Assembly: GCF_004684085.1 (NCBI RefSeq)
Contig: NZ_SRHZ01000088.1
Span: forward strand, 1 to 64,000
Reading direction: 5' to 3'
DNA: 64,000 nt
From: Stenotrophomonas maltophilia
Lineage (GTDB): Bacteria; Pseudomonadota; Gammaproteobacteria; Xanthomonadales; Xanthomonadaceae
The position numbers and the translations under genes are program-made. Of the stretch, positions 1 through 64,000 are shown piece after piece (within the stretch, counting starts at the first letter, position 1; each line of letters starts with the position of its first letter). The notes under the pieces are model-generated. The model did no database searches. It was given only the letters and a program-made list of their open reading frames with translations, and had not been told where the DNA came from.

Positions 1-11
1 TCCGCTGCGCT

Positions 12-34
12 CGCCGGGCATGGCCCGGCGCTAC
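12..34. repeat. SMAG-type palindrome (GTAG repeat)
   Basis: A 23-bp near-palindrome built on CGCCGGGCATGGCCCGGCG and ending in CTAC (GTAG on the other strand). The same unit recurs through the window. It lies just past the 3' end of the first gene. Confidence 0.8.
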
Positions 35-41
35 CTGGGCA

Positions 42-476
42 TCAATCCAGCCAGCCATCGCGCTCGCTGTGCAGGATGCGGCCGTCATAGCCGCTCAGGC
101 GCACTTCCACCTTCTGGTTGCGGGCATTGCGGGCTTCCAGCGACCAGGTCGCACCATCGCGTTCCAGCGAATGAATCTCGCGCAGGCCATGTGCCTGTGC
201 CCGTGCCAGCACCTGCTCGGTGGTCAACAGCGCGCGGCTGCTGTGCTCGTCGAAGATCTCGCCGGTCTTCGGGTCCACGTAGACCTCGCTGAAGCGACCA
301 TCGGCGCGGCTGACGTCGGCCTCCCACAGGCCATCATCGCGTTCAATCTCGTGGATCTGGGTGTAGCCGGCCTTGCGCAGGGTCTGTTCAACCTGGGCCA
401 TGCCCAGCGGCGCGGCCTGGGCGGCCGGTGCGATAGCCAGCAGAGCAACAGTGGCGAGGGTGAGCGACTTCAACAT
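42..476 (-). CDS. Exported PepSY-domain protein
   Basis: A 144-residue exported protein with two PepSY-like halves, each with the family signature of a turn such as DGLWEADV followed by a GEI- or GRI-type strand. The first about 22 residues form a signal peptide ending in AQAA. The ATG at 476 is preferred because AGGAG stands 7-8 bases upstream, whereas the frame further upstream lacks a signal peptide. PepSY domains are periplasmic modules thought to modulate peptidases or sensors. The gene is divergent from a second PepSY gene that is fused by overlap to a PhoP/PhoQ-type pair, so a role in envelope sensing is a reasonable inference. Its exact function is unknown. Confidence 0.85.
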   Translation of the reverse strand: MLKSLTLATVALLAIAPAAQAAPLGMAQVEQTLRKAGYTQIHEIERDDGLWEADVSRADGRFSEVYVDPKTGEIFDEHSSRALLTTEQVLARAQAHGLREIHSLERDGATWSLEARNARNQKVEVRLSGYDGRILHSERDGWLD

Positions 477-537
477 GAGGGTTCTCCTGTTCGTGTTCGT
501 GGCCGGACCATCCCGGCAACGCCACAATGCACCCCGT

Positions 538-578
538 GGTTAACAGCGACTTAGCCGCCTCTGTTAGCCAACGGTTAG
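538..578 (+). promoter_or_regulatory. Direct-repeat PhoP-box-like sites
   Basis: Four hexamers in the same orientation form two pairs with 5-nt gaps: GGTTAA-N5-ACTTAG (538-554) and TGTTAG-N5-GGTTAG (562-578). The spacing and GTTA-type core resemble the direct-repeat boxes of PhoP regulators. The array ends about 50 bases before the PepSY-phoP-phoQ operon, so autoregulation is inferred. It may also serve the divergent PepSY gene. Confidence 0.5.
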
Positions 579-627
579 TCACCACCGGCACACTCAGGCC
601 CGTTCCCCTTACCTTTCCGCCGCCACC

Positions 628-918
628 ATGCTTGCAACCCTGCCCCTGCTGCTGGCCCTGGCCAGCGCCCCGACCACCGCCGCACCGGTGCAGGACCCGG
701 CGCAGCAGGTCGCGCGGCGCGCGGTGCAGCAGGGCCGCTACGTGCCGCTGGAAAGCGTGGTGCGCGATGCACTCAAGCGCTACCCCGGCCAGCTACTGGA
801 AGTAGAGCTGGATGACGGCGTCTACGAAGTGGAGATCCTGCGCGGCGACGGCGTGGTGGTGGAGCTGGACTATGATGCGCGCAGCGGAAAGCTGCTGAAG
901 ACGGAGCTGGACGACTGA
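628..918 (+). CDS. Small exported PepSY-domain protein
   Basis: A 96-residue protein with an N-terminal signal peptide (about residues 1-19) and one PepSY domain, recognisable in the strands around VYEVEILRGDG and the DYDARSGKLL hairpin. Its stop codon overlaps the ATG of the response-regulator gene, so the two are translationally coupled and it is the first gene of a three-gene two-component operon. Small periplasmic PepSY proteins in this position often accompany PhoQ/QseC-like sensors. A modulatory role on the sensor is an inference from context only. Confidence 0.85.
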   Translation: MLATLPLLLALASAPTTAAPVQDPAQQVARRAVQQGRYVPLESVVRDALKRYPGQLLEVELDDGVYEVEILRGDGVVVELDYDARSGKLLKTELDD

Positions 919-1577
919 TGCGCATCCTGTTGGCCGAAGACGATGCTGCGCTGGCACAGCGCCTGTTGCCCCTGCTGGAACAGGCGGGCTACGTGGTGCA
1001 CGCGGTTGCCGACGGGCGCGAGGCCGAGGAAATCGGCCAGATCGAAGATCTGCAGGCGGCCATCGTCGACCTCGGCCTGCCCGGGCTGGATGGACTGAGC
1101 GTGATCGAGCGCTGGCGCGGCAACGGCCGCAGCTTTCCGGTGCTGGTGCTGACCGCACGCGGGCGCTGGCACGACAAGCTGGCCGGCTTCGATGCCGGCG
1201 CCGACGACTACCTGACCAAACCATTCCAGGCCGACGAACTGGTGCTGCGCCTGCGCGCCCTGATCCGCCGCAGCCACGGCCACGCCAGCCCGCGCCTGCA
1301 CTGCGGCCCGCTGCAGCTGGACGTCAACGCCGGCCGCTTCGAGCTGGACGGCCAACCGCTGGCGCTCAGCCCGCAGGAGTTCCGCCTGCTCAGTTACTTC
1401 ATCCACCACAGCGGCCAGGTGATCGGCCGCGACCGCCTGGGCGAACAGGTGTTCGAGGGCGGCCACGACCCGGATTCCAACGCGCTGGACGTGCTGCTCG
1501 GGCGCGTGCGCCGCAAGCTCGGCACCGACCTGATCCAGACCGTGCGCGGCCAGGGCTGGCGGCTGGCGGCGCCGTGA
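918..1577 (+). CDS. phoP: PhoP-type response regulator (OmpR family)
   Basis: A 219-residue DNA-binding response regulator. The receiver domain (1-115) has the acidic pocket E7-D8-D9, phospho-acceptor D51 in VDLGLPG, T79 and K101 in TKPF. The C-terminal winged helix (about 130-217) ends with the usual RGQGWRL hairpin. It overlaps the upstream PepSY gene by one base and the sensor kinase by four bases, forming one operon. The partner kinase carries the PhoQ-type H-box, which is why PhoP is preferred over other OmpR-family names. In related bacteria PhoP controls envelope and lipid A changes in response to low Mg2+ or cationic peptides. Direct-repeat boxes just upstream of the operon suggest autoregulation. 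Confidence 0.82.
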   Translation: MRILLAEDDAALAQRLLPLLEQAGYVVHAVADGREAEEIGQIEDLQAAIVDLGLPGLDGLSVIERWRGNGRSFPVLVLTARGRWHDKLAGFDAGADDYLTKPFQADELVLRLRALIRRSHGHASPRLHCGPLQLDVNAGRFELDGQPLALSPQEFRLLSYFIHHSGQVIGRDRLGEQVFEGGHDPDSNALDVLLGRVRRKLGTDLIQTVRGQGWRLAAP

Positions 1578-2893
1578 GCCGGCAACCCTCGCTGCGACGG
1601 CGCCTGCTGCTGGCTGGCGGCGCCGGCCTGCTGCTGGTCTCGCTGCTAGCCAGCGCGCTGCTGGGCGAACTGTTCAAGCGCAGCGCGCGTGACCGCCTCG
1701 ACCACGAACTGCAGCAGGACATGTTGACCCTGCTGGCGCAGGCCGAAGTGGATCCGGAAGGACAGCTGCGCCTGCGCCAGGAACCCAATGACGCACGCTT
1801 CCAGCGGGTGTTCTCCGGTGCCTATTGGCAGATCGCAGGTGCCGATGGCCGCGTGCTGCTGCAGTCGCGCTCGCTGTGGGATGAAACGCTGCCGGCCACG
1901 GCCACAGGTGCGGCTACGCGCAACCTGGCCGGGCCGCTGCAGCAATCCTTGCGCGCACGTGTGCAGCAGGTGCGCCTGCCACGTGCCAGTGAACCATTCG
2001 TGGCGGTGGTTGCCACCGACCGCAGCGCGCTGGATGCGGATGTGGCCGCATTCCGTCAGCGCACCGCCATCGCGCTCGGGGTACTGGTTGCCGCGTGGCT
2101 GGCGGTGCTGGCCAGCCAGGTGCACTTCGGCTTGCGTCCGCTGCACCGCCTCGGTGCGCAGCTGGAACGGGTGCGGCGCGGCGACGCGCAGCGCATCGAC
2201 ACGCAGGGGCTGGGGACGGAGGTCGCGCCGCTGGGCGAAGAACTCAACGCGCTGCTGGAGCACCAGCAACGCATGGTCGCGCGTGCGCGCACCAGCGCAC
2301 AGGATCTGGCGCATGCGCTGAAAACCCCGCTGAGCGTGCTGGCCACCGAAGCCGACGGCGCCGGCGCGGACTGGCGGGCGACCGTGCGTGAGCAGAGTGC
2401 CCGCATGCAGGCCAGTGTTGACCGTTACCTGGCCGCCGGACTGGCCGCCGACCATCGCCAGCGCGCCGACGTGGCGACTGTCGCACAGGCGCTGTGCCGG
2501 TTGATGACACGCGTGCACGGCGAACGTGGCATTGCGTTCACGGCGGCAGGCATCGATCCGGCGCTGCAGTTCGCCGGCGCCAGTGCGGATCTGGAAGAGA
2601 TGCTGGGCAACCTGCTGGACAACGCGGGGCGGTGGGCACAACAGCAGGTCACTGTCGAAGCGGAAGCCAGCGACGGGGAGCTGCGCATCGAAGTACGTGA
2701 TGACGGGCCGGGCCTGGCGGCGGATGCGCTGTCACAGGTCACACAGCGTGGCGTGCGGCTGGATGAGCGCGAGGGCAGCAGCGGGCTGGGGTTGGCCATC
2801 GTGGGCGACATCGCCGCCAGTTATGGCGGGCGCGTGGCGCTGGAGAATGCGCGGCCGGGGCTGCGTGCGACGTTGTGGTTGCCGGGCGGGTGA
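1574..2893 (+). CDS. phoQ: PhoQ-type sensor histidine kinase
   Basis: A 439-residue membrane kinase starting at a GTG that overlaps the regulator stop codon. The layout is TM1 (about 11-31), a periplasmic sensor segment of about 130 residues, TM2 (about 164-183), HAMP, then the dimerisation domain. The phospho-acceptor is H247 in DLAHALKTPLSVL, the form of H-box typical of PhoQ rather than EnvZ. The ATPase domain shows an N-box (LGNLLDNAGRWA), DDGPGL and GLGLAIV. It should phosphorylate the preceding response regulator. The signal is not shown by the sequence. The sensor segment contains several acidic residues but no strongly acidic patch was identified by eye. Confidence 0.82.
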   Translation: MSRQPSLRRRLLLAGGAGLLLVSLLASALLGELFKRSARDRLDHELQQDMLTLLAQAEVDPEGQLRLRQEPNDARFQRVFSGAYWQIAGADGRVLLQSRSLWDETLPATATGAATRNLAGPLQQSLRARVQQVRLPRASEPFVAVVATDRSALDADVAAFRQRTAIALGVLVAAWLAVLASQVHFGLRPLHRLGAQLERVRRGDAQRIDTQGLGTEVAPLGEELNALLEHQQRMVARARTSAQDLAHALKTPLSVLATEADGAGADWRATVREQSARMQASVDRYLAAGLAADHRQRADVATVAQALCRLMTRVHGERGIAFTAAGIDPALQFAGASADLEEMLGNLLDNAGRWAQQQVTVEAEASDGELRIEVRDDGPGLAADALSQVTQRGVRLDEREGSSGLGLAIVGDIAASYGGRVALENARPGLRATLWLPGG

Positions 2894-2907
2894 CACCCCG
2901 CTGCGCT

Positions 2908-3067
2908 CGCCGGGCACGGCCCGGCGCTACCGGTTCACACGCCCCGGTAGGTGTCGACCTTGGTCGACACGCATCAAATGCGCCGACCAAGGTCGGCATC
3001 TACCAGAGCAGTCCGTCAGTTCCGTCCGCCATCGTGCTCCCGGTAGGTGTCGACCTTGGTCGACACT
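2908..3067. repeat. Cluster of four SMAG-type palindromes
   Basis: Four GTAG-ended palindromes fill this gap: one CGCCGGGCACGGCCCGGCGCTAC copy (2908-2930), a pair of GTCGACC/GGTCGAC and GCCGACC/GGTCGGC units facing each other (about 2946-3002), and another GTAGGTGTCGACC copy (3043-3067). They lie between convergent phoQ and the DUF6122 gene, where their hairpins may act as mRNA 3' ends. Confidence 0.8.
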
Positions 3068-3076
3068 CACCAGGCA

Positions 3077-3397
3077 TCAACGGTGATGCATCCACCAGCA
3101 ATCAATCGCATCCAGCACGATGTGGATGATCAAACCGATGCCGAACAACCGCGTTTTCTTCGGCACGCACAACCCTGCATAGACCGCAATCGCCGGTGCG
3201 GTGTGCAGCGGGTGGAAACCGATGCTGCAGCGGTTCGGTGCGTAGATCGGATCGGCCAGCAGGTGGTCCAGATCGATGATCCAGCCCAGCAGCATCAGCA
3301 GCCACGCCGAGGCGAAGCGCTTGCGCCAGAACAGCCATGCCAGCAAAGCTGGCACGGCGGCATGCAGGAACAGGTGGAAGATCGCGCGCGCGCTCAT
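3077..3397 (-). CDS. DUF6122-like small membrane protein
   Basis: A 106-residue, very hydrophobic protein with three or four predicted membrane segments. Conserved-looking polar motifs sit between them (WIIDLDHLLADP, GFHPLHTAP, HIVLDAIDCWW). The Asp/His pairs in the membrane resemble the DUF6122 family, which is related to membrane-bound metal-dependent hydrolases, but function is unknown. It follows speA on the same strand after a 43-bp gap that is almost filled by a SMAG palindrome, and no good ribosome-binding site is visible at its ATG. It may depend on speA transcription. Confidence 0.7.
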   Translation of the reverse strand: MSARAIFHLFLHAAVPALLAWLFWRKRFASAWLLMLLGWIIDLDHLLADPIYAPNRCSIGFHPLHTAPAIAVYAGLCVPKKTRLFGIGLIIHIVLDAIDCWWMHHR

Positions 3398-3405
3398 CAG
3401 GACCG

Positions 3406-3428
3406 GTAGCGCCGGGCCATGCCCGGCG
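3406..3428. repeat. SMAG-type palindrome
   Basis: GTAGCGCCGGGCCATGCCCGGCG lies in the gap between the 3' end of speA and the start of the DUF6122 gene, only eight bases from the latter's ATG. Confidence 0.8.
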
Positions 3429-3440
3429 CCTCCGTTTACC

Positions 3441-5330
3441 TCACACCAGCGGTTCGTCGGACAGGTAGGTGTAACCGGTCAGGCCGGCTTCCAGCGCCTC
3501 CGACAACTCCTGCGCGCGTTCCGGCGACAACTGGGCCTCGGCCACGCGCTGCGCATAGGTCGCACGCAGTTCGTCCAGGCGGTAACCCACGTAATCCAGC
3601 ATCACGTCGGTGGTGTCGCCACGGCGCTGCTGGGTGATGGCATAGCCATCGGCATCGGCCAGCACTTCCACCGCGTCGGTATCGCCGAACAGATTGTGGA
3701 TGTCGCCCAGAATTTCCTGGTAGGCGCCGACCATGAAGAAGCCGATGCGGTAGCTCTCGCCCGGCTTCATCTTGTGCAGCGGCAGCGAGCTGTCCAGGCT
3801 CTCGTTCTCGACATAGGTTTCCACCATGCCGTCCGAGTCGCAGGTCATGTCGGCGATGATGCCGCGACGGTCCGGGGTCTCATCCAGGCGCTCGATCGGC
3901 ACAATCGGGAACACCTGGTCGATCGCCCACACGTCGGGGATCGATTCGAACACGCTGAAGTTGACGAAGTACTTGTCGACCAGGCGCTCGTTCAGTTCGT
4001 CCAGCACCGGCCGATGGCTCTTCTCGTCATAGCTCAGGCGCGCACGCACGCCGTGGGCGATGGCGTAGAAAAGGTCGTCGATGCGCGCACGCTGCGGCAG
4101 GTCGATCTGGCCCAGCGCATAGCTGGCCAGGCCTTCGGCATGGAAATGCTGCGCTTCCTGGAACAGCTCCACCGCCGGGCGCACGTCCAGCTCGTCGTGG
4201 ATCTCACGCAGGTGGCGGATCGCCGCCGGCTCGTCGTCGTGCTGGTCCGGCACGCGGCCTTCCTGCGCCTCTTCCACTTCCGAGACGTTGGCGATCAGCA
4301 CCGCGTGGTGCGCGGTCATCGCGCGGCCGCACTCGGTAACGATGCGCGGCGGGGTCAGGCCGTGTTCTTCGCAGGCATTGGCCAGCGGCTGCACGATGTT
4401 GCTGGCGTAGGAATGCAGGCCGTAGTTGATCGAGCAGAAGCTGCGCGAACGGGTGCCTTCATAATCCACGCCCAGGCCACCACCCACATCGACGTGGGTG
4501 ATCTTCGCGCCCAGGCGCGACAGTTCCACGAAGTAGCGGGTGGCTTCGCGCATGCCGTTGGCGATGTCACGCACATTGGAGATCTGCGAACCCATGTGGA
4601 AGTGCAGCAGGCTCAGGCAGTCGGCGTACTCGGTATCGCGCAGCGACTTCCACAGGTCCAGCAGCTGGCGCGGCGACAGGCCGAACTTGGCCTTGTCGCC
4701 ACCGCTGTTCTGCCACTTGCCGGCGCCCAGCGAAGCCAGGCGCATGCGCACGCCCAGGCCCGGCTTCACGTCCAGCGCCTTGGACTCTTCCAGCACCAGC
4801 TTCAGTTCGGACGGCTTCTCGATGACGATGAAGGTCTGCAGGCCCAGCTTGCGGCCGATCAGGGCCAGGCGGATGTACTCGCGGTCCTTGTAGCCGTTGC
4901 AGACGATCAGGCCACCCGGGCGCGACAGCGCCAACACCGCCATCAGCTCGGGCTTGCTGCCCGCTTCCAGACCGAAGCCTTCGCCATGGTGGCTGGCCAG
5001 GGTGCCGGCCACGCCACGGGTCTGGTTGACCTTGATCGGGTACACGGCGGTGTAGCCGCCGCTGTACTCCCAGTCCTGCTGGGCCTGGCCGAAGGCCGCC
5101 TGCAGCTTGCCCAGGCGCTGGCCGAGGATGTCCGGGAAGCGCACCAGCAGCGGCAGCTTGGCACCGGCCGCGCGCGCCGCATCGACCACCTTGGGCAGCG
5201 ACACCACCGGGCCGTCTGCCCCGGTCGGTCTCACCACCATGTGCCCGGCCTGATCCACGTCGAAATAACCGTCCGCCCAATGCGGGATCGAGTAGGTCTT
5301 GCGGGCTTGGTCGAGGGACCAATCGGTCAT
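3441..5330 (-). CDS. speA: Biosynthetic arginine decarboxylase
   Basis: A 629-residue PLP enzyme of the SpeA/group IV decarboxylase family, converting arginine to agmatine, the first step of the agmatine route to putrescine. It opens with the typical SpeA N-terminus (residues 1-25, containing YSIPHWADGYFDV). The PLP lysine lies in VYPIKVNQ. A glycine-rich phosphate-binding segment (HVDVGGGLGVDY) and the C-terminal specificity motif with CDSDG are present. Length matches the family (about 630). The ATG at 5330 is chosen because the SpeA N-terminus aligns there. Divergent from speE across 191 bp that contain a perfect inverted repeat, so the two polyamine genes probably share control. Cytoplasmic. 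Confidence 0.96.
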   Translation of the reverse strand: MTDWSLDQARKTYSIPHWADGYFDVDQAGHMVVRPTGADGPVVSLPKVVDAARAAGAKLPLLVRFPDILGQRLGKLQAAFGQAQQDWEYSGGYTAVYPIKVNQTRGVAGTLASHHGEGFGLEAGSKPELMAVLALSRPGGLIVCNGYKDREYIRLALIGRKLGLQTFIVIEKPSELKLVLEESKALDVKPGLGVRMRLASLGAGKWQNSGGDKAKFGLSPRQLLDLWKSLRDTEYADCLSLLHFHMGSQISNVRDIANGMREATRYFVELSRLGAKITHVDVGGGLGVDYEGTRSRSFCSINYGLHSYASNIVQPLANACEEHGLTPPRIVTECGRAMTAHHAVLIANVSEVEEAQEGRVPDQHDDEPAAIRHLREIHDELDVRPAVELFQEAQHFHAEGLASYALGQIDLPQRARIDDLFYAIAHGVRARLSYDEKSHRPVLDELNERLVDKYFVNFSVFESIPDVWAIDQVFPIVPIERLDETPDRRGIIADMTCDSDGMVETYVENESLDSSLPLHKMKPGESYRIGFFMVGAYQEILGDIHNLFGDTDAVEVLADADGYAITQQRRGDTTDVMLDYVGYRLDELRATYAQRVAEAQLSPERAQELSEALEAGLTGYTYLSDEPLV

Positions 5331-5363
5331 TTCAGTCGGCCTTGTTGGCAATAAAAGGGGGGG

Positions 5364-5401
5364 CATGATAACGCCTATATGCCCACAGGTTCGTTATCAT
5401 G
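5364..5401. promoter_or_regulatory. Inverted repeat in speA-speE divergent promoter region
   Basis: CATGATAACG (5364-5373) and CGTTATCATG (5392-5401) form a perfect 10-bp inverted repeat with an 18-bp spacer. Each arm contains a TATCAT that reads as a plausible -10 hexamer away from the centre, one per gene. This is either a mirror-image pair of promoters or an operator shared by speA and speE. No clear -35 elements are visible. Confidence 0.5.
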
Positions 5402-5521
5402 CGCGCCCGCGCCCGTGACAGGTTCCAACCTGAACAGGCCGATCCGTCCGGATGTGGCATCTGTGCCACGCGGCCCCGCCCGCCAGCCCGGCTTCACCCC
5501 TCCGAACAGGACTGTTTTCAA

Positions 5522-6376
5522 ATGACTGACAGCAACAACTGGTACATCGAACACTTCGAGCGCACCGGCTCGGCCATCGGCTACCGCATCACCGGCAAGC
5601 TGGACGAGGTGCAGTCGCCGTTCCAGAAGATCGAGATCTTCCAGACCACCGACTGGGGCAACCTGATGACCATCGACGGGGCCATCATGCTGACCAGCAA
5701 GGACAACTTCTTCTACCACGAGATGATCAGCCACCCGGTGCTGTTCACTCACGCCGCACCCAAGCGCGTGGTGATCATCGGTGGCGGCGACTGCGGCACC
5801 CTGCGCGAAGTGCTCAAGCACAAGGGCGTGGAGAGCGTGACCCAGTGCGATATCGATGAGCAGGTCACGGTGATGGCGCGCAAGCACTTCCCGGAACTGT
5901 GCGATTCCAACGACGACGCCCGCGCCGAGCTGCTGTTCGACGACGGCGTGGCCTACATGGCCAACTGCCCGGCCGGCAGCGTGGACGTGGTGATCGTCGA
6001 TTCGACCGATCCGGTCGGCCCAGGTGAAGGCCTGTTCAACAAGGCCTTCTACGCGAGCTGCTTCAAAGCCCTGAAGGACGACGGCATCCTGGTGCAGCAG
6101 TCCGAGTCGCCGCTGATGCAGCTGGACCTGATCAACGAAATGCGCACCGAGATGGGCAAGGCCGGTTTCGGCTCGTTCAAGACCCTGCCGTTCCCGCAGC
6201 CGTGCTACCCCACCGGCTGGTGGAGCGTGACCCTGGCGCGCAAGGGCGAAAGCAGCTTCGACTTCCGCCAGGCCGACTCGGCCGCCAAGACCTTCGAGAC
6301 CCTGTACTACACCGCCGCGCTTCACACCGGCGTGCTGGTGACCCCGCCGTTCGTGCAGGCCGCGTTGAAGGGTTGA
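5522..6376 (+). CDS. speE: Spermidine synthase
   Basis: A 284-residue aminopropyltransferase that makes spermidine from putrescine and decarboxylated S-adenosylmethionine. It shows the N-terminal beta-strand domain, the nucleotide-binding loop IIGGGDCGTLREVLKH, the catalytic loop VIVDSTDPVGPGEGLF, and the C-terminal CYPTGWWS segment. The ATG at 5522 is chosen because the SpeE N-terminus (containing WYIEHFE) starts there. It is divergent from speA and followed by a strong bidirectional terminator. Together with speA it supplies two steps of polyamine synthesis. Agmatinase or agmatine deiminase and SAM decarboxylase genes are not in this window. Confidence 0.96.
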   Translation: MTDSNNWYIEHFERTGSAIGYRITGKLDEVQSPFQKIEIFQTTDWGNLMTIDGAIMLTSKDNFFYHEMISHPVLFTHAAPKRVVIIGGGDCGTLREVLKHKGVESVTQCDIDEQVTVMARKHFPELCDSNDDARAELLFDDGVAYMANCPAGSVDVVIVDSTDPVGPGEGLFNKAFYASCFKALKDDGILVQQSESPLMQLDLINEMRTEMGKAGFGSFKTLPFPQPCYPTGWWSVTLARKGESSFDFRQADSAAKTFETLYYTAALHTGVLVTPPFVQAALKG

Positions 6377-6385
6377 TTGGAAATC

Positions 6386-6409
6386 GTGCCAACCAAGGTT
6401 GGCACCTAC
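6386..6409. repeat. SMAG-type palindrome
   Basis: A GTGCCAACC/GGTTGGCAC palindrome ending in CTAC, between the speE stop codon and its terminator. Another SMAG copy (GTAGCGCCGGGCCATGCCCGGCG) lies at 6458-6480 on the other side of the terminator. Confidence 0.8.
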
Positions 6410-6414
6410 CAAAG

Positions 6415-6448
6415 CAAAAACCCGCGCTGGCGACAGCGCGGGTTTTTT
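6415..6448. terminator. Bidirectional Rho-independent terminator
   Basis: A perfect 9-bp stem (CCCGCGCTG / CAGCGCGGG, 6421-6442, loop GCGA) is followed by six T and preceded by an A tract. It can therefore terminate both speE from the left and lpxO from the right. Confidence 0.9.
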
Positions 6449-6457
6449 CATTTTCCG

Positions 6458-6480
6458 GTAGCGCCGGGCCATGCCCGGCG
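6458..6480. repeat. SMAG-type palindrome
   Basis: GTAGCGCCGGGCCATGCCCGGCG, ten bases downstream of the lpxO stop codon in the convergent speE-lpxO gap. Confidence 0.8.
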
Positions 6481-6489
6481 AACGTTCGG

Positions 6490-7398
6490 TCAAAGCGCCC
6501 AGATACCGGCGATCACCGCCACCACCAGGCCCCACTTGATGACCTGGTAGGCCACCACGCTGCGCTCGCGCAGCGCCTTGGCCTTCAGGCGCACCTTGTA
6601 GACGCTGCCGAAGGCCTTGTTGACGCCACCGGTCGGGTCACCCGGCAGGTTCGGCGAGGCACCGCCGGCCAGGAGCGTGGCCGCCACCGCACGGTTGAAC
6701 AGGCCCGGCAGGCCGAAGTGCAGCGGGCGGGCGATGTCGCAGAACAGGATCACGCGATCATCGGGCGTCTCGTTGTGTGCGTGGTGGATGTAGGTCTCAT
6801 CGAACATCATCCACTCGCCATCGCGCCAGCTCTTCTTGATGCCGTCCACTTCGATGTAGCAGCCGTCGTTGTTCGGCGTGGCCAGGCCCAGGTGCAGGCG
6901 CAGCGAACCGGCGAACGGATCGCGGTGCGGGCGCAGCTCGCTGCCCGACGGCAGCTGCGCGAACATCGCTGCACGCACGTCCGGCAGCGATTCCAGCAGC
7001 GCGGTGGTCTTCGGGCACATCGCCTTGGCCGACGGGTGCGAGGGGCCGTACCACTTCAGGTAGAAGCGCTTCCAGCCACGGCGGAAGAACGAATTGAAGC
7101 CGGCATCGTTGAACGTGCTGGACGCGGCGATCGCCTGCGCATCGCGCAGCGCCAGCGCCTCGTCGCGGATCATCTGCCAGTTCTGGCGCAGCGGCTCCAG
7201 CTGCGGGAATTCCTTGGCCGGGTCCAGGAACGGCGTGGTCGGCACCTTCGAGAACATGTACATGACCACGTTGATCGGGGCCATGAAACTGGAGTGGTCC
7301 AGCAGCTGGCGCGACCAGCGCGCGCGGACCTTGCCACGGAAGTGGATGTACAGCACGCAGGCGACGAACAGCGCTGCAATGACGATTTTGATGATCAA
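6490..7398 (-). CDS. lpxO: Lipid A 2-hydroxylase LpxO (Asp/Asn beta-hydroxylase family)
   Basis: A 302-residue Fe(II)/2-oxoglutarate dioxygenase of the aspartyl/asparaginyl beta-hydroxylase family. LpxO 2-hydroxylates a secondary acyl chain of lipid A. It has an N-terminal membrane anchor (about 3-18), the iron-binding HRD motif (H158-x-D160), the distal histidine region IHHAHN (205-208) with R215 for 2-oxoglutarate, and a C-terminal membrane helix (about 285-300). With a TTG start at 7398 the protein is exactly the 302 residues of Salmonella LpxO, and GGAGG stands eight bases upstream of that TTG. It is divergent from a kinase-like gene. An outer-membrane adaptation role fits the nearby PhoPQ-type system. 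Confidence 0.88.
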   Translation of the reverse strand: MIIKIVIAALFVACVLYIHFRGKVRARWSRQLLDHSSFMAPINVVMYMFSKVPTTPFLDPAKEFPQLEPLRQNWQMIRDEALALRDAQAIAASSTFNDAGFNSFFRRGWKRFYLKWYGPSHPSAKAMCPKTTALLESLPDVRAAMFAQLPSGSELRPHRDPFAGSLRLHLGLATPNNDGCYIEVDGIKKSWRDGEWMMFDETYIHHAHNETPDDRVILFCDIARPLHFGLPGLFNRAVAATLLAGGASPNLPGDPTGGVNKAFGSVYKVRLKAKALRERSVVAYQVIKWGLVVAVIAGIWAL

Positions 7399-7831
7399 AA
7401 CACTTTCCTCCAGCCGCAGCCGGAACGGGAAACAGGGCGATGCACGGCCGGACGGCCAGCACCCATGGGGACCGCGGCAGGGGACGGGGACGTGCCGGAG
7501 AGGGGCGGCCGCCGATGTCGCGAATGAACAGCTTATGGTCGGCAGGCCGTGCGTCGGGGTCAAGCTGGACGTGCGTGGCGTTCAGCGGGCCGCGGATGAA
7601 CGAAGCGATGCAACCCGCAACCCATTGATTCTGAAAGAACCGTCGATAAAGTGAGACGCAATTGTCCGATTAGGTGTGACGAACTGTTCCAGCCACGACC
7701 CCGACATTTCTCCGACAAAACGTGGAATAGCGAACTGGCGAGTACTAAAATTAACGAAAACTTAGTAACTCCCTGTAACACCGGTTCGCTTGACGCTTTG
7801 CGCCACCCACCGGGTCGTCCGAGACCCCTAC
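7399..7831. other. Divergent intergenic region lpxO / kinase-like gene
   Basis: A 433-bp gap without a supported gene. The right half (about 7620-7790) is clearly more AT-rich than its surroundings and probably carries the promoter of the rightward gene. It contains one PhoP-box-like site, listed separately. No hairpin terminator or SMAG unit is seen. Confidence 0.6.
7749..7765 (+). promoter_or_regulatory. Candidate PhoP-box-like site upstream of the kinase-like gene
   Basis: AATTAA-N5-ACTTAG has the same TTAA-N5-ACTTAG core and spacing as the first repeat pair upstream of the PepSY-phoP-phoQ operon (538-554). It is in the same orientation relative to its downstream gene and ends 66 bases before that gene's ATG. 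The assignment is an inference from a short motif. Confidence 0.35.
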
Positions 7832-8491
7832 ATGTATCTTCCTGCTCTGCCCCCCTCCTCCTGCGGCGACGACGCCGCCACCCCGCTGCTGCTCAAGCGC
7901 GGCGAACGCTTCCTGGCCCCCGACGTCTATCGCACCTGCCTGGACGGGCGCGAGGCGGTCATCAAGGACTATTCCCGCTACCGCGGCACTCCCGTTTCGC
8001 TGATCGCGCGGCTGATGGTGCGCCGTGAAGCCCGCATGCTGCAGCGCCTCGGCGGCTGGAAGCATGCCCCCGCGCTGCTCGGCACCCTGGGTGGCCTGGC
8101 GCTGGGCATGGAATTCATCCCCGGCCAGACCCTCAGCACCGCGCAGGCCGTCGGCAATGACGTGTTCGAGCAGCTGCAGCACGCCCTCAGCCGCCTGCAT
8201 GCCGCCGGCATCACCCACAACGACCTGCATGGCACCAACGTGGTGGTCAGCGGCGGCGTGCCGGTGCTGCTGGACTTCACCTCGGCCTGGCGCGTACCCC
8301 GCTGGCTGCGCCGCGGCCCACTGAGCCGGCAGATGCGCCGCAGCGACATGAAGAACCTGCTGAAGATCCGCCAGCGCGTAACCGGCCAAGCGCCGAGTGC
8401 CGCGCAGGCTGCCCTGGTGGCCGACCCGGGCTGGGTAGCCGCCGTGCGGCAGGGCTGGAAGCGGTTCTATAAGTGGGCGAAGCGCCGGTAG
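7832..8491 (+). CDS. Kinase-like protein (RIO1/WaaP-type fold)
   Basis: A 219-residue protein with a compact protein-kinase-like fold. K45 in VIKDY is the candidate ATP lysine. H129-N130-D131 with N136 in THNDLHGTNVVV form the catalytic loop, and D148 in LLDF is the metal-binding aspartate. The glycine-rich loop is weak. Such short kinases in Gram-negatives include the Kdo/WaaP lipopolysaccharide kinases and RIO1-like proteins. Divergence from lpxO favours a lipopolysaccharide substrate, but this is inference. The ATG at 7832 is chosen because the conserved part starts soon after. No strong ribosome-binding site is visible. Cytoplasmic or membrane-peripheral; the C-terminus is very basic. Confidence 0.75.
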   Translation: MYLPALPPSSCGDDAATPLLLKRGERFLAPDVYRTCLDGREAVIKDYSRYRGTPVSLIARLMVRREARMLQRLGGWKHAPALLGTLGGLALGMEFIPGQTLSTAQAVGNDVFEQLQHALSRLHAAGITHNDLHGTNVVVSGGVPVLLDFTSAWRVPRWLRRGPLSRQMRRSDMKNLLKIRQRVTGQAPSAAQAALVADPGWVAAVRQGWKRFYKWAKRR

Positions 8492-8503
8492 TGCTTTGCT
8501 TTG

Positions 8504-8561
8504 GTAGGGGTCGAGCTTGCTCGACCGCTCTTCTGTAGAGCCGGCATCGGCTCGGCTCTAC
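8504..8561. repeat. Two SMAG-type palindromes
   Basis: GTAGGGGTCGAGCTTGCTCGACC (8504-8526) is followed by a GTAGAGCCG...CGGCTCTAC palindrome (8535-8561). They lie between the convergent kinase-like gene and glnB. Confidence 0.8.
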
Positions 8562-8579
8562 AACATCCCGCCGAACGGG

Positions 8580-8921
<342 letters not shown>

Positions 8922-9054
8922 CTATCTCCTGTCTTCCGGCGTGGAGGATAGCGCCTGAACGCGCCCGGTGCGAAACAGCCCACGCCTGTGCGGGCGACCA
9001 GCCCAGCAGTATCCTTGTGGCCTGCACGGCCCGCCCGCACCACGGAGTACCCCC

Positions 9055-9306
9055 ATGATCGACCTGAACCAACTGGATGACCTTGCCCGCCGCTTGAGCG
9101 ACCTGGTGCCGCCAGGCCTGCGCGAATCGCGCGAGGAACTGCAGGCCACCTTCAAGAGCGCGCTGCAGGCCGGCCTGGCCAAGCTGGACCTGGTCACCCG
9201 CGAGGAGTTCGAAGTGCAGCGCGCCGTGTTGCTGAAGACCCGCGAAAAGCTGGATGCGCTGGAAACCGCCGTGCGCGAGCTGGAAGGGCGCGGCGCCGCA
9301 GAATGA
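9055..9306 (+). CDS. ubiK: Ubiquinone biosynthesis accessory factor UbiK
   Basis: An 83-residue UbiK/YqiC (BMFP) protein: an amphipathic N-terminal helix and a C-terminal coiled coil (about residues 45-78). UbiK trimerises and works with UbiJ to organise the soluble ubiquinone-synthesis complex. The ATG at 9055 starts the family's typical MIDLNQLDDLARRL N-terminus. To my knowledge ubiK is often followed by comM in xanthomonads, whereas here about 5.9 kb of accessory DNA separates the two. The gene ends directly against a hairpin that lacks a plus-strand T tract. Confidence 0.9.
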   Translation: MIDLNQLDDLARRLSDLVPPGLRESREELQATFKSALQAGLAKLDLVTREEFEVQRAVLLKTREKLDALETAVRELEGRGAAE

Positions 9307-9330
9307 AAAAAGGAGGCGCACTGCGCCTCC
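9306..9330 (-). terminator. Hairpin at ubiK 3' end, T tract only on the minus strand
   Basis: GGAGGCGCA / TGCGCCTCC (9312-9330) is a strong stem immediately after the ubiK stop codon. It has A6 on its left and no T tract on its right, so as drawn it can terminate only leftward transcription. It may be the left half of a former bidirectional terminator whose right flank was replaced by the accessory block. Confidence 0.55.
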
Positions 9331-9431
9331 CACTACAGAGTATTTCCCGGATGGGGCCTTGCAGCAAGGCCCACCGGGCGCCCTAGACTCGCCGGCCTGT
9401 CGATCCGGCAGGACACGCAGGGGCAGTGCCG

Positions 9432-9866
9432 ATGGCGCAGGACACCGAATGGACACCCGTTTCGCATGACACCTGCGACCAGGTCGCCGGGCCGTTCTAT
9501 CACGGTACCCGCGCTGACCTCGCGGTGGGCGAACTGCTGAGCACAGGCTTCCGCTCCAACTATCGCGACAGTGTGGTGATGAACCACATCTACTTCACCA
9601 CGATTGCCAAGGGCGCTGGGTTGGCTGCGGAGATGGCCAGGGGTGAGGGGCGGCCGCGCGTGTATGTGGTGGAGCCGACCGGGCCGTTTGAGGACGACCC
9701 GAATGTCACCAACAAGAAGTTTCCCGGGAACCCGACGCGGTCGTATCGGAGTGCGCAGCCGTTGCGGGTGGTTGGGGAGATTGTGGAGTGGGAGCTCTAT
9801 GACGCGGAGTTCGTTCGGCAGTTGAAGGCGTTTGTTGCTTCGGGGAGTTGGGAGATCATCAATTGA
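9432..9866 (+). CDS. arr: Rifamycin ADP-ribosyltransferase (Arr family)
   Basis: A 144-residue protein matching the Arr family, which uses NAD+ to ADP-ribosylate the ansa-bridge hydroxyl of rifamycins and so inactivates them. The length equals Mycobacterium Arr (about 142). Key residues are in place: H24 in FYHGT, Y54 in NHIYFTT, and D88/D89 in PTGPFEDDPN, followed by the signature NKKFPGNPTRSYRS. The ATG at 9432 is preferred over a nearby GTG because GGGG lies eight bases upstream. It is the first gene of the accessory block after ubiK, and its last 8 bp overlap the convergent DUF4279 gene. Confidence 0.9.
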   Translation: MAQDTEWTPVSHDTCDQVAGPFYHGTRADLAVGELLSTGFRSNYRDSVVMNHIYFTTIAKGAGLAAEMARGEGRPRVYVVEPTGPFEDDPNVTNKKFPGNPTRSYRSAQPLRVVGEIVEWELYDAEFVRQLKAFVASGSWEIIN

Positions 9867-10305
9867 TGACCTCCAGGCGCGGAGCGTTGCGCTCTTCTTC
9901 CTCGGCATCGTAGATGTCCAGCCCGAGCTCAATGCCGCGCTCACCCAGGGCGAGCAGAACGCGGGGCGAAAGCGAGACACCATCGTTGCTGCTGCCCATG
10001 AAGAGACCGCAGAAAAGGTCAGGCCGGAAGCGTGCCAATGACTGCCATACGGCGAGATCGCCGGTGAGTTGATCGAGGATCTCGAAGATCTGCGCGTCCA
10101 GATCTTCAGGCTCACGCCGAGCCGCACTGAGTCGCCAGCTTCCGAACCTGGCGATACGCACGGTGCCTGATTGGTTGCCTCTGAGTTCCTGGCCCTTGTG
10201 ATGCGATGCGGTCGGAGTCGCCCCGAGCAAGGCACTGACTTCTTCGGGCAGGAGGTCGTCCCCGAAGAATCGGAGGGTCACCAGGGAATGATCGAATGCT
10301 GCCAT
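9859..10305 (-). CDS. DUF4279-domain protein
   Basis: A 148-residue protein recognised as DUF4279 from its N-terminus (VTLRFFGDDLLPEEVSALLG, then a TPT turn) and the long acidic C-terminus. The family is of unknown function and is often found as scattered, orphan genes near variable or toxin-immunity-rich DNA. No signal peptide or membrane segment is present. Its 3' end overlaps arr by 8 bp tail to tail. Base composition here and to the right is less GC-rich than the core genome, consistent with acquisition. Confidence 0.75.
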   Translation of the reverse strand: MAAFDHSLVTLRFFGDDLLPEEVSALLGATPTASHHKGQELRGNQSGTVRIARFGSWRLSAARREPEDLDAQIFEILDQLTGDLAVWQSLARFRPDLFCGLFMGSSNDGVSLSPRVLLALGERGIELGLDIYDAEEEERNAPRLEVIN

Positions 10306-10423
10306 GGGAATCCAGTTGTCCTTTCAGAATCACTTCCAATCCATACGTCTCATCGACGTAAGGTCAGCTATCAGCCATGAGCGGACGTTTGCAATCGCCT
10401 GATACGCTGACGGTAACACTGCG

Positions 10424-10735
10424 CTACCTGTGCTCTAGCCGTTCCAGCCACGATTGATAGAGCTCAGCATCCAAGACCCTACCCTTGGCATTAAGAAAAT
10501 CAGCTTCGAACTGCAATGCGACGTCGTACGCAACTTCCCGCGCCCTCCCAACCTCGACGTGCCCGCTCCTGACTTCAGTCCCGCTATCTATTGCAGCGAG
10601 TAGCTCGTAGCACCAATCAGCGATGGCCTGGTCTGTGAACGTCGCCTCCTCTCCGTCTCTGCCCTCGCGCAGGAGCTCTGCGAGGCTGATCACGGATAGG
10701 GGAAAGGCAGACAGGCTGACTTTGTTGGCAACCAC
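10424..10735 (-). CDS. Hypothetical small acidic protein
   Basis: A 103-residue protein that I do not recognise. It starts at a GTG with GGAG six bases upstream, has no signal peptide or membrane helix, is rich in Glu/Asp/Ala, and is probably helical. It lies in AT-richer accessory DNA after a DUF4279 gene. Size, charge and setting resemble orphan immunity proteins of polymorphic toxin systems, but there is no direct evidence. Expression would depend on a promoter in the gap to its right. Confidence 0.55.
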   Translation of the reverse strand: MVANKVSLSAFPLSVISLAELLREGRDGEEATFTDQAIADWCYELLAAIDSGTEVRSGHVEVGRAREVAYDVALQFEADFLNAKGRVLDAELYQSWLERLEHR

Positions 10736-11097
10736 AACTTCTCCGGTTGTCCGGTTCGGCTAGGAAGAGAACGCTAGCACCCGCTGCTCTCGCTTACCCA
10801 GTCCGCTCTTGGCCAGATGCCGTTCTGTTACTCAGACTAGCCAATGCGAATACCGACGGGAACGTCATCCCTACCCACACAGGAAAACAACCCGGCACGG
10901 CGAACGCGTCACTCGGTGTGGCTATCCATCGTCAGGAATGACGACACCACGACATCGATAATCGCCAACAGCTGCGGGTCCATGTAGCGGTAGTCATCGG
11001 CAGTATCCAGACAGTGCGGCCTCTTGTATACAAGCAGCCGCGGTAGTGCGAGAACGCCACGTGCTCAATGGCCGTCATGTGCCTGCATGTCTGTCCA
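10736..11097. other. Intergenic region with a short remnant frame
   Basis: A 362-bp gap. On the minus strand a frame of about 47 codons (10909-11052) reads like the C-terminal end of a protein (RLLVYKRPH, DTADDYRYMDPQLLA) but has no start codon context and is cut upstream by a stop. It is best read as a gene remnant. Nothing else is seen. Confidence 0.35.
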
Positions 11098-11700
11098 TCA
11101 ATGCGCCGGCTGTGCCTTCAGCGCGTTTGAATCGCGGCGCATCAGGTACAGCGCCACCAGGAACGGCCACAGCGAGTTGATCGATGAGAACAGACGCTGT
11201 GTCAGCCCCCTGAATCCCTCCGGATCCGCCCCCACCACGTTCAACCAGAGATAGACGATGCTCGCGATGCTCACCATAGCAGTCACGGCGTACGCCCATC
11301 GGTTGGCAGACCACGCGCTCAATTCGATGTGCGACATCGCCGGTGCAATGATGTTTGCGATACCGATGGTGTAGAAGCCATGCATCGGATGGCCCATGGG
11401 CCAGAGCCCGTTGGTCAGCATGGAGATACCAAAGACCAACCAGCAGATCGCGCCTACGGCAATCCGTCGCCCGGACTCCCGCCATACCCCGATGGCAAAC
11501 GCCACGAAGCCCACGCCGGAGCCGATAGCCGCGATCCTGCCGCAGATGCTTGCAAGCGTTGGCGCCTGCAGCAGCTCGCTGGCGTGCTGTGCAACCGGGT
11601 TGTAGCCCGGCGCGAACAGGGCGGCAACGCTGGTCCAGAACAGGAACCACGGAAGCGGGACCAGACCCGCGCAGAGAAGCAGTCGGCTGCGGCGTGACAC
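11098..11700 (-). CDS. DUF998-type membrane protein
   Basis: A 200-residue integral membrane protein with about six transmembrane helices. The pattern includes a first helix LLLCAGLVPLPWFLFW, then SELLQAPTLAS, and a central SMLTNGLWPMGHPMHG. The overall arrangement resembles the DUF998 family, whose function is unknown. A GTG at 11700 with AAGGA nine bases upstream is preferred. The frame stays open for another 50 codons upstream, but that stretch is not hydrophobic and does not look coding. It sits alone in the accessory block. Confidence 0.65.
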   Translation of the reverse strand: MSRRSRLLLCAGLVPLPWFLFWTSVAALFAPGYNPVAQHASELLQAPTLASICGRIAAIGSGVGFVAFAIGVWRESGRRIAVGAICWLVFGISMLTNGLWPMGHPMHGFYTIGIANIIAPAMSHIELSAWSANRWAYAVTAMVSIASIVYLWLNVVGADPEGFRGLTQRLFSSINSLWPFLVALYLMRRDSNALKAQPAH

Positions 11701-12132
11701 GTACAGAGGTCCTTGTTTGGCCTGCGCCAGTGGGTGGAATCCAGTCGAACGCTGCAGAACCTTCCTATTGCGGGCAGGACGATCTTGAGTGACTACAGCA
11801 GTAGTCAGATTGCGCGCGGCACTCGGTAGGTTCAATAGGCAAGAAGTCATTTAAACCATCCAGCGGGTGTCGCAGGGGTTCGGTTGCATGAGCGATCACA
11901 CATGCCCGATGGGCGAGTGCTGTCGCATTTGCCGCGCCTTACATCTCTGACGGAAGGTTCTGACGACTCTGTTCCAGAAGTGCCGCTACGCCTAGCACGC
12001 CAAGGCTCTCGCCTCTCCCGGCGCTATGCGACAATGCCAAAAGCGTCTCGGGTTTTGGCGGCATTGACCCCAACCCGTTGGCATTCCGAACAACAGCAGG
12101 TAATCGTTACTGCGCCACCGTGCATCGGTGGT

Positions 12133-12314
12133 CGGGACTCGAAAGCCCGTTTTGTTGGGAAGTAGTTTGCGCTTGCCAGCCGGCATCACCTCGCGTGGTG
12201 CCGGCTGGCAATCCGTCTGCCGGCTATGGCGGGCGGGGCGTGGGGGTCTTGTACCCGCCGGTTCCCAACATCCGGTTTTCGAGCCACGCCCTGCCCGCCA
12301 CCTTTATCGGTGGC
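12133..12314 (+). ncRNA. Highly structured leader, possible C4-type antisense RNA
   Basis: Several strong pairings lie in 180 bases: a bulged hairpin GCCAGCCGG...CCGGCTGGC (12175-12209); a 16-bp duplex between 12228-12243 and 12284-12299 with a single G-U; 9 bp between 12153-12161 (TGTTGGGAA) and 12262-12270; 7 bp between 12138-12144 and 12276-12282; and GCCACC/GGTGGC (12297-12314). The last two long-range pairings are mutually exclusive with the 16-bp duplex unless a pseudoknot forms. A leader carrying a segment and its own complement before a small gene is reminiscent of the C4 antisense RNAs of phages P1 and P4. Family membership is not proven. Confidence 0.5.
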
Positions 12315-12343
12315 GGCTTCTGCCTGCATGCACGGAGCCCGCC

Positions 12344-12700
12344 ATGACCACACCGCACTCCCCGCCCCCGCGCCCGATCCAGGAAGCGCCCTCGGCCGCT
12401 CCGGCCCTGGATCCCAACAGCCTCATCGCCATCCTGCACGCCATCGGCGCGGGCGCCGCGGCCGACGGTCAACCCTGGCCGGAGCGCCATCACCTGCGCA
12501 GCCGGCAGATGGCGTTGTCCGACGCCGACTGCGCGCTCACCGGCCAGCGCATCGTGCAGGAGATCCTGCTGGCGGCCGAGCGCACGCGCCAGAACGGTGA
12601 GCCCGAGCAGTACGTGGGCGACCGGGTGATGGAGGGGCTGGTGATGGCCGATCTCGCACTTACCGCCTTCATCCACGAGCGGGTGCGCCCCAAGGACTGA
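12344..12700 (+). CDS. Hypothetical protein downstream of structured leader
   Basis: A 118-residue cytoplasmic protein of unknown function: a Pro/Ala-rich N-terminal 35 residues, then a helical region with QPWPERHHLRSRQMALSDADCALTGQRIVQEIL. The ATG at 12344 has GGAG six bases upstream. The frame stays open through the whole structured leader back to about 12128, but that part translates to Arg/Pro/Trp-rich sequence with RNA-like pairing, so it is treated as leader. The architecture of a long structured leader plus a small dispensable gene resembles mobile regulatory units, but the protein itself is not recognised. Confidence 0.6.
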   Translation: MTTPHSPPPRPIQEAPSAAPALDPNSLIAILHAIGAGAAADGQPWPERHHLRSRQMALSDADCALTGQRIVQEILLAAERTRQNGEPEQYVGDRVMEGLVMADLALTAFIHERVRPKD

Positions 12701-12745
12701 GCGCGCTTATGGCGTGGAGCTTTCTACCTATGCACGGGGTGACGA

Positions 12746-13249
12746 ATGAAGAAGCACGGCCTTGCCGCTGCGGCGGTTTGCATCGTGGTGATCGGCGCGA
12801 TATGGGTGGAGTGGCCCGAGCCTGCGGGCGATCAGGTGTGGGCCTACCAGAAGCTGCAGCCGGCCGATTACCGATTACTGCACAGTGATGCACTCGGATT
12901 CGTGACCGCGAAGGCACACGAGGGTTTTGCACTGCACACACGCTATGCCGGGGTGACGTCCTTCGAGATCCGGTGCAAGGGGGTTCTGGTGATGGACGTG
13001 GAGAATGGACCCTCGCGCGTGTTGATCCGGATGCCTGCCGATGCCCGCTGGCGGGCACCGGATATCGAACGGCTGCGCCTCAGTTTCGAGCGGTGGCTGG
13101 ATCTCCACCAGAGCCAGGGTCGGTTGCTGGTGGAGAATGCGGGGCCATCGTGGGTTGAGGCGCGGTTTAGGCGCTTTTACAGGTCGGTGTCTGATGAGCA
13201 ACGGTGTCTACTTGAGGGGCCGGCTCAGCGCCCACCAGAATTCCCGTAG
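12746..13249 (+). CDS. Hypothetical membrane-anchored protein
   Basis: A 167-residue protein with one N-terminal hydrophobic segment (about residues 6-22), probably an uncleaved anchor or signal peptide, followed by an approximately 145-residue domain facing the periplasm. Two short regions look structured: TSFEIRCKGVLVMDVENG and the basic helix DIERLRLSFERWLDLHQ. It is not recognised. It follows the previous gene by 45 bp on the same strand and may be co-transcribed. No strong ribosome-binding site is seen. Confidence 0.5.
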   Translation: MKKHGLAAAAVCIVVIGAIWVEWPEPAGDQVWAYQKLQPADYRLLHSDALGFVTAKAHEGFALHTRYAGVTSFEIRCKGVLVMDVENGPSRVLIRMPADARWRAPDIERLRLSFERWLDLHQSQGRLLVENAGPSWVEARFRRFYRSVSDEQRCLLEGPAQRPPEFP

Positions 13250-13383
13250 TCGCTTCGCCAGCACTTGCGATGGGCCCTCAGACGGGGATCAACTTCTCCT
13301 CGCCCATCAGCAACGGCCCCGACTCCTTCCACTCTGCTGGCGCCTCCGCCAAAAGCTCAGCCAACTGCACGGCCCACACACCA

Positions 13384-13990
13384 TCACACCTTGCCTTGCA
13401 GTCGCTCCAGCCGGCGCATCCGCTTCACGTCCTTGCCTATCACGGGGTCGGATTTCAGCTCGTTCAACAGCACCTTCGCTCTGGGACTGCGGGAATTCTT
13501 CAGGGCGAACAGCAGTAGCACACGCCTGAAGCCAGCATTGGGATCACCCGCCAGCCTGATGACATCATCAATGACGGTTTCGTCGGCTGCAGCGGACAGA
13601 ACGCCAGCGCGTCAGATAGTCGATCTGTGGCGGTAGCGCCAGCGTGTCACTTTCATGCATTTCAATCAGGTCTGGCCACCACGCTCGGGCGCCGGGTGTA
13701 GCCAGGGCGCGCAGAATTCCTTCGCGAACGCGTTCCGGATACGGAATCGGTGCGTGCGCGAGAAGCACACGCAGGGCCGCATCGTTGTCACCCTTCCAGC
13801 CCACAAGGTCCCATACGGAATCGACCTTCATTCCGGCCCCGCGAAGCTCCTGGACCAGTCCGGCCTCCGCTTCCTTGAGGATCACGGCGGCTTTCATTCG
13901 TTGCGCCTCTCTTTCCCGCTCCCGCCGTACGAACTCCGGATCGGACATCAGTGCGTCCATCAGCTGCGAGGCGCTGATACGTTCGCTCAT
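13384..13990 (-). pseudogene. Frameshifted hypothetical gene
   Basis: The first part of the frame (from ATG at 13990) encodes about 135 residues of a cytoplasmic helical protein with repeated Arg/Glu/Leu helices. Around 13605-13615 the sense continues in another frame that runs without a stop to 13384, adding about 75 convincing residues (DDVIRLAGDPNAGFRRVLLLF, then SRSPRAKVLLNELKSDP). Joining the two gives a helical-repeat-like protein of about 200 residues. In the original frame translation ends quickly after a nonsense tail (RWRSVRCSRRNRH). One base gained or lost near GCGCGCTGGCG explains this; a sequencing error is possible. Family not recognised. Confidence 0.55.
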
Positions 13991-14050
13991 GCGTTGGTTT
14001 CTCAAAGGAAACAGGGCCCAACGATCGACGCCAAAACATCACTCCCGCTG

Positions 14051-14599
14051 CTATTCACATGGTTGCGCAGCTTCTATCTCTCTGATCGCCCTTGCAACTT
14101 CTTCGCGAGGGCTTACCGCTGGCGACAGCACCATCGGCCCAAGATTGGCTTCAATGGGCTCCGTCTTGTCCAGCGCCTCATGCAGAAGAGGCAGCACTGG
14201 ACGAGACCGGCACGCAAGGATTGCCAGCATCTTGGAGGCGTAAAACCTGCCCACATCCCCATCCACCTCCAGCAGAGAGGCGATCTCTTGCACGCTGGAA
14301 GGTCCAACTTCATCAAGCTGACTTGCGCCGAGATTCGACAGACACTCAAGCAAGGCCATCATGGCCAGAGCCCTTCGATCCACATTCGACTGTGCTTTCA
14401 GCTCGCGAACCGACAGCACGACATCCCGATTCACATCCACGTGGTCAGCATGGGCACCGTCCTCTCCCGCCTCGTGGATGGGCGAGGTCGAAGCAGAACC
14501 AAGCCCTGTCCTATGATCATTACCTTCGTCATTGCTCGCGCTGACCGGACCCACCAGGCCAAGCCATGCAGTAAGGACGACGGATAGTGCGGCACTCAT
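14051..14599 (-). CDS. Hypothetical exported protein
   Basis: A 182-residue protein with an N-terminal signal peptide (about 1-22, ending in SAS). A polar linker follows, then an all-helical region (about 70-180) of short paired helices (RRALAMMALLECLSNLG, EIASLLEVDGDVGRFY, ASKMLAILACRSRPV) that looks like a HEAT-type repeat. No ribosome-binding site stands out. It is one of several unlinked orphan genes on the minus strand in the accessory block. Family not recognised. Confidence 0.55.
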   Translation of the reverse strand: MSAALSVVLTAWLGLVGPVSASNDEGNDHRTGLGSASTSPIHEAGEDGAHADHVDVNRDVVLSVRELKAQSNVDRRALAMMALLECLSNLGASQLDEVGPSSVQEIASLLEVDGDVGRFYASKMLAILACRSRPVLPLLHEALDKTEPIEANLGPMVLSPAVSPREEVARAIREIEAAQPCE

Positions 14600-14675
14600 G
14601 TGGCACCCCGCATCCGAGGCTCAACCCTGTAGCAGGAATCAGTGGGGGAAGACACAGGGACCATTACCACTCCCT

Positions 14676-15017
14676 TCATTCAATACTGAACGTGCACCCA
14701 TCCCTGCCCACCGCGACGTTCAGCGCCTGGCGAGCGCCGACGGCAACATAGACATCCCCCTGGCAGTGGGATTCCGCTGAATCTGGTGATCTTCCATAAA
14801 CCAGTTCCGCCGCCGAGTCCGAGACAACATTCAACTGGCCAGACACCCTATCACCCGCAGACAGTTGTTTCGTGCCAAACGCGTTTCCTCCGGCCCGCAA
14901 CCTGACCTGATAGATCGCCTCGCTGGATTCATTGCTTACACTCACGCGCAAACCGGGCGGCGAACTGCAACCAATGAGAAAGAGCGGAAAAGCCCATAGC
15001 AGAAACGACTTTCGCAT
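14676..15017 (-). CDS. Hypothetical lipoprotein
   Basis: A 113-residue predicted lipoprotein. The signal peptide ends in the lipobox LIGC (Cys at residue 17), followed by a small beta-rich domain with two further cysteines (SHCQGDVY and RDGCTF) that could pair. GAGGAG lies seven bases before the ATG. It is not recognised beyond this. It is the last accessory gene before comM and points away from it. Confidence 0.6.
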   Translation of the reverse strand: MRKSFLLWAFPLFLIGCSSPPGLRVSVSNESSEAIYQVRLRAGGNAFGTKQLSAGDRVSGQLNVVSDSAAELVYGRSPDSAESHCQGDVYVAVGARQALNVAVGRDGCTFSIE

Positions 15018-15235
15018 GCCCCAACTCCTCTAAGCGGGATCTGAAGGAGCAGCCTGCACTCCTCTCTTAATACGCACTCAGCCGTGCCCGTGCGCATCGG
15101 GCCACTATATCTCCGTCCAGCTATGTTGTTGAACACGTCTCTCCAGAATCCCCCTAGCCGCTGCACCAGCAATCCCCGATACCTTCCGCAGAGCACCTGC
15201 CGCACCATCAAGCGTCCCTCCACAGGAAACCACAC

Positions 15236-16735
15236 ATGAGTCTGGCGCTGGTTCACAGCCGCGCCCGCGCCGGGGTTGATGCCCCGCTGGTGCGGGTGGA
15301 AGTACATCTCTCTGGCGGCCTTCCTGTCACCCAGATCGTTGGCCTGGCCGAGACCAGCGTGCGCGAATCCCGCGAGCGCGTCCGTGCCGCCCTGCTCTGC
15401 GCACGCTTCGACTTTCCGCAGCGGCGCATCACGTTGAATCTCGCGCCTGCCGATCTGCCCAAGGAGGGCGGGCGTTACGACCTGGCCATCGCATTGGGCA
15501 TTCTGGCGGCCAGCGGCCAGGTCGATCCGCAGTCGCTGCTGCAGTACGAATTCCTGGGCGAACTTGGCTTGACCGGTGAATTGCGGCCGGTGGCGGGTGC
15601 ACTACCGGCCGCGATTGCAGCCGCCGAAGCCGGGCGCATTCTGGTGGTACCGCCAGGGAATGCCGCAGAGGCAGCTTTGGCCGAGCACGCCGATGTGCGT
15701 GTAGCGCGCACGCTGCTGGAGTGCTGCGCCGGGCTGGGCAATCCGCGCCTGTTGCCGCCCGTGGAGCGCGTAGACACAACGCCGTTGCCACTGCCCGATC
15801 TGGCCGACGTGCGCGGGCAGGCGCACGCACGGCGCGCGTTGGAAGTGGCCGCCGCCGGTGGGCACCATCTGTTGTTGATCGGCAGCCCTGGCTGCGGCAA
15901 GACGCTGTTGGCCTCGCGCCTACCCAGCCTGTTGCCGGATACCGAAGAGACTGAGGCGCTGCAGCTGGCCGCGATTGCGTCGGTGAGTGGCGAAGGGCTG
16001 GACCCAAGACGATGGCGGCAGCGGCCCTTTCGGGCGCCGCATCACAGCGCAAGTGCGGCGGCGCTGGTGGGTGGCGGCAATCCCCCCTGCCCCGGCGAGA
16101 TCTCGCTGGCTCATCACGGTGTTCTTTTCCTCGATGAGCTGCCGGAGTGGAACCGCAGCGCGCTGGAAACCCTGCGCGAGCCGCTGGAATCCGGCCACAT
16201 CCGCATCGCCCGCGCGGCGCGCAGCGTGCAGTATCCCGCGCGCTTCCAGCTGGTGGCGGCGATGAATCCCTGCCCCTGCGGCTGGGCTGGCGACCGCAGC
16301 AACCGCTGCCTGTGCAGCGATGAACGCATCAACCGCTACCGCGCGCGGGTGTCTGGCCCATTGCTGGACCGCATCGATCTGCATATCGGCGTGACGCGCA
16401 TGGATGCGGTGGAGCTGCGCGAGAGCACACCCCTGGGTGAGCCCAGTGCATCGGTGCGTGCACGGGTGGAAGCCGCGCATGCGCGGCAGCAGGTGCGTGG
16501 CGGGCTCAATGCGCATCTACCGCTAGCGGCGCTGCGGGCGTGCACGAAGCTGAGCGAGGCCGATCAGGATCTGCTGGAACAGGCGATTGAACGCCTGCAA
16601 CTTTCCGCGCGGGCCATGCACCGGATTCTGCGGGTTGCGCGCACGATTGCGGATCTGGCGGGTTGCGAGGGTATCCAGACCGCGCATCTGGCTGAAGCGA
16701 TCGGGTACCGGCAATTGGACCGGGGAAATGCATGA
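15236..16735 (+). CDS. comM: ComM/YifB-family Mg-chelatase-like AAA+ ATPase
   Basis: A 499-residue hexameric helicase of the ComM/YifB family, which drives branch migration during natural transformation. The N-terminal ChlI-like Lon-protease-fold domain (about 20-140, with KEGGRYDLAIALGIL) is followed by an AAA+ module with Walker A GSPGCGKT (216-223), Walker B VLFLDELPEW and sensor sequences around AAMNPCPCGW. The C-terminal Mg-chelatase domain follows. Full length and apparently intact. comM is the integration target of resistance islands in Acinetobacter; here the gene is whole and the accessory block lies just upstream. Confidence 0.93.
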   Translation: MSLALVHSRARAGVDAPLVRVEVHLSGGLPVTQIVGLAETSVRESRERVRAALLCARFDFPQRRITLNLAPADLPKEGGRYDLAIALGILAASGQVDPQSLLQYEFLGELGLTGELRPVAGALPAAIAAAEAGRILVVPPGNAAEAALAEHADVRVARTLLECCAGLGNPRLLPPVERVDTTPLPLPDLADVRGQAHARRALEVAAAGGHHLLLIGSPGCGKTLLASRLPSLLPDTEETEALQLAAIASVSGEGLDPRRWRQRPFRAPHHSASAAALVGGGNPPCPGEISLAHHGVLFLDELPEWNRSALETLREPLESGHIRIARAARSVQYPARFQLVAAMNPCPCGWAGDRSNRCLCSDERINRYRARVSGPLLDRIDLHIGVTRMDAVELRESTPLGEPSASVRARVEAAHARQQVRGGLNAHLPLAALRACTKLSEADQDLLEQAIERLQLSARAMHRILRVARTIADLAGCEGIQTAHLAEAIGYRQLDRGNA

Positions 16736-16774
16736 GCCTGATTGCGGGGCTCGCCCTGGAGCTACGGTCATCAG

Positions 16775-16825
16775 AAAAAAAATACCCCGGCCGCATGCCC
16801 AGACGGACAGAGACGGTACCGGGGT
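16775..16825 (-). terminator. Rho-independent terminator (leftward)
   Basis: On the minus strand ACCCCGG/CCGGGGT arms enclose a loop of about 28 bases and are followed by TA and eight T (plus-strand A tract 16775-16782). This would end transcription of the leftward gene at 16971-17333 before it reaches comM. A separate perfect 8-bp palindrome, GGTCGACT/AGTCGACC, lies at 16936-16954. Confidence 0.6.
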
Positions 16826-16970
16826 GTACCTGACCACGCTACCGCACGGGAGACAAGCATTGCAATCCGCCGCAGTGGATGCGGCAGGTACATCTACCAC
16901 GCACGGCCTTCTACCTACAGTTGGGCGCGAAGAGCGGTCGACTAACAGTCGACCCCACCAAGGGCGCGCC

Positions 16971-17333
16971 TCAGGCGGCGGAATCCACCCGCCCCCGCTT
17001 CGCCAGCAACGTCACCCGACGGCTGACCAGCGCGTGCAGCTCCGCCAGCTCCGACGCCCGGTCAGCCGTCATGTTCCCGCCAAACAGCACCCGCGACAAC
17101 GCCGCCTCGTCGCTGTCGTCCGGGTGCTGCCACTGGTCCCAGTACACCTTCTGGCAGACCAGCCAGGCCTGCCGCAGCCCTCCGCCGGGCAACGGACGGA
17201 CCACGCGCTCGTAGACCTGCCAGAACTGGTATTCGGCCCGCAGATCGATCACAGGCGCCACGGACAGCGCCTGCCGGGGCCGTCCTGGGCCACGGATGCC
17301 GAACAACGGTGATCGCGGGTTGTACTGAGCCAT
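16971..17333 (-). CDS. Conserved-looking hypothetical protein
   Basis: A 120-residue cytoplasmic protein of unknown function, Trp/Arg-rich, with a central helix-rich segment (YQFWQVYERVVRPLPGGGLRQ) and a basic C-terminus. The start at 17333 is the first ATG that gives the compact N-terminus MAQYNPRSP. It stands alone between comM (convergent) and the 70-bp tandem repeats, and is followed by a leftward terminator, which supports real expression. No family is recognised. Confidence 0.55.
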   Translation of the reverse strand: MAQYNPRSPLFGIRGPGRPRQALSVAPVIDLRAEYQFWQVYERVVRPLPGGGLRQAWLVCQKVYWDQWQHPDDSDEAALSRVLFGGNMTADRASELAELHALVSRRVTLLAKRGRVDSAA

Positions 17334-17421
17334 GTCAACAGGATGACCCAGCAACATTGTGGGAACCTTGCGCTGGTGCCAGAAAATCGGTGCTGATTGT
17401 GCAGACGGCGGATGGGGTCAT

Positions 17422-17640
17422 GGCATTCGCCTGGGAACCGCGAAGAGCATCCACGCATGGCGTGGATCTACTGGTCGGTCGCAGGGGGCACGGCATTCGC
17501 CTGGGAACCGCAAAGAGCATCCACGCATGGCGTGGATCTACTGGTCGGTCGCAGGGGGCACGGCATTCGCCTCGGAACCGCGAGGAGCATCCACGCATGG
17601 CGTGGATCTACTGGTCGGTCGCGGGCGGCATGGCAGCCAC
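17422..17640. repeat. 70-bp tandem repeat, three copies plus a partial one
   Basis: The unit starting GGCATTCGCCTGGGAACCGC recurs at 17422, 17492 and 17562 with a period of exactly 70 bp and only a few substitutions. A degenerate partial fourth copy follows. Each copy contains the palindrome ATCCACGCATGGCGTGGAT, a unit also found dispersed elsewhere in the window. It fills the 377-bp gap between the leftward hypothetical gene and the 3' end of a TonB-dependent receptor. Because 70 is not a multiple of three, each copy is read in a different frame, so the frames across it are not genes. Confidence 0.9.
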
Positions 17641-17658
17641 GCATGACGTGGATCTGCT

Positions 17659-17697
17659 GGGGTCAGAGCCCTCTGCCATGCAAAGGGCTCTGACCCC
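17659..17697. repeat. Perfect 13-bp inverted repeat (GGGGTC family)
   Basis: GGGGTCAGAGCCC (17659-17671) and GGGCTCTGACCCC (17685-17697) flank a 13-base loop. A related but longer hairpin with GGGGTCGGATCCC arms lies at 45364-45404. It sits just 3' of the receptor gene and may act as a transcript end although no T tract follows. Confidence 0.85.
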
Positions 17698-17710
17698 GCC
17701 CCTCATTGCC

Positions 17711-20029
17711 TCAGAACGCCATCGACGTACTGAACATCAGCTGCCGTGGCGCGCTGCGTTGCAGGGTCTGGTAATCCCCCGAGAACGACGAGCCGGCAAT
17801 GGTGGCGGTGCCGATGTTGTGGCGGTTGAACAGGTTGCTCACGTCCAGCCGCAGCTCCAGGCCGGGCACGGCGCTGTCCGCACCGAAGCGGTAGGCGGCA
17901 TAGGTGTTGACCTGCCAGAAGGTTGGCACGCGGATATCGTTCTCGTAGGTGAAAGGCTGGCGCAGGTATGAGGTGCTGGTGGCGCCAAAACGCCAGTCAC
18001 CGAAGTGGGCGGACAGGTCGCTGACCAGCGAGATCTGCGGGTAGCCCGGCTGGGCGTTGCCCTTGATCGGGTACACCGTATCGCCCACCACGAAGTCACT
18101 GTCGTAGTACGAACGGGCCACGGCCACGCCCTGGTAGAACTGCAGGTGGTCGCTCAGGTCGGCGGTGATGCCGAGGTCGGCGCCGATCACGTGCATCTTC
18201 GGCATCAGCCGCACCGTGTTGATCTGCGCAAACTGAGTGCCGATGGCGGCCGACAGCAGGCGGTTGCGGATGTCGTTGTAGAACACATCGCCGGTGATCG
18301 TCAGCCGATCGAAACGATGCGATGCGCCCACGGTCAGGTTCCAGTTCTTCTCCGGGCGCAGCGTGCCCGCCACGCGGTCGAACTCTTCCTGGTCGGTGAT
18401 CGTCCACGCCGAGGCGGTGTAGCCGATGTTGCCGCGCTGGGCCACGCGGTAGCCGTTCATGGTGTTGGCCAGGTCGATGAAGGCATCGGTGGATTCGGTC
18501 GGGCTCCAGAACAGCGAGACATGCGGCAGGAAGTTGCTCTTCGCGCGCAGCGTGCCGTTCACCGGCCGGTCCTTGGCGTCACCGAGGCCACCACCGCTGG
18601 TGCGGAAGTCCACGGCCTTGAAGCCGACACCCAGCTTCAGCGTGTCGTTCAACACGATGTCGTCCTGCAGGTAGAACTGGCGCGAGCGGGTCACCCAGCT
18701 CGATGCGTTGTCGGTCTTGAACGCGGGGCCGTACACATCGAACGGACCGGTGGCCTTCAGCGGTGGGCCCTCGTCCAGCAGCGGCTGCTGGTACCACTCG
18801 GTCTTGGCCGCGGCCCTGCTCTTCTCCTGCCAGAAGCCGGCAGTGAAGGTGTGCGCGCCGGTCTCGAACTGCAGGTTGACCATGCCACCCAGCCGGTTGA
18901 GGCGTGGCGTCTGCACCTGCTCGGAGAACGGTGCACCGTTGGGTGACGGTACGGTCGGGTCGGTCAGCGTGGCCTGGGTGTGGCTGTTGGCGTTGTACAG
19001 CTGCACGTTGCCACTCAGCGCCGGACTGATCTGGAAGCGATGGTTGATCGAGGACACGCGGTCGCGGGTGGTCTGGCCGGTGTCGTACGGAATCAGTTCG
19101 GACAGCTCACCACAGGTGTACGCGCCGCAGGATTTGTCCGCGTTCTCCGGCGAGGCCACGTACCAGGCCCACGCATAATCCGGGTAGAAGATGTCAGCCT
19201 TCCAGCCCAGCTTGCGGATCATGTCGAAGGAGATGTTGTTGTAGCCCCAGACCTTGGCCTTGCTGTCGGACAGGAACACGGTGACATCGCCCCAGGCGAC
19301 GTCCTGCTGCAGCTTCAGGTCGCCGCGCAGGAAGTTCTGCGTGCCCTCGCCCTGGTACTTGTCGGCCGACACCCGCTGCAGGTCGACCAGTACTTTCGGG
19401 CCATGCTCACCCAGCTGGCCGCTCTGCCCGGATACGGTGGTGACCAACGTGTTGTTGCTGCCCACGCCCTGCTTCACGCGAAGGCTGGGCGTGTCCTGCA
19501 GCTCGCGCAGGCGGTATTCCAGGCTACCGCCGTTGACGCTGCTGGAGAACACGCTGACCGGTGCGCCGCCGGGGCTGACCGTGATCGCGCCGATGCCATC
19601 GGGCACGCCCACGTTCACCACACTGGTGCCGGTAAGCGAGAGGAAGCCATTGTCGTTCAGCGGCACGCCCTCGAAGGTGATGCCCATTTCGTTCATGCGA
19701 AAACCGCGCACGAACAGGCTGGTGGCCGAGATATCCAGGCCCAGTCCGTCGGTGGCGGTGTAGCTGGCACCGGGCACCTGCTTCAGCATGGCCAGGCCGT
19801 TGTTGCCGGTGACCATCGCGTCGAGGTCTTCGGCCTTGATGATGTAGCGGTTGGGGCCGACCACCTGGGTCGGTGCAACAGCGGCGCCGCGTGGTGTGGC
19901 GATCACCTGCAGGGCGTTGAGCGTGGTGGGTGTGTCATGCGCGGCGTCGTGGGTGTCGGCAGCATACGCAGGTGCGGCGATGGCAGCGATGATGGCCAGG
20001 GCGAGACGCGTCGTGGGTGGGGTATTCAT
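17711..20029 (-). CDS. TonB-dependent outer-membrane receptor
   Basis: A 772-residue TonB-dependent receptor: signal peptide (about 1-26, ending AYAA), plug domain (about 45-170, with SLFVRGFRMNEMGITFEGVP), then a 22-strand barrel ending in the usual aromatic residue (STSMAF). The start at 20029 is the ATG that yields a standard signal peptide. Such receptors import siderophores, cobalamin, sugars or other large ligands. The substrate cannot be told from the sequence, and no synthesis or uptake gene is adjacent. No FecI/FecR-type regulator or N-terminal signalling extension is seen. Confidence 0.9.
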   Translation of the reverse strand: MNTPPTTRLALAIIAAIAAPAYAADTHDAAHDTPTTLNALQVIATPRGAAVAPTQVVGPNRYIIKAEDLDAMVTGNNGLAMLKQVPGASYTATDGLGLDISATSLFVRGFRMNEMGITFEGVPLNDNGFLSLTGTSVVNVGVPDGIGAITVSPGGAPVSVFSSSVNGGSLEYRLRELQDTPSLRVKQGVGSNNTLVTTVSGQSGQLGEHGPKVLVDLQRVSADKYQGEGTQNFLRGDLKLQQDVAWGDVTVFLSDSKAKVWGYNNISFDMIRKLGWKADIFYPDYAWAWYVASPENADKSCGAYTCGELSELIPYDTGQTTRDRVSSINHRFQISPALSGNVQLYNANSHTQATLTDPTVPSPNGAPFSEQVQTPRLNRLGGMVNLQFETGAHTFTAGFWQEKSRAAAKTEWYQQPLLDEGPPLKATGPFDVYGPAFKTDNASSWVTRSRQFYLQDDIVLNDTLKLGVGFKAVDFRTSGGGLGDAKDRPVNGTLRAKSNFLPHVSLFWSPTESTDAFIDLANTMNGYRVAQRGNIGYTASAWTITDQEEFDRVAGTLRPEKNWNLTVGASHRFDRLTITGDVFYNDIRNRLLSAAIGTQFAQINTVRLMPKMHVIGADLGITADLSDHLQFYQGVAVARSYYDSDFVVGDTVYPIKGNAQPGYPQISLVSDLSAHFGDWRFGATSTSYLRQPFTYENDIRVPTFWQVNTYAAYRFGADSAVPGLELRLDVSNLFNRHNIGTATIAGSSFSGDYQTLQRSAPRQLMFSTSMAF

Positions 20030-20400
20030 GGGCGCAGATCCAGGGTGCAGGGGGAGAGCGGCGCAGGCGCACGCCCAGCGCGTTGCAGCACCGGTGTCGG
20101 CGCTCTGGCTGGCGGTGCGATTGCGTTGAGGGAGCAACGGCGCGGTGCGCGCCGGTCAGCAGCAGAGGAAGACGATCCTCTGCCTCAGAATTCGATGGCG
20201 TGATTTCGACGTGCGAAATTCTTGCATCGCAGTGCCGCATTCGCCATTGCGCGGTGGTACAGCGCCGATGGCGATGGGGATGGGTGGGTTATACGTGGGT
20301 ATAGCCCTTGGTCGGCGCTTGCCGATTGCGTGTGCCAACCAAGGTTGGCACCTACCGGGGCGGATGAGGTTGGCAGCGACCTGGGGAGCTGGACGCTCGG
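20030..20400. other. Intergenic region with one SMAG unit
   Basis: A 371-bp gap upstream of the leftward receptor. It holds one GTGCCAACC/GGTTGGCAC SMAG palindrome at 20332-20355. The receptor promoter is presumably within 20040-20250 but no clear hexamers or Fur-like box were recognised. Confidence 0.6.
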
Positions 20401-21234
20401 TTACCGCAGGACGAAACGCTCAATGGCGCGCGCCACGCCTTCATCGGCATTGCTGCTGGTTTCAAACCGGGCAACCGCCTTCACTGCATCAATGGCATTG
20501 CCCATCGCCACGCTGGTACCGGCGTACTGCAGCATGGTCAGATCGTTTTCCTGGTCGCCGATGGCCATCACGTTGGCGCGGTCGATGCCCAGGTGTTCGG
20601 CCAGCTTCTGCAGACTCGGTCCCTTGCCGGCGCGGTGGTCGAACACTTCCAGGAAGAACGGCGCGCTCTTCAGTACCGCGAAGCGCTCGGTCAGCTCGCT
20701 GGGCAGGCGCGCGATGGCGGCATCCAGCACGTCCGGCGCGTCGATCATCATCAGCTTGATGAAGGACATCGACGGGTCCATGTCGGCCACGCGGCGATAC
20801 GACAGCGGCATCCGCGAGAGATGCGAGTCGGCCACGGTGTAGTAGCTGATGTCTTGGTTGGGCGTGTACATGCGCTGGCTGTCCAGCGCCTGGAAATGCA
20901 CGCCCAGGTCGCGGGCCACCTGCTCGCAGAACAGGAAATCGTCGAAGCTGAGCGGATACTCGACCACGGTTTCGCGCGTGCCGATGCGCTGCACCAGGCC
21001 GCCATTGCAGGCAATGCAGTAGTCGTCGTCGCCGGTGATGCCCAGCTCGTGCAGGAACGGTGCCAGGCCGGGGACCGGGCGGCCACTGGTCAGCACGATG
21101 TGCACGCCCAGCGCGCGCGCCTGCGCGATGGCCTGCTTGGCCCGCGCTGTGAGCGTGTGAGTGGGGTCCAGCAGGGTGCCATCCATGTCGATGGCGACCA
21201 GTTCGATGGTCGATTGCCTGCGGCCCATGTCCAT
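20401..21234 (-). CDS. Cof-type HAD sugar phosphatase (YidA-like)
   Basis: A 277-residue HAD-superfamily phosphatase of the Cof/YidA subfamily, acting on sugar phosphates or other small phosphorylated metabolites. Motif I is DMDGTLLD (nucleophile and acid/base Asp), motif II VLTSGRP, and motifs III and IV are formed by the GKGPSLQKLAEHL lysine and GDQENDLTML. The large alpha/beta cap (about 90-200) is typical of this class. Start chosen at the ATG at 21234; a downstream ATG (21228) and an upstream TTG are possible and no ribosome-binding site decides. Its specific substrate is not shown. Confidence 0.88.
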   Translation of the reverse strand: MDMGRRQSTIELVAIDMDGTLLDPTHTLTARAKQAIAQARALGVHIVLTSGRPVPGLAPFLHELGITGDDDYCIACNGGLVQRIGTRETVVEYPLSFDDFLFCEQVARDLGVHFQALDSQRMYTPNQDISYYTVADSHLSRMPLSYRRVADMDPSMSFIKLMMIDAPDVLDAAIARLPSELTERFAVLKSAPFFLEVFDHRAGKGPSLQKLAEHLGIDRANVMAIGDQENDLTMLQYAGTSVAMGNAIDAVKAVARFETSSNADEGVARAIERFVLR

Positions 21235-21383
21235 TGCGTTCAACTCGTGCGGGGCACGCCAGTTTAACCCCTCATGCCCGGTTCACCTCTTTGCCCACGT
21301 TGGCCGGGATACTGCAGGAGCCTGTGCGTCCCCCACCGCAGGACGGCCCACTGACCGCCCTTCCCTGGAGAACCTTGCGACGC

Positions 21384-22046
21384 ATGACCTACCGTGCCCC
21401 AGAAACCAACGACAGCGCGCCCCTGGCCCAGCAGATCGAGCAGATGATCGACGAGCTGCCCGGCGACCAAGTGAGCGTCGGCACCCTGCTCAGCGCGCTG
21501 GGCGATGAGGGCCTGCTGCTGGTCGTGATCCTGCTCTCGGCCATCTTCATCATTCCGGTGTCGATTCCCGGGCTGAGTACGGTGTTTGGCGCCTCGATCC
21601 TGCTGATCGGCCTGAGCCGGGTGCGCAACCGCCCGCTGTGGGTGCCGCAGAAGCTGGCACACCGCGAGATCGCCACCGACAAGCTGAAGGCCAACCTCGG
21701 CCGTGCGCTGAAGTGGGTGCACCGCATGGAGCGGCTGTCGCGGCCGATGCGGCTGGCGGTGATGGTGCGCTCGAAGAAGATGATGCACCTGAACAATCTG
21801 ATGCTGGTGTTCGCGACCCTGCTGCTGATGGCGCCGGCCGGGCCGATTCCCTTCAGCAACACGCTGCCCGCACTGGCGCTGATGTCGTTTGCGATTGGCT
21901 TCATCCAGCGCGATGGTGCGGCGGTGGCAGCCGGATATGGTTTCGTGGTGGCCACGGTGGTGTATTTCGGCGTACTGCTGGGTGGCGTGGGGTTTGCTGC
22001 CGAGTCGGTGTTCAGCGGGTTCCGCAGCAGTACCGCGGAACTGTAG
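21384..22046 (+). CDS. ExoD-family membrane protein
   Basis: A 220-residue integral membrane protein of the ExoD (exopolysaccharide synthesis) family. It shows the N-terminal cytosolic VSVGTLLSALGDEGLLLVV segment, then SAIFIIPVSIPGLSTVFG, a middle basic stretch RLSRPMRLAVM, and MAPAGPIPFSNTLPALALM. About five membrane helices. ExoD was named in rhizobial exopolysaccharide mutants but its biochemical role is unclear. The start at 21384 precedes the conserved part. The stop codon TAG is itself part of a GTAG repeat. Confidence 0.85.
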   Translation: MTYRAPETNDSAPLAQQIEQMIDELPGDQVSVGTLLSALGDEGLLLVVILLSAIFIIPVSIPGLSTVFGASILLIGLSRVRNRPLWVPQKLAHREIATDKLKANLGRALKWVHRMERLSRPMRLAVMVRSKKMMHLNNLMLVFATLLLMAPAGPIPFSNTLPALALMSFAIGFIQRDGAAVAAGYGFVVATVVYFGVLLGGVGFAAESVFSGFRSSTAEL

Positions 22047-22132
22047 AGCCGAGCCCATGCTCGGCTTACGCGCGCACCGCGCGGGTTTCCGTGCACCGAA
22101 CGAAGAGCAGCCGAGCATGGGCTCGGCTCTAC
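22043..22132. repeat. SMAG palindrome pair in inverted orientation
   Basis: GTAGAGCCGAGCCCATGCTCGGCT at 22043 and its inverted copy ending GGCTCTAC at 22132 face each other across a 42-bp spacer. They lie between two convergent genes, so the transcript can form one long hairpin from either direction. The left copy supplies the ExoD-family stop codon. Confidence 0.9.
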
Positions 22133-22136
22133 AGAA

Positions 22137-23447
22137 TTACTTGGCTGACACCCGCCACACCACGTCGCCCACGTCATCAGCCACCAGCAATGCGCCCTCG
22201 GCATCCATCGCCATACCCACCGGCGCACCCATCAGCGTCTTCTCGTCCTTCGAGGCAAAGCCACTGACCACAGTCTGCGGCCGCCCGGTCGGTTTGCCGT
22301 CCTTGAACGGTACATACACCACTTCGTAGCCGCTCAGCGGTGAGCGGTCCCAGCTGCCGTGCTCGCCGATGAAGGCGCCACCGTGGTACTGCGCCGGCAA
22401 TGCCTGGCCGGTGTAGAACAGCAGGCCCAGCGGCGCCACGTGCGAGCCGATGGCGTAGTCCGGCACGATCGCCTTGGCCACCAGATCCGGTCGCTGCGGC
22501 TGCACGCGCTCGTCCACGTGCTGGCCGTAGTAGCTGTAGGGCCAGCCGTAGAAGCCATCTTCCTTCACCGAGGTGAGGTAATCAGGCACCAGGTCGGCAC
22601 CGATCTCGTCGCGTTCGTTCGCCACCGCCCACAGCTTCCCGGTGCTCGGCTCCCAGTCCAGCCCGGTCGGGTTGCGGATGCCAGACGCGTAGATGCGACT
22701 GCCACGCGTGGCCACGTCCACTTCCAGTACCACCGCACGGCGGTATTCGACGGCCAGGCCATTTTCGGTGATGTTGCTGTTGGAACCCACGCCCACGTAC
22801 AGCTTGCTGCCATCGCGACTGGCCAGCAGTTCCTTGGTCCAGTGGTGGTTGATGGTGCTGGGCAGGTCGGTGAACTCGCGGCCCTTGTCGGACATGCGGG
22901 TTTCGCCGGGCACGTAGTGGTACTGCATGATGTTGCCGGTGTTGGCCACGTACAGCGTGTCACCGATCAGCTGGATGCCGAACGGCGAGTGCAGGCCTTC
23001 GATGTAGACGTGCTGCGTCCAGGTATCGGTGCCCGGCGTGCGCCGCAGCAGGGTGACCCGGTTGCCGCCCTTGCCGGCCTTGCCCGAGCGCGCCTTCACC
23101 TTGCCGGCGATCCACTGCTTGGGCGTGGTGACCGGTTCCTCGCCGGGGCCATTGCCCTCCACCACCAGTACATCGCCGTTGGGCAGGGTCAGCAAACGCC
23201 GCGGATGCAGCAGATTGGCGGCGATACGCTCGATCTTCAGGCCTTCGGCCACCGTGGGCGACTGGCCATCGGCCCAGCCCACGCCGCGTGGCACCTGCAT
23301 CGGCGGCATCAGGAAGTTCTTCGGCGCCGGCAGCGGCGGCTTCGCACCGGACTGATCGGTAGGGTGGTATTCGGCCTTGCCCGCGCAGGCCGACAGGGTG
23401 ACGGCCAGAGCCAGCGCGGCGACGGTGGGCAGGATGTGCTTAACCAT
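22137..23447 (-). CDS. Sorbosone dehydrogenase-family lipoprotein (PQQ-type beta-propeller)
   Basis: A 436-residue predicted lipoprotein (lipobox LSAC, Cys at about 21) with the six-bladed propeller of the PQQ-dependent glucose/L-sorbosone dehydrogenase family. Recognisable blade sequences are HPRRLLTLPNGDVLVVEGNG, HSPFGIQLIGDTLYVANTGN, ASGIRNPTGLDWEP and GWPYSYYGQ. It would oxidise an aldose or sugar aldehyde in the periplasm, but substrate and cofactor are not established. It overlaps the end of the DUF2231 gene by eight bases, so the two are translationally coupled. The pairing suggests that the membrane protein is an electron-transfer or anchoring partner. Confidence 0.85.
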   Translation of the reverse strand: MVKHILPTVAALALAVTLSACAGKAEYHPTDQSGAKPPLPAPKNFLMPPMQVPRGVGWADGQSPTVAEGLKIERIAANLLHPRRLLTLPNGDVLVVEGNGPGEEPVTTPKQWIAGKVKARSGKAGKGGNRVTLLRRTPGTDTWTQHVYIEGLHSPFGIQLIGDTLYVANTGNIMQYHYVPGETRMSDKGREFTDLPSTINHHWTKELLASRDGSKLYVGVGSNSNITENGLAVEYRRAVVLEVDVATRGSRIYASGIRNPTGLDWEPSTGKLWAVANERDEIGADLVPDYLTSVKEDGFYGWPYSYYGQHVDERVQPQRPDLVAKAIVPDYAIGSHVAPLGLLFYTGQALPAQYHGGAFIGEHGSWDRSPLSGYEVVYVPFKDGKPTGRPQTVVSGFASKDEKTLMGAPVGMAMDAEGALLVADDVGDVVWRVSAK

Positions 23448-23883
23448 GACGACCTCCCTGCAGCACCGGCGGCTGCAGTGACAGCAGGATCAGGCCCAGG
23501 GCGATCAGGGCCACGGTCAGCGCCGACAGGATGGTGCCCGGCACCGCCACGGCATACGCATCGCGGCTGTGCACGAAGGCGTTCCAGATGGCCAGCACCA
23601 CCGCGACCAGGTTGAGGAAGAAGTCGATGCGGTCTATACGGGTGGCCGTGCCATTGCGGCGCCAGACCGCGAACAGGTTGATCAGGCGCGGAATGATGGC
23701 GATCAGCAGGCCGAAGGTGATCAGCCAGGCCGCGGCCTTGCCCCACATCACCTCGGCGCTGTTGAGATAGATCGCGTCGAAGATCAGCGCGCCGACGAAG
23801 AAGCCGAAGGGTATCGGGTTCAACAGGCTGAACAGCGTGGTGCCGAGGCCGCGATGGGCCTGGGCCAGAGGGTTGACCATCAT
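23440..23883 (-). CDS. DUF2231-like membrane protein
   Basis: A 147-residue membrane protein with four predicted helices, beginning NPLAQAHRGLGTTLFSLLNP, a DUF2231 pattern, with histidines near the first helix. DUF2231 proteins are uncharacterised and often accompany periplasmic redox enzymes. Two adjacent ATG codons (23883 and 23880) are possible; GGAG is best placed for the second. The gene overlaps the sorbosone dehydrogenase-family gene by eight bases and forms an operon with it. Confidence 0.8.
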   Translation of the reverse strand: MMVNPLAQAHRGLGTTLFSLLNPIPFGFFVGALIFDAIYLNSAEVMWGKAAAWLITFGLLIAIIPRLINLFAVWRRNGTATRIDRIDFFLNLVAVVLAIWNAFVHSRDAYAVAVPGTILSALTVALIALGLILLSLQPPVLQGGRHG

Positions 23884-23954
23884 CGTGCTCCGATGCGGAA
23901 GGGTGCACGGGCTGTAGTAGCACAGCGGCGTGTGAGGGCGCGCGATGACACCTG

Positions 23955-24005
23955 GTAGATCCACGCCATGCGTGGATGCGGGTGCCAACCAAGGTTGGCC
24001 TCTAC
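23955..24005. repeat. Two adjacent SMAG-type palindromes
   Basis: GTAGATCCACGCCATGCGTGGAT (23955-23977) and GTGCCAACCAAGGTTGGCCTCTAC (23982-24005). They sit in the 307-bp divergent gap between the DUF2231 gene and the secreted protease, which otherwise holds only presumed promoters. Confidence 0.85.
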
Positions 24006-24190
24006 CAGATGCGGGCCATGGCGTTCGTCATTACCCCACGGCATAAGTGTTTGTGACGCAATCGGCACATCTGTAGATTGGGTGTGTGAAGAGGTAGGGA
24101 GTTCTTCGTTGTGTCGCGTTTGGCTCGTTGCGATGGGGCAGTTCCGCCCCGCCGTCCTGCCATGCCGATTCACAACAGAAGGATTCGTGT

Positions 24191-25957
24191 ATGAAGCGAC
24201 ACACGCAACGCTCCGCGCCACCGCGCTCCGCGCGCCTGGCCCTTGCCACTGCCCTGGTGCTGGGCAGCCTGGCCGTCACCGCCCAGGCCCAGCAGGCCGA
24301 TCCGCTGGCCGGACGGCAGTGGCACCTGCTCAACACCGGACAGGCCGTACTGGGCGATACCCTGCCGGTGGCCGGCAATGATCTCAACGTGGATGGCCTG
24401 TTCCGCAATGGCATCCGTGGCCAGGGCGTCACCATCGCCATCGTCGATGACGGCCTGCAGATTGCCCACCCGGACCTGGCCGCCAACGTGGCGGCGGTCG
24501 CGGGCAAGAACTTCGCCAACCAGAGCAACAACCCTTCACCGTCCAATCCGGACCGCGACAATCACGGCACCATGGTCGGCGGCATCGCCGGTGCGGTGGG
24601 CGCCAACAACCTGGGCGTGCGCGGCGTCGCCTCGGCGGCCACACTCAAGGGCTTCAATTTCCTGGCATCCAATGCCCAGGGCAATTCGAACTCCAACATC
24701 GAGTACTCGTGGTGGGACGGCGCCGAAGTGGCCGACGTGGGGGTCTTCAACAACAGCTGGGGCTCCAGCCCGGGCAACCCCAACCTGCCGCTGGCCTACA
24801 GCCAGAACGACATCACCGCCTATGAGCAGGCCATGTCCGGCACCCGTGGCGGGCGCGGTGGCATCTACGTGAAAGCCGCCGGCAACAACCACAACAACGG
24901 CGCACGCTCGGATGGCACCGACATCTGCTCGGCAGACACCAAGAACCGCAACACCGGTTGCATTCCGGCCGGCCGCGATCCACGCAACAACCTGTTCAAC
25001 GTGATCACCGTTGCCGCCGTGCGCGCCGATGGCGTGCGCTCGTCTTACTCGTCCACCGGCTCGGCGCTGTGGGTGTCCGGCTTCGGCGGCGAGAATGGCT
25101 GGCAGCGGCAGGTCGTACCGGGGCAGCTGGCGATCCGCTACGATCCGGCCATTCTCACCACCGACGTCACCGGCTGCGCGCAGGGCAGCAACAAGAACAC
25201 GAGCCTGCGCAACACACTGGACGGTGATCAGTCCGCCATCGACAGCACCTGCAACTACACCGGCAAGATGAACGGTACCTCGGCGGCCACGCCGATGGTG
25301 TCGGGCGTGGCGGCACTGCTGCTGGAGACAAATCCGAATCTGTCCTACCGCGATGTGAAGTACATCCTGGCCACCACCGCCACCCGCAATGACCCGAACC
25401 GGGCGGCGGTCACGCACTCCGATGGCCGGGTGCTGGTGCCGGGTTGGACGGTGAATGCCGCCGGCCGCGCCTACAGCAACTGGTACGGCTTCGGCGTGGT
25501 CAACGCCGCCCGTGCAGTAGAGGTCGCCGAGAACTTCCAGTCGCTGGGTGCACTGGTGGACAGCGGCTGGCGCAACACGACGCGCACCGTGGCCATCGGC
25601 AATACCTCGGCGGCCGCGGCGCGCCTGACCTTCCAGCTGGCCAATGGCGCGCGCAACATCGAGAGCGTGCAGCTGGGCTTCCGGGTCAACCACAGCAACA
25701 CCCGCCAGCTGCAGTTCGTGCTGGTCTCGCCCAGTGGCACGCGCAGCGTGGTGCAGCCGGCATTCACCGCGATCGGCTCCGGCCTCAATGGTGTCCAGCG
25801 CAACTTCACCAACTGGGACCTGCTGTCCAGCAATGCCTTCCTGGATGAAAACGCCACGGGCACCTGGACGCTGGAAGTTACCGACCTGGGGCAGGCCGCG
25901 AACGCTGCATCGCGTGGCAACCTCGAATTCTTCAAGATCCGCGTTCTGGGGCACTGA
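24191..25957 (+). CDS. Secreted kexin-like S8 serine protease with P-domain
   Basis: A 588-residue secreted subtilase of the proprotein-convertase type. After a signal peptide (about 1-34, ending AQA) the catalytic domain begins at once with DPLAGRQWHLLNTGQ, so there is no cis prodomain. The triad is D86 in AIVDDG, H125 in DNHGTMVGG and S364 in NGTSAATPMVSG, with oxyanion N232. A P/Homo-B beta-sandwich follows (about 465-588). Four or more cysteines in 245-355 may form disulfides. The stop overlaps the ATG of a small exported protein that may act as its chaperone. In Aeromonas a similar protease without a prodomain needs a downstream-encoded partner. Confidence 0.93.
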   Translation: MKRHTQRSAPPRSARLALATALVLGSLAVTAQAQQADPLAGRQWHLLNTGQAVLGDTLPVAGNDLNVDGLFRNGIRGQGVTIAIVDDGLQIAHPDLAANVAAVAGKNFANQSNNPSPSNPDRDNHGTMVGGIAGAVGANNLGVRGVASAATLKGFNFLASNAQGNSNSNIEYSWWDGAEVADVGVFNNSWGSSPGNPNLPLAYSQNDITAYEQAMSGTRGGRGGIYVKAAGNNHNNGARSDGTDICSADTKNRNTGCIPAGRDPRNNLFNVITVAAVRADGVRSSYSSTGSALWVSGFGGENGWQRQVVPGQLAIRYDPAILTTDVTGCAQGSNKNTSLRNTLDGDQSAIDSTCNYTGKMNGTSAATPMVSGVAALLLETNPNLSYRDVKYILATTATRNDPNRAAVTHSDGRVLVPGWTVNAAGRAYSNWYGFGVVNAARAVEVAENFQSLGALVDSGWRNTTRTVAIGNTSAAAARLTFQLANGARNIESVQLGFRVNHSNTRQLQFVLVSPSGTRSVVQPAFTAIGSGLNGVQRNFTNWDLLSSNAFLDENATGTWTLEVTDLGQAANAASRGNLEFFKIRVLGH

Positions 25958-26550
25958 TGATGAAGACGACCATTCTGTTGAGCACCCTCGCCCTCGCGGC
26001 GATGACCACCACCGCCTGGGCACAGAGTTCGGGCCAGACACCTCCGGCGAAGACCTTGTCGACCGTAGACACGCAGCAGTTGAAGGCGGAGGCCACCGGC
26101 CGTTCGTTCAATGTGGGCGGCGCGCGCTTCCAGTTGGCGCCGTCGGCAACCGTGCAGCCGGCCAGCGGCGGTCAGTTCCGGATCACGACCGGGGCTGATG
26201 CCAGCGCCGCGGCCGTCGGCACCCGCAGCAAGCGGTCCACCGATGCGTCTACCGGTGTGGCTGCACGTGCGGATGCCGGTGCCAGCAAGTTTGCGGCCGC
26301 TGTCTCCAACGATGGCGCGCCGGTAGTGGCGACCTCGCGGGTCAAGGTGTTCTTCACCGATGCGGCCTCGGCCCAGCGTGCGGCCACCGCCACCGGCGGC
26401 ACCGTGGTGAAGGTGTCCAAGGCCTCGGGCCGCGCGATTGTGGAGTACCCGTCGGTGAATGCGGCGCTGGATGCGACCACCAAGCTGCTGTCGACCGCCG
26501 GCATCAAGGCGGCCGAGCCGGACGTGGTGCAGTGGGAAGAAACCAAGTAA
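25957..26550 (+). CDS. Exported partner of the protease, possible intermolecular chaperone/inhibitor
   Basis: A 197-residue secreted protein: signal peptide (about 1-22, ending AWA), a low-complexity Ala/Ser/Thr-rich middle, and a C-terminal domain (about 125-197). That domain has an alternating strand-helix-strand pattern (SRVKVFFTDAASAQRAATA, TVVKVSKASGRAIVEYP, AALDATTKLLSTAGIKAAEP) that looks like an inhibitor I9/propeptide-type ferredoxin fold ending in an exposed tail VVQWEETK. It starts on the last base of the protease stop codon, so the two are translationally coupled. By analogy with Aeromonas sobria ASP and ORF2, I infer a trans-acting foldase or inhibitor. Homology to ORF2 itself was not tested. 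Confidence 0.7.
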   Translation: MMKTTILLSTLALAAMTTTAWAQSSGQTPPAKTLSTVDTQQLKAEATGRSFNVGGARFQLAPSATVQPASGGQFRITTGADASAAAVGTRSKRSTDASTGVAARADAGASKFAAAVSNDGAPVVATSRVKVFFTDAASAQRAATATGGTVVKVSKASGRAIVEYPSVNAALDATTKLLSTAGIKAAEPDVVQWEETK

Positions 26551-26564
26551 GACGTTGAGTGGTA

Positions 26565-26599
26565 CCCCCGGCCGGTTGGCTCTCCTGGCCGGCCGGGGG
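26565..26599. terminator. Strong hairpin between convergent genes
   Basis: CCCCCGGCCGG (26565-26575) and CCGGCCGGGGG (26589-26599) can pair perfectly. There is no T tract. It lies just after the protease-partner gene and may protect or end its mRNA. Confidence 0.5.
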
Positions 26600-26614
26600 A
26601 TTGGTGTGGGAGAT

Positions 26615-26696
26615 GTGTCGACCAAGGTCGACACCTACCGGGGCAGCGGGCGCGACGAACAGGCGGCACCAGCCGGGCATGGCCCGGGATTACCGG
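26615..26696. repeat. SMAG-type palindromes
   Basis: GTGTCGACCAAGGTCGACACCTAC (26615-26638) is followed by a diverged CCGGGCATGGCCCGGGATTACC unit near 26674-26695. They fill the gap before the 3' end of the SCO gene. Confidence 0.75.
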
Positions 26697-27391
26697 GCGG
26701 CGAGTGTGTCGCTGTGCTTGCGGCTGCAGCTGGCCAGTGCATCGTTGCCGGCGGCCGGATGGGCCGGCTCCAGCAGCAGGCGCTGCACGTCGGAGAACAG
26801 CTTGTCCACCGGCATGCCGTACGGCGCGAACAGGCGCAGGCGGCCCTGGCGGTCGAACACGTAACCGCCCGCGATGTGGCTCATGGTGTAGGTCTCCGGC
26901 ACCTGGCCGGGTTCCTTCTCGTAGAACGCCTTGAAGTCGCTGGCCATCGCGGCCAGTTGTGCTTCGTTGCCAACCAGTGCGATCGCCTTGGGGTCGAATG
27001 CTTCCACGTAGGTGCGCGCAACCTCCGGCGTGTCGCGCGCCGGGTCGACGCTGACGAACACCACCTGCAGCTGGTCGGCATCCTTGCCCATCAGGTGCTT
27101 GACCTGGCTCAGCTCGACCATCGTGGTCGGGCACACGTCCGGGCAGCTGGTGAAACCGAAGAACAGATAGGTCACCTGCCCCTGCAGGTCCTTGGGGCCG
27201 CGCACGGTGCCGTGGCTGTCGGGCATCGACCACTGCTGGCCGAGCGCTTCGCAGGCGATGTCCTTGGAGTAGAAGTCCATGCGCGACTGCGCACTGCAGC
27301 CAGCCAGCAGGCCGATGGCCAGGCCGGCCAGCAGCGGCAGGCGGAATCGGGGAAAGAACAACGAACGGGCAACAGCAGCAACACGCTTCAC
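26690..27391 (-). CDS. SCO1/SenC-family copper chaperone lipoprotein
   Basis: A predicted lipoprotein of about 233 residues (lipobox LAGC) with a thioredoxin-like SCO domain. The Cu-binding CxxxC is in FTSCPDVCPT and the third ligand is the histidine in YTMSHIAGGYVFD. SCO proteins deliver copper to, or reduce thiols of, heme-copper oxidases. The family's classical client is cytochrome c oxidase Cu-A, which quinol oxidases lack. Its placement right after cyoABCD, separated by a strong hairpin, nevertheless suggests service to this oxidase or a general copper/redox role. Start uncertain: the GTG at 27391 is used, and a GTG or TTG 9-12 bases upstream is possible. Confidence 0.88.
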   Translation of the reverse strand: MKRVAAVARSLFFPRFRLPLLAGLAIGLLAGCSAQSRMDFYSKDIACEALGQQWSMPDSHGTVRGPKDLQGQVTYLFFGFTSCPDVCPTTMVELSQVKHLMGKDADQLQVVFVSVDPARDTPEVARTYVEAFDPKAIALVGNEAQLAAMASDFKAFYEKEPGQVPETYTMSHIAGGYVFDRQGRLRLFAPYGMPVDKLFSDVQRLLLEPAHPAAGNDALASCSRKHSDTLAAR

Positions 27392-27460
27392 GGGTACCAC
27401 CAACGCAGACGCGGGCGGGGTCTCGGTCAGGCCTGCCCTTGGGGGAAAGAGGACGGAGGT

Positions 27461-27498
27461 GCCGGGGTGATCGCGCGGTCCGTGCCGATCACCCCGGC
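27461..27498 (-). terminator. Perfect intercistronic hairpin between cyoD and SCO gene
   Basis: GCCGGGGTGATC (27461-27472) and GATCACCCCGGC (27487-27498) form a 12-bp stem with a 14-base loop, starting six bases after the cyoD stop codon. No T tract follows on the minus strand, so it is more likely an mRNA-stabilising or attenuating element than a full terminator. Confidence 0.65.
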
Positions 27499-27503
27499 CA
27501 CGG

Positions 27504-27836
27504 TCAGTTGATCATCATGTGGTAGTGCATGCTCCAGATGATCCACACCGACAACGCGACGATGATGAACAGGATCACCAGGGTGAACACGAAGCTGGCC
27601 AGATTCCAGCCACCTTCGGACTTGCGGTCCATGTGCAGGAAATAGACCAGCTGCACCAGGATCTGCGCCACCGCGAAGCCGACCAGCAGGAACAGCGTGA
27701 GCGGCCGCGACAGCACCGGGTTCATCACCAGCGCGAACGGCACCACGGTCAGCAGCGCGCACAGCACGAAGCCGATCAGGTAGGACTTGGTGGAGCCGTG
27801 CGCATTGCCGGCGCGCGAAGTTTCGACGTGGGCCAT
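27504..27836 (-). CDS. cyoD: Cytochrome o ubiquinol oxidase subunit IV
   Basis: A 110-residue subunit with three membrane helices, recognised from KSYLIGFVLCALLTVVPFALV, VGFAVAQILVQLVYFLHMD and the C-terminal WSMHYHMM. It supports assembly of the bo3 quinol oxidase. It starts one base after the cyoC stop codon and is the last gene of cyoABCD. No cyoE (heme o synthase) follows within the window. Confidence 0.95.
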   Translation of the reverse strand: MAHVETSRAGNAHGSTKSYLIGFVLCALLTVVPFALVMNPVLSRPLTLFLLVGFAVAQILVQLVYFLHMDRKSEGGWNLASFVFTLVILFIIVALSVWIIWSMHYHMMIN

Positions 27837-27837
27837 G

Positions 27838-28473
27838 TCAGAAGGCTCCGATCAGGTAGACGAAGGTGAAGACGCAGATCCACACCAGGTCCAGGAAGTG
27901 CCAGAACAGGCTCAGGCACGACACGCGGGTGATGTTGGTCGGGGTCAGGCCACGGCGATAGACCTGGTGCATGACCACCGCCATCCAGATCAGGCCGCTG
28001 GCCACGTGCAGGCCGTGGGTGGCGACCAGCGCGAAGAACGCCGACAGGTAGGCACTGGTGCTGGGGCCTGCGCCTTCGTGGATCAGGTGCGAGAACTCGT
28101 AGATCTCCATGCCGATGAACGAGGCACCGAGCACGAAGGTCACGCCCAGCCAGCGCAGCACCGCCGAGGTGTCGTGGCGGTGCATCGCCAGCACGGCCTG
28201 GCCGTAGGTGATGCTGGAGACCAGCAGCAGGAAGGTCTCGGCCATCACGAACGGCAGCGAGAACAGGTCCTTGCCGGTGGGGCCGCCGGCGTAGGCGGTG
28301 CTGAGCACCGCGTACGAGGCGAACAGCGAACCGAACAGCACCAGGTCGGACATGAGGTAGACCCACATGCCGAACACCTTCATGCCGCCCTGTTCGTGGC
28401 CATGGTCGTGCTCGTGGTGGTCCTCGTGCGCCTGCGTGTCGCTGGCCAGCTCGGGGCGGGTCAACAGGTTCAT
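27838..28473 (-). CDS. cyoC: Cytochrome o ubiquinol oxidase subunit III
   Basis: A 211-residue subunit III with five predicted membrane helices and the family segments [31 protein letters not shown] and [18 protein letters not shown]. The N-terminus carries an unusually His/Asp/Glu-rich stretch (about 15-30, [12 protein letters not shown]) that could bind metal. The ATG at 28473 overlaps the cyoB stop codon by four bases. Confidence 0.95.
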
Positions 28474-30446
28474 GCGCGTACCTCCTTCAGCTTGGCAAGG
28501 TTGGCCGCTTCGGTACGCGCCACCTCTTCGGAACTGACGTAGTAGTCCACGTCCTCGTCGTAGGACCGCACGATCAGGGTCACGATCATCGCGATGAAGC
28601 TGGCCGCGGCCATCCACCAGATGTGCCAGACCAGGGCGAAGCACAGCACCAGGATCCAGATGTTGAGGATCAGCGGCACGCCGGTGTTCTTCGGCATGTG
28701 GATCGGTGCGTACTTCTTCGGCGGCGGCGGCAGGCCACGCTTCTTCGCTTCGTGGAAGGCGTCCAGCTCATCAGCCTTGGGCACCACGGCGAAGTTGTAG
28801 AACGGCGGCGGCGACGGCGTGGCCCACTCCAGCGTGCGTGCGTTCCACGGGTCGCCGGTCAGGTCCAGGTTGCGCTTGCGGTCGCGCACGCTCACGTAGA
28901 TCTGCACCAGCATCAGGATGATGCCCGCGAACACGAACAGTGCACCGATGAAGGCGGCGATCAGGTACGGCGTCCACGCCGGGTTGTCGTACTGGTTCAT
29001 GCGACGGGTCATGCCCATGAAGCCGAGCATGTACAGCGGCATGAAGGCCAGGTAGAAACCGATCACCCAGCAGGCGAACGACCACTTGCCCAGGCGCTCG
29101 TTGAGGGTGAAACCGAACACCTTCGGGAACCAGTACACGAAGCCGGCCAGGTAGCCGAACAGCGCGCCACCGATGATGGTGTTGTGGAAGTGGGCAACCA
29201 GGAACAGGCTGTTGTGCAGCAGGAAGTCCGCGCCCGGAATGGCCAGCAGCACGCCGGTCATGCCACCGATGGTGAAGGTGACCAGGAACGCGATGGTCCA
29301 CAGCATCGGCACGCTGAACTCGACGCGGCCGCCGTACATGGTGAACAGCCAGGTGAAGATCTTCACGCCGGTGGGAATGGCGATGATCATCGTCATGATG
29401 CCGAAGAAGGCATTGACGCTGGCACCGGAGCCCATGGTGAAGAAGTGGTGCAGCCAGACGATGAACGACAGGATGCCGATCGCCAGCGTGGCACCGACCA
29501 TCGATTTGTAGCCGAACAGTTTCTTGCGCGAGAACGTGGCGGTGACTTCAGAGAAGATGCCGAACGCCGGCAGCACCAGGATGTACACCTCCGGATGGCC
29601 CCAGGCCCACACCAGGTTCACGTACATCATCGGGTTGCCACCCAACGTGTTGGTGTAGAAGTTGAAGTCCAGGTAGCGGTCCAGGGTGAGCGCACCCAGG
29701 GCGACGGTCAGGATCGGGAAGGCGGCGATGATGATCACGCTGGTGACCAGCACGGTCCAGGTGAACACCGGCATCTTCATCAACGTCATGCCCGGCGCAC
29801 GCATGCGCAGGATGGTGATGAACAGGTTGACGCCGGTCAGCAACGTGCCGATGCCCGACGCCTGCAATGCCCAGATGTAGTAGTCCACGCCCACGCCTGG
29901 ACTGAACTCGATGCCCGACAGCGGCGGATAGGCGACCCAGCCGGTCATGGCGAACTCGCCAACGCCGAGCGAGATCATCATCAGCGCTGCGCCGACCACG
30001 AAGATCCAGAAGCTGAAGGCGTTGAGGAACGGGAACGCCATGTCGCGCGCGCCGATCTGCAGCGGCACGATGATGTTCATCAGGCCGACCACGAACGGGG
30101 TGGCCACGAAGAAGATCATGATCACGCCGTGTGCGGTGAAGATCTGGTCGTAGTGCTCGGGAGGCAGGAAGCCATCACTGCCCGGCCCGGCCGCCGCCAG
30201 CTGCGCGCGCATCATCAGCGCATCGGCGAAGCCGCGCACCAGCATGACCAGCGCCACCACCACGTACATGATGCCGATCTTCTTGTGGTCCACGGTGGTG
30301 AACCAGTCGCGCCAGAGCACGCCCCACAACTTGAAGTAGCTCACCGCGCCGAGCAGCGCGAGGCCGCCCAGCACCATGGCCGCCAATGTGACCACGACGA
30401 TCGGCTCGTGCAGCGGCACGGCCTCCCACGTCAATTTACCCAACAT
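28470..30446 (-). CDS. cyoB: Cytochrome o ubiquinol oxidase subunit I
   Basis: A 658-residue heme-copper oxidase catalytic subunit that reduces O2 to water with ubiquinol and pumps protons. Residue numbering follows E. coli CyoB: quinol-site R71, D75, H98 and Q101, and low-spin heme ligand H106 in AHGVIM. The Cu-B site is seen in WGHPEVYI (His and cross-linked Tyr) and LHHFFTMG, and the heme ligands in [11 protein letters not shown]. About 15 helices. It lies five bases after cyoA and overlaps cyoC. Confidence 0.97.
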
Positions 30447-30451
30447 GTTCG

Positions 30452-31357
30452 TTACTCCTGGGAAACCTGGGCACCGCCGGCAGCGCCCGCCGGGGTAGCA
30501 GCAGCGGTGTTCTCACCGACGCCGATGAACTGGTCGATGACCTTCTTGAACAGCAGCGGTTCAACACTGGAGAAGTGCTGCACCGGCGCGTTCTTCGACG
30601 GCGCGGCCAGCGCCTTGAACTGTGTGAAGCTGAGCGCGTCCGGCGCGCTGCGCACCTCGGCCACCCACCGATCGAAGTCTTCGTTGCTGCTGGCGGTGGC
30701 CATGAACTTCATGTTCGAGAAGCCATGCCCGCTGTAGTTGCCGGACATGCCACGGAACTGGCCGGGCTCGTTGGCGATCAGGTGCAGCTGCGTGCGCATG
30801 CCGGCCATCGCATAGATCTGCCCACCCAGCTGCGGGATGAAGAAGGTATTCATCGTCGAGTTGGAGGTGATGTTGAACGCCAGCGGGCGGTTGGCCGGGA
30901 AGTTGAGCTGGTTGACGGTGGCGATGCCCAGGTCCGGGTACACGAACACCCACTTCCAGTCGGTGGCGATCACGTCCACGTGCAGCGGTTCACCGGCCAC
31001 GTCCAGCGGCTTGTACGGGTCCAGCTCGTGGGTCGACTTCCACACGATCACCGCCAGGCCGGCAATGATCAGCAGCGGCACGCCCCAGACCACAATCTCC
31101 ACCTTGGTGGAGTGCGACCAGTCAGGCATGTATTTCGCTTTGGTATTGCCGGCGCGGTAGCGCCAGGCAAACACGAAGGTCAGCACGATGGCTGGTATCA
31201 CCACGATCAGCATCACGCCGATGCAGATCAGGATCAGGTCGCGCTGTGCGATCCCGACCATGCCCTTCGAATCCAGCAGCACCCAGTCACAGCCCGACAG
31301 GCCGACGCAGGCCAGGGCGACCAGCGCCAGGCGGATGCGGTTCCAGCAGATATTCAT
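30452..31357 (-). CDS. cyoA: Cytochrome o ubiquinol oxidase subunit II
   Basis: A 301-residue lipoprotein subunit (lipobox LSGC, Cys at residue 23) with two membrane helices (about 40-63 and 86-106) and a periplasmic cupredoxin domain. The Cu-A ligands are absent, as expected for a quinol oxidase; the segment around [21 protein letters not shown] is typical. It has a Pro/Ala-rich C-terminal tail. First gene of cyoABCD. No Shine-Dalgarno is visible at its ATG. The promoter lies in the 183-bp region shared with a divergent MocR regulator, where a perfect CCATACAA/TTGTATGG repeat is found. Confidence 0.96.
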
Positions 31358-31480
31358 TGGAGGTCAACCCTGTTGAAGAAGCGCGCTTGACCGGCTCGCC
31401 TGCGCGCAGCGCCCGGGCGTGGAGCGGCTACACTGTGGGTACGAGGTCGCCTACAAGCAGGCGAACCACTCCAATCAAGC

Positions 31481-31527
31481 CCATACAAGATACAGCATTG
31501 TATGGACTTGTGCATCTGCACGTATGG
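31481..31527. promoter_or_regulatory. Candidate MocR operator in the cyoA-mocR region
   Basis: CCATACAA (31481-31488), nine bases, TTGTATGG (31498-31505) form a perfect inverted repeat, with an extra half-site ACGTATGG at 31520-31527. It lies 36 bases upstream of the rightward MocR ATG and 124 bases from cyoA. The same arrangement recurs at 32978-33011. Confidence 0.65.
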
Positions 31528-31540
31528 AAAAAACTGACCG

Positions 31541-32956
31541 ATGACGCCACCTGCCGCCGGCCGCCGCCTGAAACACCCCAATCGCACCTGGGTTCGCCCC
31601 TTCCGCGAGGGCGCCGGCCCGCTGTACCTGCAGATTGCCCAGCAGGTGCGCGAGGCGGTGGATGACGGCGTGCTGCGCCCGGGCGACCGCCTTCCGCCGC
31701 AGCGCGACCTGGCCCAGCAGGTGGGCGTGGACCTGACCACCGTTACCCGTGCCTTCGCCGAGCTGCGCCAGGCCGGCCTGCTCGATGCGCAGGGCGCCGG
31801 CGGCACCTTCATCGCGCTGTCAGCCGGCAACCGCAGCACCTCGGTGGACCTGAGCATGAACATCCCGCCGCTGCTGGGCAGCGCGCCGTTCGCACAGGGC
31901 ATGGAGGCCGGTTTCCAGCACGTAGGCCAGCAACTGGGCCAGGGCGAACTGATGAGCTACCACGTCGGCGCCGGCACCCGTGAGGACCGCGCCGCCGCCG
32001 TGCAGTGGCTGGCGCCGATGCTTGGCACGGTGGGTGCCGACCAGGTGGTGATCTGTCCCGGCGCGCAGACCGCGCTGTGCGCGCTGATCCTGGCGCGCAC
32101 CCAGCCGGGCGAGCTGATCGCCGCCGAGCAGCTGACCTACCCGGGCCTGCTGGCCGCCGCGCGCGTGCTGCAGCGGGGCGTGGTGCCGGTGGCGATGGAC
32201 GCCGAGGGCATGCTGCCGGACGCGCTGGAGGAGGCCTGCCAGCTACGCCGCCCGCGCCTGTTGTACCTGGTACCGACCATCCAGAACCCGACCACGGCGA
32301 CGATGTCGGCGCAGCGCCGGCAGGCCCTGTTGGCGGTCGCGAAGCGCCACGATCTGACCGTGATCGAAGACGATCCCTACTGGTTGCTGGCCGGGGATGC
32401 CGCGCCGCCGCTGGCCGCCCACCGCGACGCCGGCTGCCCGGTCTACTACATCTCCACCCTGTCCAAGTGCCTGGCGCCGGGCCTGCGCACCGCCTACCTG
32501 GTGGTGCCGGCCGGCGAGCCGATGGAACCGGTGCTGGATGCGCTGCGCGCAATCGCGCTGATGCCGACCCAGTCGATGGTGGCGGTGGCGTCGCAGTGGA
32601 TCCGCAGCGGCCAGGCCCAGGACATGGTGCAGCGCTTCCAGCAGGAACTGCGCGAGCGCCAGGCGATTGCCGCGCAGTACCTGCCGTCCCGCGCCCAGGC
32701 GCATCCGGCCGGCCTGCATGTGTGGCTGCCGCTGCCGCCACGGCTGGACCAGTACCGGTTGATCCAGGCCGCACAGGAACAGGGCCTGGGCATCGCCAGC
32801 TCGGATGCCTTCAGCGTGGAAGAGCCGCCGCCGGGCAACGCGATCCGCCTGTCGCTGGGCGGCGCGGTCGACCAGGCCGCGCTGGCCGGGGCGCTGGCCA
32901 AGCTGAACGAGATCCTGTCTGAAGCCCCCGAGGCCCGGCACAACGCCATCGTCTGA
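31541..32956 (+). CDS. MocR-family transcriptional regulator (GntR HTH + aminotransferase fold)
   Basis: A 471-residue MocR regulator: N-terminal GntR winged helix (about 25-92, with GDRLPPQRDLAQQVGVDLTT) joined to a fold-type I aminotransferase domain. The PLP lysine is K309 in STLSKCLAPGLR, with D278 in IEDDPYW and N249 in IQNPT. Such proteins sense PLP or amino compounds rather than act as enzymes. Divergent from cyoABCD with a perfect inverted repeat between them, so control of cyo and itself is inferred. A second repeat with the same sequence precedes the next operon, which ends with a paralogous MocR gene. Confidence 0.9.
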   Translation: MTPPAAGRRLKHPNRTWVRPFREGAGPLYLQIAQQVREAVDDGVLRPGDRLPPQRDLAQQVGVDLTTVTRAFAELRQAGLLDAQGAGGTFIALSAGNRSTSVDLSMNIPPLLGSAPFAQGMEAGFQHVGQQLGQGELMSYHVGAGTREDRAAAVQWLAPMLGTVGADQVVICPGAQTALCALILARTQPGELIAAEQLTYPGLLAAARVLQRGVVPVAMDAEGMLPDALEEACQLRRPRLLYLVPTIQNPTTATMSAQRRQALLAVAKRHDLTVIEDDPYWLLAGDAAPPLAAHRDAGCPVYYISTLSKCLAPGLRTAYLVVPAGEPMEPVLDALRAIALMPTQSMVAVASQWIRSGQAQDMVQRFQQELRERQAIAAQYLPSRAQAHPAGLHVWLPLPPRLDQYRLIQAAQEQGLGIASSDAFSVEEPPPGNAIRLSLGGAVDQAALAGALAKLNEILSEAPEARHNAIV

Positions 32957-32977
32957 ACCGGGTGCATGGCGCTCAAT

Positions 32978-33011
32978 CCATACAAAATGATATTTTGTAT
33001 GCAATGTATGG
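32978..33011. promoter_or_regulatory. Second copy of the candidate MocR operator
   Basis: CCATACAA (32978-32985), nine bases, TTGTATG (32995-33001), then a half-site ATGTATGG (33004-33011). The core is a perfect palindrome CATACAAAAT/ATTTTGTATG with a 3-nt centre. It lies 18-52 bases before the small membrane-protein gene and repeats the motif and 9-base spacing found upstream of cyoA/mocR. Confidence 0.65.
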
Positions 33012-33029
33012 ATGAAGGGACGTGCATCG

Positions 33030-33290
33030 ATGCGCGCCGAGAAACTGAAGTTCCACCTGGTGATGGCCGGGTGCGGTGGCTTTGTGGTGTTGATGCTGGC
33101 CGCGCTGGCCTGGGTCTGCCTGCAGCCGCAGACCGTGGACGTGCAGGCCGCCGAGCGCCACGCCATCGAGCAGTGCGTGCAGCGCAGCGAGGATCCCTCG
33201 CGTAGCGAGATCCAGCGTCGCGCGCAGGCCGACTCCTGCCGCGAGATGCGCAAGCAGTACGTGCACAAGTTCGGCGGGGAAGCGTCCTGA
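33030..33290 (+). CDS. Small membrane-anchored protein with periplasmic Cys residues
   Basis: An 86-residue protein: a basic start, one membrane helix (about 10-31), and a short periplasmic helical domain with cysteines in IEQCVQRSED and ADSCREM. It is not recognised. The ATG at 33030 has GAAGGGA upstream; an in-frame ATG at 33012 is also possible. It overlaps the thioredoxin-like gene by one base, so it belongs to the same operon and could be its partner or substrate. Confidence 0.7.
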   Translation: MRAEKLKFHLVMAGCGGFVVLMLAALAWVCLQPQTVDVQAAERHAIEQCVQRSEDPSRSEIQRRAQADSCREMRKQYVHKFGGEAS

Positions 33291-33889
33291 TGGGCGCAGC
33301 CGCGCCGCGTCGCCGCTGGCTGCTGCCGACGATGATCGCCCTCGCCTGCCTGTTCATGGCCGGCGTGGCGGCTGCGCTGTGGCAGTACTTCGGCTACAGC
33401 GCGCAGTCCACCTTCACCGAACAGGCCATCGTCTTCGACGATTCGCAGCTGCGCCTGCCGGCCGATCTGGCCGGTGATACCGGCCGCATCCGCGTGGTGC
33501 ATTTCTGGGACCCGGCCTGCGGCGTGTGCAACCGCGAGACCGGTGCGCACCTGAGCTACCTGATCAGCATGTACCGCCGCGCCGGCATCGACTTCTATGC
33601 GATCCGCCGCCCGGGTATGCAGGGCGAGCTGCCCGAGCCGCTGCGCAACAAGGTGATCAACCTGCCGACCATCGACGGTATCGAACACATCCCGGCCAGC
33701 CCCGCCGTTGCCATCTGGGATCGCCAGGGCCACCTGGCCTACGCCGGCCCGTACAGCATCGGCATGGTCTGCAACTCGGCCAACAGCTTCGTCGAACCGC
33801 TGCTGGACAAGCTGGTGCGTGGTGAGACCGTACGCCCGAAAGGACTGCTTGCCGTGGGCTGCTACTGCCCCTGGCAAGCCAAGCGCTGA
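33290..33889 (+). CDS. Membrane-anchored thioredoxin-like protein (DUF6436-type)
   Basis: A 199-residue protein with one N-terminal membrane helix (about 11-31) and a periplasmic thioredoxin fold. The redox motif is C77-G-V-C80 in HFWDPACGVCNRET; the cis-proline region resembles IPASPAVAIWD. Three further cysteines lie in MVCNSAN and the C-terminal GCYCPW. Probably a thiol-disulfide oxidoreductase of the DUF6436 type. It is coupled to the preceding small membrane protein and followed after nine bases by a MocR gene, an unusual combination of a redox protein with a PLP-type regulator next to a terminal oxidase operon. Confidence 0.82.
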   Translation: MGAAAPRRRWLLPTMIALACLFMAGVAAALWQYFGYSAQSTFTEQAIVFDDSQLRLPADLAGDTGRIRVVHFWDPACGVCNRETGAHLSYLISMYRRAGIDFYAIRRPGMQGELPEPLRNKVINLPTIDGIEHIPASPAVAIWDRQGHLAYAGPYSIGMVCNSANSFVEPLLDKLVRGETVRPKGLLAVGCYCPWQAKR

Positions 33890-33898
33890 GGACGCGCA

Positions 33899-35413
33899 AT
33901 GACATCACCGACGCTGGCCGGTGCGGCCGCCGCAAACAACAACGGCGGTCACCTGTCCGAACCGACCGATGGTTATGGACAGGCTCCCGCCGTTGGAAGC
34001 AACGATACGCCCCGACATGCTCCGTACATGCCGCGACCGGATGTCGCAGCCCGCGAATGGGTGCTGGACGTGCTGGCGCACAGCGGGCCGATCTACCTGC
34101 GCATCGTCAATTCACTGGAGCGCACAGTGCGCCGCGGCGGCCTCGCACCCGGACAGCGCCTGCCCTCGCAGCGCGCGTTGGCACAGCAGCTCGGCATCGA
34201 CCTGACCACGGTCACCCGCGCCTTCGATGAAGCACGCAAGCGCGGGTTGATCGAAGCACGCGGACCCCAAGGCAGTTTCATCGCACCGCCCAAGGCCGGC
34301 TTCGACCAGGCGGTGGACCTGAGCATGAACGTGCCGCCGGTGCCCGACGCCGATGCGCTGGCCGAGACACTGCGCCGCGGTGCCGCCGCCGTGCTTGCAC
34401 GCAGCAACGCGCCAAACCTGATGACCTATCACCTGGGCGGCGGCAACCCGACCGACCGCCACGCAGCGGCGCGCTGGCTGCAACCGATGCTGGGAAAGGT
34501 GGACGACGCCTGCCTGCTGCTGACCGAAGGGGCGCAGGTGGCGCTGGCCGCGATCCTGGTCAGCCAGGGCCGCGACGACGACGCGATCCTATGTGACACG
34601 CTGGTCTATCCGGGCCTGCTGCAGGCAGCGGCCGCACTGGGCCGGCGGTTGCTGCCGGTGGACAGTGACGAACACGGCATGTGCCCTGAAGCGCTGCTGC
34701 GACAGGCACGCGAAAGCGGCGCGCGCCTGGTCTATCTCAATCCCACCTGCCAGAACCCGACCGCGCTGACCCTGCCGCTGCAGCGACGCGAAGCGCTGGC
34801 GCGCGTGCTGGAAAGCGAAGACCTGCTGGCGATTGAAGATGATCCGTACTGGCACCTCGCTGAAGATGCGCCGGTACCATTGGCAGCACTGGCACCGCGT
34901 CATGTGTTCTATGTAGCGACGCTGTCGAAGGTGATCAGCCCCGGCCTGCGTACCGCGTTCGTGCAGTGCCCGAGCGCTGCGCACGCCGAGGCGATGACGG
35001 CCGCGTTGCGGGCGACGCGGCTGATGGGCCATCCGCTGGTCTCGGCGTTGGCCAGCCAACTGCTGCTGGATGGTTCAGCGCAGTCACTGCTGGCCCAGGT
35101 ACGCACCGAGGCACGCGAGCGCATGCGCATGGCACGCTACCTGCTGGCACCGTCGCTGCTGCAGCGCGCGGAAGGGCTGCATGCGTGGTGCCGGATACCC
35201 GCACCATGGACCGACGCCACGCTGGTACGTACCGCACAGCTGCAGGGGCTGGCGATCGCGCCGTCATCGGCGTTCTGCCCGCCGGGCGTATCCCACCAGA
35301 GCGGTGTGCGGTTGTCACTGGGGCTGGCGGCGGACCGTCGGCAGCTGGAAAGCGCGCTGCGGCGGATTGACCGGTTGTTGTTGTCCGATGCGTTGCCGGC
35401 GATCGAGCGGTAG
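33899..35413 (+). CDS. Second MocR-family transcriptional regulator
   Basis: A 504-residue MocR protein paralogous to the one at 31541. It has a poorly conserved 50-residue N-terminal extension, then the GntR winged helix (about 60-130, with GQRLPSQRALAQQLGIDLTT), then the aminotransferase-like domain with K344 in ATLSKVISPGLR and IEDDPYW. The ATG at 33899 has GAGGAC seven bases upstream. It is co-transcribed with the thioredoxin-like cassette, and no operator-like repeat stands directly in front of it. Ligand unknown. Confidence 0.88.
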   Translation: MTSPTLAGAAAANNNGGHLSEPTDGYGQAPAVGSNDTPRHAPYMPRPDVAAREWVLDVLAHSGPIYLRIVNSLERTVRRGGLAPGQRLPSQRALAQQLGIDLTTVTRAFDEARKRGLIEARGPQGSFIAPPKAGFDQAVDLSMNVPPVPDADALAETLRRGAAAVLARSNAPNLMTYHLGGGNPTDRHAAARWLQPMLGKVDDACLLLTEGAQVALAAILVSQGRDDDAILCDTLVYPGLLQAAAALGRRLLPVDSDEHGMCPEALLRQARESGARLVYLNPTCQNPTALTLPLQRREALARVLESEDLLAIEDDPYWHLAEDAPVPLAALAPRHVFYVATLSKVISPGLRTAFVQCPSAAHAEAMTAALRATRLMGHPLVSALASQLLLDGSAQSLLAQVRTEARERMRMARYLLAPSLLQRAEGLHAWCRIPAPWTDATLVRTAQLQGLAIAPSSAFCPPGVSHQSGVRLSLGLAADRRQLESALRRIDRLLLSDALPAIER

Positions 35414-35419
35414 GCGGAA

Positions 35420-35535
35420 AGCATCCACGCATGGCGTGGATGGGATGTGCCGACCAACGGTCGGCACCCACCAGATCGGTGGTAGATCCACGCCATGCGT
35501 GGATGCGGTGCCAACCAAGGTTGGCATCTACCAAC
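35420..35535. repeat. Cluster of four SMAG-type palindromes
   Basis: Units ATCCACGCATGGCGTGGAT, GTGCCGACC/GGTCGGCAC, GTAGATCCACGCCATGCGTGGAT and GTGCCAACC/GGTTGGCATCTAC lie head to tail between two convergent genes. Confidence 0.85.
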
Positions 35536-35546
35536 GCGGCGGGAGT

Positions 35547-36848
35547 TCAGGCCAACGCCGCCAACGCCTCAACCAACGCGTCCATCTGCTCCGGCCGGGT
35601 GAACACCGACGGCGTCACCCGCACGCAGGCACCCGACTCCAGACCATCGCGATGGGTGGTGAATACCCGATGCTCGTCCAGCAGGCGCTTCTGCAGCACT
35701 ATGTTGTCAGCCACGCTGGTGCGTCCGCGCAGGCGGAAGCTGGCCAAGGCGCTGGCCAGCGCCGGTTCGGGCGAAGACAGCACTTCGATGTGCGCCATCT
35801 GCCGTGCCGGCAGCGTCCAGCGCTCACGCAGGTAGCGCAGGCGCGCCTGCTTGTTGGCGGCACCTATGCGCTGGTGCAGGCCGATTGCTTCCGGCAGCGC
35901 CAGGTAGGCGGCAAAGTTGACCGTGCCGGTGTGCACGCGGCTGCCCACGCGGCCGTCGTCGGTCTCGCCCATGTATGGATCAAGATCCGCAACGCGGCCC
36001 CTGCGCACGTACATCGCGCCGACACCGACCGGCGCACCGATCCACTTGTGCAGGTTGATGCCCACGAAGTCAGCCTTCAACTGCGGCACCGCATAGTCGA
36101 GCTGGCCGAAACCATGGGCCGCATCGACGATCACATCGATACCGCGTGCACGCGCACGCTCGGCGATCTCGGCCACCGGCACTACCAACCCATGGCGATG
36201 GCTGACCTGGGTCAACAACACCAGCTTCAGGCGCGGCAACCGCGCGAATGCGGTCTCGTACGCCTGCAGGATCTGCGCGTGGTCCGGCACGGCTGGCAGC
36301 GCGATGCGCTCGACCTGCACGCCGCGACGCTGCTGCAACCAGCGCATCGCGCCAATCATGCTGTCGTAGTCGATGTCGGCATACAGCACCTGGTCGCCGG
36401 GCTGCAGGCGGTTATAGCCGCCGATCAGCGCCAGCATCGCCTCGGTGGCGCCACGGGTCAGTGCGATCTCATCGGCGCCCACGCCCAGCAGTTCGGCCAC
36501 CTGCCGCTGCACCGCCATGTACTGCGCCGGGAACTCACGACGGCCGTACCAGGCGTTGCCACGGTTCACCTCGGCCGTGTGGCGCTGGTAGCTGGCCAGC
36601 GTCTCGCGGCCCATCGCACCCCAGTAGCCGTTTTCCAGGTGGTTCACTTCGTCGGTGATGTCGAAGTGGCTGGCCACGGCGGCCCAGTAGCCTTCATCGC
36701 GGGCCAACACGTCCGGCGCCACGGTCGTTGCGGGTATCTGCATGGGCGCAGCGTAACGCGCGGCGGCCATGGCAGGCAGTGAAGACAGTGCGGCTGCGGC
36801 TGGTAGCAGCGTGCCGGCACGCAGCAGGGAACGACGGCTACGATCCAT
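35547..36848 (-). CDS. Exported class V aminotransferase-fold PLP enzyme
   Basis: A 433-residue PLP enzyme of the class V (isopenicillin-N epimerase/cysteine desulfurase-like) group. PLP lysine K268 lies in GINLHKWIGAP, D242 in IVDAAHGFGQ. The N-terminus MDRSRRSLLRAG plus a hydrophobic stretch is a twin-arginine signal, implying periplasmic export of a folded, cofactor-loaded enzyme. Its start overlaps the stop codon of a TonB-dependent receptor gene by one base, so the two are coupled. I infer that it acts on the ligand imported by that receptor, perhaps an amino-acid-derived compound. The substrate is unknown. Confidence 0.85.
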   Translation of the reverse strand: MDRSRRSLLRAGTLLPAAAALSSLPAMAAARYAAPMQIPATTVAPDVLARDEGYWAAVASHFDITDEVNHLENGYWGAMGRETLASYQRHTAEVNRGNAWYGRREFPAQYMAVQRQVAELLGVGADEIALTRGATEAMLALIGGYNRLQPGDQVLYADIDYDSMIGAMRWLQQRRGVQVERIALPAVPDHAQILQAYETAFARLPRLKLVLLTQVSHRHGLVVPVAEIAERARARGIDVIVDAAHGFGQLDYAVPQLKADFVGINLHKWIGAPVGVGAMYVRRGRVADLDPYMGETDDGRVGSRVHTGTVNFAAYLALPEAIGLHQRIGAANKQARLRYLRERWTLPARQMAHIEVLSSPEPALASALASFRLRGRTSVADNIVLQKRLLDEHRVFTTHRDGLESGACVRVTPSVFTRPEQMDALVEALAALA

Positions 36849-39250
36849 CAGAAATTCAGCCGATACTGCGCGTACAGGTTGGCGCCGTCGGTGTCGTACG
36901 GTGCGTTGCGCGAGTAGACCAGGCCGCGACTGGCCTGGAAGACCGCCTCGTCCGGGTAGCGGTCCAGCACGTTGTCGGCACCGACGCGCAGGCTGTGGTG
37001 TTCGTTGATGCGATAGCCCACGGCCAGGTCGAGGAAGCTCATCGCGCCGAAGCGCTGGTAGATATCGCCCACCGCATTGCCGCTGGAGTCGGTCCAGGCA
37101 CCGTAGTAGCGCATGCGCGCCATCAACGACCAGGCACCGATGTCCCAGCTGCCGGTCAGGCTGCCCTTGTGCTCGGGCAGGCGGTCTTCAAACAGCACGC
37201 GCTGGGTCTCGTTGGTGGCCACCGAGGTGTTGCCGTTGTCCACGCGGGTGCGGTTGTAGTTGTAGGCCAGGGTCAACGTCATGCGGCCTGCGCCAAGATC
37301 GCGCAGGTAATTGCCGACCACGTCCACGCCGGTGGTGGTGGTATCGAAGTCGTTGGTGAAGTAGTTCACCCAGGTATAGCCCAGCGGATTGGGCGTGCCG
37401 GCCGGAATGGCGAAGCTGGCCGACTGGCTGAAGCGGTCGGTCAGCTTGATCTGGTAGACGTCCACCGAACCGGACAGGCCCAGGTCGGTGCGCCAGGTCA
37501 GGCCCAGCGACGCCGTACGCGATTCCTCCGGCTTCAGCGGCCTGGCACCGAGCAGCTGCGCCAGCGGATCGTTCGGCGACAGGCGGCCACTGGTGAAGAT
37601 CTGCAGCGTGCGCGTATCCAGGCCCTGGGTGGTGCTGGTGGTGTTGAGCTGCGCCGGCGTCGGCGCACGGAAGCCAGTGGACACGGTGCCGCGCAGGGCC
37701 ACGTCCGGGGTGATCGCGAAGCGCGCCGAGAGCTTGCCGTCCAGCGTGCTGCCGAAGCTGGAGAAATCCTCGTAGCGGCTGGCAGCACCGATGCTCCAGC
37801 GCTCGCCCAGAGGCACTTCCATATCCACGTAGGCCGCCTTGCTACGCTGGCTCCACTGCCCGGCCTGGCTGGCCGAGAAGCCCGGTGCGCCATTGGAGTT
37901 GGCCTCCAGGCCCGCGGCCGCGCCCGGGCCCACCGCGTACGAGGCCGGGTCACCGGCGCGCACCTGGTAGGTCTCCTGGCGGAACTCGCCACCGAAGGCG
38001 ACGTTGATCGGCTTGGACAGCGCGCCCACGTCCCACTCGTAGTTGAAGTCGGCGTTGGCGTTCTTCTCGGTCTGGGTCAGGCGGCCCAGATCGAACGCGG
38101 TGGGGCTGGCCGGACCGAGCGAGGCATTGATCGAGTTCTTCAGGCTGTAGTCGATCGCGTTGCGGCCGTACGAGGCGCTGACATCCCAGCGCAGCTTGGG
38201 CGTGATCTCGCCGCGCAGGCCACCGACCAGCTGCAGGTCGTTCTGCGTATTGCCGTACTGCGGGCTGAAGCCCACCGGGTACAGCGAGCGCAGGTTCCAA
38301 CCCGGGAAGATGGCGGTGGTGCGATACGCGCCGGTGGTGGTGTCCGGGTTGCGCCAGTTGAAATCGCTGACGCCCTCGCTGTGGCTGTACAGGCCGAACG
38401 CGTAGAGCTCCAGCGTATCGCTGGCGTTGGCCTTCACGTTGAAACCAACGCGGCGGCTTTCCAGTTCCGGCTGGCCCCAGCGCTGCACCGGGTTGGGCAC
38501 GTCCAACTCCGGATGCGCAGCCTGGAAGGCGATCGCATCTGGGCGCTGGCGGGTGCGCGAGGTGGCGTCGGAATTGGACGATTCAGCGAACAGCACCAGG
38601 CTGCCGTAGTCGCCCAGCGACCAGCCAGTGCGCGCACTGAAATCGCGCGAGGCACCATCGCCCTGCGCGTACTGCGAGTAGCCGGCGGTGATCTCAGTGC
38701 CAGAGCCATCCTCGAGAATGATGTTGATGACACCGGCGATGGCGTCCGAACCGTACTGTGCCGATGCACCATCGCGCAGCACTTCGATGCGCTTGATCGC
38801 ACTGGTTGGGATCTGCGCCAGGTCGGCCGCCTGCGCGCCACGGTTGCCGAGCAGCGCGCTGCGATGGAAGCGTCGGCCATTGACCAGTACCAGCGTCTGG
38901 TCCGGTGACAAGCCACGCAGGGTGGCCGGGCGCACGAACACCTGGCCATCCGCCATCGGCAGGCGCTGCACCACGAACGACGGCACCAGCTGGGCCAGTA
39001 CGTCCTTCAGATCGGTGGATTGAACGGACGTGATGTCTTCCTTGGTGAATACGTCCACCGGCGCCAGCGTTTCGAACTGGGTGCGGTTGGACGCGCGGGT
39101 GCCGGTGACCAGCATCGCGTCGAGCTGGGTGGGTGCGGCACGGCTGCCACCGGCCGCATCGACCGCATCGGCCTCCGCTGCGATCGCGCCTCCTGCGCTG
39201 GCCATGGAAAGGGCAAGGAGGATGGAATGCGAAAGCTTCGAACGATGCAC
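36848..39250 (-). CDS. TonB-dependent outer-membrane receptor
   Basis: An 800-residue TonB-dependent receptor starting at a GTG with GGAG seven bases upstream. Signal peptide about 1-25, plug domain about 45-165 (TRASNRTQFETLAPVDVFT, LVLVNGRRFHRSALL, ASAQYGSDAIAGVINI), then the barrel ending in YRLNF. It belongs to the broad xanthomonad receptor group with the LVNGRR plug motif. It is translationally coupled to an exported PLP enzyme, which hints at a small nitrogen-containing ligand. No SMAG or terminator separates the two. Confidence 0.9.
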   Translation of the reverse strand: MHRSKLSHSILLALSMASAGGAIAAEADAVDAAGGSRAAPTQLDAMLVTGTRASNRTQFETLAPVDVFTKEDITSVQSTDLKDVLAQLVPSFVVQRLPMADGQVFVRPATLRGLSPDQTLVLVNGRRFHRSALLGNRGAQAADLAQIPTSAIKRIEVLRDGASAQYGSDAIAGVINIILEDGSGTEITAGYSQYAQGDGASRDFSARTGWSLGDYGSLVLFAESSNSDATSRTRQRPDAIAFQAAHPELDVPNPVQRWGQPELESRRVGFNVKANASDTLELYAFGLYSHSEGVSDFNWRNPDTTTGAYRTTAIFPGWNLRSLYPVGFSPQYGNTQNDLQLVGGLRGEITPKLRWDVSASYGRNAIDYSLKNSINASLGPASPTAFDLGRLTQTEKNANADFNYEWDVGALSKPINVAFGGEFRQETYQVRAGDPASYAVGPGAAAGLEANSNGAPGFSASQAGQWSQRSKAAYVDMEVPLGERWSIGAASRYEDFSSFGSTLDGKLSARFAITPDVALRGTVSTGFRAPTPAQLNTTSTTQGLDTRTLQIFTSGRLSPNDPLAQLLGARPLKPEESRTASLGLTWRTDLGLSGSVDVYQIKLTDRFSQSASFAIPAGTPNPLGYTWVNYFTNDFDTTTTGVDVVGNYLRDLGAGRMTLTLAYNYNRTRVDNGNTSVATNETQRVLFEDRLPEHKGSLTGSWDIGAWSLMARMRYYGAWTDSSGNAVGDIYQRFGAMSFLDLAVGYRINEHHSLRVGADNVLDRYPDEAVFQASRGLVYSRNAPYDTDGANLYAQYRLNF

Positions 39251-39440
39251 GGTAGGGCTCCGGGAGGACGCGACAGGGCCAGTACCGGTGCGGACACAAC
39301 AGGCCTGGACAAGGCGCGCAGTCTCGGCGCGATCTGTGAAGGAGGCATGACGTCAGTACGACAGCTTGATGCCGCACGGGCGCACGCGCAGGCAGTGGAT
39401 GCCGCGATACGGTTCTTCGACCATTCACTGCGCTAGTGGC

Positions 39441-39463
39441 CGCCGGGCATGGCCCGGCGCTAC
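39441..39463. repeat. SMAG-type palindrome
   Basis: CGCCGGGCATGGCCCGGCGCTAC, about 27 bases upstream of the VOC-family gene and within the divergent gap to the receptor gene. Confidence 0.8.
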
Positions 39464-39489
39464 AGTGGGTGCGTCAAAGAGGATTGATC

Positions 39490-40161
39490 ATGCGCCTGTT
39501 GCACCTCACTCTGCCGGTGTCCGATGTCGCCACCGTGGCCGCGTACTTCCACGATGTGCTGCAGCAGCGTGGGGTCGGAAACCATGTGCACATCGGCTGG
39601 AGCACGATCGAACTGCAGCCTGCGCAAGGACGTCCGGTCGGCGGCGTGCATCTGGCGTTCAACGTGCCGGACAACCGCTTCAGCGAGGCGATGTCGTGGT
39701 TGCGCGAACGTACGCCGCTGCAGCGCAACCCTGCAGGGTTGGACTACTTCGCACTGGAAAGCAGTTGGCAGTCGCAATCGGTGTATTTCACCGGTCCCGA
39801 TGGCCTGATCCTGGAACTGATCGGCCGCCGCCGCTTGCCGGCCAGTGCGCGCGAAGGCGCCTTCCATGGCAGCGAACTGACCTGCCTGAGCGAGGTCGGC
39901 CTGCCCAGCCACGATGTCGATGCTGTGCGCGAACACTCCAACCAACGCTTCGGCCTGCAACCGATCAGCCCGGCCTCACCGCAGTTCGCGCCGATGGGCG
40001 ACGACGAGGGCCTGTTGATCGTGGTCGCCGCCGATCGTCGCTGGTTCCCCGAGCAGAAGGACCTGCCCAATGCCGAGGGCCTGTTGCTGCGTGTGGGCGA
40101 GGTCGCCGGCAGCGGCGAGCTCGTCGACGACGCCTTGGGCTGGCGGGTCGTCTCGACCTGA
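39490..40161 (+). CDS. VOC/glyoxalase-family protein
   Basis: A 223-residue protein made of two vicinal-oxygen-chelate (glyoxalase-like) modules: the first starts LLHLTLPVSDVATVAAYFH and includes VYFTGPDGLILELI, the second starts ELTCLSEVGLPSHDVDAVREH. Metal-ligand positions are partly present (H5, E105 region). This fold covers glyoxalases, dioxygenases and resistance proteins, so function cannot be assigned. AGAGGA stands six bases before the ATG at 39490. Confidence 0.82.
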   Translation: MRLLHLTLPVSDVATVAAYFHDVLQQRGVGNHVHIGWSTIELQPAQGRPVGGVHLAFNVPDNRFSEAMSWLRERTPLQRNPAGLDYFALESSWQSQSVYFTGPDGLILELIGRRRLPASAREGAFHGSELTCLSEVGLPSHDVDAVREHSNQRFGLQPISPASPQFAPMGDDEGLLIVVAADRRWFPEQKDLPNAEGLLLRVGEVAGSGELVDDALGWRVVST

Positions 40162-40186
40162 CCCGTCATTGCAGACGTGACACGCG

Positions 40187-42034
40187 CTACTGCGTGCGTA
40201 CACCCCGCCCAGCTTCAATCTGCGTATGCAGCGCCTGCAGCTGTGTCGCCGTCTGGTTGAACACCTGCAGATCGGCATCGACCAGGGCCGCCCAGTCAGG
40301 CGCGTGCCCCAGCAGTTGCGCCACCTGCTCGTTCGGCGCGCGATCGAAGCCCTCGCCAAGCACGGCCAGATAACGCTCACGGAACCCTTCCGGGTCACGC
40401 TGGTCCTGCACATACAGCTGCACGGCCAGCAGCCCCGCATACAGGTAGTTCACCAGATAGTTCGGGTCTTCATACATCAGGCGCTTGCCGATCCAGGTGT
40501 TGCGCAGCTGCGGGTAGCGCTCCGGTTGCTGGCCGAAGCGCGCGAGCACCTGGCCGGTCAGCGCGTCCAGGTCATCGGCGGTGCCCAGCGTGCTGTCGGC
40601 TACACCCCGGTAGATCGATTGCTCCAGCTGTGCTTCCTCGGAGGAGGTGAACAGCTGCAGCACCATGTCGTCCAGCAGCGATTTCAGGTAGTAGGCCTTG
40701 GCGCGCGGGTCCTGTGCCTGCTGATACATCTGGTCGCGGAAGCGCAGCTCGTTGTAGATGGCGAAGGCTTCGGTCAGCCACTGGCTGCCGTTGCGCTGCA
40801 GCGGCGATGCGTGGCCACGCTGCATCCACTCACCGTGCAACGCGTGACCGGCTTCATGGGCGATCTCGACGTCGCTCTCCAGATCCCCGCTGCGCACACC
40901 GACGTACAACATCGCCGGCGCGCCAGGAGCGTTCACAGCGAACGCATCCTGGCTGCGATTGCCGCGCTCGGTGGCCAGGTCCATGCGCTGGTTGGCTGGA
41001 TCGAGCAGCGCCCGCAGTTCGGCGACGTACGCAGGCCCCAGATGCTGCATGGCATCGGCAGCGTTGTCGCGCAGCTGCGACAGCGTCAGCACCGGTGGCG
41101 TGTAGCCGGCATCGGGCACCGTGGTATCCCAGATCTGCGGCGCATCGATGCCGGAACGTGCAGCGTGGTGCAGGAGCATGTCCTGGTAGGCGCGGCGGTC
41201 TCCCGCGTGCTGTTCGATTGCAACCAGCGTCGCATCCACTGCCGTTGTATCCAGACCCATGCGCTGGTAGCCGTGTGCCGGCGCGGAGCCATCGCCCTGC
41301 AGGCGTGCAGCGGCGTCATTCACCTGCACCAGCCCCAGCAGCACCGAAGCCATCGGCTCACGACGCGAGTGCAGCCCCTGCCAGTAGCCCTTCCAGCCGG
41401 CCTCGCGCAGCGCGCGGTCGGGCTGCTGGGCCAGCGCCTGCTTGTCGCGCCCCGTGTCCCAGTGCCGACCGCCGTGCTCGAGCTGCGGGTACTCGGCGCT
41501 GCGCAGGATCTGCCCGCGCAGGCGCGCGAAGCTGTCCAGCGCCGGATCGGCCAATGCCTCCACGGCCTCGTCCAGCACAGCGTTGGCCGGGGTGGCAGCC
41601 TCCTTCAACGCGCGTGCGAGCAGGAAGCCATACGGTGCTGCCCACGCCGCATCTGCGGGCGCCTCGCGCAGTGCAGCGCGACCGCTGCGGGCGATGCGGC
41701 TGCACAGCCCCATTGCCTGGTCCATCGCCTGGGCCGGGCGATGATCGCGGGCATTGCGGGCGGACTGCAGGTGCAGGTAGCCAAGATGACGCAGGCACTG
41801 CGCCTCCAGTGCCTCGGCCTGCTGGAAGCGTTCCGCCGGTGCAAGGGTGGATGCCTGCTGCAGGGCCTCGACGCGCTTGCCCAGCGCGTCACGCGCGGAC
41901 TGTTCGGCGGTGGCATTGGCGAAGTAGGCGCGGTCATCGGCATGCACCGACTGTGCCTGGGCGCCGCTGAAGGGGGCTATCGCCAATACAGCGGCGAAGG
42001 CGGTGGTGGTGGCGCACTTCCTGAAAGCCTGCAT
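40187..42034 (-). CDS. Exported M3-family metallopeptidase (oligoendopeptidase F-like)
   Basis: A 615-residue zinc peptidase of the M3/PepF type with a signal peptide (about 1-28, ending AQA), hence probably periplasmic. The zinc motif is HEAGH (393-397) with the third ligand about 25 residues on in WLTEAFAIYNEL. The large helical N-terminal part matches oligopeptidases that close over short peptides. The start at 42034 gives the signal peptide. Convergent with the VOC gene after 25 bp. Probably degrades peptides in the periplasm; specificity unknown. Confidence 0.87.
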   Translation of the reverse strand: MQAFRKCATTTAFAAVLAIAPFSGAQAQSVHADDRAYFANATAEQSARDALGKRVEALQQASTLAPAERFQQAEALEAQCLRHLGYLHLQSARNARDHRPAQAMDQAMGLCSRIARSGRAALREAPADAAWAAPYGFLLARALKEAATPANAVLDEAVEALADPALDSFARLRGQILRSAEYPQLEHGGRHWDTGRDKQALAQQPDRALREAGWKGYWQGLHSRREPMASVLLGLVQVNDAAARLQGDGSAPAHGYQRMGLDTTAVDATLVAIEQHAGDRRAYQDMLLHHAARSGIDAPQIWDTTVPDAGYTPPVLTLSQLRDNAADAMQHLGPAYVAELRALLDPANQRMDLATERGNRSQDAFAVNAPGAPAMLYVGVRSGDLESDVEIAHEAGHALHGEWMQRGHASPLQRNGSQWLTEAFAIYNELRFRDQMYQQAQDPRAKAYYLKSLLDDMVLQLFTSSEEAQLEQSIYRGVADSTLGTADDLDALTGQVLARFGQQPERYPQLRNTWIGKRLMYEDPNYLVNYLYAGLLAVQLYVQDQRDPEGFRERYLAVLGEGFDRAPNEQVAQLLGHAPDWAALVDADLQVFNQTATQLQALHTQIEAGRGVRTQ

Positions 42035-42107
42035 CGGCGTCTCCCTGCCTGGACCAGGCCTCGAGCCTAGCAGCCGCTGACCCGCCGCGCCTGTGCCGGA
42101 TCGGGCT

Positions 42108-42635
42108 TCAGATCGACTCATCCTCACGCTTGACCAGCGTCCAGCAGGGCGCCTGCGCGAAGGTGTAAGTCTGCTGGTCGCTGCTGTCCGGCGTGCGGAT
42201 CTGCACCTGCCGTTGTCCGTCGGCCAGCGTGCTGACCTGCATTTCGCGGCCCTGCCCGGCCAATGCGGCAGGATCGGGCATCACCGGCCACTCGACATCG
42301 GCCAGCGCCAACCGGCTTTCCACCTTGCGCGGTTCCGGCTCGGCCTCCGCATCGATGTAGCTGTCCAGCAGGGGATCGGCAGTGGCCTTTTCCTGCAGCG
42401 CGATCTCATGGCCGAAATGCTTCAGGAACGCGTCGAATTCCAGGTAAGGGCATTCACTGCGGGCAGGGACCGGCGCGGGCTCGACCGTTGCGGCGATGGT
42501 TGCTGGCGCCGCGGTGGGACGCGGCGGCGTGGCGGGCGCGGCATCGGCGGGCATTGCCTGTGGCGCTGGCGTGCAGGCAACCAGCACCACGCCACACACG
42601 AGCATCAGCAGTGCAGCAGAAGGGTATCGACGCAT
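42108..42635 (-). CDS. Hypothetical lipoprotein
   Basis: A 175-residue predicted lipoprotein: signal peptide with lipobox VVAC (Cys at residue 21), a Pro/Ala-rich linker (about 22-60), then a small domain with two cysteines (RSECPYLEFDAFLKHFGHE and QAPCWTLVKRED) likely to form a disulfide. AGGA lies eight bases before the ATG. Not recognised. It reads in the same direction as the M3 peptidase (73 bp apart) and is divergent from a YiiX-like gene. Confidence 0.7.
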   Translation of the reverse strand: MRRYPSAALLMLVCGVVLVACTPAPQAMPADAAPATPPRPTAAPATIAATVEPAPVPARSECPYLEFDAFLKHFGHEIALQEKATADPLLDSYIDAEAEPEPRKVESRLALADVEWPVMPDPAALAGQGREMQVSTLADGQRQVQIRTPDSSDQQTYTFAQAPCWTLVKREDESI

Positions 42636-42717
42636 GGGCTCATCCTGAATCCGGTCCGGTCGCCCCATGCTACCGCGCACCCTACAATTCCGGCATTCCG
42701 CCTGTCCGAGAGTCCTC

Positions 42718-43344
42718 ATGCATCGCCTCCTGCTGCTGATCGGCCTGCTGCTGCCCGCCCTATGGCCGGCCGTGGCGATGGCCATCGATGTCCACGAAGG
42801 CGACCTGCTGTTCGTCACCGCCGGCCGCAGCGGCCTCAGTGCGGCCATCGACGATGCCACCGGCACGCAGGGCGCACCCAGCTTCGATCACGTCGCCCTG
42901 GTCGCCTCGGCACCGAAGGGCTGGGACGTGCTGCACGCCGACGAGAAGGGATCGCGCCGGCAATCACTGATCGAGTTCCGCCAGGACGCGCGCGCCAAGC
43001 AGCGGCAGATCGTGGTCTATCGCCTGCGCGCGCCGCAGCAGGCGGCCATCAAGGATGCGGTCGCCACCGCGCGCACGATGCTGGGCAAGCCGTACAACAC
43101 GTCGTATGTGTTGAACCAGGACAGCTATTACTGCTCGGACTTCATCGAACGCGCCTTCCGTGCGCACCACGTGTTCGCATTGCAGCCGATGAATTTCCGC
43201 AACCCGCAGACCGGCGAGATCGCCCAGCACTGGATTGATCTGTACCGCGGTATGGGCATGGACGTGCCGCAGGATCAGCCTGGCACCAATCCGAACGACA
43301 TGTCGGCGGCGGAAGTGTTGCAGCGCATTGGCGTGCTGGAATAA
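42718..43344 (+). CDS. YiiX/YebB-like cysteine hydrolase (permuted NlpC/P60)
   Basis: A 208-residue exported protein: signal peptide (about 1-22), then a circularly permuted NlpC/P60 (papain-like) domain with H58 in PSFDHVAL and the catalytic C139 in SYYCSDFIERAF. In this permuted order the histidine comes before the cysteine. Family members hydrolyse cell-wall peptides or lipid-linked amides; YiiX itself is poorly characterised. ATG at 42718. A 10-bp hairpin follows the stop codon. Confidence 0.85.
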   Translation: MHRLLLLIGLLLPALWPAVAMAIDVHEGDLLFVTAGRSGLSAAIDDATGTQGAPSFDHVALVASAPKGWDVLHADEKGSRRQSLIEFRQDARAKQRQIVVYRLRAPQQAAIKDAVATARTMLGKPYNTSYVLNQDSYYCSDFIERAFRAHHVFALQPMNFRNPQTGEIAQHWIDLYRGMGMDVPQDQPGTNPNDMSAAEVLQRIGVLE

Positions 43345-43346
43345 GC

Positions 43347-43371
43347 GAAGCCCCGCACGTGGCGGGGCTTC
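43347..43371. terminator. Hairpin between convergent genes
   Basis: GAAGCCCCGC (43347-43356) and GCGGGGCTTC (43362-43371) pair perfectly around a five-base loop, two bases after the YiiX-like gene. There is no T tract. Confidence 0.6.
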
Positions 43372-43398
43372 ACCGGTCACTCCGCATGCACGGCGCGG

Positions 43399-43560
43399 TC
43401 ATTCTTCTTCGTCGTTGCCGCCCTGCTGCTGGTTCTGGTTGCGCTTCTGCTGTTCCTGCTGCTGTTGCTGCTGCTGGTCGCGGCCACGACCCTGCTGCTG
43501 ATCCTGCTGGTTCTGCTGGCCCTGCTGCTTCTGGTTCGGGTTCTGGTTCTGCTGTGCCAT
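43399..43560 (-). CDS. Gln/Asn-rich 53-residue microprotein
   Basis: A 53-residue protein that is about half glutamine with many asparagines. The C-terminal half contains a run of seven Q and the sequence ends in DEEE; there is no hydrophobic residue cluster. The ATG at 43560 has GGAG nine bases upstream, and the low-complexity frame begins exactly there, which supports translation. The composition suggests an intrinsically disordered protein. Function unknown. It lies between a YiiX-like hydrolase (convergent) and an AtoE-type transporter upstream on the same strand. Confidence 0.65.
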   Translation of the reverse strand: MAQQNQNPNQKQQGQQNQQDQQQGRGRDQQQQQQQEQQKRNQNQQQGGNDEEE

Positions 43561-43833
43561 GTCCGATCTCCAAAGCCACTCGCGGAATGCGGTGGACGTG
43601 GCCATCGTCTGCAGCGAATGGTTAATCACGCGTGGGTGGGCGGCTACATCTGTGTGTACGCCTGTGAATGAACGCGCAGAAGCCCTTGTGGCACAAGCGG
43701 CTGAAGGATTCATGCGGGTTCGGCATGTGCTCATGCAAGCGGCGCGGGTCCGCGCATTCATGGCGTGCTCCGCTGGAAACACGCGCTGAACGAGGCTGGC
43801 TTCCCGGCTCACGCAGGGAAGCCAATGCTGCAT

Positions 43834-45258
43834 TCAGGGCATCACCGGCGGCACATACGCCAAGGTCATCCCCAGCAGCCACAGCAAGCCCAGCACCAGC
43901 GGGATGTGCACCAGCAGCTGGATGAAGGTGAAGCCCACGATGTCGCGCGCCTTCAGGCCCAGCACACCCAGCAGCGGCAGCATCCAGAACGGATTGATCA
44001 GGTTCGGCAGCGCTTCGGCCGCGTTGTAGACCTGCACCGCCCAGCCCAGGTGCGCCTTCAGTTCGTTGGCAGCCTGCATCACGTACGGCGCCTCGATGAT
44101 CCACTTGCCGCCACCGGACGGCACGAAGAAGCCCAGCACCGCCGAGTAGACGCCCATCACCAGCGCGAACGAATCGGTGCTGGCCACGTGCACGAACAGG
44201 CTCGACAGCCGGTGCGCCAGTGTCTGCCCATCGTCGCCGGCAGCGTGGGTGAGGATCATCGCGATGCCGCCATACAGCGGGAACTGGATCAGCACACCGG
44301 TAGTGCTCGGCACCGCCTTGGCTACCGCGTTGAGGAAACTGCGCGGACGCCAGTGCAGCAGCAGGCCCAGCGAAATGAACAGGAAGTTGTAGGTGTTGAG
44401 GTTGGCGATGGCGGTGATCACCGGCTTGTTGGCGAACTCGTTGAACAGCCAGCCGAACGCCAGCAGCGAGAGCAGCATGGTCAGCAGGGGGCTGTATTCC
44501 AGCCATTCGCCCGGGCGCGTGCGTCGCTGCAGCGGTTCCGGCTCGGCCTGCGCGGCGCCGGGGAACTCCTCGGCGGTGCGCGCACTGCCGGCCGCCGGTG
44601 CGGTAAGCCAGGCGATCAGCAGCGAAACCAGGATCAGCACCGAGGTCAGCGCGATCGACTGCCACAGGAAGATGGTTTCGGTGAACGGCAACACGCCGGT
44701 GATTTCCACCAGACCGGGCGGCATGCTGGCCGGGTTGGCCTGCAGCTGTGCGGCCGACGAGCTCAATCCCATTGCCCACACGGCCCCCAGACCGAGATAG
44801 GCCGAAGCTCCGGCCGCGCGGTAGTCCATGTGCAGTTCGGTACGGCGGGCCAATGCGCGGACCAGCAGGCCGCCGAACACCAGCGAGAAGCCCCAGCTGA
44901 GCAGCGAGGCGAGCATGCTGACCAGGCCCACGTACACCACCGCACCACGGCCGGTGCGCGGCACCCGGGCCAGGAAATCGATGAAGCGAGCGACGATGGG
45001 CGCGGTAGCCACCGCGTAGCCACCGATGACCACGAAGGCCATCTGCATGGTGAAGGGAATCAGGCTCCAGAAGCCGTCACCGAAGGCGCTGGCGGTGGCC
45101 TGGGGGGTCGAGCCGAAGCCCATCGCGGCCAGTGCGACGATGACCACGCCCAGTACCGCGAATACATACGCATCGGGGAACCACTTTTCTGCCCAGGCGG
45201 CCGAGCGCAGCGCAGCGCGCGCCATCCAGCCGTCCTGTACTGCTGCCGTCGAGGCCAT
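43834..45258 (-). CDS. atoE: AtoE-type short-chain fatty acid transporter
   Basis: A 474-residue inner-membrane permease with about 12 helices, matching the short-chain fatty acid transporter (AtoE) family. Typical segments are AEKWFPDAYVFAVLGVVIV, FTMQMAFVVIGGYAVA, and FVPSGGGKWIIEAPYVM, the family's glycine-rich loop. It would import acetoacetate, butyrate or similar acids. GGAGG lies seven bases before the ATG. No ato degradation genes are adjacent, so the substrate assignment rests on family only. Confidence 0.87.
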   Translation of the reverse strand: MASTAAVQDGWMARAALRSAAWAEKWFPDAYVFAVLGVVIVALAAMGFGSTPQATASAFGDGFWSLIPFTMQMAFVVIGGYAVATAPIVARFIDFLARVPRTGRGAVVYVGLVSMLASLLSWGFSLVFGGLLVRALARRTELHMDYRAAGASAYLGLGAVWAMGLSSSAAQLQANPASMPPGLVEITGVLPFTETIFLWQSIALTSVLILVSLLIAWLTAPAAGSARTAEEFPGAAQAEPEPLQRRTRPGEWLEYSPLLTMLLSLLAFGWLFNEFANKPVITAIANLNTYNFLFISLGLLLHWRPRSFLNAVAKAVPSTTGVLIQFPLYGGIAMILTHAAGDDGQTLAHRLSSLFVHVASTDSFALVMGVYSAVLGFFVPSGGGKWIIEAPYVMQAANELKAHLGWAVQVYNAAEALPNLINPFWMLPLLGVLGLKARDIVGFTFIQLLVHIPLVLGLLWLLGMTLAYVPPVMP

Positions 45259-45328
45259 CGCCTACCCTCCCAGGTTCGATGGCCCGATTCTGGGCGGTGG
45301 GGTGCGGCCTGTCAGCCACCTATTGGTC

Positions 45329-45404
45329 GTAGAGTCGGGCTTGCTCGACTCCACCGGGGAGATGGGGTCGGATCCCTTTCCCGGCGGGAAAGGGATCCGA
45401 CCCC
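45329..45404. repeat. SMAG unit plus perfect 19-bp GGGGTC hairpin
   Basis: A SMAG palindrome GTAGAGTCGGGCTTGCTCGACTC (45329-45351) is followed by a perfect 19-bp inverted repeat with arms starting GGGGTCGGATCCC (45364-45382 and 45386-45404) and a 3-base loop. It lies downstream of ubiA and upstream of atoE, both leftward, and could block read-through between them. Confidence 0.85.
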
Positions 45405-45410
45405 GGGCGA

Positions 45411-46304
45411 TCAACGCAGCGCGAGGTCCACGGCGATACCGGCAAACAGCGCGGCACCCACCCAGTTGTTGTGCAGGAACGCCTTGAAGCACGGGCCGCG
45501 CTCGCGGTTGCGGCAGATCCAGAACTCGTACACCACCAGCACCGTGGCCACGGCCACACCGGCGAGGTAGTAGCCGCCCAGCCCGCCGCGCACGCCCACC
45601 AGCGCCATGGTGGCCAGGAACAGCGCGTACAGCACGCCCTGGATGACCAGGTCGAGATCGCCGAACAGGATCGCGGTGGAGTGCGAGCCCATCTTCAGGT
45701 CGTCCTCGCGATCGACCATGGCGTACCAGGTGTCGTAGGCGGTGGACCACAGGATGTTGCCGGCATACAGCAGCCAGCCCAGCATCGGCACCTCGCCCTG
45801 CACGGCGGCGAACGCCATCGGGATGCCCCAGCCGAACGACATCCCCAGGTAGACCTGCGGCAGATGGGTATAGCGCTTCAGGTACGGGTAGCTTGCGGCC
45901 AGGAACACGCCGATGAAGCTCAGGCCGATGGTCAGTCCGTTCAGGGTCAGCACCAGGCCGAACGCCACCAGCATCAGCACGGCGAACAGCGCCAGCGCGG
46001 CGCGGCCACTGATCGCACCGGTGGCCAGCGGGCGCGCCTTGGTGCGCTCCACGTGCGGGTCCAGCCAGCGGTCGGCGTAGTCGTTGATGACGCAACCGGC
46101 CGAGCGGGTCAGCCACACGCCAGCGGTGAACACGAACAGGGTCCACAGCGGCGGCAGGCCGCCTGCGGCCAGCCACAACGCCCACCAGGTGGGCCACAGC
46201 AGCAGCAACGTGCCGATCGGGCGATCAGCGCGCATCAGAGTCCAGTAGTGCCGCCAACGCGGCGTCGCCGGCGACTGCGGCGAAGTGAGGGGGGTATCAG
46301 CCAT
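45411..46304 (-). CDS. ubiA: 4-hydroxybenzoate octaprenyltransferase
   Basis: A 297-residue UbiA-family membrane prenyltransferase that attaches the octaprenyl chain to 4-hydroxybenzoate in ubiquinone synthesis. Both Asp-rich motifs are present: NDYADRWLD in loop 2-3 and DREDDLKMG in loop 6-7. About nine helices; the N-terminal [20 protein letters not shown] is typical. Starts at the ATG at 46304. ubiC is not adjacent. With ubiK it is the second quinone gene of the window and serves the same respiratory pool as cyoABCD. Confidence 0.95.
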
Positions 46305-46453
46305 GGCGATAGGATACTCCTGCCCCTCTGGCAGGGCTTTGCCCGTGGGGGGAGATTTGTTCGGCGAAACTGGATAGAATGCCGATCCCGCACCGCCTCA
46401 TGGCGCTGCGATGCCCGCCCCGGCACTGGTCGGTGGCGCGGCGGTTCTACAAC

Positions 46454-46530
46454 GCGCCCGTAGCTCAGCCGGATAGAGTAGTGGCTTCCGAAGCCATTGG
46501 TCGGGGGTTCGAATCCCTCCGGGCGCGCCA
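46454..46530 (+). tRNA. tRNA-Arg (anticodon CCG)
   Basis: A complete cloverleaf: acceptor GCGCCCG/CGGGCGC, D arm with AGCTCAGCCGGATAGAGT, anticodon arm GTGGC-TTCCGAA-GCCAT with anticodon CCG at 46488-46490, T arm with GGTTCGAATCC, discriminator G and an encoded CCA (46528-46530). It reads CGG arginine codons. Confidence 0.97.
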
Positions 46531-46581
46531 TCTTCCCCTGCTCGTACCCGTCACTCCGGGCCTCTCGCTTGCGCTTCCACG

Positions 46582-47043
46582 TCAACGCGGTTCAGGAGCG
46601 AACGGCTTCGAGCGATGTGCGCAACCTTGAAGATCGCGCACGACGATGGAAAGCGCCTGCCCTTTCTGCACGGCACCGGGCAGGAAGGCGCCCTTGCCGT
46701 CGTACAGGAAGGTTTCAATCTCACCACGTGTAACCACCAGGTCCGCAGCCGGCGGCTTGAGCTCTTCCAGAACAACACTGAAGGGACGCCAGGCCAGACC
46801 GTGTTCGTCGCGGATATCGGTCGATACCGCGTGCGCATGCGCCTGCCGATCCACGCTGGCCAGTGGCAGCCGTAGTGCCTGCGATCCCTCCGTAGTGATC
46901 TGGAACCTGCCAAGGACCGCGGCATCCACAGTTTCACTGCCGATGTAGATGATCGTGGCCTCGGGACACTGCACGGCATCGGCCGGGTGTGATGCACACG
47001 CGGCCAGACTTCCGGTCAGGAGGAAAATGATCGGCCGGATCAT
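46582..47043 (-). CDS. Hypothetical lipoprotein
   Basis: A 153-residue predicted lipoprotein (lipobox LAAC, Cys at residue 16). After the signal the sequence is a beta-rich domain with one conserved-looking segment VVLEELKPPAADLVVTRGE and two cysteines (VQCPEAT, LQGCAHR). It overlaps the upstream zinc-ribbon membrane gene by four bases (ATGA), so the two form an operon. Not recognised. Confidence 0.65.
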   Translation of the reverse strand: MIRPIIFLLTGSLAACASHPADAVQCPEATIIYIGSETVDAAVLGRFQITTEGSQALRLPLASVDRQAHAHAVSTDIRDEHGLAWRPFSVVLEELKPPAADLVVTRGEIETFLYDGKGAFLPGAVQKGQALSIVVRDLQGCAHRSKPFAPEPR

Positions 47044-47459
47044 GGGCTGGCACCTGGCACATCGCTACCCTGCCCAGAGTTTGCAGCATCGCGCGTAGTG
47101 GAAGCACCCGGCTTGCGCGCGTAGCTGTAATCGGGATCGCGGCAGGCGCGCACGATCGGGCTTCGCGCGTGCCTGATCGCGCCAGGCACCCAGGACAACA
47201 CCGACACCACGGCCCAGATCACAGCCAACCAGAACCATCGGCCCAAGGCATACGCCCAGATCATGGGCAATGCAGCCAGCAGCACGATGATCTGCGTATA
47301 CAGCAGGTAGAGCGTATGCAGGCCCAAGCGGGGATCCGAGCGCAGCATCACGCTACATCCCCTGCATGCCGCCTTCGCCTGCCGTGTCGATGCGGAGCGC
47401 AGTGGAAATCGTTGCCCTGCTGCGCCACAGACTGGACAGGTGAAGGTCAGCAGGCGCAT
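47040..47459 (-). CDS. Small membrane protein with an N-terminal zinc-ribbon-like motif
   Basis: A 139-residue protein: an N-terminal treble of CPVC (residues 8-11) and CRGC (about 33-36) that could bind zinc, then two membrane helices (about 52-95), then a polar C-terminal tail. AGGAG lies nine bases before the ATG at 47459. The layout resembles small zinc-ribbon membrane proteins of unknown function. Coupled by a four-base overlap to a lipoprotein gene. Confidence 0.65.
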   Translation of the reverse strand: MRLLTFTCPVCGAAGQRFPLRSASTRQAKAACRGCSVMLRSDPRLGLHTLYLLYTQIIVLLAALPMIWAYALGRWFWLAVIWAVVSVLSWVPGAIRHARSPIVRACRDPDYSYARKPGASTTRDAANSGQGSDVPGASP

Positions 47460-47546
47460 CAGGCAAGCTCCTCTCTGTCGATTGACATCAACTGTCGGGC
47501 ACGAAGCCGAGCCTAGCATGGGCCTGTTAGGGGGCGCCGCAAACAG

Positions 47547-47604
47547 CAACGCCGGGCAGTGCCCGGCGTTGCCTTCAAACCAGTCGAGCATGGCTCGACT
47601 CTAC
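47547..47604. repeat. SMAG-type palindromes
   Basis: CAACGCCGGGCAGTGCCCGGCGTTG (47547-47571) and AGTCGAGCATGGCTCGACTCTAC (47582-47604), just after the 3' end of the GH109 gene. They mark the left edge of the GalNAc locus. Confidence 0.8.
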
Positions 47605-47614
47605 AAAGAGCAGA

Positions 47615-48970
47615 TCAGTACTTACTGTCGAACGCGAAGATCGGCTTGCGCTGCTTCCACGCGCCAGCAGTGAAGTCCGGGAACTCCAGCGTCTGGAAAC
47701 TGTTGGCAATCGACTGCTCGCTCAACGGGGTAATCGCACTCCAGGTCACCGCATCGTAGATGTCGATCGGCATCGGTGCCTTGGCCTTCAGCGCTTCCAC
47801 GAACGCATGGATCACGAACCAGTCCATACCACCATGGCCAGCGCTGGCAGCGGTGTCGGCATTCTGCTTCCACAGCGGGTGCTCGTACTCGTCCTGGTAC
47901 TTCTTGAACTCTTCCCACTGGTGCGGCGGGCTGCGGCCTTCGATGTGGATCGAGTGGTTCACGTCCATCCACAGGCCCTTGGTGCCCTGCACACGGAAGC
48001 CCATCGAGTACGGGCGAGGCAGCGAGGTGTCGTGCTGCAGCAGGATGGTTTCGCCATTCTCGCAGGCCAACGTGGTGGTGACGATGTCGCCCAGCTTGAA
48101 CTTCACCTTGGTGCTGGGATGCGTGGTGCCGCCACTCTTGGCCACGGTGTACTCGTGCAGGCCGCGCGCCTTGGTCGCGAAGGCATTGATGTGGGTGAAG
48201 CGATTGCCACGGTTGATGCCGGTGTACATCGCGCACGGGCCAATGCCGTGGCTGGGGTACAGCTCGCCATTGCGTTCCACCGAATGCTCGGTGCGCCAGC
48301 GGGCTTCGCTCCAGCCCTTGGGCCCGAACTCCACGCCGCTGTCGTAGGGCTGGTTCGGGTCGCCGGAATTGAACTTCACGCCACGCAGGTCGTGCTGGTA
48401 GCCGGCCTGCAGGTGCACCAGCTCGCCGAACAGGCCCTGGCGCACCATCTGCAGCGCGGCCATCACGTCGCGGCGATAACAGACGTTCTCCAGCAGCATG
48501 TACGGGGTGCCGGTGCTCAGCTGGGTCTTCAGCACGTCCCAGTGGTCCTGCAGGGTGATGCCGGCCACTACTTCGCAGCCCACCGCCACACCGGCCTGCA
48601 TCGCGGCAATCGCCATCGGCGCGTGGTATTCCCACGGCGTGGCGATGATCACGCCATCGATGCCCTTCTGTTCCAGCAATCGCTTCCAGGCGTTGGTATC
48701 ACGGTCCTGGCCATAGGTCTTCGGCGCCGGCTTGCCGGCCTTGGTCACCATCTCCACGGCGCGGCCGAGCATGATCGGCTCGATATCGCAGACGGCAATC
48801 ACCTCGACGTCGTCGCGGCGCACCAGTTCCTTCAGCAGCACCAGGCCACGCATGCCGGTACCGATCATGGCCAGGCGCACCTTGCGCCCGCGTGCCCATG
48901 CCGGGGTCTGCGGCAGCAGGCTGCTGGCGGCGACAGCGGCACTGGCCGCGATGAATTCCCTACGCTTCAT
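47615..48970 (-). CDS. GH109-family exported NAD-dependent glycosidase (alpha-N-acetylgalactosaminidase-like)
   Basis: A 451-residue Gfo/Idh/MocA-fold protein closely resembling GH109, enzymes that hydrolyse alpha-GalNAc through an NAD+-dependent oxidation/elimination cycle. It has a twin-arginine-type signal (MKRREFIAAS), a Rossmann motif MIGTGMRG, and family blocks ENVCYRRDVMAALQMVR, GELYPSHGIGPCAMYTGINRGNR and SAGHGGMDWFVIHAFVEAL, matching the Elizabethkingia enzyme. Export through Tat fits a cofactor-containing periplasmic enzyme. It is the last gene of the leftward arm, after the receptor, with a perfect hairpin between the two. GH109 proteins with other sugar specificity exist. Confidence 0.88.
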   Translation of the reverse strand: MKRREFIAASAAVAASSLLPQTPAWARGRKVRLAMIGTGMRGLVLLKELVRRDDVEVIAVCDIEPIMLGRAVEMVTKAGKPAPKTYGQDRDTNAWKRLLEQKGIDGVIIATPWEYHAPMAIAAMQAGVAVGCEVVAGITLQDHWDVLKTQLSTGTPYMLLENVCYRRDVMAALQMVRQGLFGELVHLQAGYQHDLRGVKFNSGDPNQPYDSGVEFGPKGWSEARWRTEHSVERNGELYPSHGIGPCAMYTGINRGNRFTHINAFATKARGLHEYTVAKSGGTTHPSTKVKFKLGDIVTTTLACENGETILLQHDTSLPRPYSMGFRVQGTKGLWMDVNHSIHIEGRSPPHQWEEFKKYQDEYEHPLWKQNADTAASAGHGGMDWFVIHAFVEALKAKAPMPIDIYDAVTWSAITPLSEQSIANSFQTLEFPDFTAGAWKQRKPIFAFDSKY

Positions 48971-48993
48971 GGCAAACATCTCTCCTCTTGGCA

Positions 48994-49017
48994 GCGTGCC
49001 GGCCGCAGCCGGCACGC
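48994..49017 (-). repeat. Perfect intercistronic hairpin
   Basis: GCGTGCCGGC (48994-49003) and GCCGGCACGC (49008-49017) form a 10-bp stem with a 4-base loop between the receptor and the GH109 gene. No T tract follows. It may stabilise the receptor mRNA and lower expression of the distal gene. Confidence 0.65.
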
Positions 49018-49035
49018 CAGGTCACGCAAACGGAA

Positions 49036-52011
49036 TTACTTGAACCGGTAACCGACAGTCACACTGTAACCACGACCGAAGATGGTCGCGTAGTCACTGG
49101 AGTCACCCAGGAAGCTGTTCGGATCGTAGAACGGCAGGCGATCGAACAGGTTCTTGACGGTAAAGCTCAGGTTCCACGCATCATCCGGGCGCCAGGTGAC
49201 GCTCATGTTGGCGGTCCACCACGACGGTGCGCCATCGCACTTGCTCTTCTGCAGGGCCAGGTAGCCGCCGGTGCAGGTTTCCTTGTTGTTGCTCACCTCA
49301 TCAACCTGGTCGGTGGCCCACTTGGTGCCGCCCACGTAGTTGACGAACATGCTGGTGGTGACCTGCTTGTAGGTCCAGTCGGCATTGAGCGTGGCACGCA
49401 GGCGCGGGTTGTTGTAGTAGCCCACCACGTCGCCGTAGTACCAGCCGTTGGCTTCATCCATGTAGAAACGGTTGCGGTTGGCGATGGTGGCGGCCAGGCC
49501 GATGTTCAGGTTGCCCCAGTCACCCAGCGAGAAGCGGCTGCGCGCATCGATGTCGAAGCCGTCGATCAGGGTCTTGCCGCGGTTCTTGTACTGGCCCACC
49601 ACGCTGGCCACATTGCCGGCGGAGTAGCCCGGCAGTGTCGACGGGCAGTTCACGCCGCTGGCCGGATCGGTGCACATTGCCGCCAGCTGCGCCAGGTTGG
49701 CGCGATCGCTGTCGGTGATCGGCGAGCGCGACATCGAGATGATGTCTTCCATGCGGCGGTAGTCCGGCGCGACGATTTCATTGTCGCGGTAGATGAACCA
49801 GTAGTCGGCCGACACCGACAGCCAGGTTGCCGGCTCGTAGACGAAGCCGAGGGTGGCGATCTTCGCCTTCTCCGGCTTCAGATCCTTGTTCGGCTGGGTC
49901 ATGCGCGCCACGGTGCGGCTGCAATCAACGTTCAGCATGTTCTTGCCCAGATCGACATCCCCAGGCCGCTGCGACTTCAGCAGCAGGTTGGCAATGGCGT
50001 TGGTCTCGTTGCAGCGCAGCTCGTCGCGGAAGCCACCCAGCTGGGCGAACACGCCGCCATTGCCGGACTCGGCCAGGCTGGGGGCGCGGAAACCGGTCGA
50101 GTAGGTACCGCGCAGCATCAGCTGGTCGAACGCCTGGTACTTGAAGCCGATCTTCGGCGCGACGTTGGCACTGAAGTTCGGGTACTTGTCCACGCGCACC
50201 GCCGCATCCAGTTCCAGCTTGTCGGTGATCGGTGCCACGGTCTCGGCGAACAGCGCGTAGGTGTTGCGCTTGCCGTCGAACCAGGAGCCGCCCTGCTGGG
50301 AGATCAGGCCGTTGGCCGCATCGGCGTTGCCCGGGGTGTAGAAGGTTTCGCGGCTGGCATTGAAGCCGAACGCGGCGCGCATTTCGCCGGCCGGCAGCTG
50401 GAACAGCGGGCCTTCGATCTTTCCGTCCAGGGTGTGCAGGCGGGTCCACGACTGGATGTCGAAGGTCGGGAACGCTTCACGGATCAATGCGGCGTTGGCG
50501 TCGCTGATCTCGCCGAACTTGTATGCCGGGTGGTCGGAGATGATCACGCGGCCGGTGGTCGGGTCGACCGAGTACGGGCCGAACGCCTTCTCGAAGCCCT
50601 TGATGTTGACGTTGATCGTCTGGTACGTGGTGGAGTGGGTGCCGGCACTGGCGAAGGCAGTCTCCCAGTTCCAGTCACCCCGGTTGCCACGCGCACCGGC
50701 CAGCACGCGGTAGCTCTTGTCGGTGTTGCGCTGGCCGAAGTAGTTCGGGCCGGCATCCTGCAGCAGGTAGTTCAGGCCGACCACGCCACCCATCATCGCC
50801 TTCATTTCCGGGCTGGCGTGGTTGTACTCGTTGTTCGGGCCCAGGAACGGGTACAGGAACTGGTTGACGTTGTTGCCGGTATTGCGCGAGAACCAGCTGG
50901 TCGGATTGCCGGTGGTGGTGCCGTAGGTGCGCGGCGTGCCGCCGTTGGCGCGCAGGTCGATGTCGGTGTAGGTCGCCTCGGCGAAGATCTCGGTGCTGTC
51001 ACCGACCAGGAAGGTGCCGTTGAGGTAGGCGGTGTTGCGCTCGGACTTGGCGCCGGCGTCAACCTCGTTGTTCATCCAGGTTTCCCAGACGCAACGTGGA
51101 CCGGCCGCTTCGCTGGTCAGCACGTTCTTGCAGCCCGGTGCAGCTTCCTGCACGCGGCGGCCGGTGACTGGATCGAAGGCGAAATAGCTGCCCGGGTTGA
51201 ATTCACCCGGCTTGCTGCCTACGCCCAGGCGCAGGTTGTTGAGGTAGTTCGGGTTGTTGACGTAGTACTGGTCGGGTCGCTTGTCATAGAAATCGGCCAG
51301 TGGAATCGCGTCGCGGCGGTACATGTTCACCGCGCCGTAGATGTTGAAGCGGTTCTCGGTCAGGTCACCGAAGCCGGCGGTGATGCTGGCCTGGCGCTCG
51401 CCGTAGGAGTCGATGCGCGAGGAGGTGTCGTTGGTGAAGCTGACCTCGGCCCCCTGGAAGTTGCGCTTGGTGATCACGTTGATCACGCCGGCCACCGCGT
51501 CGGTGCCGTACACGGCCGAGGCGCCGTCGGTCAGCACTTCCATGCGCTCGATGGCTGCAGCTGGGATCGCGTCGATGTTGACGAACTGGGTCTGGAAGCC
51601 AGCCGGTGCACCGTAGTACGACAGGCGGCGACCGTTCAGCAGCACCAGCGTGCCCTGCGCGCCCAGACCGCGCAGGTTGGCCTGCGAGGCACCATCGGAA
51701 CCGGTGAACAGCGAACGTGCATCCTGCTGCGCCGGGCGGGCGGCCGGCAGGTTGTCGAGCACCTGCAGCAGCGTGCGCGCACCCATGTTCTGGATGTCCT
51801 GCTTGCTGATCACCTGCACCGGCGATGCGGTTTCAACGTCGGTGCGGCGGATGTTGGAGCCGGTGACCTCGATGCGGGCCAGGTCGGTGGCCTTGTCCTT
51901 GCTCTCCTGGGCGAAGGCAGGAACGGCGACCGACAGCAGCGCGCCGGCAATGGCCAGCGTCAGCGGAGCGATCGTACGACAGGGGGGGCGGTGGTGGCGT
52001 GCGGGCAACAT
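49036..52011 (-). CDS. TonB-dependent receptor of the GalNAc locus
   Basis: A 991-residue TonB-dependent receptor. Start at the ATG at 52011, with AGGAGAG upstream. Signal peptide about 1-34 (ending AFA), plug domain about 45-170 (IEVTGSNIRRTDVETASPVQVIS, LVLLNGRRLSYYG, ASAVYGTDAVAGVINVI), then a large barrel ending in YRFK. The GSNIRR plug start is typical of the big carbohydrate-linked receptors of xanthomonads. Lying between two predicted alpha-GalNAc-releasing enzymes, it probably imports GalNAc-containing glycans or glycopeptides across the outer membrane. Substrate inferred from context. Confidence 0.92.
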   Translation of the reverse strand: MLPARHHRPPCRTIAPLTLAIAGALLSVAVPAFAQESKDKATDLARIEVTGSNIRRTDVETASPVQVISKQDIQNMGARTLLQVLDNLPAARPAQQDARSLFTGSDGASQANLRGLGAQGTLVLLNGRRLSYYGAPAGFQTQFVNIDAIPAAAIERMEVLTDGASAVYGTDAVAGVINVITKRNFQGAEVSFTNDTSSRIDSYGERQASITAGFGDLTENRFNIYGAVNMYRRDAIPLADFYDKRPDQYYVNNPNYLNNLRLGVGSKPGEFNPGSYFAFDPVTGRRVQEAAPGCKNVLTSEAAGPRCVWETWMNNEVDAGAKSERNTAYLNGTFLVGDSTEIFAEATYTDIDLRANGGTPRTYGTTTGNPTSWFSRNTGNNVNQFLYPFLGPNNEYNHASPEMKAMMGGVVGLNYLLQDAGPNYFGQRNTDKSYRVLAGARGNRGDWNWETAFASAGTHSTTYQTINVNIKGFEKAFGPYSVDPTTGRVIISDHPAYKFGEISDANAALIREAFPTFDIQSWTRLHTLDGKIEGPLFQLPAGEMRAAFGFNASRETFYTPGNADAANGLISQQGGSWFDGKRNTYALFAETVAPITDKLELDAAVRVDKYPNFSANVAPKIGFKYQAFDQLMLRGTYSTGFRAPSLAESGNGGVFAQLGGFRDELRCNETNAIANLLLKSQRPGDVDLGKNMLNVDCSRTVARMTQPNKDLKPEKAKIATLGFVYEPATWLSVSADYWFIYRDNEIVAPDYRRMEDIISMSRSPITDSDRANLAQLAAMCTDPASGVNCPSTLPGYSAGNVASVVGQYKNRGKTLIDGFDIDARSRFSLGDWGNLNIGLAATIANRNRFYMDEANGWYYGDVVGYYNNPRLRATLNADWTYKQVTTSMFVNYVGGTKWATDQVDEVSNNKETCTGGYLALQKSKCDGAPSWWTANMSVTWRPDDAWNLSFTVKNLFDRLPFYDPNSFLGDSSDYATIFGRGYSVTVGYRFK

Positions 52012-52155
52012 CGGGGTTCTCTCCTGGCAGGGGTGCGGCGCAAAAAGTGAGCGCGTGGGCGTTCGGCGGGCAAAACGCTCCCGGGCCACGGCCCCCACAG
52101 TCGTGGTGAAGCCGTAGTCGGAATGGGCGGGGGGAGGAGCGGTGTTACGAGGGGG

Positions 52156-55100
52156 TCATGGGGCGACGATGCTGGCGGAGTCGCCCTCCTGGCCGATCAG
52201 CACGGCGTTGGCCCAGTTGGCACAGACCTGGGCGGGTTGGCTGCCCTGCGCACCCAGCGTGCGCAGGCTCAGGGTGGAAAGGCCTCGGATGTCCAGCTCC
52301 GGCTTGACCACGCCGGGCGCCTTCACCAGGCCACTGTCGTACAGCAGGCGGTTGTCACCCCAGACCTGGAACTGCAGGCCACCGGCAGTGCGGCAGGCGT
52401 CGTCGATGCCGAGGTCGGCGCGCAGCAGGTGCCAGCCGCCCTGCAGGCGCAGGTCGATGCGGCTGGTGGCACCGACGCCCAGGCCACGGCGGAACTGCAG
52501 GCCGTTCATGCGCATGCCGGCGTCGCCACGGAACGACTGGTCGGTGCGCACCTGGCTGGCCAGCGCGGCCGGCACCGGCAGCTCGGAGAGATAGCGCTGC
52601 CGGGCCGGTCGCTCCGGTTCCTGGTGTTCAAGAATGTGGAAGGTGGACAGCGCGATCGGGCCGACGTCGCGCGGCTGCAGCGCATCGAAGGCGCGGGCGC
52701 TGCCCTGTGCGGCCGTGACCATCGGGTCGGTACTGCTGGCGCCGTCGCCTTCGGGGTTCTGCACGCTCAGCACGCGGAAGCGCAGCAGGCGGCCGGCGTG
52801 GGCCGGGAAGTCGATGCGCTGCACGCCTTCCTTCAGCTGCAGGCGGCCACGGGCGATCGGCTCGCCCCACTCGCCGTTGCTGTCACCCAGGTAGACCTCG
52901 TAGTCGCGTACCTGGCCGTGCTTCCAGTTCTTGTCGTTGCGTGGCGCGATGTCGATGCCATCGATCATCCTGCGCTCGCCGAAGCCCACCACCCATTCGT
53001 GGGCACCGGTGCGCACGGCCTGGTTACGCACACTGCGGAACCAGGTGGCCGGATCGTCGTCGAAGGCATTTTCCAGCGCATGGCCGGGTTCTTCGGCCGG
53101 GCGGTTGACCACCAGCAGGCTGTCGGCCGGCAGTTCGCGGCCCAGCACCGGCGCAGCCGGATAGGCATCGTCGGCCACCGCCGCAGCCACCGCGAAGTCC
53201 AGTTGCAGCTGCAGCGGCTGGCGGATGTCCTGGGTGGTGGTACGCACGTGCAGCGTGCCACGGCGCTCCTTGGCATCGAAGTACCAGCCTTCGCTGGCGC
53301 CGTTGAAGGCGGCGGCATCGGCCAACGCGGGCAGCGCGCGGCCACCGGCCTGCACCACACGCGGCGCCTGCCGGCTGAGCACGCGCAGGCCATAGCGACG
53401 CTGCGCCAGCTGGCCGTTGTACTGGCCCTGCACCGCATCGATCTGCACCTGCACCGGGCCACTACCCTGCACCGGCGCCTGCACGGTGATCTTCTGCGTG
53501 CTCGACTCGCCCTGCTGGTAGCGGCGCGTGTTGCCATCGTCTTCGTACAGCGTGTACTGCGAATCACCCTGCGGGTACAGGTCGAAGGTCACCTCATCGA
53601 GGGGTTTCTCGCCGTCAAACAGCATCGACGGGTACATCGGCAGGATGGCACCGGCGCGCACGAACACCGGCAGCGTGGCCAGGTCCACCTGGCGGTCCAG
53701 CTGACGGCCATCGGCGGTGGCCTGCACGCGGCGGCCATCCCAGTAGTCGATCCAGCCGCCGGCGGGCAGATGGATGTCGCGGCGCCAACCACGGCTGGCC
53801 GCCTGGCTGCGGTACACCGGCGCCACCAGCAGGTCGCGGCCGAGCAGGAACTGGTACTTGTAGGTCTCATCCTGCGCGTGCGGATCGCGCGGGTTGTCCC
53901 ACATCAGGCCACGCACCGGCGGCGCGCCGGTCTGTGCAGCCTCGTGCACCAGGCCGTACATGTATGGGGTCAGGCGCATCTTCAACTTCAGGTAGTCGCG
54001 GTTGATGCTGCGATAGGGCTCGTCGTACCACCACGGGTGCTTGCGTGCGTTCGACGACCAGCCGCTCATGCCCATCAGCACCGGGGTGAACGCCTTCCAC
54101 TGCAGGTCGCGGGTGAAGGTTTCGGCGCTGCCGCCGAAGATCGCATCGACATCGCCGCTGGCGTAGGCCATGCCGGACAGGCCCGAACCGACCAGGGTCG
54201 GCACGTGCCAGCGGATGTAATCCCAGCTGCTGCTCTGGTCGCCGGTCCAGGCCACCGCATAGCGCTGGATGCCGGCCCAGCCCATCACCGTCCACAGGAA
54301 CGGGCGCGAATCGGAATTGTCGAGGATGCCGTTGAATGCCTGACGGTTGGCATCCATCGCGAACTGGTAGCCCTTGCCGGTCCAGGCCACGTCCAGCTTC
54401 TGCACGCGGCTGCCGGCCTTGCCCACTTCCCAGGCGATCTTGTCGACGCCGTTCTCGGTCCACAGACCGGTGCGGAAACCGTACTTGGCCAGGCCCTGCA
54501 CGGTTTCCGGCAGTTTCTTGTAGCCACAGCCGTAGCCGTCGTTCGGCAGGATCCAGCCACCGGGCATGTCGTGGGCGCGGTACTGCTTGGCCACGCTGTC
54601 GATCACGTCGGGCGTGGTGCCGGTCGGGCCATCGCTCCAGCCTTCGGGGACGGTGCCGGGCTTCTTGCTGTTGTCGCCATCGTTGTAGCAATCAGCATCG
54701 CCGTAGGACAGCGCCCAGCGCGCGACCATGTTGGGGCGGCCGGTCAGCTGGGTGTAGCGCTCGATCAGCTTCGGCAGGTCGGCGCCGACGAAGTAGTACG
54801 CATCGAAGCGGTCTTCGCGGTGCAGCAGCGTGACCTGGTCGGCCTCGCGCAGATCGTAGCTGCCATCGCTCCAGGTATTGCGCAGCATGCCCCAGCCACG
54901 GCTGCTCAGCAGCATCGGTGCGGGGCTGGGGCGGTCGCCCTCTTCCCAACCGCCGGAATAGGACACTTCCAGCTCGCGGCCCTTGAACTGGTAACGACCG
55001 TTCTGCTGGCCGCCACCGAAGTAGCCTTCATCGGCCTGCGAGGACAGCACCTGCACGCTCTGCGCGGCATCCAGGTCCAGCGGCTGCAGTTCCTGCCACA

Positions 55101-55515
55101 GCGTGGTGGGCTGGCCGTTGTCCAGGCGTTCCAGGCGCATGCGCAGCGGCTGCCGCTGTACATGCAGCACCAGTGCATCGGTGCGCACGCGGATTTCCTG
55201 CGCGTCTTCTTCCAGCTGCGCCTGCACGTTCGCCTTGGGCTGCGGCAGCACGATCGGTGCAGCCTTGTCGCCGGCACCGGTCAGCGTGCCGTTGCGGCCG
55301 GCCTGCACGCGGATGATGTCGGTGGCCGGCAGTTCGATGCGGATGCGCGCGCCCTTGTCGGTCTGCAGGTCCCAGCCCTGCACGCCGTCGCGGCTGGCGC
55401 TGGCGGCGACCGAACGCAGGTTGCCGACCGGCTCGGCCCGGGCCGGCATGGACGCCAGCATCAATGCCGGCAACAGGGCCAGCATCAGCGGCGAGCGACG
55501 AACGCAGATTTCCAC
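52156..55515 (-). CDS. Exported GH31-family glycosidase with CBM32-like and NPCBM modules
   Basis: A 1119-residue secreted enzyme starting at a GTG at 55515 with GGGAG five bases upstream. Signal peptide about 1-27; N-terminal GH31 beta-sandwich about 40-250; catalytic barrel about 260-560; a discoidin/CBM32-like module about 775-890; a C-terminal NPCBM module about 990-1119. The usual GH31 nucleophile motif is replaced by KLDVAWTG (D375), with D426 in WTGDQSS as probable acid/base. This is the pattern I associate with GH31 alpha-N-acetylgalactosaminidases. NPCBM modules often accompany alpha-Gal/GalNAc enzymes. It heads the leftward arm, divergent from agaS. Confidence 0.88.
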   Translation of the reverse strand: MEICVRRSPLMLALLPALMLASMPARAEPVGNLRSVAASASRDGVQGWDLQTDKGARIRIELPATDIIRVQAGRNGTLTGAGDKAAPIVLPQPKANVQAQLEEDAQEIRVRTDALVLHVQRQPLRMRLERLDNGQPTTLWQELQPLDLDAAQSVQVLSSQADEGYFGGGQQNGRYQFKGRELEVSYSGGWEEGDRPSPAPMLLSSRGWGMLRNTWSDGSYDLREADQVTLLHREDRFDAYYFVGADLPKLIERYTQLTGRPNMVARWALSYGDADCYNDGDNSKKPGTVPEGWSDGPTGTTPDVIDSVAKQYRAHDMPGGWILPNDGYGCGYKKLPETVQGLAKYGFRTGLWTENGVDKIAWEVGKAGSRVQKLDVAWTGKGYQFAMDANRQAFNGILDNSDSRPFLWTVMGWAGIQRYAVAWTGDQSSSWDYIRWHVPTLVGSGLSGMAYASGDVDAIFGGSAETFTRDLQWKAFTPVLMGMSGWSSNARKHPWWYDEPYRSINRDYLKLKMRLTPYMYGLVHEAAQTGAPPVRGLMWDNPRDPHAQDETYKYQFLLGRDLLVAPVYRSQAASRGWRRDIHLPAGGWIDYWDGRRVQATADGRQLDRQVDLATLPVFVRAGAILPMYPSMLFDGEKPLDEVTFDLYPQGDSQYTLYEDDGNTRRYQQGESSTQKITVQAPVQGSGPVQVQIDAVQGQYNGQLAQRRYGLRVLSRQAPRVVQAGGRALPALADAAAFNGASEGWYFDAKERRGTLHVRTTTQDIRQPLQLQLDFAVAAAVADDAYPAAPVLGRELPADSLLVVNRPAEEPGHALENAFDDDPATWFRSVRNQAVRTGAHEWVVGFGERRMIDGIDIAPRNDKNWKHGQVRDYEVYLGDSNGEWGEPIARGRLQLKEGVQRIDFPAHAGRLLRFRVLSVQNPEGDGASSTDPMVTAAQGSARAFDALQPRDVGPIALSTFHILEHQEPERPARQRYLSELPVPAALASQVRTDQSFRGDAGMRMNGLQFRRGLGVGATSRIDLRLQGGWHLLRADLGIDDACRTAGGLQFQVWGDNRLLYDSGLVKAPGVVKPELDIRGLSTLSLRTLGAQGSQPAQVCANWANAVLIGQEGDSASIVAP

Positions 55516-55837
55516 ACGGACTCCCAACCCGTTCACCGGGCGTTTCGAAAGCGGTTGGGCCGACTCTAGGGCAGCGATTCGAAAGATGTCAACAAATTGA
55601 AAGGAAAAAGGAAGATATATTCCATTGAAACGAAAGTTGTTGCATTGCAATACTTTGTGTAAGCGCTTGCAGCCGCCTGTTAAGCATTGTGCGATACGGC
55701 ATCTGGCCCTTCCTTTCGTTTTCCTGGGCACCTCGCAGCGGGAAAAGCCGCCTCGCTATTTTCTTTCTTTTTACTTTCGATGTTTGACATTTCGAAAGAA
55801 AACGCAGATGGTGCGCTGGCCCAACTGGAACCTCTGA
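55516..55837. promoter_or_regulatory. Divergent control region of the GalNAc locus
   Basis: This AT-rich 322-bp region carries repeated CTTTC/GAAAG pentamers: GAAAG at 55581, 55599, 55632 and 55794, CTTTC at 55713, 55763 and 55774. They are partly in direct repeats as in DeoR-family AgaR operators. Near the centre lies a near-perfect palindrome TGTAAGCGCTTGCA (55658-55671) of the type bound by LacI-family regulators. Control of both arms by the locus-encoded AgaR, with a possible second regulator encoded elsewhere, is inferred. Confidence 0.6.
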
Positions 55838-56992
55838 ATGGACGTCACCCTGCTTTCCGATGTGTCCGCCTGGCAGCGCCTTGGCGGAGCCGATACCGCT
55901 ACCGAAATCGCTCAGCAGCCTGCGCTGTGGGACGCCCTCGCACAGGACCTGTCGCGTGCCCGCGACCGCCTGCAGGCCTTCCTCGGCGACAGCCTCAACG
56001 ATCCCAATCAGCGCGTGCTGTTCACCGGCGCCGGCAGCTCCGGCTTCATCGCCGAAATGGTGGCCGACGCGATCAATGCGCAGTGGCCGGCCGATGTGCG
56101 CGTGGTGCACACCACCAGCCTGCTGACCCACCCGGCGCTGTACCTGCAGCGCGACCGCCCGACCCTGCTGGTCTCGTTCGGCCGCAGCGGTTCCAGCCCG
56201 GAAAGCGTGGCGGCAGTGGACCGCGTGCGCAGCGACGTGGATGACGCACGCTTCCTCGACATCACCTGCAACGCCGATGGCGAACTGGCCCGTCGTGGCG
56301 CCGGCCGTGCCGATACCTGCACCCTGCTGATGCCGTCGGCCAGCTGTGATCGCGCCTTCGCCATGACCAGCAGCCTGACCTGCATGCTGCTGGCCGCACT
56401 GACCGTGTTCGATCGTTCGCCATGGGATGCGCGCGTGGCGCGCCTGAAACAGATCGCCGCGCTGGCCCGCGAAGGCCAGGCGCAGTGGGATGCACCGGTG
56501 GCGGCGCTGGCGCAGCGCCCGTTCAACCGCATCATCTACCTCGGCAGCGGCCCGCTGGAAGCGCTGGCACGCGAGTGCGCGCTGAAGGTGCTGGAACTGA
56601 CCGCCGGCCGCGTGCTGGCGCTGGCCAACACCCCGCTGGGCTTCCGTCATGGCCCGAAGTCGACGCTGGATGGCAACACCCTGGTGGTGGTGGTGCGCAG
56701 CGTGCAGCCGCTGGCGCGCCGCTACGAACAGGACCTGCTGGAAGAACTGCGCCGCGACGGCGTGGCCGGCCAGGTACTGGCGATCGGCCCGCATTCGGAC
56801 ATTGGCGCCGATGACGAATACACCCTCATCGTGCCGGCACTGGACGATCCGTGGCTGGCGCCGGTGTGGCTGGGCTTCGCGCAGCTGTTCGCGCTGCAGC
56901 GCTCGGCCGCGCTTGGCCTGACCCCGGACAACCCGTTCCCGGACGGCACCGTCAACCGCGTCGTCAAGGGCGTCACCATCCACCATGGCTGA
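55838..56992 (+). CDS. agaS: SIS-domain galactosamine-6-phosphate deaminase/isomerase
   Basis: A 384-residue protein with two SIS (sugar isomerase) domains, about 45-190 and 210-370, matching AgaS. It converts galactosamine-6-phosphate to tagatose-6-phosphate and ammonia. Substrate-loop signatures are LFTGAGSSGFIAE and VSFGRSGSSPESVA in the first domain and YLGSGPLEALARECALKVLE and GFRHGPKS in the second. It is the first gene of the rightward arm and overlaps agaK by eight bases. Confidence 0.9.
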   Translation: MDVTLLSDVSAWQRLGGADTATEIAQQPALWDALAQDLSRARDRLQAFLGDSLNDPNQRVLFTGAGSSGFIAEMVADAINAQWPADVRVVHTTSLLTHPALYLQRDRPTLLVSFGRSGSSPESVAAVDRVRSDVDDARFLDITCNADGELARRGAGRADTCTLLMPSASCDRAFAMTSSLTCMLLAALTVFDRSPWDARVARLKQIAALAREGQAQWDAPVAALAQRPFNRIIYLGSGPLEALARECALKVLELTAGRVLALANTPLGFRHGPKSTLDGNTLVVVVRSVQPLARRYEQDLLEELRRDGVAGQVLAIGPHSDIGADDEYTLIVPALDDPWLAPVWLGFAQLFALQRSAALGLTPDNPFPDGTVNRVVKGVTIHHG

Positions 56993-57923
56993 GCTGATCG
57001 CCCACGCCTGCTACGGCATCGACATCGGCGGCACCAAGATCGAGCTGGTGGCGTGCGATGCGGCGATGCAGGTCACCTGGCGCCGCCGCGTGGGCACCCC
57101 GCAGGGCGACTACGACGGCTTCCTGCAGGCGGTGGTCGCGCTGGTGGCCGAGGCGGACGCCACGCTCGGCCGCAGCGATGCGGCCATCGGCATCGCCCTG
57201 CCCGGCGTGCGTGACCGCCGCAGCGGCCGCCAGCTCAGCGCGAACGTGCCTGCACTGACTGGCCAATGCGTGGCGCAGGATCTGCAGGCGCGCCTGCAGC
57301 GTCCGTTGCACTTCGGCAACGATCTGCAGTGTTTTGCTTTGTCTGAAGCACACGGCGGTGCCGCCGACGGCTACCCCAGCATGTTCGGCGCCATCCTCGG
57401 CACCGGTGCCGGCGGTGGTTTCTGCCTGCAGGGCCGGCTGCTGTCCGGCTTCAACGGCCTGGCCGGCGAATGGGGCCACTGGAGCGTGCCCGGCCATCTG
57501 CTGCAGCGCCACGGCCTGCCGCTGCTGGACTGCGGCTGCGGCCTGCAGGGCTGCGTGGAGCGCTATGTGTCCGGCAGCGGTGTAGCGATGATCGAACGTC
57601 ATCTCGGTGGCAGCGCCACCGACGCCAGCGCGGTGATTGCCTTGGCCGAAGCCGGCGATGCGCGTGCGCGCAAGGCGCTGGACATCCACCGCGATCTGCT
57701 CGGCCACAGCCTGGCCGCACTGGTGCTGGCGCTGGACCCGCACGTGATCGTGCTCGGCGGCGGCCTTTCCCAGTATGCGCCGCTGTACCAGCAGCTGCCT
57801 GCAGCCATTGCCGCGCATCTGTTCAACGGTGTGCAGGTACCGCCCATCGTTCCGCCGCGCTTCGGCGATGCCGGTGGCGCACGTGGTGCCGCTCTGCTCG
57901 CCTGCCAACCCTCGTTTTCCTGA
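56985..57923 (+). CDS. agaK: ROK-family N-acetylgalactosamine kinase
   Basis: A 312-residue ROK sugar kinase: phosphate loop YGIDIGGTKIEL (residues 10-21), catalytic Asp in HFGNDLQCF, ROK signature GAILGTGAGGGF and the zinc-binding CxCGxxGC motif in LDCGCGLQGCVERY. Locus context, with agaS and a 6-phosphate deacetylase and no phosphotransferase system, points to phosphorylation of GalNAc imported by a permease. An N-acetylglucosamine kinase role is the main alternative. It overlaps agaS by eight bases and precedes agaZ by 17. Confidence 0.88.
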   Translation: MAELIAHACYGIDIGGTKIELVACDAAMQVTWRRRVGTPQGDYDGFLQAVVALVAEADATLGRSDAAIGIALPGVRDRRSGRQLSANVPALTGQCVAQDLQARLQRPLHFGNDLQCFALSEAHGGAADGYPSMFGAILGTGAGGGFCLQGRLLSGFNGLAGEWGHWSVPGHLLQRHGLPLLDCGCGLQGCVERYVSGSGVAMIERHLGGSATDASAVIALAEAGDARARKALDIHRDLLGHSLAALVLALDPHVIVLGGGLSQYAPLYQQLPAAIAAHLFNGVQVPPIVPPRFGDAGGARGAALLACQPSFS

Positions 57924-57940
57924 TTGACCGGAGCTTGACC

Positions 57941-59275
57941 ATGTCCCCGTTGCAGACTCTGCTTGCCTCCCACCGCACCGGTGCCAACGTCGGCCTGTAC
58001 AGCGTCTGCTGCAGCAATGAGCAGGTGCTGCGCGCGGCCATGCACGTGGCCCTGGCACATGGCACCGTGCTGCTGATCGAGGCGACCTCCAACCAGGTCG
58101 ACCAGTTCGGCGGCTACACCGGCATGACCCCGCCGCAGTACCGCGATTACGTCGGTACCCTGGCCGACGAAGAAGGCTTCCCGCGCGAGCGGCTGATCCT
58201 GGGTGGCGACCACCTCGGCCCAAATGCCTGGCAGAAGCGCCCGGCCGCCGAAGCGATGACCCACGCCCGCGTGCTGATCGAAGCCTACGTCGCCGCCGGT
58301 TTCCACAAGATCCATCTGGACTGCAGCATGTCCTGCGCGGATGACCCGGTGCCGCTGCCCGATGCCATCGTCGCCGCGCGTTCGGCCGAGCTGGCTGAAA
58401 TCGCCGAGCGCACCGCCGGCGAACATGGCTTGCCGCCGCCGGTCTACGTGATCGGTACCGAAGTACCGATCCCCGGCGGCGAAGCCTCGCTTGCAGAGGG
58501 CCTGCAGGTGACCACGCCGGTCGCCGCCGCGCAGACCCTGGCCATCCACCAGCAGGCGTTCGACACGCCGCAGCTGCGCGATGCATGGCAGCGCGTGATC
58601 GCGATGGTGGTGCAGCCGGGCGTGGACTTCGACCACAGCAGCGTGCACGAATACGACGCGGCCGCCGCCAGCACGCTGGCCGGTTTCCTCGAACAGCAGC
58701 CGCGCATCGTGTTCGAAGCACACTCCACCGACTACCAGCGCGAAAGCGGCCTGCACGCGCTGGTGCGCGACCACTTCGCCATCCTCAAGGTCGGCCCGGC
58801 GGCCACCTTCGCCTACCGCGAAGCGCTGTTCGCGCTGGCCGCGATCGAGGCCGAGCTGCTGCCGGCCGCGCAGTGCTCGCGCCTGCCGCAGGTGCTGGAC
58901 GAGGTGATGGTGGCGCAGCCGAAGTACTGGCAGTCCTACTACCAGGGCGATGATGCCGCGCTGCGCCTGCTGCGCAGCTACTCCTTCAGCGACCGTTGCC
59001 GCTACTACTGGGGCGAGCCGGCGCTGCTGCAGGCGGTGCAGACCCTGTTCGCCAATCTGGAACAGCATGCGCCGCCGCTGGTCCTGCTCAGCCAGTACCT
59101 GCCCGAGCAGTACCGCGCCGTGCGCGAAGGCAGCCTGGCCAACACCCCCACCGCACTGGTGCAGCACCGTATCGGCCTGTGCCTGGGCGAGTACGCCCGC
59201 GCCTGCAGCGCCAACCAGGCCGGAACCCGCACGCAGAACGCAGGCTCGGCTGCCGGCGTTCCTGCGAACGGCTAA
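57941..59275 (+). CDS. agaZ: Tagatose-bisphosphate aldolase subunit AgaZ/GatZ-type
   Basis: A 444-residue protein of the KbaZ/GatZ/AgaZ family. Conserved blocks are LLIEATSNQVDQFGGYTGM, LGGDHLGPNAWQ, KIHLDCSMSCADD, VIGTEVPIPGGE and FEAHSTDYQ. Such proteins are described as the non-catalytic subunit of class II tagatose-1,6-bisphosphate aldolase; other roles in the tagatose step have been proposed. No catalytic aldolase subunit (agaY-like) and no separate tagatose-6-phosphate kinase lies in the window. GGAG precedes the ATG at 57941. The C-terminal 20 residues are Ala/Thr-rich and weakly conserved. Confidence 0.88.
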   Translation: MSPLQTLLASHRTGANVGLYSVCCSNEQVLRAAMHVALAHGTVLLIEATSNQVDQFGGYTGMTPPQYRDYVGTLADEEGFPRERLILGGDHLGPNAWQKRPAAEAMTHARVLIEAYVAAGFHKIHLDCSMSCADDPVPLPDAIVAARSAELAEIAERTAGEHGLPPPVYVIGTEVPIPGGEASLAEGLQVTTPVAAAQTLAIHQQAFDTPQLRDAWQRVIAMVVQPGVDFDHSSVHEYDAAAASTLAGFLEQQPRIVFEAHSTDYQRESGLHALVRDHFAILKVGPAATFAYREALFALAAIEAELLPAAQCSRLPQVLDEVMVAQPKYWQSYYQGDDAALRLLRSYSFSDRCRYYWGEPALLQAVQTLFANLEQHAPPLVLLSQYLPEQYRAVREGSLANTPTALVQHRIGLCLGEYARACSANQAGTRTQNAGSAAGVPANG

Positions 59276-59302
59276 TCTCTACCTTTTCCCGCGAAACCGA
59301 GA

Positions 59303-60085
59303 ATGGCCATGCGCAACACCCGCTCCCGTCGGCAACAGATCCTGCAGCTGCTGATCGAGCACGGCTCGGTGCAGGTGGCCGATCTGGTCGAGCGCTTCGG
59401 CGTGTCGGCGGTGACCATCCGTGCCGACCTGACCCACTTCGAGTCGCAGGGCCTGGCCAACCGAACCCATGGCGGCGCCACGCTGGTACGTACGCCGCCG
59501 CAGGAACAGGACATCCATGAAAAGGATGCGCTGAACCTTCCGCTGAAAGAATCGATCGGCGCGCGCGCCGCGCGCCTGGTGCAGCCCGGCGACAACATCA
59601 TCATCGACTCCGGCTCGACCACGATGACGCTTGCACGCCATCTGCGCGCGCATCGCGACGTGACGGTGATGACCAACGGCCTGAACATTGCCTGGGAACT
59701 GGCCAATGCAGGGGGCATCACCGTGCTGCTGACCGGCGGCCTGCTGCGCCAGCAGTCGCTGTCGCTGCAGGGCAGCCAGGCCGAAGCCAGCCTCAACTCG
59801 TACAGCTTCGACACCCTGTTCCTGGGCGTGGATGGCCTGGACCTGCAGTTCGGGCTGACCACCCATGACGAGGCCGAAGCCCGCCTCAATCACCGCATGG
59901 TCGAACGTGCGCGCCGCATCGTAGTGCTGACCGACGCCTCCAAGTTCGGCCGCGTCAGCCTGCACCGCATCGCACTCCTCGATCAGATCCACGCCATCAT
60001 CACCGACGCCGGCATCGACGACGCAACCCGTGAAGGGCTGCAGCGGTTGGGCATTGAAGTGATCATCGCCGAGCCCGCCGCATGA
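59303..60085 (+). CDS. agaR: DeoR-family regulator of the GalNAc locus
   Basis: A 260-residue DeoR-family repressor: N-terminal winged helix (about 8-60, with VADLVERFGVSAVTIRADL and the family signature NRTHGGA), then a sugar-phosphate-binding domain (about 80-250) with IIIDSGSTTMTLA, MTNGLNIAWELA and FLGVDGLD. Gene position between agaZ and the deacetylase supports AgaR, which responds to GalNAc or GalN phosphates and binds CTTTC-type repeats. Those are abundant in the divergent control region. An in-frame ATG two codons downstream is an alternative start. It overlaps the deacetylase gene by four bases. Confidence 0.9.
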   Translation: MAMRNTRSRRQQILQLLIEHGSVQVADLVERFGVSAVTIRADLTHFESQGLANRTHGGATLVRTPPQEQDIHEKDALNLPLKESIGARAARLVQPGDNIIIDSGSTTMTLARHLRAHRDVTVMTNGLNIAWELANAGGITVLLTGGLLRQQSLSLQGSQAEASLNSYSFDTLFLGVDGLDLQFGLTTHDEAEARLNHRMVERARRIVVLTDASKFGRVSLHRIALLDQIHAIITDAGIDDATREGLQRLGIEVIIAEPAA

Positions 60086-61194
60086 CCGACACCCGTTCCC
60101 TGCAGGGCCGCATCCTCACGCCACTGGGTTGGCGGCGTGGCACTGTCCACTTCGATTCGCACGTGCGCCAGCTGCAGGTGGACGACCACAGCGGCGCTGA
60201 CGACCTGCAGCTGCCGGTGATCCTGCCCGGCTTCATCGACCTGCACGTGCACGGTGCGGCCGGCGTGGATCTGATGCAGGGCGGCGAGGTGGCACGCACC
60301 ATCGCCCGCACCCATCTGCGCTTCGGCACCACCACGCTGCTGGCCACCACCATGACCGCCGGGCTGGACGAGATCGAGCACGCGCTGCAGGGTGTGGCCG
60401 CCACCATGGCTGCGCCCGATGCCGAGGCCGCCTGCATCGCCGGCGTGCATCTGGAAGGGCCGTTCATCAGCCCGCAGCGGCTGGGCGCACAACCCAACCG
60501 CACGATCGAGGCGACGCTGGGGCTGGTGCAGCAACTGCATGCGCTGGCGCCGATCAGGGTGATGACGCTGGCACCAGAGATCGGCGAGCACACCGCGCTG
60601 ATACCCGCGCTTTCGGCAATGGGCATCCGTGTGCAGCTGGGCCACAGCGCCGGTACCTACGAAGAGGGTGTTGCTGCGCTGCAGGCAGGTGCGTCCGGCT
60701 TCACCCATCTGTTCAACGGCATGACCGGCGTCGATCACTATCGCCCGGGCATTGCGGCGGCGGCACTGGCGCATGCGCAGTACGCCGAGATCATTCCTGA
60801 CCTGCAGCACATCCATCCCGGCGTGATCCGCTTGGCCGCGCGCGCGATTCCACGCCTGTACGCGGTGACCGACGCCACCGCCGCCACCGGCATGCCCGAT
60901 GGCGAGTACGCGCTGGGCGAACAGCGCGTGCACAAGTGCGGCGGCTGTGTGCGACTGGCCACCGGTTCGCTGGCCGGCAGCGCGCTGACCATGGACCAGG
61001 CGCTGCGCAACCTGGTGCGCGTCGGCCTGGGGCTGGCCGACGCCTCGCAGCGTGTTTCTACTTTCCCGGCCGACTACCTGGGCCTGAGCGATCGCGGCCG
61101 CATCGCGCCCGACGCCCGTGCCGACCTGGTAGTGCTGGATGCGGAACTGCGCTTGCAGCAGGTGGTGGTGGGCGGGCGCGTAGTCGATTTGTAG
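60082..61194 (+). CDS. agaA: N-acetylgalactosamine-6-phosphate deacetylase (NagA/AgaA family)
   Basis: A 370-residue amidohydrolase of the NagA/AgaA family that removes acetate from N-acetyl-amino-sugar 6-phosphates. The metal site is shown by the HxH in GFIDLHVHGAAG (H55, H57), GVHLEGPFI (metal-bridging Glu), LGHSAGTYEEG, FTHLFNGMTG and the catalytic Asp in VTDATAATGMPDG. Sequence alone does not separate GalNAc-6-P from GlcNAc-6-P activity; the neighbours agaS, agaK and agaR favour GalNAc-6-P. Its TAG stop codon is the first part of a GTAG repeat. Confidence 0.88.
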   Translation: MTDTRSLQGRILTPLGWRRGTVHFDSHVRQLQVDDHSGADDLQLPVILPGFIDLHVHGAAGVDLMQGGEVARTIARTHLRFGTTTLLATTMTAGLDEIEHALQGVAATMAAPDAEAACIAGVHLEGPFISPQRLGAQPNRTIEATLGLVQQLHALAPIRVMTLAPEIGEHTALIPALSAMGIRVQLGHSAGTYEEGVAALQAGASGFTHLFNGMTGVDHYRPGIAAAALAHAQYAEIIPDLQHIHPGVIRLAARAIPRLYAVTDATAATGMPDGEYALGEQRVHKCGGCVRLATGSLAGSALTMDQALRNLVRVGLGLADASQRVSTFPADYLGLSDRGRIAPDARADLVVLDAELRLQQVVVGGRVVDL

Positions 61195-61331
61195 AGTCGA
61201 GCCATGCTCGACTCACCGCGCAGCGCGCGGTGCGGGGAACCTCGATATCGGAACGAAGAGCAGTCGAGCATGGCTCGACTCTACAGAAAGCAATCTGCGA
61301 CGAACCGTCGCCGGGCATGGCCCGGCGCTAC
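61191..61331. repeat. SMAG pair and single SMAG unit
   Basis: GTAGAGTCGAGCCATGCTCGACT at 61191 and its inverted copy ending GACTCTAC at 61284 face each other, followed by CGCCGGGCATGGCCCGGCGCTAC at 61309-61331. They fill the gap between the deacetylase gene and the sugar porter and could uncouple expression of the two. Confidence 0.88.
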
Positions 61332-61345
61332 CACAGGAACTGCCG

Positions 61346-63121
61346 ATGACCGCAAGCACCGCTCCGCGCTGGCCCGTACGCTACCTGCTCTTCATCGGCG
61401 GCCTCGGTGGCCTGTTGTACGGCATCGATATCGGCATCATCGCCGGTGCCCTGCCCTACCTTGAGGCCACCGCCAGCCACGCCTGGCAGCTCAGCAGCCA
61501 GCAACTCGGCTTCGTGGTGGCGGCGGTACTGCTGGGCAGCGTGTTGTCCTCGCTGTTCGCCGGCATGGTCGCCGACCTGATCGGCCGTCGCGGCGCGATG
61601 CTGCTGGCCGGCCTGCTGTTCACCGCATCGATCCCGATCATGGCGCTGGCCTCCGGCTACACCCCGCTGCTGCTGGGGCGCCTGCTGCAGGGCATCAGTG
61701 GCGGGCTGATCGGTGTGGTCATTCCGCTGTACCTGGCCGAAGTGCTCAGTCCCGAACGACGCGGGCGCGGTGCGGCCATGTTCCAGTTGCTGCTGACCGT
61801 TGGCCTGGTGCTGGCGGCCCTGATCGGCCTGTACCACGCCCACGCAGTGGATGCCGCCACCGAAGCCGTGCGCTCGCTGCCGGTGGCACAGCAGGCGCAG
61901 GAACTGTTCACGGTGAAGGACCACGCCTGGCGCACCATCTTCTGGACCTGCCTGGCGCCGGGCCTGCTGTTCTGCGCCGGTATCTTCTGGCTGTCCGAAT
62001 CACCGCGCTGGCTGGTGCGCCGTGGCCGCATCGAGGATGCCCGTCGCAGCCTGCAGCGCGTCCTCCCCGCTGCCGACGTGGAGCCTACGCTGGCGCAGAT
62101 CCAGGCGCCGGAATCGAGCAGCAGCGGCAAGCGCGACCCCCTGCTCAGCCGCCGCTACGTGGTGCCGTTCGTGCTGGCCTGCGTGGTGCTGGCCTGCACC
62201 CAGGCCACCGGCATCAACTCGGTGCTGGCGTACGCGGTGAACATCCTCAACCAGGCCGGTCTGTCCGGCTCGGTGGCCAACGGCGCCGACGTGGCGATCA
62301 AGCTGCTCAACGCGGTGATGACCGTAGTTGCGCTGCTGCTGGTCGATCGCAAGGGCCGCAAGTTCCTGCTGATGCTCGGCAGTGGCGGCATCTGCGTGGC
62401 CCTGCTGGCGGCGGCCACGCTGTTCTTCCAGGCCGAGCGCGGCCGCGCCGATGTGCAGCCGCAGCTGCAGGCGGCGGTCAGCGGCGACGGCCTGCGGCTG
62501 GTGCTGGACGACGCGCAGTGGCAGCGCCTGGGCGGTGGCATCGACAGCGAAGGCCGACCGATGCAGCTGACGGTGTCGTACGCCTACGGCGACTTCACCA
62601 ACGTGCGCGCCCTGCGCAGCGACAACCTGACCGACCGCGAGCTGCGCGTGGAACGCGCGGGCACCGTGCAGCCGGACAGCGTCATCGGCGCGTTCTTCCG
62701 CACCCTGCACCTGAACCCCTTCGCCGACCCGGCCAGCGCCACGCACGCACCGCTGCGCATCGAACAGGCGCACATCGGACCGATCCCGCCGCCCGCGCAT
62801 GGCTGGGCCGTAGCCACCTGCATCCTGGTGTTCGTGGCCTTCTTCGCCGTGGGCCCGGGCGTGTGCGTTTGGTTGGCGCTGTCCGAGCTGATGCCCAACC
62901 GCATCCGCTCCAATGGCATGAGCATCGCGCTGCTGATCAACCAGTTCGTATCGACCACCATCGCCGCGATCTTCCTGCCCACGGTGGGGCACTACGGCTA
63001 CGCCAGCATGTTCCTGTTCTGGGCCGGCTGCACCTTCGTGTTCTTCCTGGTGGCCGCGTTCTGGCTGCCGGAAACCAAGGGCAAGTCGCTGGAAGAGATC
63101 GAAGCGCGGTTCGCCCGGTAA
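61346..63121 (+). CDS. Sugar-porter-family MFS transporter with a large periplasmic insertion
   Basis: A 591-residue sugar porter (MFS): FIGGLGGLLYGIDIGIIAGA in helix 1, DLIGRRGA between helices 2 and 3, SPERRGRGA after helix 4, SESPRWLVRRGR after helix 6, QATGINSVLAY in helix 7, and the C-terminal WLPETKGKSLEEIE. Between helices 9 and 10, where the family has a short loop, about 124 residues (362-485) are inserted, mostly beta-like, facing the periplasm. Family members are usually 460-500 residues. It is the likely inner-membrane GalNAc permease of the locus, although SMAG repeats separate it from the operon. Confidence 0.88.
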   Translation: MTASTAPRWPVRYLLFIGGLGGLLYGIDIGIIAGALPYLEATASHAWQLSSQQLGFVVAAVLLGSVLSSLFAGMVADLIGRRGAMLLAGLLFTASIPIMALASGYTPLLLGRLLQGISGGLIGVVIPLYLAEVLSPERRGRGAAMFQLLLTVGLVLAALIGLYHAHAVDAATEAVRSLPVAQQAQELFTVKDHAWRTIFWTCLAPGLLFCAGIFWLSESPRWLVRRGRIEDARRSLQRVLPAADVEPTLAQIQAPESSSSGKRDPLLSRRYVVPFVLACVVLACTQATGINSVLAYAVNILNQAGLSGSVANGADVAIKLLNAVMTVVALLLVDRKGRKFLLMLGSGGICVALLAAATLFFQAERGRADVQPQLQAAVSGDGLRLVLDDAQWQRLGGGIDSEGRPMQLTVSYAYGDFTNVRALRSDNLTDRELRVERAGTVQPDSVIGAFFRTLHLNPFADPASATHAPLRIEQAHIGPIPPPAHGWAVATCILVFVAFFAVGPGVCVWLALSELMPNRIRSNGMSIALLINQFVSTTIAAIFLPTVGHYGYASMFLFWAGCTFVFFLVAAFWLPETKGKSLEEIEARFAR

Positions 63122-63173
63122 CGGTCGGTCTTCGTCAACCTCCGCGCGCAGCGCGGGGGTGTTGGCGCGCCCG

Positions 63174-63644
63174 TCATTCGCCCGTGATGTGCCGGGCCAG
63201 CGCCTGCGCTTCGGCAACGCTGGGCAACCCGCTCAGCATCATCGATTCGCCGAACGGCCCCTGCACCGTCGCCACCATCAGCACGCGGCCATCCACGCTG
63301 ATCGCCGCACGCTGGCCGACCAGCGCTGCTGTGCCCTCGTGGATGCGCTGGTGCGCTTCAGGCCGATAGCGGATCTGCAGGCCGGGCTGCTGGCCCGCGT
63401 CCAGTACATAGCGCACATCGGCAATGTCGGCACTGCCGGCAATCGGCGGCTCGCGCAGGGCCAGGGTTTCGCCCTGCCACTGCACCGGTGTGCCCTTGCC
63501 GGCCGCATCGACCGCGCTCAGTCGCACATCCACGCCCGGGCGCGGCGCATGCTCCTTGCCGGCCAGCGCGCCGGGTGTGGCACCTGGCATGCAACCGCTC
63601 AGGCCCCATGCCGCCGCCAGCGCCAGCGGAAGCGCAACTCTCAC
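63174..63644 (-). CDS. Lipoprotein with SecDF P1-head-like domain
   Basis: A 156-residue predicted lipoprotein starting at a GTG at 63644 (lipobox LSGC, Cys at about 17). The C-terminal 100 residues resemble the P1 head subdomain of SecD: the pattern RIHEGTAALVGQRAAISVDG followed by RVLMVATVQGPFG and GLPSVAEAQALARHI closely follows SecD sequences, but the SecD membrane part is absent. The role of such free-standing domains is unknown; binding of unfolded exported proteins is a guess. It overlaps the HdeD-like gene by four bases and is co-transcribed with it. Confidence 0.72.
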   Translation of the reverse strand: MRVALPLALAAAWGLSGCMPGATPGALAGKEHAPRPGVDVRLSAVDAAGKGTPVQWQGETLALREPPIAGSADIADVRYVLDAGQQPGLQIRYRPEAHQRIHEGTAALVGQRAAISVDGRVLMVATVQGPFGESMMLSGLPSVAEAQALARHITGE

Positions 63645-64000
63645 TTCAGCTTCCGCAGCTTGAATGCCACCACCACCTGCAGCAACCCGTACAGCAGGCT
63701 GCCGATGCCGATCCACAGTGTGGTTACCGCCACGCCCGCATACGGGTTGGCCGCGAACAGCAGGCCCAGCACTACCGCCAGCACGCCACTGAGAATCAGC
63801 AGCCACTCGCCCTGGATCTGCTTGCGCACGCGGATCGCGAACACGATGCGATAGATGCCGGCCACCAGCAGCCACGCCGCCAGGAACAGCACCAGCACGC
63901 TGGCGGTGGCCAGCGGATTGATCACCGCCAGGATGCCGAATCCCAACGAGGCGATGGCATACAGCGCCAGCCATCCGCGCGAGGCACCACTGCCGCCGCT
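63641..64000 (-). CDS. HdeD-family membrane protein (5' end beyond window)
   Basis: The last 119 residues of a polytopic membrane protein running off the right edge of the window. The visible helices (AIASLGFGILAVINPLATASVLVLF, about 20 residues each) and the loop RVRKQIQGEWLLILSGVLAVVLGLLF match the HdeD acid-resistance family, which usually has six helices and about 190 residues, so about a third is missing. It overlaps the SecD-P1-like lipoprotein gene by four bases. Confidence 0.75.
   Translation of the reverse strand, partial: SGGSGASRGWLALYAIASLGFGILAVINPLATASVLVLFLAAWLLVAGIYRIVFAIRVRKQIQGEWLLILSGVLAVVLGLLFAANPYAGVAVTTLWIGIGSLLYGLLQVVVAFKLRKLK

Follow-up and report, generated by a model that had tools for sequence, protein, structure and literature searches.

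The aga regulon and the N-acetylgalactosamine (GalNAc) pathway of Proteobacteria were reportedly described by Leyn et al. in 2012, and multiple CTTTC-type AgaR boxes are said to lie at the regulated promoters. That regulon reportedly has agaS, agaK, agaZ, agaR, a deacetylase, a permease, a TonB receptor and CTTTC-type boxes in common with the locus studied here. In our locus these genes are joined to GH31_18-like and GH109 hydrolases, in a genome without a class II aldolase match. For Stenotrophomonas sp. SKA14 a GalNAc PUL has already been published, and the part of that paper drawn on here reports enrichment of its genes in diatom co-culture, among them a GalNAc MFS porter, a tagatose-pathway gene and a glycoside hydrolase with a carbohydrate-binding module (PMC8027193). 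This PUL is very probably orthologous to our locus, with which it shares the genus, but its last enzyme is labelled AgaY (aldolase) in the same pages whereas in the window that gene is AgaZ (PMC8027193).

In Bacteroides thetaiotaomicron, the PUL BT4240-50 with BT3169, as presented in the cited sections, likewise combines GH109 and GH31 alpha-GalNAcases, an outer-membrane importer, an MFS porter and a GalNAc kinase; it differs by SusCD in place of the lone TonB-dependent receptor (TBDR) found here, by a kinase of another family, by a GH31 located outside the PUL, and by an extra GH2 and an M60 glycopeptidase (PMC11992087). The E. coli C4-epimerases GatZ and KbaZ belong to the AgaZ family and share with our AgaZ all seven active-site residues named in the cited excerpt, but they are paired with the class II aldolases GatY and KbaY, whereas the window AgaZ seems to stand alone (PMC11907403). 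In Biolog plates S. aracearum can utilise GalNAc (PMC11035887), and the table cited from a second paper gives three of nine columns positive, two weak and four negative (PMC9797726).

Two divergent arms and candidate AgaR boxes

The window, i.e. the whole stretch of 64,000 nucleotides of Stenotrophomonas maltophilia that was analysed, was searched with profiles and all the named genes were found at 47615-63121, arranged as two divergent arms, GH109-TBDR-GH31 on the minus strand and agaS-agaK-agaZ-agaR-nagA-MFS on the plus strand:

47615..48970, minus strand, GH109 alpha-N-acetylgalactosaminidase bearing an RREFIA signal of the Tat type (PF21252, 271 bits; PF01408)
49036..52011, minus strand, TonB-dependent receptor (PF00593 and PF07715)
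52156..55515, minus strand, GH31 (GH31_18-like) alpha-N-acetylgalactosaminidase, exported, with F5/8C and NPCBM modules, closest to the E. faecalis alpha-GalNAcase
55578..55603, minus strand, putative operator/promoter box for AgaR, GH31 arm, CTTTC-N6-TTGACA-T-CTTTCGAA
55774..55798, plus strand, putative operator/promoter box for AgaR, aga arm, CTTTCG-N3-TTTGACATTTCGAAAG
55838..56992, plus strand, AgaS, galactosamine-6-phosphate deaminase/isomerase of the SIS family (TIGR02815, 405 bits, below the curated cut-off of 529)
56985..57923, plus strand, AgaK, ROK-family kinase, putatively for N-acetylgalactosamine from its context (PF00480, 215 bits)
57941..59275, plus strand, AgaZ, a member of the GatZ/KbaZ family, proposed to act alone as tagatose-6-phosphate 4-epimerase (PF08013, 618 bits; TIGR02810, 603 bits, above cut-off)
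59303..60085, plus strand, AgaR, DeoR-family repressor (NF040755, 328 bits, above the cut-off of 260)
60082..61194, plus strand, NagA-type N-acetylhexosamine-6-phosphate deacetylase (TIGR00221, 227 bits, barely above the cut-off of 225.65)
61346..63121, plus strand, MFS sugar porter, probable GalNAc permease (TIGR00879, 271 bits, above cut-off)

The list of open reading frames starts four of these genes too early, its frames extending to 55731 for GH31, 52098 for the TBDR and 49015 for GH109; the likely starts are 55515 or 55485 (GH31), 52011 (TBDR), 48970 (GH109) and 57941 (AgaZ). Among NCBIfam models, that of a GlcNAc kinase comes nearest to AgaK, with 299 bits, short of the 380 required. 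Between TM9 and TM10 the MFS porter carries roughly 117 extra residues, an insert seen by comparison with GlcP (4lds), kept in relatives and also placed there by the helices of a structural model; among the matches listed, a fold search with the whole model brought up MFS proteins, sugar porters included.

The divergent operons described by the sequence-only reading, with GH31, TBDR and GH109 set against the aga genes, deacetylase and porter, are confirmed, and the search for the same gene order in other xanthomonads that it had suggested found this order again in related genomes and kept in two bacterial families. Because the identical order recurs, the locus is more than a chance assembly. 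Among 49 stretches fetched from relatives, each of 20 kb or less, the TBDR was present in 44, NagA in 37, GH109 in 27 and the MFS porter in 23, and the ORFs of the loci lacking nagA or MFS held no clear replacement.

Between the arms, the GH31-arm box pattern has two matches in the window and the aga-arm pattern one, against none expected for either. In the 337 bases from 55501 to 55837, CTTTC/GAAAG occurs 8 times, a count that none of 2000 shuffles attains (mean 1.54, maximum 6), and the excess is weaker in the narrower interval 55681-55837, where the count of 4 is reached by 12 of 2000 shuffles. Among loci with AgaS, to which the conservation counts were confined, every Xanthomonadaceae-type locus has the core box upstream of AgaS (47 of 47 and 51 of 51), as do 17 of 25 Oxalobacteraceae-type loci; the GH31-side box occurs in 30 of 47 and 42 of 51 of the former and in 0 of 25 of the latter. 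Outside the AgaS upstream regions the core box had no match over 2.64 Mb, in which some strains recur, a check of specificity and not an independent prediction, the pattern having been derived post hoc from those very loci. The two mirrored CTTTC-TTGACA boxes fit one AgaR switch over both arms; the arms share this AgaR-type box, a predicted operator, and the locus holds a regulator that exceeds the NF040755 cut-off.

We consider it quite likely that the locus is an AgaR-controlled system by which alpha-linked GalNAc is taken from glycopeptides and burned, ending in an epimerisation by AgaZ. The TBDR would bring GalNAc-bearing glycopeptides into the periplasm, where GH31 would release the peptide-linked core GalNAc, and the Tat-exported GH109 other terminal alpha-GalNAc, including that of small products. 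After import by the MFS porter, AgaK would form GalNAc-6-P, the NagA-type enzyme would remove the acetate, AgaS would deaminate and isomerise the product to tagatose-6-P, and AgaZ would convert this to fructose-6-P by C4 epimerisation, so that neither a tagatose-6-P kinase nor a tagatose-bisphosphate aldolase would be needed. AgaR would repress both arms through the CTTTC boxes, which overlap two divergent -35-like elements, and this repression would be lifted once an amino-sugar phosphate, the presumed inducer, appears.

Two candidate alpha-GalNAcases and their target

Against solved structures, the GH31 scores 358-362 bits with 6m76, 7f7q and 7f7r, all of the E. faecalis GH31 alpha-GalNAcase, and 168 bits with the next GH31 chain. 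Its nucleophile, the Asp of KLDVAW, aligns to the residue mutated to Asn in 7f7r and to Ala in 7f7q; the Asp of WTGDQ, which we take to be the acid/base, is aligned too, and both are invariant in 13 of 13 rows. Its nearest relatives and this catalytic Asp pair point to a subfamily 18-type alpha-GalNAcase. The GH109 is nearest to the Elizabethkingia alpha-GalNAcase, with 2ixa as best solved relative (492 bits), and keeps the AGHGGMD loop as in 2ixa, presumably a GGHGG-type loop with its family role. It carries an NAD-binding Rossmann domain (PF01408) and the GH109 C-terminal domain (PF21252), and all of the 65 named relatives that were examined have an RRx-hydrophobic motif close to their N-terminus, suggesting export via Tat with NAD bound. 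The two unrelated candidate alpha-GalNAcases of the sequence-only reading are therefore retained as such, since each adjoins in sequence a solved alpha-GalNAcase of its own family.

In the parts of the two papers cited, the Akkermansia GH31_18 acts on peptide-linked GalNAc and two GH109s of Akkermansia act on alpha-GalNAc substrates except Tn (PMC11790493), while the B. thetaiotaomicron GH109 cleaves Tn with a preference for blood group A, and the GH31 of the same species attacks desialylated mucin but neither Tn nor blood group A (PMC11992087). The division of labour we propose between GH31 and GH109 would roughly fit these characterised relatives.

The loci of many relatives contain in addition a DUF3472 gene that is absent from the window; a DUF3472 search gave no match in our own genome and none in any control either, so that absence from the genome does not follow from it. 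The relatives' protein aligns to HC7, which has been called a di-glutamate mucinase, with a VIA-align Z of 26.6 (239 aligned, rmsd 3.1), and non-peptidase jelly rolls reach a Z of 13.5. The Glu of the HC7 motif LFQEDWL (mutated in 8pn3 and 8pn5, to Ala in 8pn5) aligns to the invariant Glu341 of the DUF3472 protein. Because the relatives' protein combines the HC7 fold with one key Glu, O-GalNAc glycopeptides are favoured as the general target, and the DUF3472 lipoproteins become candidate environmental O-glycopeptidases. The harvesting of O-linked GalNAc put forward earlier thus gains indirect support as far as a glycopeptide target is concerned, and loses its mucosal speciality.

It is possible, though we think it rather unlikely, that the target is instead an algal, fungal or bacterial polysaccharide containing GalNAc, GH31 and GH109 serving as exo-enzymes on its oligosaccharides. 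The environmental distribution of the carriers (best 80 of 206 related stretches) would agree with such a target, as would the enrichment in diatom co-culture in the SKA14 pages cited (PMC8027193), but the described GH31_18 enzymes act, in the cited part of that work, on peptide-linked GalNAc (PMC11790493), the relatives' loci hold the HC7-like O-glycopeptidase candidate, and the families detected in our locus and on either side of it include no endo-acting polysaccharide enzyme.

AgaZ and the end of the pathway

AgaZ aligns to 2fiq with 414 bits, the active-site positions agreeing with this alignment, and the GatZ residues Cys20, Glu44, Asp87, His88, Glu171, His257 and Lys279 are all found in AgaZ (7 of 7) and in 124 of 124 rows, partly from identical strains. 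No class II aldolase of the KbaY/AgaY/GatY type (PF01116) was matched in our own genome, with 11 of 14 controls positive. Among 297 sampled genomes of the family, PF01116 exceeds its cut-off in only three, none of them with the GH31, and two GH31-positive genomes (G016, G091) have fragments of 20-22 bits, below cut-off; a LacD-type aldolase (TIGR01232) was found in 0 of the 297, the control being positive in 2 of 14. AgaZ itself is present in 47 of the 49 fetched loci.

AgaZ/KbaZ/GatZ has so far been described in three ways, as aldolase subunit, kinase and epimerase. In the E. coli work, as far as the cited portion goes, deletion of gatZ abolished tagatose formation and expression of gatZ or kbaZ with a phosphatase restored it, which its authors read as epimerisation of fructose-6-P to tagatose-6-P (PMC11907403). 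The pathway here most likely ends with the reverse conversion of tagatose-6-P to fructose-6-P by AgaZ.

A classical end, which we hold to be improbable, would have PFK, or an unseen kinase, phosphorylate tagatose-6-P for cleavage by the class I aldolase, with AgaZ as tagatose-6-P kinase or relic subunit. Our genome encodes a PFK-family gene and a class I aldolase that could in principle serve, and a 2025 review mentions, in the passage cited, a proposal that AgaZ is a tagatose-6-P kinase (PMC12118421); against this, AgaZ keeps the residues proposed to bind Zn and to serve as base in the retro-aldol epimerase, and the carriers retain AgaZ with neither LacD nor a class II aldolase found above cut-off. 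We prefer AgaZ as epimerase and lean towards a GalNAc catabolism of Xanthomonadaceae that proceeds without aldol cleavage, in which AgaZ would be the terminal stand-alone 4-epimerase, feeding fructose-6-phosphate into central metabolism, and the family a natural knock-out settling AgaZ/KbaZ function. The wider target would then be O-GalNAc glycopeptides of soil and water, which HC7-like glycopeptidases would open up in relatives. Relative to the earlier reading, and to the literature searched, what is new is AgaZ without an aldolase partner; with a family that keeps AgaZ beside the GalNAc genes and whose carriers yielded neither a KbaY-type nor a LacD aldolase, the function of AgaZ becomes directly testable.

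Carriers of the cassette

Judged by the 80 best of 206 related stretches, carriers of the cassette are found in Stenotrophomonas, Lysobacter, Pseudoxanthomonas and Oxalobacteraceae, the nearest named relatives being S. maltophilia. The named carriers belong largely to what we take, partly from strain names, to be soil, plant and freshwater genera. Since the cassette is widespread in environmental bacteria, its presence in an opportunist is no evidence of mucosal adaptation. The locus had been presented as a notable, host-mucin trait of a mucosal opportunist, and we find this very unlikely: the enzyme types do match those of mucin O-glycan degraders and S. maltophilia is the nearest named relative, but the carriers are largely environmental, the SKA14 GalNAc genes are enriched with a diatom in the pages cited (PMC8027193), and our genome has no match to an M60-type mucinase, for which the E. 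coli control was positive.

Twelve relatives (11 of one genus, one of another) have distant GH109 copies, 70-74% identical to the window GH109, which were considered as members of the AgaR regulon; this is not supported, since the copies are diverged paralogues and show no clear AgaR box. They have 0-5 CTTTC/GAAAG within 420 bases upstream, three of them 4 or 5, and no TTGACA-centred box was seen by eye upstream of the 12 copies.

Counting genomes singly and ignoring kinship, GH109 is found in 44 of 50 GH31-positive genomes and in 17 of 247 GH31-negative ones. An AgaS-family gene (E 1e-40) is present in all 50 GH31-positive genomes; in G205 and G225 it lies only at a distance from GH31. In a class-wide survey with a strict threshold and a family-level query, which would miss distant GH31_18 relatives, the GH31 type was detected in 3 of 369 genomes, all of our own genus.

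The GalNAc locus and its two hydrolases

The window lies on contig C86; its assembly, 4.63 Mb in size, is listed as 100% complete with 0.32% contamination. All genes of the sequence-only reading lie where they had been placed and are correctly called according to ORF and domain or profile evidence, with start sites to be shifted inward for four genes of the locus, and the interpretation of the locus as a GalNAc system is strong. Among solved structures, the exported GH31 scored 358–362 bits against the E. faecalis GH31 alpha-N-acetylgalactosaminidase (6m76, 7f7q, 7f7r), the next-best GH31 chain reaching 168 bits. In the alignment, the Asp replaced by Asn in 7f7r and by Ala in 7f7q corresponds to the Asp of KLDVAW in the window GH31, and WTGDQ is common to both enzymes. 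Over its full length, F5/8C and NPCBM modules included, the protein shares 75–89% identity with 12 relatives from the family. The GH109 scored 492 bits against the Elizabethkingia alpha-GalNAcase 2ixa and contains the AGHGGMD loop; the twin-arginine-type motif found ahead of it in 65/65 named relatives examined would fit the export of a folded NAD enzyme.

The specificities of GH31 and GH109 differ among characterised relatives. In Akkermansia, passages of PMC11790493 describe GH31_18 as active on peptide-linked GalNAc, whereas the GH109s are active on alpha-GalNAc substrates except Tn. In B. theta, according to passages of PMC11992087, GH109 prefers blood group A and also cleaves Tn, whereas desialylated mucin, and neither Tn nor blood group A, is a substrate of GH31.

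A further clue to the substrate comes from a DUF5077-DUF3472 protein encoded in or near the cassette in 21 of the 25 Oxalobacteraceae-type loci (one partial, at the end of its stretch) and, among the other 55 named loci, in L108 and L112; it is absent from the window's own locus. In L137, one of these 23 loci, this lipoprotein is encoded at 8658–9962. In a fold search, the L137 protein model (pLDDT 80.8) matched 4qhw (Z 46.6), a structure whose deposited name is putative sugar hydrolase, and the HC7-glycopeptide complex (Z 26.6, 239 aligned, rmsd 3.1); glutamic peptidases and also jelly-roll beta-glucanases came next at Z 13–15. HC7, called a di-glutamate mucinase in part of PMC13003899, is described there as cleaving mucins bearing Tn and T glycans. 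In a comparison of one key Glu, the HC7 residue that is Ala in 8pn5 corresponds to Glu341 of the L137 protein, which is invariant in 21/21 rows. The presence of this HC7-like protein in the loci of relatives suggests that O-GalNAc glycopeptides are what the cassette generally targets; the link between the GalNAc cassette and HC7-like glycopeptidases is new. The related locus L111 encodes a further DUF3472 protein, in this case with an attached ricin-type lectin domain.

AgaZ and the end of the pathway

The E. coli KbaZ and GatZ proteins are annotated as partners of the class II aldolases KbaY and GatY. No PF01116 match for a class II aldolase was obtained in the own genome of the window, by a search that detected 11/14 controls, and a class I aldolase and a PFK-family gene are present there. 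Across the family, PF01116 was matched in 5/297 genomes at E 0.001; the three over the cut-off are not among the genomes carrying the window-type GH31 (GH31+), and the other two (G016 and G091), both GH31+, contain fragments of 20–22 bits. LacD was found in 0/297 family genomes, its controls being detected in 2/14.

A 2025 study (passages of PMC11907403) reported that GatZ and KbaZ of E. coli interconvert fructose-6-P and tagatose-6-P in vivo as C4 epimerases, and its authors present the Zn-dependent retro-aldol site as a hypothesis. The window AgaZ retains 7/7 residues named in that work (Cys23, Glu47, Asp90, His91, Glu174, His261 and Lys283), at positions consistent with the 2fiq alignment, and all seven are conserved in 124/124 aligned rows. 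The simplest reading of these sequence data is that AgaZ would yield fructose-6-P directly. The part of a 2025 review of GalNAc use that treats this step keeps the kinase and aldolase ending (PMC12118421); the argument that the GalNAc pathway would run without an aldolase, with AgaZ as the last step, is new.

Candidate AgaR boxes

CTTTC, which Leyn 2012 is said to give as the AgaR motif, occurs with its complement GAAAG 8 times in the 337 bases of 55501–55837 (mean 1.54 and maximum 6 in 2000 shuffles) and 4 times in the narrower 55681–55837, a count reached in 12/2000 shuffles. A pattern search of the window delimited two candidate boxes of one design in opposite orientations:

55578–55603, minus strand, candidate AgaR box on the GH31 side, over TTGACA
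55774–55798, plus strand, candidate AgaR box on the AgaS side, over TTGACA

The AgaS-side core was found 5' of AgaS in 47/47 loci of the sampled family genomes, 51/51 named Xanthomonadaceae-type loci and 17/25 Oxalobacteraceae-type loci, and had no match outside the AgaS upstream regions in 2.64 Mb of the same loci, the pattern being post hoc, from these same loci, and the locus sets overlapping in strains. The GH31-side pattern is less constant (30/47, 42/51 and 0/25, respectively).

Distribution, habitat and earlier reports

The window-type GH31 is present in 50/297 sampled family genomes and, the own genome counted, in 14/17 of the genus; class-wide it was found in 3/369 genomes, all of the same genus. 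GH109 occurs in 61/297 family genomes, including 44/50 GH31+ genomes, and an AgaS-family gene in 75/297 at E 1e-40, including 50/50 GH31+ genomes, with none of the 75 over the curated cut-off. A second AgaS-family form of about 438–465 bits is mostly found in genomes without the window-type GH31, such as G145. The 49 fetched stretches, which leave aside the window genome, measure at most 20 kb each and in some cases stop inside or close to GH109, contain TBDR (44), AgaS, AgaK and AgaZ (47 each), AgaR (48), NagA (37), MFS (23) and GH109 (27).

Among the best 80 of 206 related stretches, named carriers include Stenotrophomonas, Lysobacter, Pseudoxanthomonas, Luteimonas, Thermomonas, Vulcaniibacterium and Rudaea, and, in the Oxalobacteraceae, Massilia, Duganella, Janthinobacterium, Rugamonas and Pseudoduganella. 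The nearest named relative in this set is S. maltophilia MDMC339 (GH31 99% identical); for other strains that carry the S. maltophilia label, the identity is 79–97%. Gene order is mostly conserved in named carriers, with the exceptions of Thermomonas L123 and Rudaea L133; in the latter, TBDR-GH31 adjoins on its other side diverged AgaR, AgaS and AgaZ (43, 35 and 50% identical), the usual cassette being absent. The carrier genera are mostly soil, plant and water dwellers, as seen in part from strain names. The emphasis first put on mucosal surfaces is not supported. In L078 (genome G205), the GH31 match falls into two segments that lie in different frames; GH109 is adjacent and the stretch contains no aga genes. 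This GH31 would be either a copy in decay or the result of a faulty assembly. In L117, a contig labelled Bacillus subtilis SK7B5 bears a Stenotrophomonas-type locus, and this assembly is probably mislabelled or contaminated.

A GalNAc locus for the genus is already in print. Passages of a 2020 paper (PMC8027193) report that genes of four PULs were enriched when Stenotrophomonas sp. SKA14 was grown with a diatom, one being a GalNAc PUL with an MFS porter, a GH bearing a carbohydrate-binding module and a tagatose-pathway gene. The paper describes this PUL as the homologue of a S. maltophilia K279a operon "verified experimentally" for GalNAc catabolism. The support cited there, according to its reference list, is Leyn 2012, whose title sets the experiments in Shewanella. 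The SKA14 PUL would be an orthologue of the window locus. Regarding GalNAc use in Biolog plates, the relevant part of one description gives S. aracearum as positive and does not report it for Xanthomonas hawaiiensis, and the table of a second paper, in the part concerned, gives 3 of 9 columns as positive, 2 as weak and 4 as negative.

Between TM9 and TM10 (residues about 362–483), the MFS porter (61346–63121) has an inserted segment of about 117 residues, which is conserved across the two bacterial families and for which the model shows a small alpha/beta region; in sugar-porter topology the TM9-TM10 segment is on the extracytoplasmic side. Short palindromes of the GTCGAGCATGGCTCGAC type, which we take to resemble the REP-type repeats of S. 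maltophilia, lie at 61191–61346 and 47580–47614 of the window.
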